Below the pieces are notes generated by a model that did no database searches, was not told where the DNA came from, and saw only the letters and a list, made by a program, of their open reading frames with translations. Positions 1-18,793 of a stretch of 18,793 bases of DNA are shown in pieces; position 1 is the stretch's first letter; the number at the start of each line of letters is the position of its first letter. Made by a program: the position numbers and the translations under genes. Source of the DNA: an uncultured Anaerolineaceae bacterium (lineage in GTDB: Bacteria; Chloroflexota; Anaerolineae; Promineifilales; Promineifilaceae); NCBI GenBank assembly GCA_937967805.1, contig CALBTC010000489.1, positions 1 to 18,793 on the forward strand, written 5' to 3'.

Positions 1-73
1 GTTTAACAAGATGAGGTTCTTTTGTTTATTTTTTTATGAGTTTGGAATCGCCCTGATTTTTAACCCGCCAGAC

Positions 74-102
74 TTGACAGGCAATGCTGCTTTGGATAGA
101 AT
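74..102 (+). promoter_or_regulatory. sigma70-type promoter of tRNA-Phe
   Basis: A perfect -35 hexamer TTGACA (74-79) is followed by a 17-nt spacer and a -10 hexamer TAGAAT (97-102, 5 of 6 to consensus). The predicted transcription start is near 109, about 23 nt before the tRNA-Phe gene, as expected for a stable-RNA promoter. The 73 bases before it hold no recognisable gene. Confidence 0.75.
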
Positions 103-131
103 TTCCCAGCCTCCAATGAGGTTCCTTACCA

Positions 132-204
132 GCCGGGATAGCTCAGTCGGTAGAGCACTGCACTGAAAATGCAGGTGTCCCCAGTTCGAGCCTGGGTCCT
201 GGCA
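132..204 (+). tRNA. tRNA-Phe (anticodon GAA)
   Basis: The acceptor arm at 132-138 pairs with 197-203 (one G-T wobble), with discriminator A204. The D arm contains the usual AGCTCAGTCGGTAGAGC block, and the T arm has GTTCGAGCC. The anticodon stem CTGCA/TGCAG encloses the loop CTGAAAA, giving anticodon GAA for phenylalanine. The length is 73 nt with no encoded CCA end, so CCA must be added enzymatically. It has its own strong promoter upstream. Confidence 0.97.
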
Positions 205-258
205 TATTTTTAATTTTTGTGGTTCATGATTGTTTGGTAAGACGACAAGAACAAAGTT

Positions 259-287
259 TTGCTAAATAAATCGGCCGTTGGTATAAC
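259..287 (+). promoter_or_regulatory. promoter of tRNA-Gly (and probably tRNA-Cys)
   Basis: TTGCTA (259-264), a 17-nt spacer and TATAAC (282-287, 5 of 6 to consensus) end 20 nt before the tRNA-Gly gene. The TTGCTA -35 element is the one also seen at the two minus-strand promoters at 4759-4787 and 7389-7417, which strengthens the call. Its spacer contains a CGGCCG core. Confidence 0.55.
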
Positions 288-307
288 TGTAGCGTAGTCA
301 TTCTTTT

Positions 308-379
<72 letters not shown>

Positions 380-385
380 CTAACG

Positions 386-417
386 TCCGGCAGGCCGCAA
401 GCCTGCCGGATTTGTTT
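386..417 (+). terminator. inter-tRNA hairpin, terminator-like
   Basis: TCCGGCAGGC (386-395) pairs perfectly with GCCTGCCGGA (401-410) around a 5-nt loop, followed by TTTGTTT. This 10-bp GC-rich stem lies between tRNA-Gly and tRNA-Cys. It could be a leaky Rho-independent terminator or a processing signal, because no separate promoter for tRNA-Cys is visible in the 41-nt gap. Confidence 0.6.
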
Positions 418-420
418 CCT

Positions 421-491
<71 letters not shown>

Positions 492-500
492 CAATTATTT

Positions 501-529
501 AGCCCTTGCCCATTGGCAAGGGCTTTTTT
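501..529 (+). terminator. Rho-independent terminator after tRNA-Cys
   Basis: GCCCTTGCC (502-510), loop CATT, GGCAAGGGC (515-523) and then a run of T to 529 form a 9-bp stem (10 with A501-T524). It ends the tRNA cluster and insulates it from the downstream regulator gene. Confidence 0.9.
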
Positions 530-543
530 GCACAATTAGAAAG

Positions 544-571
544 TTGGCGGTACAACCCGGATCGAGATAAT
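544..571 (+). promoter_or_regulatory. candidate promoter of the DtxR-family gene (possibly leaderless)
   Basis: TTGGCG (544-549), a 16-nt spacer and GATAAT (566-571) sit directly in front of the gene. Only 8 nt separate the -10 from the ATG at 580, so transcription would begin at or within about 2 nt of the start codon. No Shine-Dalgarno sequence is visible before the ATG, consistent with a leaderless mRNA. Confidence 0.4.
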
Positions 572-579
572 ATCAACAT

Positions 580-1245
580 ATGCCAAACAACGATTTTCAG
601 CCCAGCGTCGCCATGCGAGAATATCTTGCTGAGATTTACCGGCTGCAAGAAGATTCTCCCACAGTGAGCACCACTAGCCTGGCTGACCGGCTTCATGTGT
701 CGGCGCCGGCGGTGCCTCGGATGCTTAAGCGGCTCAGAAACGCTGGTTATGTCAAGCACAAGCCGTATCAGGGTATTGAGCTAACCCCTCGCGGGCGGGA
801 AGAAGCGTTGCGTGAACTGCGCCGCCACCGCATTTTAGAAGTATTCCTGGTAGACGTGATGGGATTCACCTGGGATGAAGCTCACGAACATGCAGATGAT
901 ATGGGCAAAGGGCTGAACGATACCATCACCGAACGCATGGCCGAGATGACCGACAACCCTAGTCGCTGCCCCCACGGCGAGCCTATTCCCGATGCTGAAG
1001 GGAAGTTGCCCGAAGTAAAAGATGTTTGCATTATGAACCTGGGAGTGGGGCACGTGGGCAGGGTGAGCCGGGTACGCACACACGACCCTGAACGGCTCAA
1101 ATATTTCAAATCGCTGGGTCTGGTTCCCGGTGCTGATTTTGAGATTATGGGGCGTGCCCCATTTAACGGGCCAATGCGCTTGCGGGTGGGCCGAGATGAT
1201 GTCGTGTTGGGTGTGGAGCTAACAAAATCACTCTGGGTAGAGTAA
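580..1245 (+). CDS. DtxR/MntR-family metal-dependent transcriptional repressor with FeoA-like C-terminal domain
   Basis: This is a predicted iron- or manganese-responsive DNA-binding repressor of 221 aa. Residues about 5-62 form the winged helix (SLADRLHVSAPAV in the helix-turn-helix), about 63-135 the dimerisation/metal domain, and about 147-221 an SH3-like FeoA domain. It aligns without gaps to Corynebacterium DtxR over the metal helix. His83, Glu87 and His102 match DtxR H79, E83 and H98, whereas DtxR C102, E105 and H106 are replaced by Asp106, Gly109 and Lys110. The primary metal site is therefore altered, so the metal or ligand cannot be assigned. The gene ends 5 nt from the convergent NrtR-like gene. 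The family is clear, the ligand uncertain, and the alignment was made from memory. Confidence 0.9.
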   Translation: MPNNDFQPSVAMREYLAEIYRLQEDSPTVSTTSLADRLHVSAPAVPRMLKRLRNAGYVKHKPYQGIELTPRGREEALRELRRHRILEVFLVDVMGFTWDEAHEHADDMGKGLNDTITERMAEMTDNPSRCPHGEPIPDAEGKLPEVKDVCIMNLGVGHVGRVSRVRTHDPERLKYFKSLGLVPGADFEIMGRAPFNGPMRLRVGRDDVVLGVELTKSLWVE

Positions 1246-1250
1246 TCCTG

Positions 1251-1955
1251 TTATGGGAATAAGCGGCGCGTTTTAACCTCTGCTACGGCATCCTCCCGAT
1301 ACCGGTACAGCATGGCCGGGCGACCTTCCCCCTCTTTTTGTTTTTCTCCAGTCTCTTCTAGAATCTCGGCCGACAAAATTTTGCGGCGAAAGTTTCGTTT
1401 GTCCAGTTTTTCGCCAAGAATAATTTCGTAGGCTGTTTGCAATTCAGTCAGGGTAAAGACATCAGGAAGCAGCTGAAAGCCAACGGAACTATATTCCAGC
1501 TTGTAGCGCAGGCGTGTGTAAGCATAATCAACAATTTCGGCATGGTCAAAGGCCAGTGGGGGGAGCTGTAAAATGGAAAACCAACCTGTTTCGTGTGTAT
1601 GATTGCCCGCCTGACGATGAATGGCATCATGCGGCACCAGGGCAAAATAGGCGACGGTGATGACGCGGGTGCGCGGGTCACGATCCGGCGTGCCAAACGT
1701 GTAAAGCTGTTCCGTGTAGACATCTTCCACACCGGTTTCATCGGCCAAAGCGCGAACGGCCGCTTCCTCCAAAGATTCATCCATCTTCACAAATGATCCG
1801 GTAATTGCCCATGTCTCGGCATATGTCGCTTCCTGGCGCTTGATAAGCAGAACCTTCAATTCATCATCCACCAGAGAAAAAATGACCACGTCTACTGTGA
1901 CAGACGGCCGATCAAATTTATTTGGATCATAATTGGCTGGCAAATCAATTGACAA
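1251..1955 (-). CDS. NrtR-like Nudix-related transcriptional regulator
   Basis: A 234-aa protein with an N-terminal Nudix fold (about 15-150) and a C-terminal winged helix (about 165-228). The latter carries the block FTLTELQTAYEIILGEKL followed by DKRNFRRKIL, typical of the NrtR family, which controls NAD-metabolism genes in response to ADP-ribose or related nucleotides. The Nudix box (about 53-75) is degenerate: the REUxEE core reads RALADE, so one catalytic Glu is Ala and another Asp. This suggests a sensor rather than an active hydrolase, as known for NrtR. The start chosen is TTG at 1955, because GGAGG lies 5 nt upstream and no better ATG exists. No NAD gene lies in the window, so its targets are elsewhere or different. 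Confidence 0.85.
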   Translation of the reverse strand: MSIDLPANYDPNKFDRPSVTVDVVIFSLVDDELKVLLIKRQEATYAETWAITGSFVKMDESLEEAAVRALADETGVEDVYTEQLYTFGTPDRDPRTRVITVAYFALVPHDAIHRQAGNHTHETGWFSILQLPPLAFDHAEIVDYAYTRLRYKLEYSSVGFQLLPDVFTLTELQTAYEIILGEKLDKRNFRRKILSAEILEETGEKQKEGEGRPAMLYRYREDAVAEVKTRRLFP

Positions 1956-1980
1956 AAGAGCCTCCAGGCGTCCGAGTAAA

Positions 1981-2012
1981 CAAAAAGTCTCCAGCCAAAA
2001 GCTAGAGACTTA
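1981..2012 (-). terminator. Rho-independent terminator of the cpaB-like operon
   Basis: On the minus strand AAGTCTC (2011-2005) pairs with GAGACTT (1991-1985), with a further AGC/GCT inner helix and loop TTTTG, followed by a short T run (1985-1982). It lies 25 nt after the stop codon of the second SAF protein and separates it from the NrtR-like gene. Confidence 0.75.
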
Positions 2013-2036
2013 GATTTGGTCATAGAATAAAGTTAG

Positions 2037-3296
2037 CTACTGTCCCGGCTGATCATTTATATTGCCTGGCGGCAGAGACGGGTATGTGACGTCTTCCATT
2101 GATGGATGCAAATCAAAGTTAGATTGTTCCGGTATAGCCAGACCACCCTGGTCAATGATTTGTGGCAGACTGACGCTTGTGGTCACAAAGACGGTTTGAT
2201 CCCCAGGCGAGCGCAGCGCCAGGTCGATGGCTACACCGCGAATCATGGCCCAGTTAAAGGCCAAAGCATCTTGGGATGACATACTAAGGATAACAACGTC
2301 CGGTATTCTCTCTACCCGCCCAGGGAGGGTGGTAGAGGTAAATCCAAACCCCTCCATCTCTGCCCCTGCCTCGTCACCTACTACTTCACCCCCATCTTCA
2401 CCTCCCTCAGCTGGAGCGCCTGCTTGTTGTGGCTGATCTAACTGCTGTTGCTCTATCAGCTCTAGCGGATCAAACCAGGTACCTACATAAAGCACTTCTG
2501 CTTGCTGGATGGTAAGCTGCGTTACTCGCTTGGGAATAGGCAGACCAGGCGTGAAGTCTTGACTCTCTAGCCCAAGGGTGCTGGGGACAATGGCAGCTAC
2601 CTGATTGATTTCAGGGATGAATTCGAGACGGCCTTCAGTCACAGGTGGAAACAAGAATGGCTCACCATCAAGCAAAGCCGATTGGATGACGCGCTCGATC
2701 CGATTAGGTAGAATTGTGCCAAACTGAGGATCGATGCCAACAACGCGCATGGTCATGATCACGTCTACAGAATCACCGGGCCGCATTGCCAGCGCCGCAC
2801 CATTAAACCGGTCAACCGGAAAAGCGATAGCAACTTCGCCAAATGGAACGTACAAAGCCAAGTCAGACCCAAATGAAGCGATATCGGTAGGATTAAGCGC
2901 CAGCATAGGGCTTAAAACGGATTGGCCGCGGGAAATATCTACTTTGGCAATACGGCCGATAAGTCGCGCCGTGTCGGTAAAAGTATAACCACCTTGCAAG
3001 GCGATATTGGTCCGAGGCCATCGCTGGACCTCTAAAAGTTCAGGTCGAAGCATGGTGCCAACAGGGATATTGACTTTGGCTACGACAACATCTTCCAGGC
3101 CAGGAGTTGCTGTGGGGGGAGGTTGAAGCGGTTCATCCACGCCCTCTCCATCAGTTTCATCGGTAGCAGTAGTGTCACCATCATCACCGAAGAGGCCAGC
3201 AAGGGGACCAATGCCACTGTTTCCCAGCAAAACGAGCGCCAAAGCACCTACCAGAATTAATACCAATATCAGGAGAATGAACGTTCTAAGACGCAT
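2037..3296 (-). CDS. CpaB/RcpC-like SAF-domain protein (second copy)
   Basis: A 419-aa predicted membrane-anchored, outward-facing protein. Residues 5-25 are a single transmembrane helix. Residues 30-68 are an acidic Thr/Pro-rich linker, and about 69-132 a SAF domain with VAKVNIPVGTMLRPELL. A long domain of the Flp pilus assembly CpaB/RcpC type follows, with an acidic Gly/Glu insertion near residues 290-315. In tad/Flp systems CpaB is a periplasmic/envelope assembly component; in a Chloroflexota envelope its role is not established. AAGGA lies 7 nt before the ATG. It follows the first copy after a 53-nt gap and ends in a terminator. No pilin, TadA ATPase or TadB/C gene is present in the window, so the function is inferred from domain type only. 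Confidence 0.75.
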   Translation of the reverse strand: MRLRTFILLILVLILVGALALVLLGNSGIGPLAGLFGDDGDTTATDETDGEGVDEPLQPPPTATPGLEDVVVAKVNIPVGTMLRPELLEVQRWPRTNIALQGGYTFTDTARLIGRIAKVDISRGQSVLSPMLALNPTDIASFGSDLALYVPFGEVAIAFPVDRFNGAALAMRPGDSVDVIMTMRVVGIDPQFGTILPNRIERVIQSALLDGEPFLFPPVTEGRLEFIPEINQVAAIVPSTLGLESQDFTPGLPIPKRVTQLTIQQAEVLYVGTWFDPLELIEQQQLDQPQQAGAPAEGGEDGGEVVGDEAGAEMEGFGFTSTTLPGRVERIPDVVILSMSSQDALAFNWAMIRGVAIDLALRSPGDQTVFVTTSVSLPQIIDQGGLAIPEQSNFDLHPSMEDVTYPSLPPGNINDQPGQ

Positions 3297-3349
3297 AACG
3301 TGTTCCTTAGTTTATTTAGTCTTCTGTGCAGACGTTAGAAATCCTTTAT

Positions 3350-4525
3350 TTATTCAGGCACCTGTTCTTCATTCGCTGGTGGCGTTGGTGTGACTTCTCG
3401 AATCAGTGTTTCCACTGTATAGCCCAGGTTCGGGGGAACTTCCACGTTAAACCGCTCAAGTAAAAAGTCTAACGTCATGTTTTCTACGCTGTAAAGCTGG
3501 CCATCATTGACACCCCGAAGGGCAAAGAATATCTGCGCGTTAACGTCAACGGCATAACGGAGCAATAATTGCTGTTGTGGTTGAAGAGCCACAACGGCAA
3601 CATCGTCTGGAATTGGTGTAGGCGTTGGTGTAGAAGCCGGCGGTGGCGTTGGTGTTGGCTGTCCTTCTTCTAGCGGCGGTGGTGTAGCTGTTGGGATTTG
3701 ATTAGCTGGGTCTACGGGCAGCCGATACTGTCCAACCTGTATGACGCGCGCATTTTGGATAATCATTGTCACAGGTACAGGCCGCGGAGCAATATCTTCC
3801 TCATTTGGGCTAATATGAGCCAGGTCCCCGGTAGGCAACTCTTCAAAACGGCCGATTGGTGAAACCAGGAAAATGATTGGCTGAGAAACAAATGCTAAAG
3901 GACTTCCGGCTTCTTCTACGGCTTCAATTTGTTCTTCCAAGTAAAAGGCCGCGTCATTTGGCAGATAGGTCTGGAACTCCTCATCAATCTGATAGAAGAG
4001 GAACGTGACCATAATGTCCACGTAATCACCTTCGCTCATACCGTAACCTACGCTCGAAAGCCGGTCCATGGGCACAGCTTGGGCCACATAGCCCGGCGGG
4101 ATTAATGAGCTAGGACCGTATGTTTCCAGGCCAATTCTAGTAATGTCATCGACCAGCGAGTCGTAGGTAAGCGTTTCGCCCTGGTAAATATCGGTTCGGG
4201 CATAAAGATTGAGGGCGTCTTCAATGTTGGTAATGACATTACTGCCAACATTTTCCACCGGCCGTTGGTCCAGCGCCAGAATATCGGCGGTCATTTGATG
4301 GCCCCGGGGAACGGTTTGCAAAGAGACAACGACGTCAACTAGCGGGGGAACTGTTTCAACAGCCTCTGCGCCATCGGTACCATCTGGGGCTGGAGCGCCG
4401 TCTTCACCATCTGTCACTGTTTCTTCAACCGGTTGGTTTTGTTGCAAGATAAAAACGACACCTACAATAGACAGCATGACGATGCCGAATATGAAAACGA
4501 GAATTAAGATAGTTCGACGGCTCAT
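3350..4525 (-). CDS. CpaB/RcpC-like SAF-domain protein (first copy)
   Basis: A 391-aa protein with the same plan as its downstream neighbour. A transmembrane helix at about 6-28 is followed by an acidic linker (30-62), a SAF domain (about 64-127, SLQTVPRGHQMTADILAL), and a CpaB-type body. Near residues 285-310 is a low-complexity Pro/Thr stretch, and a short C-terminal domain follows. The two copies are clearly homologous in plan but strongly diverged, so the duplication is old. AAGGGA lies 7-8 nt before the ATG. The start codon overlaps the stop of a possible 70-codon leader ORF (ATGA). It is probably transcribed from the promoter at 4759-4787 together with the second copy. Confidence 0.75.
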   Translation of the reverse strand: MSRRTILILVFIFGIVMLSIVGVVFILQQNQPVEETVTDGEDGAPAPDGTDGAEAVETVPPLVDVVVSLQTVPRGHQMTADILALDQRPVENVGSNVITNIEDALNLYARTDIYQGETLTYDSLVDDITRIGLETYGPSSLIPPGYVAQAVPMDRLSSVGYGMSEGDYVDIMVTFLFYQIDEEFQTYLPNDAAFYLEEQIEAVEEAGSPLAFVSQPIIFLVSPIGRFEELPTGDLAHISPNEEDIAPRPVPVTMIIQNARVIQVGQYRLPVDPANQIPTATPPPLEEGQPTPTPPPASTPTPTPIPDDVAVVALQPQQQLLLRYAVDVNAQIFFALRGVNDGQLYSVENMTLDFLLERFNVEVPPNLGYTVETLIREVTPTPPANEEQVPE

Positions 4526-4734
4526 AAGATCGTCCCTTCTTTAACCGTATGTTTAGGGGCTGGTGGGTTTTCTGGGTCGCGTGTCATCACTGGAGTAAAT
4601 TGCTGACTCAAACCATTTGCCACGTCGTACCGGTATCTTATTGTTGGGTCAGTGAATACGAAACCATTTTGGTGATGGAGAACGCCGCCGCAGCATAGAG
4701 TTTTTGCCGATGAATACCAATACAATCTTAACAA
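4522..4734 (-). CDS. possible small leader ORF coupled to the cpaB-like operon
   Basis: A 70-codon ORF starting with TTG at 4734, preceded by GAGAGG with an 8-nt spacer. It begins about 18 nt after the predicted start of transcription from the 4759-4787 promoter. Its TGA overlaps the ATG of the first SAF gene (ATGA), the usual geometry for translational coupling. The product has no membrane segment; it has a Cys-Cys-Gly-Gly motif near residue 14 and a Pro-rich tail. I recognise no family. It may be real or may simply be an open stretch of a 220-nt 5' leader; the TTG start and lack of homology keep confidence low. Confidence 0.35.
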   Translation of the reverse strand: MLRLYWYSSAKTLCCGGVLHHQNGFVFTDPTIRYRYDVANGLSQQFTPVMTRDPENPPAPKHTVKEGTIL

Positions 4735-4904
4735 TATGTAAACCTCTCAACGAGGCGTATGTTATCATATGTAAAGTTGAATAGCAAGTGATACCAACTG
4801 GAGAAGGGGCTTTTTATAGTACAAATGGGGGAGTTTTTGCCAGAAATTCAGTGTTTTTGACAATGTACAAGGCCAAAATTGAGGATTCAACCGCCCAAAA
4901 GTGA
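4735..4904. other. intergenic region between the envelope operon and the cpaB-like operon
   Basis: This AT-rich spacer holds the minus-strand promoter at 4759-4787 and a small CCTC/GAGG hairpin at 4743-4754. No convincing terminator for the DivIC-like gene is visible, so read-through into the cpaB-like unit is possible. No further gene is supported here. Confidence 0.6.
4759..4787 (-). promoter_or_regulatory. promoter of the cpaB-like operon
   Basis: On the minus strand TTGCTA (4787-4782), a 17-nt spacer and TAACAT (4764-4759) are preceded by TCAC. The same arrangement, including TCAC before TTGCTA and the same -10 hexamer, occurs before the LysM gene at 7389-7417. This recurrence is the main support. 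The predicted start is near 4752. Confidence 0.55.
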
Positions 4905-5330
4905 TTAACGACTGGGCTGAGGGGCATCTGTGAGCAAGTGCCACCATGCCTGCCAGGGGCGCGCATTTTGGATAGGATCGGGGGTGGCTGTGGGTACGGC
5001 CGTTGCCGGCGGCGTGGCTTCAATTACCAAAGGCACCACCCGTTTTTCGCCCGGCAAAAGATATCCACCTTCATCTCGGGCATAGGCAGCGACGTAATCA
5101 TCACTTTGTACATACTCCAGCGTTACTTGCAGCTCTACCTGGCGCGTGGATTCGGCATTCACCTCCATTTGCAGATCGGCTTCGCCCACGCCCACCAACT
5201 GGCCTTCCCGAGCGCGCCGGTTCAGGTCCACAGCTACAAAGAGCGCCGCGCCAACGAGCAGCAAAATGATGATTTGCGGCAGTGTGAGTAACGGCCGTTG
5301 CCGCCATAAATCTTTAGCCATAGGATTCAC
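4905..5330 (-). CDS. septum formation initiator (DivIC/FtsB-like) protein
   Basis: A 141-aa bitopic membrane protein. It has a short basic cytoplasmic N terminus, a transmembrane helix at about 17-36, and a predicted coiled coil at about 37-72. A conserved block follows (YVQSDDYVAAYARDEGGYLL then PGEKRVVPL, about 73-101), characteristic of DivIC/FtsB division proteins, which link FtsL and the FtsQ-type protein in the divisome. A Thr/Pro linker and a Trp-rich tail (WQAWW) complete it. It is last in an operon with the M24-like and LysM genes, 32 nt after the former. The start is uncertain: GTG at 5330 or ATG at 5321; neither has a strong ribosome binding site. Function in division is inferred from the family. 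Confidence 0.75.
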   Translation of the reverse strand: MNPMAKDLWRQRPLLTLPQIIILLLVGAALFVAVDLNRRAREGQLVGVGEADLQMEVNAESTRQVELQVTLEYVQSDDYVAAYARDEGGYLLPGEKRVVPLVIEATPPATAVPTATPDPIQNARPWQAWWHLLTDAPQPSR

Positions 5331-5362
5331 ATCTTAACATAATTGTTGCGGCTGGCAACCCC

Positions 5363-6649
5363 CTAAATTGGAATCACCAGATTCTGCCAATCGCGCGGAT
5401 AGTAGGTTAGCATCTCAATGCCATCATTGGTAATGACGACGGTATCGGAATGGCGGAAGCCGCCCAGCTCCGGCCCGTACAAGCCCGGTTCCACCGTGAA
5501 AACCATGCCTTCTTGCAAGACGGTTTGGTCGCCCGTGTCCAGGAAGGGACCTTCATGGTAACGCAGGCCGATGGCGTGGCCGGTGTGGTGCTTCCAGTAG
5601 GGCATCAGGTCGTGCTTTTCATAGTACTGGCGTACGGCCGTATCCACTGCGCTGCACGTCACTCCCGGCTTCATTGCGGCAAAGGCAACTTCCTGGGCCG
5701 CCTTCATATGCTCAAAGAATCGCTGTTGCTCCGGGCCGGGCTTGCCGACAAACATGGTGCGCTCCAGCTCCGAATTGTAGCCCCACATGGGGCAGCTTGC
5801 GCCGGTGACCAGCACGTCGCCCGGCTGAAAGGTGATGTTGTTGGCCAGGGCATGGGGAATGGCCGCATTGCGCCCAATCTGGCCGCGATAACCGGCAAAC
5901 GGACCGCTGAGCCACATGCTTTGCGCCCGGTACAGCGGCCCGATGGCGTCCATCATGGCCAGGGTGGCTTCCTGGCTGGCGCGCAGGCTGACGGCCGTTT
6001 CTGTAACGTGTACGGCCGTATACCGCTGCAGCAGCACATGCGCCAGATGTCCCCACTTGCAGCTCTCCTTTATAAGGGCAATCTCCGCCGCGCTTTTGAT
6101 CGCCTGCATCCGGTTAAGCTGGCCTTGAACGTTTTGCACCGTCATGCCGGTCAGCCGGGAAAGCGACACGCCTTCGTAGCCAAAAATCCAGGGGTAACCG
6201 TCCTGATCTGCCCCGATTTGGCTGCTGCTGGCCAGGGGATATTGTCTGGATGGTTCTTGATGCGGCCGAATGACAATTTCGGCCGGCTTTGTGGGTGAGT
6301 GCAAATATTTTGGGTTTGTGTTTTCCTTTATGAGTCCCATCTCCATCAGCAGATCCTGGAAGATGGCCATGGGGTGCGGATCGCCGGGATATTCCAGGTA
6401 GTAGGCGACGCGGTCCAGTTCGGCTTCGGCCTGAGCGTGCTCCAGTTCCAGCCGGGGCACCAGCATGGCCCGTTCCCCGGCGGCGCTGAGCACAAAGGCA
6501 ATGGGGCGTTCGGTAGGGATAAAGGCGAAGCCGGTGAAATAAAGGATGTTGACGCTGTCGAATAACACAGCGCCGGTTAGCTTCTGTTGCTGAATGTAAT
6601 CGAGGAGGCGTTGGCAACGGCCGTTAAATTCAGATCGACGAATGCGCAT
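5363..6649 (-). CDS. M24-family metallopeptidase-like protein (Xaa-Pro aminopeptidase/creatinase fold)
   Basis: A 428-aa protein with a creatinase-type N-terminal domain (about 1-165) and a pita-bread M24 domain (about 180-420), which in active members removes Xaa-Pro N-terminal residues using two metal ions. His358 (TGHAIGL) and Glu387 (VEPGLYG) match the His and first Glu ligands, and HEGP (365-368) is present. However, the first Asp ligand position reads VTGAS, the second is Glu294 (NSELERT in place of SDxTRT), and the final Glu position is Ser401 (FRHSD). The canonical five-ligand site is thus incomplete. An in-frame TTG at 6673 would overlap the LysM gene; ATG at 6649 with AGGA close upstream is preferred. 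It sits 11 nt after the LysM gene, in the same operon. Peptidase activity is uncertain. Confidence 0.85.
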   Translation of the reverse strand: MRIRRSEFNGRCQRLLDYIQQQKLTGAVLFDSVNILYFTGFAFIPTERPIAFVLSAAGERAMLVPRLELEHAQAEAELDRVAYYLEYPGDPHPMAIFQDLLMEMGLIKENTNPKYLHSPTKPAEIVIRPHQEPSRQYPLASSSQIGADQDGYPWIFGYEGVSLSRLTGMTVQNVQGQLNRMQAIKSAAEIALIKESCKWGHLAHVLLQRYTAVHVTETAVSLRASQEATLAMMDAIGPLYRAQSMWLSGPFAGYRGQIGRNAAIPHALANNITFQPGDVLVTGASCPMWGYNSELERTMFVGKPGPEQQRFFEHMKAAQEVAFAAMKPGVTCSAVDTAVRQYYEKHDLMPYWKHHTGHAIGLRYHEGPFLDTGDQTVLQEGMVFTVEPGLYGPELGGFRHSDTVVITNDGIEMLTYYPRDWQNLVIPI

Positions 6650-6660
6650 GGTTCCTAATC

Positions 6661-7320
6661 CTACGGCACGCAAATAATATCGGCCGTCCTAACGGTGAAA
6701 TTGGCGTCCAGCCCGTTGATCGACTGCAAATTTTGCGGTGTGGTGTTGAAGCGCTGGCCAATATTGAAGGCCGTATCCCCTTCACCGACGGCATACGGCC
6801 GTCCGCGCCCGGCACAAAAGTCGGGATTGCCAATAGGCAGCCGGATAACTTGTCCCGGAACCAGGCTGGTTTGGGAGATGCCATGCTCGGCCATGAGGGC
6901 TATTGACGTATCTATCCGCTCTGAAACGCTGTACAAGGTATCTCCCTGCTGCACCGCGTAATCAATGAAGATAACTTTAGCCACGCCGGGGGCGGCCGTT
7001 GCCGCTTGCGTGTCGGCAGGTACGGCCGTAGGCTCCGGGGTGGCGGTGGCCTCCTGTACTTGCTGGTCGGGGGCATCTTCTGTACGAGGCGTATCGTCTA
7101 CCGGCGCTTCAATGATCGTGGGCCGCAGGTTGGGATCCACCTGCAATGAAATTTGTTCCGCGCCGACAGTTACCAGAAAAGTACTGGCGGCCGGATCGGG
7201 TTCGGCCGCCCGGTTACGGTTTTGTATAACGTTGATGGCCAAAAAGACACCCGCGGCCAAAATAATGGCAATGGCAATGAGCAGCATCACAATGGGGAGT
7301 TGAATTCTCTGAGTACGCAT
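6661..7320 (-). CDS. membrane-anchored double LysM domain protein
   Basis: A 219-aa protein with an N-terminal transmembrane helix or uncleaved signal anchor (about 9-31). An extracytoplasmic Thr/Pro/Ala-rich region (about 35-115) precedes two LysM modules. LysM1 is at about 119-162 (YAVQQGDTLYSVSERI) and LysM2 at about 174-218 (YAVGEGDTAFNIGQRF). LysM binds N-acetylglucosamine-containing polymers, mainly peptidoglycan. Cys169 and Cys217 bracket LysM2 and could form a disulfide. No catalytic domain is attached, so a scaffolding or wall-anchoring role is likely. GAGGG lies 8 nt before the ATG. It is the first gene of an operon with the M24-like and DivIC-like genes, driven by the promoter at 7389-7417, which suggests a cell-envelope or division context. 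Confidence 0.88.
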   Translation of the reverse strand: MRTQRIQLPIVMLLIAIAIILAAGVFLAINVIQNRNRAAEPDPAASTFLVTVGAEQISLQVDPNLRPTIIEAPVDDTPRTEDAPDQQVQEATATPEPTAVPADTQAATAAPGVAKVIFIDYAVQQGDTLYSVSERIDTSIALMAEHGISQTSLVPGQVIRLPIGNPDFCAGRGRPYAVGEGDTAFNIGQRFNTTPQNLQSINGLDANFTVRTADIICVP

Positions 7321-7388
7321 ACGGTTTTCCCTCGATTGAACCAGGCCGGTTCAGCGGGCGACCTTAAAACAGACGGCCGTCTGGAATT

Positions 7389-7417
7389 ATGTTACACTTA
7401 CCATAAAATTATAGCAA
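7389..7417 (-). promoter_or_regulatory. promoter of the LysM-M24-DivIC operon
   Basis: On the minus strand TTGCTA (7417-7412), a 17-nt spacer and TAACAT (7394-7389) are preceded by TCAC. The layout is the same as at 4759-4787. The predicted start near 7382 leaves a leader of about 60 nt, which carries an ACGGCCGT octamer (7373-7380). Confidence 0.55.
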
Positions 7418-7427
7418 GTGACGAACT

Positions 7428-7483
7428 AACCTCCCGCAGGTTTAATCCCAGAGGATGTTCCTAGACGGAACCTGCGGGAGGTT
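7428..7483. repeat. 15-bp perfect inverted repeat in the dgt leader
   Basis: AACCTCCCGCAGGTT (7428-7442) and AACCTGCGGGAGGTT (7469-7483) are exact reverse complements with a 26-nt spacer. As RNA they would form a long stable hairpin just before the AGGAG ribosome binding site (7491-7495) of the downstream gene. The right arm with its flanks (7465-7490) recurs at 10133-10158 with one mismatch, so this is a dispersed element and not only a local hairpin. Confidence 0.85.
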
Positions 7484-7501
7484 TATCGATAGGAGTTTCC
7501 C

Positions 7502-8656
7502 ATGATTTACAAGCGCAAAGAATTAGAAGAAATAGAACAAATGGCCCTGGCACCCTACGGGCAAAAAAGCGCAAACAGCCGGGGACGCGTTTATCCTGAA
7601 GCAGAATCTGCCTCCCGCCCTGCTTTTGAGCGGGACCGCGACCGGATTATTCATACGACCGCCTTCCGCCGCCTGGAATACAAAACCCAGGTTTTTGTCT
7701 ATTACGAAGGCGATCATTACCGCACCCGCCTGACGCACACGTTGGAAGTGGCCCAGTTAGGCCGCTCACTGGCGCGCGGGCTGGGCTGCAATGAAGAGCT
7801 CACCGAAGCGATCTGCCTGGCGCACGATTTGGGCCATCCCCCCTTTGGCCACGCCGGAGAATACGCCCTCAACGCCCTGATGGCCGATTATGGTGGCTTT
7901 AACCACAACACGCAGAGCTACCGCATCGTCACCAAGCTGGAGCAGCGCTATCCCAACTTCCCCGGTCTTAATCTCACTTACGAAACCCGCGAAGGCATGA
8001 TCAAACACGAAACCGATTATGACAAAAGTGACGCCGCCGGCTACGAGCCGGACAAGCGCGGCTCTTTGGAGGCGCAGATTGCTAATCTGGCCGATGAAAT
8101 AGCGTACAACGCCCACGATTTAGACGACGGCATTCGCGCCGGCATGTTTGAAATGGCGGCATTGGATGAGCTGATATTGTGGCAGGAGTTGAAGGAAATG
8201 GTGGGGTGGCGGGGAGAACGGCCGTTACCCAACATCACCCGCCACGAAATCATTCGTGAACTGATCGGCAAATCGGTCATGGATGTGCTGGAGCATACCG
8301 GCAAAAAACTGGCAGAGAACAAGATCGACTCGCCGGAAAAAGTGCAAACTTACCCGGAAAACCTGGTCGGCTACTCGCCTGAGTTCAAAACGAAGGTGCG
8401 CCAGCTCAAGAAATTTTTGCTGGACGGCATGTACCGTCATTACCGGCTCATCCGTATGCAAACCAAGGCAGAACGTTTTGTCACTGAGCTGTTCCAGGCT
8501 TATGCCCAAGAACCGAACATGCTGCCCACCGACACGCAAAAGAAACTGGAAGAAGCGCCGCTGCACCGCGTCATCACCGACTACATCGCCGGGATGACCG
8601 ACCGTTACGCCCTGGACGAGTGGGAGAAGCTGTTTGATCCTTACCGCCGCGCCTAA
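7502..8656 (+). CDS. dgt: deoxyguanosinetriphosphate triphosphohydrolase-like protein (HD domain)
   Basis: A 384-aa member of the dGTPase-like HD hydrolases, which cut dNTPs to deoxynucleoside and triphosphate and help control dNTP pools. The HD metal motif is complete: His79 (RTRLTHTLEV), His108-Asp109 (AHDLGHPPFGHAGE) and Asp206 (AYNAHDLDDGI). The N-terminal block RDRIIHTTAFRRLEYKTQV is diagnostic of the family. The length fits the shorter, type-2 dGTPase-like group rather than the roughly 505-aa E. coli enzyme. AGGAG lies 6 nt before the ATG. The leader contains the 15-bp inverted repeat at 7428-7483, which could form a hairpin close to the ribosome binding site. Substrate preference among dNTPs cannot be read from the sequence. 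Confidence 0.92.
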   Translation: MIYKRKELEEIEQMALAPYGQKSANSRGRVYPEAESASRPAFERDRDRIIHTTAFRRLEYKTQVFVYYEGDHYRTRLTHTLEVAQLGRSLARGLGCNEELTEAICLAHDLGHPPFGHAGEYALNALMADYGGFNHNTQSYRIVTKLEQRYPNFPGLNLTYETREGMIKHETDYDKSDAAGYEPDKRGSLEAQIANLADEIAYNAHDLDDGIRAGMFEMAALDELILWQELKEMVGWRGERPLPNITRHEIIRELIGKSVMDVLEHTGKKLAENKIDSPEKVQTYPENLVGYSPEFKTKVRQLKKFLLDGMYRHYRLIRMQTKAERFVTELFQAYAQEPNMLPTDTQKKLEEAPLHRVITDYIAGMTDRYALDEWEKLFDPYRRA

Positions 8657-8825
8657 AATTCGCTGCGAGGAGAAGGGCATCCCCAAATGCCTGACGTCCG
8701 CATACTTCGACAGTGCTCAGCACGAGTCTGCGGATGCGGACTCCACCTTGCAGAAAAGTGATAGCGTGATAAGTGAAACGTGAAAAAAGTAGACTTTTCA
8801 CCTGCAACTTACTACTTTACACTTG
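8657..8825. other. intergenic region with inverted repeats
   Basis: GTCCGCAT (8696-8703) pairs with ATGCGGAC (8734-8741) around a segment containing the palindrome GTGCTCAGCAC. GTGAAAA (8780-8786) pairs with TTTTCAC (8795-8801), and AAAGTAG (8786-8792) can instead pair with CTACTTT (8812-8818), just before the next gene. None has a T tail. The style suggests dispersed intergenic repeat material rather than a gene. Confidence 0.5.
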
Positions 8826-10133
8826 ATGACGACGCGACGCCTCAAGCTCTGGATCAAGCTGCTGCTGCTCAGCTGGCTCTGCCTGCTTACGTTCACCCGA
8901 GAGTGGCCCCCGTTTGGTGACGAATATGTCCGGATTATCCAGCTTGTCGGGCAACGCCAGTTTGACTTTTTATCGTGGGAGGTGAGCGCCATTGCGGCCA
9001 AGGCTGAGGGTGTACTGGCCAACAACGATGCCTTTTTAGATGAAGCCAGCCGCCGGCAAACGGTGTTAGACTACCTCTCGCTCATTCAGCAAAGTCAGCA
9101 AATCGAAAGAGAGATTAACGAGATTTATACCGATCCCGCTGTGGCAGACCCGGTGGCGGCAACGGCCGTTCTCCAATCCCAACTCGCCCAACTCCGCGAT
9201 CAAATTGACGCCCTCCAGCCAGTTGCCGAGTCAATTGTGCAAGACCAGGTAGGCCAGATTTTGGTCGAAGAACGGTTTGGCGTGCTGGGGCAGGCGTGGC
9301 CGCCGGTGATGATGCAAATGACCCCACTGCCTTCGCTGCTCATCGTTTCGCCGCGCGACCGGATTGAGCGGATTCATGGTGTCTCGCTGCTGCCGGGTTT
9401 GTCGACCGCGGAAAAAGACGCACTGGAGACCGCGATTTTTGAGCAGCTCAATCTTTCTGCCCTGGTGGTGCCCATCGGCGGATTGGGCACCTATCCCGCC
9501 ATGATCATGGAAACGAGCAGCATCAACTGGCTGGTTGAGGTGACCGCCCACGAATGGTCCCATCACTGGCTTACTTTTTTCCCCGTCGGCTGGAACTACG
9601 GCGATCCCCAGGTGCGCATCATCAACGAAACCATTGCCTCTATTTTTGACCAGGAGATTGGCAGCCGAGTGATCGAACGCTACTACCCTGAATATGTTCC
9701 ACCGCCCGCGCCACCCGCTGCCCCGCCCACAGTCGAGCTAACCGCGCCCGAACCACCTGTGTTTGATTACGGCGCAGAGCTGGCCGCTACGCGCATCCAT
9801 GCCGAGGAGCTGCTCGCTATGGGCGACATCGAAGGAGCAGAAGCGTATATGGAAGCGCAGCGGCTGGTTTTTCTGGAAAATGGCTACAATATCCGCAAGC
9901 TGAACCAGGCGTATTTTGCGTTTTATGAGGCGTATGCGGCCGTTCCCGGCGCCACCGGCAGCGATCCCACCGGCCCCATGCTGCGCGACATTCAGGCCGG
10001 CACCGGCTCCCCCCGCGAATTCATGGAAACCGTGGCCCCCATCGCCAGCTTTGCCGATTTAGAGGAAATTTGGAACGAGGTGGTGGTGGCAGAACAACTT
10101 CCCGCAGGCTCACTCCCTGAGGATGACCAATAA
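8826..10133 (+). CDS. putative membrane-anchored HExxH metallopeptidase, unknown family
   Basis: A 435-aa protein of no family I recognise. The N terminus is basic followed by a hydrophobic helix (about 7-24), a signal peptide or anchor. A helical, Gln/Glu-rich region (about 85-145) looks coiled coil. At 242-246 is HEWSH, a HExxH zinc-binding and catalytic motif inside VTAHEWSHHWLTFFP. Downstream, Glu268 in NETIASIF (NExxA) is well placed as the third zinc ligand of a gluzincin. A Pro-rich linker (about 291-312) leads to a helical C-terminal domain. ATG at 8826 is preferred over the adjacent TTG at 8823; no ribosome binding site is evident. It lies downstream of the dGTPase gene on the same strand with a 169-nt gap. 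Protease activity is an inference from the motif. Confidence 0.7.
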   Translation: MTTRRLKLWIKLLLLSWLCLLTFTREWPPFGDEYVRIIQLVGQRQFDFLSWEVSAIAAKAEGVLANNDAFLDEASRRQTVLDYLSLIQQSQQIEREINEIYTDPAVADPVAATAVLQSQLAQLRDQIDALQPVAESIVQDQVGQILVEERFGVLGQAWPPVMMQMTPLPSLLIVSPRDRIERIHGVSLLPGLSTAEKDALETAIFEQLNLSALVVPIGGLGTYPAMIMETSSINWLVEVTAHEWSHHWLTFFPVGWNYGDPQVRIINETIASIFDQEIGSRVIERYYPEYVPPPAPPAAPPTVELTAPEPPVFDYGAELAATRIHAEELLAMGDIEGAEAYMEAQRLVFLENGYNIRKLNQAYFAFYEAYAAVPGATGSDPTGPMLRDIQAGTGSPREFMETVAPIASFADLEEIWNEVVVAEQLPAGSLPEDDQ

Positions 10134-10158
10134 CGGAACCTGCGGGAGGTTTAACGAT
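10133..10158. repeat. second copy of the dispersed repeat arm
   Basis: These 26 bases match 7465-7490 with one mismatch and include AACCTGCGGGAGGTT (10138-10152). The copy begins at the last base of the preceding gene's stop codon. A partial inverted partner, CCCGCAGG, occurs at 10101-10108 inside the end of that gene. Confidence 0.8.
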
Positions 10159-10226
10159 GCTGCTTATCGGAGTTGCAATGCCCAAGCAGTTTGTCCGCGG
10201 GCAATGATTCTCGCCAGTATAGTTTA

Positions 10227-10256
10227 GAGGGATTTTTCGCTGCGCTCAAAATGACA
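10227..10256. repeat. probable dispersed intergenic repeat remnant
   Basis: The segment contains TTTTTCGCTGCGCTCAAAAT followed by GACAAG. Read on the minus strand it gives the peptide VILSAAKNPSK, a string I recognise from many spurious short ORFs made by dispersed intergenic repeats in diverse bacteria. This is pattern memory, not a search result. Confidence 0.45.
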
Positions 10257-10271
10257 AGTAGTTGGAGAGGA

Positions 10272-10367
10272 TCACCGGTTTGGCGGAGTCTCACTGTCTG
10301 GGTCTTCGTCCAAATTGCGGAGGAGGCGGACGATTCGCGTGGCATCGTTCCAATTTTCGTCTGCGTC
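10272..10367 (-). pseudogene. decayed 3' end of a TPR-protein gene paralogous to the one at 12003
   Basis: Read on the minus strand this stretch encodes DENWNDATRIVRLLRNLDED, then a short tail and a TGA stop. The intact TPR protein at 12003-12410 ends DENWPDATRIVRLLRDMDQE. The nucleotide match is also visible in the GGAGGAGGCG core of both. The fragment has no start of its own and its frame enters the end of the ATPase gene, so it is a remnant. The ATPase gene thus lies between two copies of the same TPR-gene 3' end. Confidence 0.7.
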
Positions 10368-10396
10368 AATTGCCACAAATATCCTCGAAAATAAAT

Positions 10397-11845
10397 TTAA
10401 TCTATTGCTGTTGGAAAGATTAGGCCGGATTCAAGTCCATCAAGATCAACCAGGATCACGTTTTGTTCTTGCGCATATTGTTGCGCTGACGACGAAAAGC
10501 CTAGCCGCGCAAAGAAAACATGATGCACCGTCCAATCTTGAGGGTCATGGGGTAGTTCAGCCAGCACTTTGGCTGTTTTCTTCTCCACGAGATCGCGTAA
10601 TGTGCCACGCCCGATTTGATCGCCGCCCCATTTACACTCGCCCAATAAAATATCACGACTTTCCCAATTGACACCAACGACATCAATTTGCACTTTGCGA
10701 CTCCAATGACTGCCAATAATCATGGGGCGAAAAGCCAGGTTGCCCGCTTTTCGCTGTTCTCTTACCCACTGCTGACATAACTGCTCGAATGCGGTCTGTC
10801 CGACAAACGGCCGTAATTCCGCACGCACCTTTTCTAACACAGGTTCAATATCATCAGGCAAAATATCATTGAAGGGGGCAAGAAAGCGAAAGTAAAAATG
10901 AAAATACGGATCGCTAAAATGATAACGCCCTTGCCGAGAGGACCGTCTTTTTGCCGAGGGCACGGTTGCCGGAATACGTCGTTCAATTAGACGCAATTCT
11001 TGCAAGCGCACGAGATAGGAAGACAAATGCGTTTTGCCAATGAGTGCATAATTGCTGATTGCCGAAAGCGTATGGTTGCCCAGCCCAATCGCTTTGAGGA
11101 TGGCGAGAAAGGTTTGGGGCTCATTGACTTCATCGTAGAGCAAAAAAGTTGGCTCAGCAATAAACAGGCTGCCCGGTGCCAAAATCGCCTCACGGATATT
11201 TTCAACGAGTGTACGCTCTGGATGAAGCCAGTTGAGATAAGCGGGAATACCGCCAACGATGGCATAAAGTGCGATACACTCTTCCGCTGACCATTGGGGG
11301 AAAAATTGGGCAAGCGTATGAAACCGAAGCGGTTCAAGATGCCACTGCGCGGTGAACCGGCCAAAAAGTGGTGATTGATGAAATTGCAACGTTTCCATGA
11401 CGCGCATTTGTGAGCCGCACAGCACCAAAATGAGGTTGCTATTTTCAAAATGACAATCCCAGGCGTGCTGCAAACTAGACAGCAAGGCGCTATCTGCTTG
11501 GGCGGCATAAGGTAATTCATCAATAACCAAAATGTGCTGTTGATTGCCAAGCTGGTTTGCAACTAAATCCCATACTTCTGACCAACTATCCAACAAAGGG
11601 GTTTGGCGTAACGGCCGTTGTTCAAATTCCGCAATAAATTTACGCCGCTGCATGGCAGAATTTTCTTTCTCGGCGACCCAATAGGTAGCTGGCCAGTCAG
11701 TTTGGGCAATCCAGTGACGTAAAAGGCGCGTTTTACCCACTCGCCGCCGTCCGTAGACCAGTATAAACTGTCCCCCATGCAAGTCTGCCTGTTCCACCAA
11801 TTGATTAAGAAATGCAAGTTCGTTTTCACGGTTTACAAAGCGCAT
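10397..11845 (-). CDS. Arch_ATPase/DUF234-type AAA ATPase with PD-(D/E)XK-like C terminus
   Basis: A 482-aa ATPase. The Walker A is GRRRVGKT (32-39), the Walker B ILVIDE (105-110), and a sensor-like LVLCGSQ sits near 140-145. The opening FVNRENELAFLNQL is typical of the archaeal-type ATPase family (PF01637), and a winged-helix-like region follows at about 245-315. The C-terminal part (about 340-470) resembles DUF234. It has Asp388 (QIDVVGV), Glu403 and Lys405 (LLGECKWG), the spacing of a PD-(D/E)XK nuclease core. The function of this widespread family is unclear; such genes are often mobile or accessory. AAGGA lies directly against the ATG. It is somewhat AT-richer than the flanking genes and sits among repeat debris, which suggests acquisition by transfer. 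Confidence 0.85.
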   Translation of the reverse strand: MRFVNRENELAFLNQLVEQADLHGGQFILVYGRRRVGKTRLLRHWIAQTDWPATYWVAEKENSAMQRRKFIAEFEQRPLRQTPLLDSWSEVWDLVANQLGNQQHILVIDELPYAAQADSALLSSLQHAWDCHFENSNLILVLCGSQMRVMETLQFHQSPLFGRFTAQWHLEPLRFHTLAQFFPQWSAEECIALYAIVGGIPAYLNWLHPERTLVENIREAILAPGSLFIAEPTFLLYDEVNEPQTFLAILKAIGLGNHTLSAISNYALIGKTHLSSYLVRLQELRLIERRIPATVPSAKRRSSRQGRYHFSDPYFHFYFRFLAPFNDILPDDIEPVLEKVRAELRPFVGQTAFEQLCQQWVREQRKAGNLAFRPMIIGSHWSRKVQIDVVGVNWESRDILLGECKWGGDQIGRGTLRDLVEKKTAKVLAELPHDPQDWTVHHVFFARLGFSSSAQQYAQEQNVILVDLDGLESGLIFPTAID

Positions 11846-12002
11846 TCCTTAATTTAACCACGTTCTTCATATAATACAAGGCTTGTGGCTTATGAAAGGA
11901 GAAGGTCGCGTAAAATGTTTTGCTGCAAATTCCAATGCGCTCAGGCGCGGCACTCTGTCAATGGTGAGTACGGGAAGCGAACAGGAACTTATTCATAGAT
12001 AC
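11846..12002. other. intergenic region upstream of the ATPase gene
   Basis: This 157-nt gap separates the TPR gene from the ATPase gene. On the minus strand TATTAT (11876-11871) could be a -10 element for the ATPase gene, but no matching -35 is present. Nothing else is supported. Confidence 0.4.
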
Positions 12003-12410
12003 TTATTCCTGATCCATATCACGGAGGAGGCGAACGATGCGGGTGGCGTCGGGCCAATTTTCGTCGCTGGGGTCCGATTGTTCGAGGTAAGCTTCCATGT
12101 CGGCGAGAGCTTGGGGGTAACGGCCGTGTTCCATCCACATGAATCCCCGGTTAAACAGCGCCAGGCTGTAGGTCGGGTCTTCAGCCAGCAGCGCATCAAA
12201 ATCGGCAATCGCTTCATCAATGCGCCCTAGCTCCCGCCCCAGCAAAATGCCCCGGTGCACCCGCGCTGCGCGGAAGGTTGGGTCTACTTCGTAGGCGCGG
12301 CCAAAATAATGGATCGCCCGCTCAAACTCGCTGGCCATGCTGTTTTGAATGCCAAAATAGCGGTGCAGCCCGCCCCAGGTGTACAGAAGCCACGCCCAGA
12401 CAAATCGCAT
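12003..12410 (-). CDS. small TPR-repeat protein
   Basis: A 135-aa protein with about two to three tetratricopeptide repeats (residues about 27-112, for example EFERAIHYFGRAYEVDP and IDEAIADFDALLAEDPTY). TPRs mediate protein-protein contacts. A Trp/Tyr-rich N-terminal segment (WAWLLYTWGGLHRYFG) could be membrane-associated. The frame stays open to 12509, but those extra 33 codons lie in a repeat at 12455-12520. ATG at 12410, with GGAG 9 nt upstream, is therefore the better start. It follows the CoaE fusion on the same strand after 149 nt. A decayed copy of its 3' end lies at 10272-10367 beyond the ATPase gene. The partner is unknown. Confidence 0.7.
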   Translation of the reverse strand: MRFVWAWLLYTWGGLHRYFGIQNSMASEFERAIHYFGRAYEVDPTFRAARVHRGILLGRELGRIDEAIADFDALLAEDPTYSLALFNRGFMWMEHGRYPQALADMEAYLEQSDPSDENWPDATRIVRLLRDMDQE

Positions 12411-12454
12411 CACGACATGCTCCGTGTCATTAGGCTTGGGAACTTTGAATTTTT

Positions 12455-12520
12455 CACGCAAAGACGGAAAGCTGCCAAGAGTTTTCTTTGCCCCTTTCTG
12501 CCCATGCACCTTTGCGTTAA
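12455..12520. repeat. dispersed repeat with 8-bp inverted ends
   Basis: ACGCAAAG (12456-12463) and CTTTGCGT (12510-12517) are exact reverse complements. The intervening sequence repeats the CAAAG/CTTTG theme. Read on + it gives FFTQRRKAAKSF, a peptide string common among spurious ORFs from intergenic repeats. It lies between the CoaE fusion and the TPR gene. Confidence 0.55.
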
Positions 12521-12559
12521 TTCTTGAGCGTCTGCAAAACCCAATTTGGCATTCATGAT

Positions 12560-13831
12560 TTAGCCTGCCCGCGTGTCGCGCAGCAGGCGCACCAGATATT
12601 CAGTATCTTCCGGCTGCGACTCTTCGATGGCTAACTGCCAATTTTTGGCCATCTCCTCCAGCGGCATCGGCTCATAATTTTCCGCCAGAAACAGGTCGCG
12701 GATGGGTTCGGGGGCATCTTGCGGCAAAAAGGCGACAATGATTTGCCCCATGTGCGTGGCCGCCGAGATTTCAATGTCTTCCAGCACGGCCTTGCCTGTC
12801 TGCGTAGCCATCTCCAGGGGATGAATGTAAATTTCGTCGACGCGGGCTACCTGGCTGTCGATGTTGTAGCCCATCACAGTGCTGATTTCTGCCCCCACCT
12901 GGCCAATGAAGTAGCCGCGCTCGCTCAGGGCCATTAGCAGGTCAGCGCGCTTCATTTGCACCTTGCCGTCGGTGGCCTTTTGGATGAGCAGCAAAATGGA
13001 CGGGATGTCAGACGGCCGTGCCCGGCGCACCTGTAAATCTTCCGGCCGTTCGCTGGGCTGCAAACGGGGCGGACGCACCTCGCCGGCTGTTTTCTTAGGT
13101 GTAGCGGGCGCAGCGGCTTTGGGAGAAGTTAGACGTCCGGTAAGCCCTTTGCTGCTGGTTGGAGCCGTTTCTTCTGGCAGGGGGAGACGGTTCATCGGTT
13201 CGGCCGTGGCCGGGTCCGGCAGCCGTGCCCAGGCAATGCCAAACTGGGCTTCGGTGTCCTTCATCAGCCCGTTGGTATCAATCAGCACGTCAGACTGGGC
13301 CACTTTTTCTTCCTGCGGCGGCTGGGCCTTGATGCGTACGGCCGCTACTTCCGTTTCCATGCCACGGCAAACGCGCAGTCGTTCTAACTGCCGCTGCGGG
13401 CTGCATCGCGTGACCCAAATCTGGTGGCAAATATCGCACAGATTGCCTTCCAGCAGCTTGATTGCCTCAATGAAGATGATCTTTTGCTTGCTGGCCAAAA
13501 TGCGGGCATCGACTTCTTTGCCCACGGCCGGATGGGTCATCGCTTCCAAATCTTGCATGGCGGTGGGGTCGGCAAAGGCGATCTCGCCAAGCTTTTTGCG
13601 GTCGATACGGCCGTCTTCCCGCCGCACCTCAGAGCCAAAAGCCACGGCAATGGCCGCCTGCATCGTGGCATCATTGTCCATTAGCTCATGCACAATCTTG
13701 TCGGCGTCAATGGTGAGCGCCCCGTGGTCATGTGCCAGCCGCATCACGGCCGATTTTCCCGTGGCGATGTTGCCCGTCAGCCCAATGATCACTTTTCCGG
13801 CGTAGGTTGTGGCTTCTGCGTTGTCACTCAT
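12560..13831 (-). CDS. coaE: dephospho-CoA kinase (CoaE) fused to a GNAT-like C-terminal domain
   Basis: A 423-aa protein. Residues about 14-203 are CoaE, which phosphorylates the ribose 3'-OH of dephospho-CoA in the last step of CoA synthesis. Its P-loop is GNIATGKS (20-27), followed by DAD (42-44), the lid/core block HPAVGKEV (100-107), and the diagnostic RQLERL...AQPPQEEK...DVLIDTNG series. A Pro/Thr/Lys-rich linker (about 205-263) leads to a domain (about 266-423) beginning VRRARPSDIPSILLLI and containing VDEIYIHP, which looks like a GNAT acetyltransferase fold. CoaE alone is normally about 200 aa, so the fusion is unusual. The start is ATG at 13831, overlapping the ABC-F stop by 8 nt (ATGAGTGA) with GGAG upstream. 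The longer open frame upstream (to 14215) is antisense-like low-complexity sequence and was rejected. Confidence 0.85.
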   Translation of the reverse strand: MSDNAEATTYAGKVIIGLTGNIATGKSAVMRLAHDHGALTIDADKIVHELMDNDATMQAAIAVAFGSEVRREDGRIDRKKLGEIAFADPTAMQDLEAMTHPAVGKEVDARILASKQKIIFIEAIKLLEGNLCDICHQIWVTRCSPQRQLERLRVCRGMETEVAAVRIKAQPPQEEKVAQSDVLIDTNGLMKDTEAQFGIAWARLPDPATAEPMNRLPLPEETAPTSSKGLTGRLTSPKAAAPATPKKTAGEVRPPRLQPSERPEDLQVRRARPSDIPSILLLIQKATDGKVQMKRADLLMALSERGYFIGQVGAEISTVMGYNIDSQVARVDEIYIHPLEMATQTGKAVLEDIEISAATHMGQIIVAFLPQDAPEPIRDLFLAENYEPMPLEEMAKNWQLAIEESQPEDTEYLVRLLRDTRAG

Positions 13832-15857
13832 GCATCGTCTCCCATTGTTCCAGCAAAGTTTCCAGTTTTGCCTCGGCGGCGGCATATGCTTCGCTGAGCG
13901 ATTGTATCTTAGCAAAAGATTCGCTGGTTGTCGCTTCTTGCAGCGCTTCGCCAATTTGGACGATTTCCGCTTCAGTGGCTTCGATGTCGCTTTCCAGTTC
14001 GGCCAGCGCTTCGGCCTGCTTGCGCAGCTCATTTTTGCTGAGCTGACTGCCGTTGTCGCTGTTGCGGGCTGCTTTTTCGGCTTCGCGCGCCTGGGCAGCG
14101 GCTTCTTTAGCCGCTTCGGCTTCCTGCTCGCGAATGGCGAGGTAGTTTTGGTAGCCGCCGGAGTAGATGCGTAAACGGCCGTCGGCCAACGCCCAAATCT
14201 GGGTCGCCAGGGCATTTACCAGGTAGCGGTCGTGTGATACCATCAAAATGGTGCCGTCGAACTGCTCCAGCGCCTCTTGCAGCGCCTCCTGCGAAGGAAT
14301 ATCCAGGTGGTTGGTCGGCTCGTCCAGCAGCAGGAAGTTGGCCCCCTGCAATGCCAGAATGGCCAGGGCCAGCCGCCCCCGCTCGCCGCCGCTGAGCATA
14401 CTCACCTTTTTGTACACGTCATCCTCACGGAACAAGAAGCGGGCCAGGTAGCTGCGCGCCTCGCTGATGGGCAGGTTGCGCAAGTTGAGCAGTTCGTCCA
14501 GGATGGTATTTTCTAAATTCAGGCTGTCGTGCGCCTGGGCAAAGTAGCCGATTTGCAGGCTGGCCCCCAAAATAACCTCACCGTGCAGCGGCTCCAGCCG
14601 CTCCAGTGCGGTTTTGAGGAAGGTGGTTTTGCCCGCACCGTTGGGACCAATCAAGGCGGCGCACTCCAGCCGCCGCAGTTCGATATCCTCTGCTTCAAAC
14701 AGCGCATTACCCGGATAGCCAACGACCAAATCTTTACTGCGCAAGACGAGTTCACCGCTGCGCTGGTTAGTGTCTAGATTGAGGCGGAGGGTAGACGGCC
14801 GTATCGGAGGCCGCAGTTCCCCAATTTGCTGCTGGAGTTCGCCGACGGTGGTAGCTACACGGCCGTACCGGGTGATGCCATAATGAGTGTCGGTTTGCAG
14901 CCACCCTTTGCTGTTGAGCATGCCTAACGCCGGGAGGCCGCCGATGGAAACGGCCGTGACTTCTCGCGCCAGCCGGCTCAGCTTGCCCTGGGCCATCTGC
15001 GTGCGCTGCCCGGCAATGTTGCGCCGGATGAAATCCATCTCCTTCTCAATGTGCTGCTGGAAATCTTCGTATGCTTGAATGTGCTGCTGCCAGCGCTCCT
15101 GCCGCTGCTGCACATAGGCTGAGTAGTTGCCGCGATAATGCTCCAGGCCGCTGCGGTTCATCTCCCAAATATTGGTCACCACCCGGTCCAAAAAGTAGCG
15201 GTCATGGCTGACCAGCAAAATCGCACCGTCCCACGTCTTAAGTATCCCTTCCAGCCACTCGATTGCCGCTACGTCCAGATGGTTCGTCGGTTCGTCCATG
15301 ATGAGCAAATCGGGCCTTTCCAGCAGCAAACGGCCCAGCAGCAGGCGCGTTTTTTGCCCGCCGCTCAGGTGGGGCAGCGGCATTTGCCAATCTTCCTCGG
15401 CAAAGCCTAGCCCGGTGAGCACCTGCCGGATGCGAATCTGGTAGTCGTAGCCGCCGGCGTGTTCAAACCGCTCTTGCAGCTGGCTGTAGCTGGCCATCAG
15501 TTCTTCGGAATGGTCGCCGCCAGCCATTCGGTGCTCCATTTGGCGCAGTGTGGCTTCATCCTCGCGCAGAGCGTCGAAGACGGTCAACATCTCTTCAAAG
15601 ACGCTGTTTTCTTGCCCGGCAAACGCCTGGGCCGCTTCTTGCGGCAGGTAGCCCAGCCGGGTGCCCTTGGCAATTTGCACGCTGCCGGCGCTGGGCTGGC
15701 TGAGTCCGGCCAGAATCAGCAGCAGCGTCGTTTTGCCCACGCCGTTGGGGCCAACCAGCCCCACCTTGCCGCCGTCGGGAATGCTGCCGCTGACGCCGGT
15801 GAAAACGTCAAATGCGCCAAAAGCCTGACCAATGTTGTGTGCCGTCAAAAGTGCCAT
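13824..15857 (-). CDS. ABC-F family ATP-binding protein
   Basis: A soluble protein of 677 aa with two ABC cassettes and no membrane segment. ABC-F proteins act on the ribosome (translation factors such as EttA/Uup, or antibiotic-resistance factors). Cassette 1 has Walker A GPNGVGKT (36-43), signature LSGGQ (164-168) and LLIMDEPTNHLD. Cassette 2 has GPNGAGKT (404-411), signature LSGGE and LLLDEPTNHLD. The inter-domain linker carries a coiled-coil arm (about 250-300) and then an extra segment of about 40-50 residues (about 300-350). A Glu/Ala-rich coiled coil closes the protein (about 575-677), as in Uup-like members. It is the first gene of a unit with the CoaE fusion. A TATAAT lies 8 nt before the ATG, suggesting a leaderless transcript. 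The exact subfamily is not assigned. Confidence 0.93.
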   Translation of the reverse strand: MALLTAHNIGQAFGAFDVFTGVSGSIPDGGKVGLVGPNGVGKTTLLLILAGLSQPSAGSVQIAKGTRLGYLPQEAAQAFAGQENSVFEEMLTVFDALREDEATLRQMEHRMAGGDHSEELMASYSQLQERFEHAGGYDYQIRIRQVLTGLGFAEEDWQMPLPHLSGGQKTRLLLGRLLLERPDLLIMDEPTNHLDVAAIEWLEGILKTWDGAILLVSHDRYFLDRVVTNIWEMNRSGLEHYRGNYSAYVQQRQERWQQHIQAYEDFQQHIEKEMDFIRRNIAGQRTQMAQGKLSRLAREVTAVSIGGLPALGMLNSKGWLQTDTHYGITRYGRVATTVGELQQQIGELRPPIRPSTLRLNLDTNQRSGELVLRSKDLVVGYPGNALFEAEDIELRRLECAALIGPNGAGKTTFLKTALERLEPLHGEVILGASLQIGYFAQAHDSLNLENTILDELLNLRNLPISEARSYLARFLFREDDVYKKVSMLSGGERGRLALAILALQGANFLLLDEPTNHLDIPSQEALQEALEQFDGTILMVSHDRYLVNALATQIWALADGRLRIYSGGYQNYLAIREQEAEAAKEAAAQAREAEKAARNSDNGSQLSKNELRKQAEALAELESDIEATEAEIVQIGEALQEATTSESFAKIQSLSEAYAAAEAKLETLLEQWETMHE

Positions 15858-15865
15858 AGCCTGGG

Positions 15866-15871
15866 ATTATA
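15866..15871 (-). promoter_or_regulatory. -10 element of the ABC-F/coaE unit (possibly leaderless)
   Basis: On the minus strand TATAAT (15871-15866) matches consensus exactly, with a weak TACGCA 17 nt upstream. Only 8 nt separate it from the ATG at 15857, so transcription would begin about 2 nt before the start codon. No Shine-Dalgarno fits in that space. Confidence 0.4.
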
Positions 15872-15934
15872 CCGAACGTGGGGAGTGATGCGTAGGGGAG
15901 GGCGGTGTGGGAACGGCCGTGCGTTTTATTGAAG

Positions 15935-15984
15935 AGAAAACAGCAAACTGTTGGGGTGACGCGCAGAATCCGTGCGCCACCCCA
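15935..15984 (-). terminator. hairpins after the YciI-like gene, terminator-like
   Basis: On the minus strand TGGGGTG (15984-15978) pairs with CACCCCA (15958-15952), and inner GCGCA/TGCGC extends the stem. A second small hairpin AACAG-TTTG-CTGTT (15951-15938) is followed by TT and a C/T-rich stretch. The pair lies 13 nt after the stop codon. The T tail is weak, so termination efficiency is uncertain. Confidence 0.5.
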
Positions 15985-15996
15985 GAAAAAAACATC

Positions 15997-16299
15997 TTAG
16001 TCAGGGAAATCGGTTCGAAGGGCAGTGCTATTGGCACCTGAGTACGCATTCTGAAGTGGCTTCACATTGTTATTCATAAACTTCCTCAGGGGAAACTGTT
16101 CCAGGATGTTTAGCACCTCATCACGTGACTCAACATTGTAAATGGCCCAACCGCCAGAATTGTCCTCGGCCAGAAAGAGATACTGAAGCGTACCGCGCTC
16201 CATTAACTCTGTGGCCATGGTTGCCTGAGCCGGCCGGAGTGTGGCGAACTCTTCATTGGGCGGCTGATTCCAGGTAAATGCGTTGATAAATTTTGACAT
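15997..16299 (-). CDS. YciI/muconolactone-isomerase-like small alpha-beta barrel protein
   Basis: A 100-aa cytosolic protein with no signal or membrane segment. Features such as YLFLAEDNSGGWAIYNVES, then a helix with EVLNILEQFPLRKFM and a final strand, fit the dimeric ferredoxin-like fold of YciI and muconolactone isomerase-type proteins. In that group the catalytic role is often unknown. AAGGAG lies 9 nt before the ATG, a strong ribosome binding site. It is transcribed away from the large regulator at 16588 across a 288-nt shared intergenic region, so that regulator could control it. No catabolic neighbour supports a role in beta-ketoadipate metabolism. The family call is tentative. Confidence 0.6.
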   Translation of the reverse strand: MSKFINAFTWNQPPNEEFATLRPAQATMATELMERGTLQYLFLAEDNSGGWAIYNVESRDEVLNILEQFPLRKFMNNNVKPLQNAYSGANSTALRTDFPD

Positions 16300-16587
16300 G
16301 ATCTGAATCTCCTTTTTGTAAAAATATAGGACTCAAACAGTTTAAAAACACACGATATGAATTGTAAGACGACTTCCATCTCTGCTACTTCTTCAACAAT
16401 TTGACAATATTTCTCACTTTCCTTACTTATTGATTTTGCCCATTTTCTCTACAAAAAACTAAACCATCTTGTTGTATAATTTGTCTTTATTCTTGCACAT
16501 TATTAAAGTTGAAATTCTCCTGGCTTAGGTATCCTTAATGCGTACAAAAAGGGATACAATCAAGAACGGATTTGGTACCCCAAAACA
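16300..16587. other. AT-rich divergent intergenic region with promoter and operator-like elements
   Basis: Several + strand elements are visible: TTGACA (16401-16406) with TACTTA 17 nt later, and a perfect TATAAT (16475-16480). The inverted repeat GTATCC (16529-16534) / GGATAC (16552-16557) overlaps TACAAT (16555-16560). The inverted repeat 31 nt before the regulator gene could be an operator for its own HTH domain. Which promoter is used cannot be decided by eye. No gene is supported here. Confidence 0.5.
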
Positions 16588-18793
16588 ATGGCAGATGAAT
16601 GGGAAATCATAGATTCGTTTGGGTATTGGGTGAGGCGGCGACGCAAAGCACTTGATCTGACGCAAGCCAAACTGGCTGAGAAAATTGGCTGCTCCTTGAT
16701 CACAATTAAAAAAATCGAACAGGACGAACGGCGACCTTCATCACAAATGGCCGAGCTTTTGGCAACACATTTGCTCATAAGCGAGGCCGAACGGGAAAAT
16801 TTTTATCAAAAGGCACGCGGTATCTTCACGTCGCATCTCCTACCTCCTTTTCCAGGTGACAGTTCTCTACCGCTTTGGCCTACCTCCAACGCTCTTTCAA
16901 CTTTCGCCGACAATCCCTTTGTCGCTCAGGATCAGACGCTGGCTGGGTTAGCCACGCTCTTGAAGATGATCCAGGCCGGAGGGGGACAGGTTTGTTTTGT
17001 AATTGGTGGCGCAGGGCGGGGGAAAACGATGCTGGTCAATGAGTTCGCCAAACGCGCTCAGGAAGAATATCAAAACTTATTGGTGGTCACTGGTTTTTGT
17101 AACGCCCAAACAGGGATTGGCGATCCTTATCTACCATTCCGCGAAATATTAACGTTGCTCACTGGTGATGTTGAGGCGCGTTGGGCTGGTGGTCTGCTAT
17201 CACAGCCGCAAGCGACCCGGCTGTGGCAGGCAATGGCGTTGACGATACCCACATTGGTGTTCCACGCTCCTGACCTGATCGGCGCATTTGTCCCTGTGCA
17301 CTCTTTACAAGCTAGAGTTGCCACCTTTGCCCCTGAGGCAGCAGCCTGGTACCAACAATTGAGGAGCCTGATAACAAATGGTCAGCGTGAGTTACGGCAG
17401 GAGCAAATTTTTACGCAGTTTACGGCCGTATTAAAAAGGGTCGCTGCACGGCAGCCTCTGCTATTAATTATTGAAGACATGCACTGGATTGACCCTTCCT
17501 CAACTAGCCTTCTCTTTTATCTCAGCCGAAACATTCGTGATAGTCCCATACTGATGCTGGGCACCTATCGGCCTGACGAAATAGCCCTCAGGCGGGGTGG
17601 AGAACAACATCCAATGGCTGTTGTTCTCGGGGAGCTGAAGCGCCAGTATGGCGACGTCTGGCTCGACCTGGCCGAAGTTTCAGATGGCAGGCGTTTTGTG
17701 GATGCTTATCTCGATATTCAACCTAACGAGCTTGACGAATTATTCCGGCAAACCTTGTTTGCCCACACTGGCGGCCATCCACTTTTCACCGTTGAGCTTT
17801 TACGCCATGTGCAAAAGCGAGGTTACTTGCAGGTTGGTGAGGACGGTCGCCTAAAGCAAGTTGCGACTATAGATTGGGTAGGGCTACCAGCAAAGGTCGA
17901 GGGGGTTATCGAGCAACGAGTTAGCCGCTTAGATGATGAACTGCGGGGTATATTGATGGTAGCGGCCGTTCAGGGAGAATATTTTACGGCCGAACTCATT
18001 GCCAGGGTACAAGACCTAGATGAGCGACGGCTGGTGCAGCGGTTAAGTCGGGAGCTAGACAAACAGCACCGCCTGGTCATGGTTGCTAATTTGGAGCAAT
18101 TAGACTTGCAGCGGCTATCTCAATACCGCTTTCGACACCAACTATTTCAGCACTTCCTTTACCACAGCCTTGACGAAATAGAGCGTGCCTACCTGCATGA
18201 AGAAGTAGGCATGGCCCTGGAATTAATCCACGCTGACGAGCCAGCGCGGATAGCGGTACAGTTGGCGCACCACTTTGAAGAGGCGGGGCTGACAGACAAA
18301 GCCATTAAGTATCTGCTGCAATCGGGCCAGTTGGCGATGCAGCAGTCAGCCAATCAAGAAGCCATTGGTCACTTCCGACGGGGCTTGTCGCTGCTTAACC
18401 GCCTGCCTGATACGCCAATTCGAGCGCAACAAGAATTTGAGCTACAGGTGGCTTTATGCGGCCCCTTGTTGGCCATACATGGCTACGGCGCTGTAGAAAC
18501 TGTCGCGGCGGTTAACCGAGCCACTGCCCTGGCGGAACAGATCGGTGACAACAGCCACGTTTTCCCCTTGTTGTATAACAAAATGATTGCCCAATTTGTT
18601 TGGGCTGATCACGCAGAAGCGAATGCTACTTCCCATCGATTTTTGTCGTTAGCCGCAAAACAATCGAGGAGCGGGCTACGCCTGGTGGGTCACCGGATCG
18701 TGGGCTTGTCCTCTCTGGCGTTGGGCCAGCTGCAAACTAGTGCATATTCCGGTGAAAACGATCACTGGTTCCGGGCCATGTCGATCACGCAGA
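16588..18793 (+). CDS. XRE-type HTH / AAA (MalT-like) ATPase regulator with helical repeats, partial
   Basis: The gene is open from ATG 16588 to the window edge (735 codons seen, 3' end missing). An N-terminal XRE/Cro-type HTH (about 10-60) contains LTQAKLAEKIGCSLITIKKI. Next comes a linker and an NTPase domain opening NPFVAQDQTLAGLATLL, with Walker A GGAGRGKT (140-147) and Walker B LLLIIEDMHWID (291-302). A helical winged region and TPR-like repeats begin near 560 (AHHFEEAGLTDKAIKYLLQS). The plan is that of STAND/MalT-type signal-transduction ATPases, where the repeats sense a ligand or partner and the HTH binds DNA. No Shine-Dalgarno is obvious before the ATG. It diverges from the YciI-like gene, a plausible target. 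The ligand is unknown. Confidence 0.85.
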   Translation, partial: MADEWEIIDSFGYWVRRRRKALDLTQAKLAEKIGCSLITIKKIEQDERRPSSQMAELLATHLLISEAERENFYQKARGIFTSHLLPPFPGDSSLPLWPTSNALSTFADNPFVAQDQTLAGLATLLKMIQAGGGQVCFVIGGAGRGKTMLVNEFAKRAQEEYQNLLVVTGFCNAQTGIGDPYLPFREILTLLTGDVEARWAGGLLSQPQATRLWQAMALTIPTLVFHAPDLIGAFVPVHSLQARVATFAPEAAAWYQQLRSLITNGQRELRQEQIFTQFTAVLKRVAARQPLLLIIEDMHWIDPSSTSLLFYLSRNIRDSPILMLGTYRPDEIALRRGGEQHPMAVVLGELKRQYGDVWLDLAEVSDGRRFVDAYLDIQPNELDELFRQTLFAHTGGHPLFTVELLRHVQKRGYLQVGEDGRLKQVATIDWVGLPAKVEGVIEQRVSRLDDELRGILMVAAVQGEYFTAELIARVQDLDERRLVQRLSRELDKQHRLVMVANLEQLDLQRLSQYRFRHQLFQHFLYHSLDEIERAYLHEEVGMALELIHADEPARIAVQLAHHFEEAGLTDKAIKYLLQSGQLAMQQSANQEAIGHFRRGLSLLNRLPDTPIRAQQEFELQVALCGPLLAIHGYGAVETVAAVNRATALAEQIGDNSHVFPLLYNKMIAQFVWADHAEANATSHRFLSLAAKQSRSGLRLVGHRIVGLSSLALGQLQTSAYSGENDHWFRAMSITQ

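Follow-up and report, generated by a model that had tools for sequence, protein, structure and literature searches.

Why does a single palindromic octamer recur so densely in a stretch of DNA from an uncultured Chloroflexota bacterium? The earlier note on this DNA had reported many copies of ACGGCCGT, likened them to HIP1 (GCGATCGC) of cyanobacteria, named a methyltransferase, a repair bias or an architectural protein as possible causes, and pointed to a copy-free stretch as possibly acquired DNA. We find that in relatives the octamer occurs genome-wide, far above what composition predicts, in all reading frames as well as between genes, and that its copies are nearly fixed between species; the cause of this abundance is unproven.

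ACGGCCGT in the window

The window, the whole stretch of 18,793 nt analysed here, carries 22 exact copies of ACGGCCGT, each at the start originally given for it, and the chance expectation of about 0.3 copies is matched by a mean of 0.28 in shuffled versions of the window, which held at most two copies and never reached 22 in 200 shuffles. A 141-aa gene holds two of them, read as TAV (4996..5003) and RP (5291..5298), and an M24 peptidase gene holds four, three read as TAV (5634..5641, 5991..5998 and 6012..6019) and one as NGR (6617..6624). These are followed by a LysM protein (RP, 6795..6802; TAV, 7022..7029), an intergenic copy (7373..7380), an HD phosphohydrolase (RP, 8218..8225), a 436-aa protein (TAV, 9162..9169), a DUF234 ATPase (RP at both 10807..10814 and 11611..11618) and a TPR protein (HGR, 12120..12127). 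The remainder lie in the CoaE gene (RP, 13012..13019; DGR, 13607..13614), an ABC-F gene (DGR, 14175..14182; RP, 14795..14802; YGR, 14859..14866; TAV, 14950..14957), a second intergenic site (15913..15920) and an HTH-AAA gene (TAV, 17422..17429). By a hand-picked gene list 20 copies are thus genic, with 8, 5 and 7 in phases 0, 1 and 2, and two are intergenic, which bears out the claim that copies fall in coding and non-coding DNA and in differing frames; with an automatic ORF set the split is 19 coding to 3 non-coding.

The hexamer CGGCCG occurs 44 times in the window, 22 times within the perfect octamer, 16 times with a single flank altered, as the earlier note had described for many further sites, and 6 times with both flanks altered. 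Hexamer and flank frequencies together predict 2.4 copies of ACGGCCGT. A heptamer-order model, the maximum order, predicts 20.5, which could be taken to mean that base, codon or amino-acid composition generates the octamer as a side effect; this null is barely informative, however, because its heptamers are made of the motif itself.

The stretch at 1..4995 does lack copies, the first beginning at 4996, an arrangement with P of about 0.001 under uniform placement, and no empty 5-kb interval was found among 80, 72 and 80 in samples of three related genomes (G002, G004 and G012). The idea that it is a transferred segment is rejected, since it is syntenic with the matching loci of four relatives (L001-L004), to which it is 75-85% identical outside a tRNA block, and these are HIP-poor there too, holding 1-2 copies over the part that corresponds. 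A segment of about 1.8 kb that bears 3-4 copies in L001-L003 is absent from the window between 528 and 538; in L001 it is an M3-peptidase gene.

Abundance, spread and effect on proteins

The genome-wide count against a Markov model that had been proposed was carried out on relatives of the window's genome. In eight of them, with genomes of 6.9-8.1 Mb, there are 11,353-15,176 copies of ACGGCCGT each, while the reversed octamer, of equal composition, is 25-200 times rarer at 64-459 per genome. Within the class, 20 of 396 genomes reach at least 500 copies per Mb; the octamer-rich genomes have, with one exception, about 1,000-2,100 per Mb, and the spacing in the clade is roughly one copy per 500 to 1,000 bases. 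Three samples of 400 kb were compared with Markov expectations: G002 and G004, which carry ACGGCCGT, gave observed-to-expected ratios (O/E) at orders 0, 1, 2 and 3 of 87, 106, 55 and 26 and of 88, 89, 47 and 26, respectively, and G012, which carries TCGGCCGA instead, gave 79, 62, 26 and 21. Overall, the octamer stands at 60-106 times its dinucleotide expectation and 21-26 times its third-order expectation. Densities of 1,565-2,115 per Mb and order-0 ratios of 79-88 in these genomes are comparable with the 300-2700 per Mb and O/E of 55-228 listed for cyanobacterial HIP1 in Table 2 of PMC4390886.

Coding and non-coding densities are 1.6 and 1.2 per kb in G002 and 1.5 and 1.9 per kb in G012, and the copies show the HIP-like spread over both compartments in every frame, with all phases enriched. 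The effect reaches the proteome: TAV is seen 321 times against 49.5 expected in G002 and 441 against 59.6 in G004 (6.5-7.4-fold under ACGGCCGT), compared with 64 against 55 in G012, whereas SAE is enriched 6.9-fold under TCGGCCGA (242 against 35.2 in G012) and occurs 24 times in each of G002 and G004 (35.2 and 33.3 expected). The octamer is therefore strong enough to alter the encoded amino acids, and such imposition of tripeptides on proteins by a DNA-level signal is relevant to inference from codons or proteins in this Chloroflexota group. Codon use is ruled out as the cause, as the earlier note had argued, because all three phases and non-coding DNA are enriched and the tripeptides are enriched only under their own ruling octamer. 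Taken with the third-order ratios and the rarity of the reversed octamer, this dependence on dialect leads us to reject a compositional origin, whose probability is negligible.

Copies are spread nearly evenly, with a variance-to-mean ratio of 0.75-1.05 for counts per 5 kb and only 0.4-0.6 of the expected number of neighbours within 50 bp. Among sites one change away from the octamer, those altered at an edge reach up to 7.5-fold (G002), 4.2-fold (G004) and 1.7-fold (G012) above expectation; those altered in the interior sum to 202 observed against 210 expected, 218 against 277 and 184 against 292 in the same genomes, although individual interior changes in G002 go as high as 2.4-fold. The deviations thus concentrate at positions 1 and 8, clearly in G002 and G004 and weakly in G012 (0.9-1.7), as in HIP1, where the first and last positions are described as the most variable (PMC4390886). 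An even spread of palindromes, with a per-position tolerance resembling a binding matrix in which certain flank changes are cheaper, is what one might expect of an architectural lattice bound by a nucleoid, segregation or recombination protein independently of methylation. We nevertheless hold this to be improbable, as relatives have switched flanks while preserving the core (A..T, T..A and G..C), and such a protein would have had to be respecified repeatedly.

Conservation and a probable maintaining force

Between the window and its four relatives, L001 to L004, 18 of 18, 19 of 19, 14 of 15 and 11 of 14 copies are kept, compared with 81 of 214, 48 of 220, 33 of 174 and 31 of 168 neighbouring 8-mers in the same phase. 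At fourfold-degenerate sites within HIPs, 168 of 169 are kept where 114.1 would be expected over the four nearly independent pairs; that is, a single change was seen against about 55 (54.9) expected. This agrees with maintenance by selection, for which PMC6604393 cites Xu et al. 2018 in the case of highly iterated palindromes; biased repair may also account for it. The scaled bias S, 4.70, 4.73 and 4.58 in three genomes, predicts that octamers disappear at a rate 4.2-4.7% of neutral, next to the observed 1 of 54.9, so that one uniform force opposing site loss (S of about 4.7) would account for both abundance and conservation.

Such a force could also come from a functionless mutation-repair ratchet, in which mismatch repair directed by methylation or by the sequence itself shields the site and biases mutation towards its creation, leaving the octamer as a by-product; this is Elhai's proposal for cyanobacterial HIP1 (PMC4390886, section 3.4). 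A single scaled bias would suffice for it, it would explain a force that overrides protein sequence, and 26 of the 27 genomes tested encode MutL, the exception being the HIP-rich G025. MutL is equally common where the octamer is missing, however (6 of 6 such genomes), and neither a nicking enzyme nor a methyltransferase common to all carriers was found. In addition, Vsr-type T:G correction is unlikely because C-to-T neighbours of the octamer are not consistently depleted in the one-off spectrum. We regard the ratchet as unlikely, if a little less so than the architectural lattice.

DNA uptake sequences are non-palindromic 9-12-mers. Propagation of ACGGCCGT by natural transformation would fit a density and dialects like those of the uptake sequences in Neisseria and Pasteurellaceae, but ACGGCCGT is a perfect palindrome and its positions are static between species, which makes this origin highly improbable.

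A HIP1-like system and its candidate reader

The proposed resemblance to HIP1 is upheld in abundance, O/E, coding and non-coding spread, mostly flanking deviations and dialect switching, and we conclude that this is a HIP1-like system outside the cyanobacteria. Both are palindromic octamers found in all genome compartments, with dialects that share one hexameric core. It is not HIP1 proper, which is defined by GCGATCGC, by GATC and CGATCG methyltransferases and by its cyanobacterial hosts: here the core is CGGCCG and not CGATCG, the phylum is another, and no methyltransferase was found in every carrier. Related lineages replace ACGGCCGT by TCGGCCGA, GCGGCCGC, TGCCGGCA (in G009) or the hexamer CGGCCG alone (in G294, G010, G013 and G220), in most cases retaining the CGGCCG core, and G012 and G197 each carry another strict CGGCCG octamer. 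Single cyanobacteria likewise swap one GC-rich palindrome for another, with alternate HIPs such as TCGATCGA, GGGATCCC and GGCGCC (PMC4390886). Theirs are sporadic, whereas all 18 rows rich in ACGGCCGT fall together in the tree, and the octamer is therefore clade-wide. GCCGGC is clearly above expectation in three (L262-L264) of six 5-10-kb stretches from further genomes (G120, G085, G136, G138, G251 and G330), but these were rejected as additional carriers, as none of the six showed a dominant octamer.

Among the matches listed from the open-licence literature we saw no report of ACGGCCGT as a genomic repeat or of a HIP in Chloroflexota. The purpose of HIP1 itself is treated as open in section 3.3 of PMC4390886; finding a further system in a different phylum, where related genomes switch dialect and the force is constant and can be measured, offers an independent comparison, and any shared cause must account for both CGATCG and CGGCCG lattices. 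We lean slightly towards the view that HIPs are a recurrent bacterial device, and that in this clade a uniform force able to dictate amino acids (S of about 4.7) would maintain a lattice with as many as about 15,000 sites in a genome, with CGGCCG dialects and possibly with no obligatory methyltransferase.

Our preferred reading, to which we give roughly even chances, is that ACGGCCGT is the clade's HIP and probably serves a palindrome-reading chromosomal protein as its favoured recognition site, one being required every few hundred bases. The most likely reader would be a putative orphan amino-methyltransferase marking the CGGCCG core, perhaps at N4-cytosine, and the marked sites may function in replication-linked repair or in organising the chromosome, as has been suggested for HIP1. 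In Synechocystis, M.Ssp6803II places a GG(m4C)C mark tied to replication and repair (PMC6560206). Its GGCC is the centre of ACGGCCGT, but its site is not described as a highly iterated octamer in the available text of that paper, and this analysis found no orthologue.

The predicted reader gene encodes a DUF1156-like methyltransferase of about 650 aa, from a family that we take to be COG1743. It scores above the general cut-off for PF01555 and below those for PF06634 and NF042963, the DUF1156 anti-phage methyltransferase (76 and 75.5 bits, cut-off 1000). It thus shares with DUF1156-type enzymes (PF06634, NF042963, PADLOC DUF1156_MTase) profile matches below or without a cut-off and a VTDPPY motif, and differs from them in its length and in lying outside a defence operon, alone among non-defence genes (LysM, Dus, P450 and MFS) in the two genomes inspected. 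Taking a relative of at least 250 bits as presence, it occurs in 18 of the 20 octamer-rich genomes of the class against 33 of 376 others (Fisher 7e-16, uncorrected for kinship). Of the 24 genomes whose whole-genome count reaches 500 per Mb, 22 have it, its specificity being a guess, and so do both G012 and G197. It was not found in G011 (6,514 copies), in the four hexamer-bearing genomes or in G009, absences that are weak evidence because the named HIP-bearing relatives are metagenome assemblies and the others may be incomplete. Conversely, the gene is also present in 31 ACGGCCGT-poor genomes of the class, with identity of at least 44% in 29; no octamer dominated in the short stretches examined from 26 of the 31, and G098, G168 and G193 encode proteins 56-57% identical to the query with no genome-wide CGGCCG excess. 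HIP rows cluster in the candidate's tree, a pattern that plain descent also yields, so the co-occurrence may be mere kinship.

Other enzymes fared less well. C5-cytosine methyltransferases (PF00145) were rejected as a general cause, having no match in the HIP-bearing G002, G004, G007, G008, G017, G018 and G019. G010 and G013 share a Dcm-like enzyme at 70% identity; the PDB structures closest to it, 3lx6 and 3me5, are titled only cytosine-specific methyltransferase and are presumably Dcm. At E<=1e-40 the enzyme has kin in 25 of the 396 genomes, 9 with an excess of CGGCCG over GCCGGC (scored at a ratio of 1.25), including G010, G013 and G294, and 16 without, including G206 with an enzyme 69% identical, which leaves it unsupported as the cause of the hexamer. 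Apart from the candidate, the PF00145, PF01555 and PF02086 matches in G002 and G004 are weak except for a single Dam-like D12 enzyme in each. D12 methyltransferases (PF02086) were set aside as a cause, since 23 of 25 genomes have matches whether HIP-bearing or not; 17 of 19 D12 sequences contain NGL(C/Y)R.N..G.FNVP.G, which we take to be the Dam motif.

Abundance and variants of the palindrome

All 22 copies of ACGGCCGT counted in the earlier note were recovered in the window, each at its reported start, against an average of 0.28 in dinucleotide shuffles. This is the commonest palindromic octamer there by a wide margin, the runner-up having 3 copies, and of the 44 CGGCCG cores, 22 lie in perfect octamers, 16 have one flank altered and 6 have both. 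The window carries tRNA-Phe, tRNA-Gly and tRNA-Cys together with genes for an iron-dependent repressor, two CpaB/RcpC-like proteins, an M24 peptidase, an HD phosphohydrolase (which we label dGTPase-like), CoaE and an ABC-F ATPase, among others. The interval 10152-12003, which contains a DUF234 ATPase gene, gave no alignment to related loci L001 or L002 and yet holds two copies, so accessory DNA bears the palindrome too.

A search with the HD protein yielded 38 loci, 30 in Chloroflexota assemblies, including the closest match (L001, 96% identity), and 8 in Alphaproteobacteria (39-48%). Candidatus Leptofilum and Ardenticatenaceae are among the named relatives of an unassigned 436-aa protein of the window (120 listed matches out of 2,744). 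Near the HD gene, ACGGCCGT ranks first among palindromic 8-mers in L001-L013, L015, L016, L018 and L028, as it does in L017, though less purely there; L020 has one copy, and L014, L019 and the remaining loci have none. The over-representation claimed in the earlier note extends to whole genomes of relatives: G001-G008 each carry 11,353-15,176 copies, with just 64-459 of the reversed octamer, and in 400-kb samples observed/expected ratios were 62-106 under a first-order and 21-26 under a third-order Markov model. By hand tally, 20 of 396 genomes of the class reach at least 500 copies per Mb, the density being about 420 in G010 and under 200 in every other genome; in a phylum-wide draw of 251 genomes, only G001 reached at least 500. 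Passages of PMC4390886 treat the cyanobacterial palindrome HIP1 and its methyltransferases, and others deal with GGCC methylation in Synechocystis (PMC6560206) and with HIP1 in relation to CRISPR (PMC6604393); PMC10609329 is an archaeal survey. The literature matches listed include no report of a highly iterated palindrome (HIP) in Chloroflexota.

Other genomes iterate different octamers: TCGGCCGA in G012 (626 in 400 kb), GCGGCCGC in G197 (118 in 76 kb) and TGCCGGCA in G009 (51 in 45 kb; 3,665 genome-wide by reversed-pattern count). G010, G013, G294 and G220 have chiefly the hexamer CGGCCG rather than an octamer, with 21,019 CGGCCG versus 132 GCCGGC in the 4.1 Mb of G010, about one CGGCCG per 195 bp. 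In a midpoint-rooted HD-protein tree of 30 rows, which drew a long-branch warning and omitted L036 (partial) and the 8 alphaproteobacterial loci, all 22 rows bearing a palindrome fall into a single group (100/98), inside which the 18 ACGGCCGT rows form one group (90/97); rows were labelled from the densities per locus, L017 being assigned by hand to the hexamer rows.

In the G010 sample (L017, L222-L230), where CGGCCG forms a hexameric lattice, GCGCGC and CGCGCG are strongly depleted, and G197 (L134, L231-L234) iterates GCGGCCGC while GCCGGC is nearly missing (51 in 8.0 Mb). A large reverse excess, of GCCGGC over CGGCCG, occurs in L252, L262-L264, G052, G112, G288 and G085 (25,403 versus 7,539), and GCCGGC-rich genomes of the class possibly have a separate hexameric lattice. 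The preferred base immediately before the octamer also varies between genomes: A in G002 (760/1278 ACGGCCGT), C in G004 (652/1692 ACGGCCGT) and T before TCGGCCGA in G012 (794/1250).

Conservation of copies and effect on proteins

Aligned window copies are kept in 18/18 cases in L001, 19/19 in L002, 14/15 in L003 and 11/14 in L004. Retention is similarly recorded from L001 to the window (18/20), L002 to L001 (24/25), L003 to L002 (21/26), L005 to L006 (12/13), L006 to L007 (25/27), L007 to L008 (23/25), L028 to L006 (37/39) and L008 to L028 (36/39), while same-phase neighbouring 8-mers in these twelve pairs are kept at 17-59%. Three distant pairs (window-L005, window-L019, L019-L005) have one aligned copy each, none kept. 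Where the amino acid is conserved, fourfold sites inside HIPs, with the same codons outside HIPs as expectation, were kept in 31/31 cases for window-L001, 40/40 for L002-L003, 22/22 for L005-L006 and 75/76 for L008-L028. Pooled over these four pairs, which have almost no branch in common, 168/169 were kept versus 114.1 expected (binomial 1e-27). Overlapping pairs agree (window-L002 31/31, window-L003 22/22, window-L004 20/21, L006-L007 50/52, L007-L008 45/45).

Phase 0 of ACGGCCGT encodes Thr-Ala-Val (TAV), which is enriched 6.5-fold in G002, 7.4-fold in G004 and 1.2-fold in G012; SAE, encoded by TCGGCCGA, is enriched 6.9-fold in G012 and stands at 0.7-fold in G002 and G004, and RP, from phase 2, shows no enrichment (0.97-1.14). 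The 20 coding copies of the window read TAV (8), (N/D/H/Y)GR (5) and RP (7). The octamer thus drives amino-acid choice in two of three frames. By simple ORF calling, coding versus non-coding densities per kb are 1.6 versus 1.2 (G002), 2.1-2.2 versus 1.5-1.8 (G004) and 1.5 versus 1.9 (G012), and neighbours less than 50 bp apart occur at 0.4-0.6 of chance level.

The copy-free stretch at 1-4995

Empty 5-kb windows number 0/80 in G002, 0/72 (40+32) in G004 and 0/80 in G012, which makes the 5-kb gap unusual. The suggestion that it marks a transferred segment was not borne out: 1-4995 aligns to L001-L004 (for L004 only from 542 onward), its four large proteins occur in each at 77-98% identity, and the matching part there is sparse too, with one or two copies; the window has ACGGCCTT in place of one of these. 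At window 528-538, L001-L003 have about 1.8 kb extra with 3-4 octamers. The gap is therefore a conserved sparse stretch plus one absent gene and one point difference. The corresponding interval of L001, 1198-2994, carries the gene, which encodes an M3-family peptidase and contains four octamers; the window lacks it at the point where tRNA-Cys is followed by the iron-dependent repressor.

Maintenance and a candidate reader

Assuming stationary balance between octamers and their interior one-off variants, a simple model with first-order expectations gives, from the ratio of the two, a scaled bias against octamer loss (S) of 4.70 (G002), 4.73 (G004) and 4.58 (G012). Predicted loss is 4.2-4.7% of the neutral rate, and about 2% was observed (1 versus 54.9 expected, a wide interval). 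Under this model, we infer that weak selection per site, or an equally weak repair bias, would suffice for maintenance; the data are compatible with either. Interior C-to-T neighbours stand at 0.6-2.4 of expectation without consistent depletion, which disfavours Vsr-type repair. MutL is found in 26/27 genomes, HIP-bearing and HIP-less alike.

Profiles PF00145, PF01555 and PF02086 were run against 25 genomes, and PF00145 gave zero matches in seven HIP-bearing ones. Weak PF01555 matches in G001, G002, G004 and G019 represent one protein of ~650 aa (fragmentary in G001 and G019), a putative reader of the core, with motifs LDPM.GGGTT and VTDPPY and scores below the cut-offs of the DUF1156 families. 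In neither of the two genomes inspected is it part of a defence operon; passages of PMC7641849 place COG1743 methyltransferases beside defence genes. In a hand tally of a listing that extends well below 250 bits, relatives of at least 250 bits occur in 18/20 octamer-rich versus 33/376 other class genomes. Of 24 genomes in which whole-genome counting gave 500 or more octamers per Mb, 22 have the candidate, as do G012 and G197, and also G019 and G021, where the octamer is known from a locus only; it is absent from G011, G294, G010, G013, G220 and G009. Two changes suffice for the HIP rows in its 42-row tree (fragmentary and distant relatives excluded), a pattern that descent alone could give, so the co-occurrence is suggestive, short of proof of causation.

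Strong D12 methyltransferase matches (E 1e-52 or better) occur in 18/25 Chloroflexota genomes (L092-L109), mostly with a Dam-like motif (17/19 sequences read) of two subtypes, NGLCRYN and NGLYR.N.
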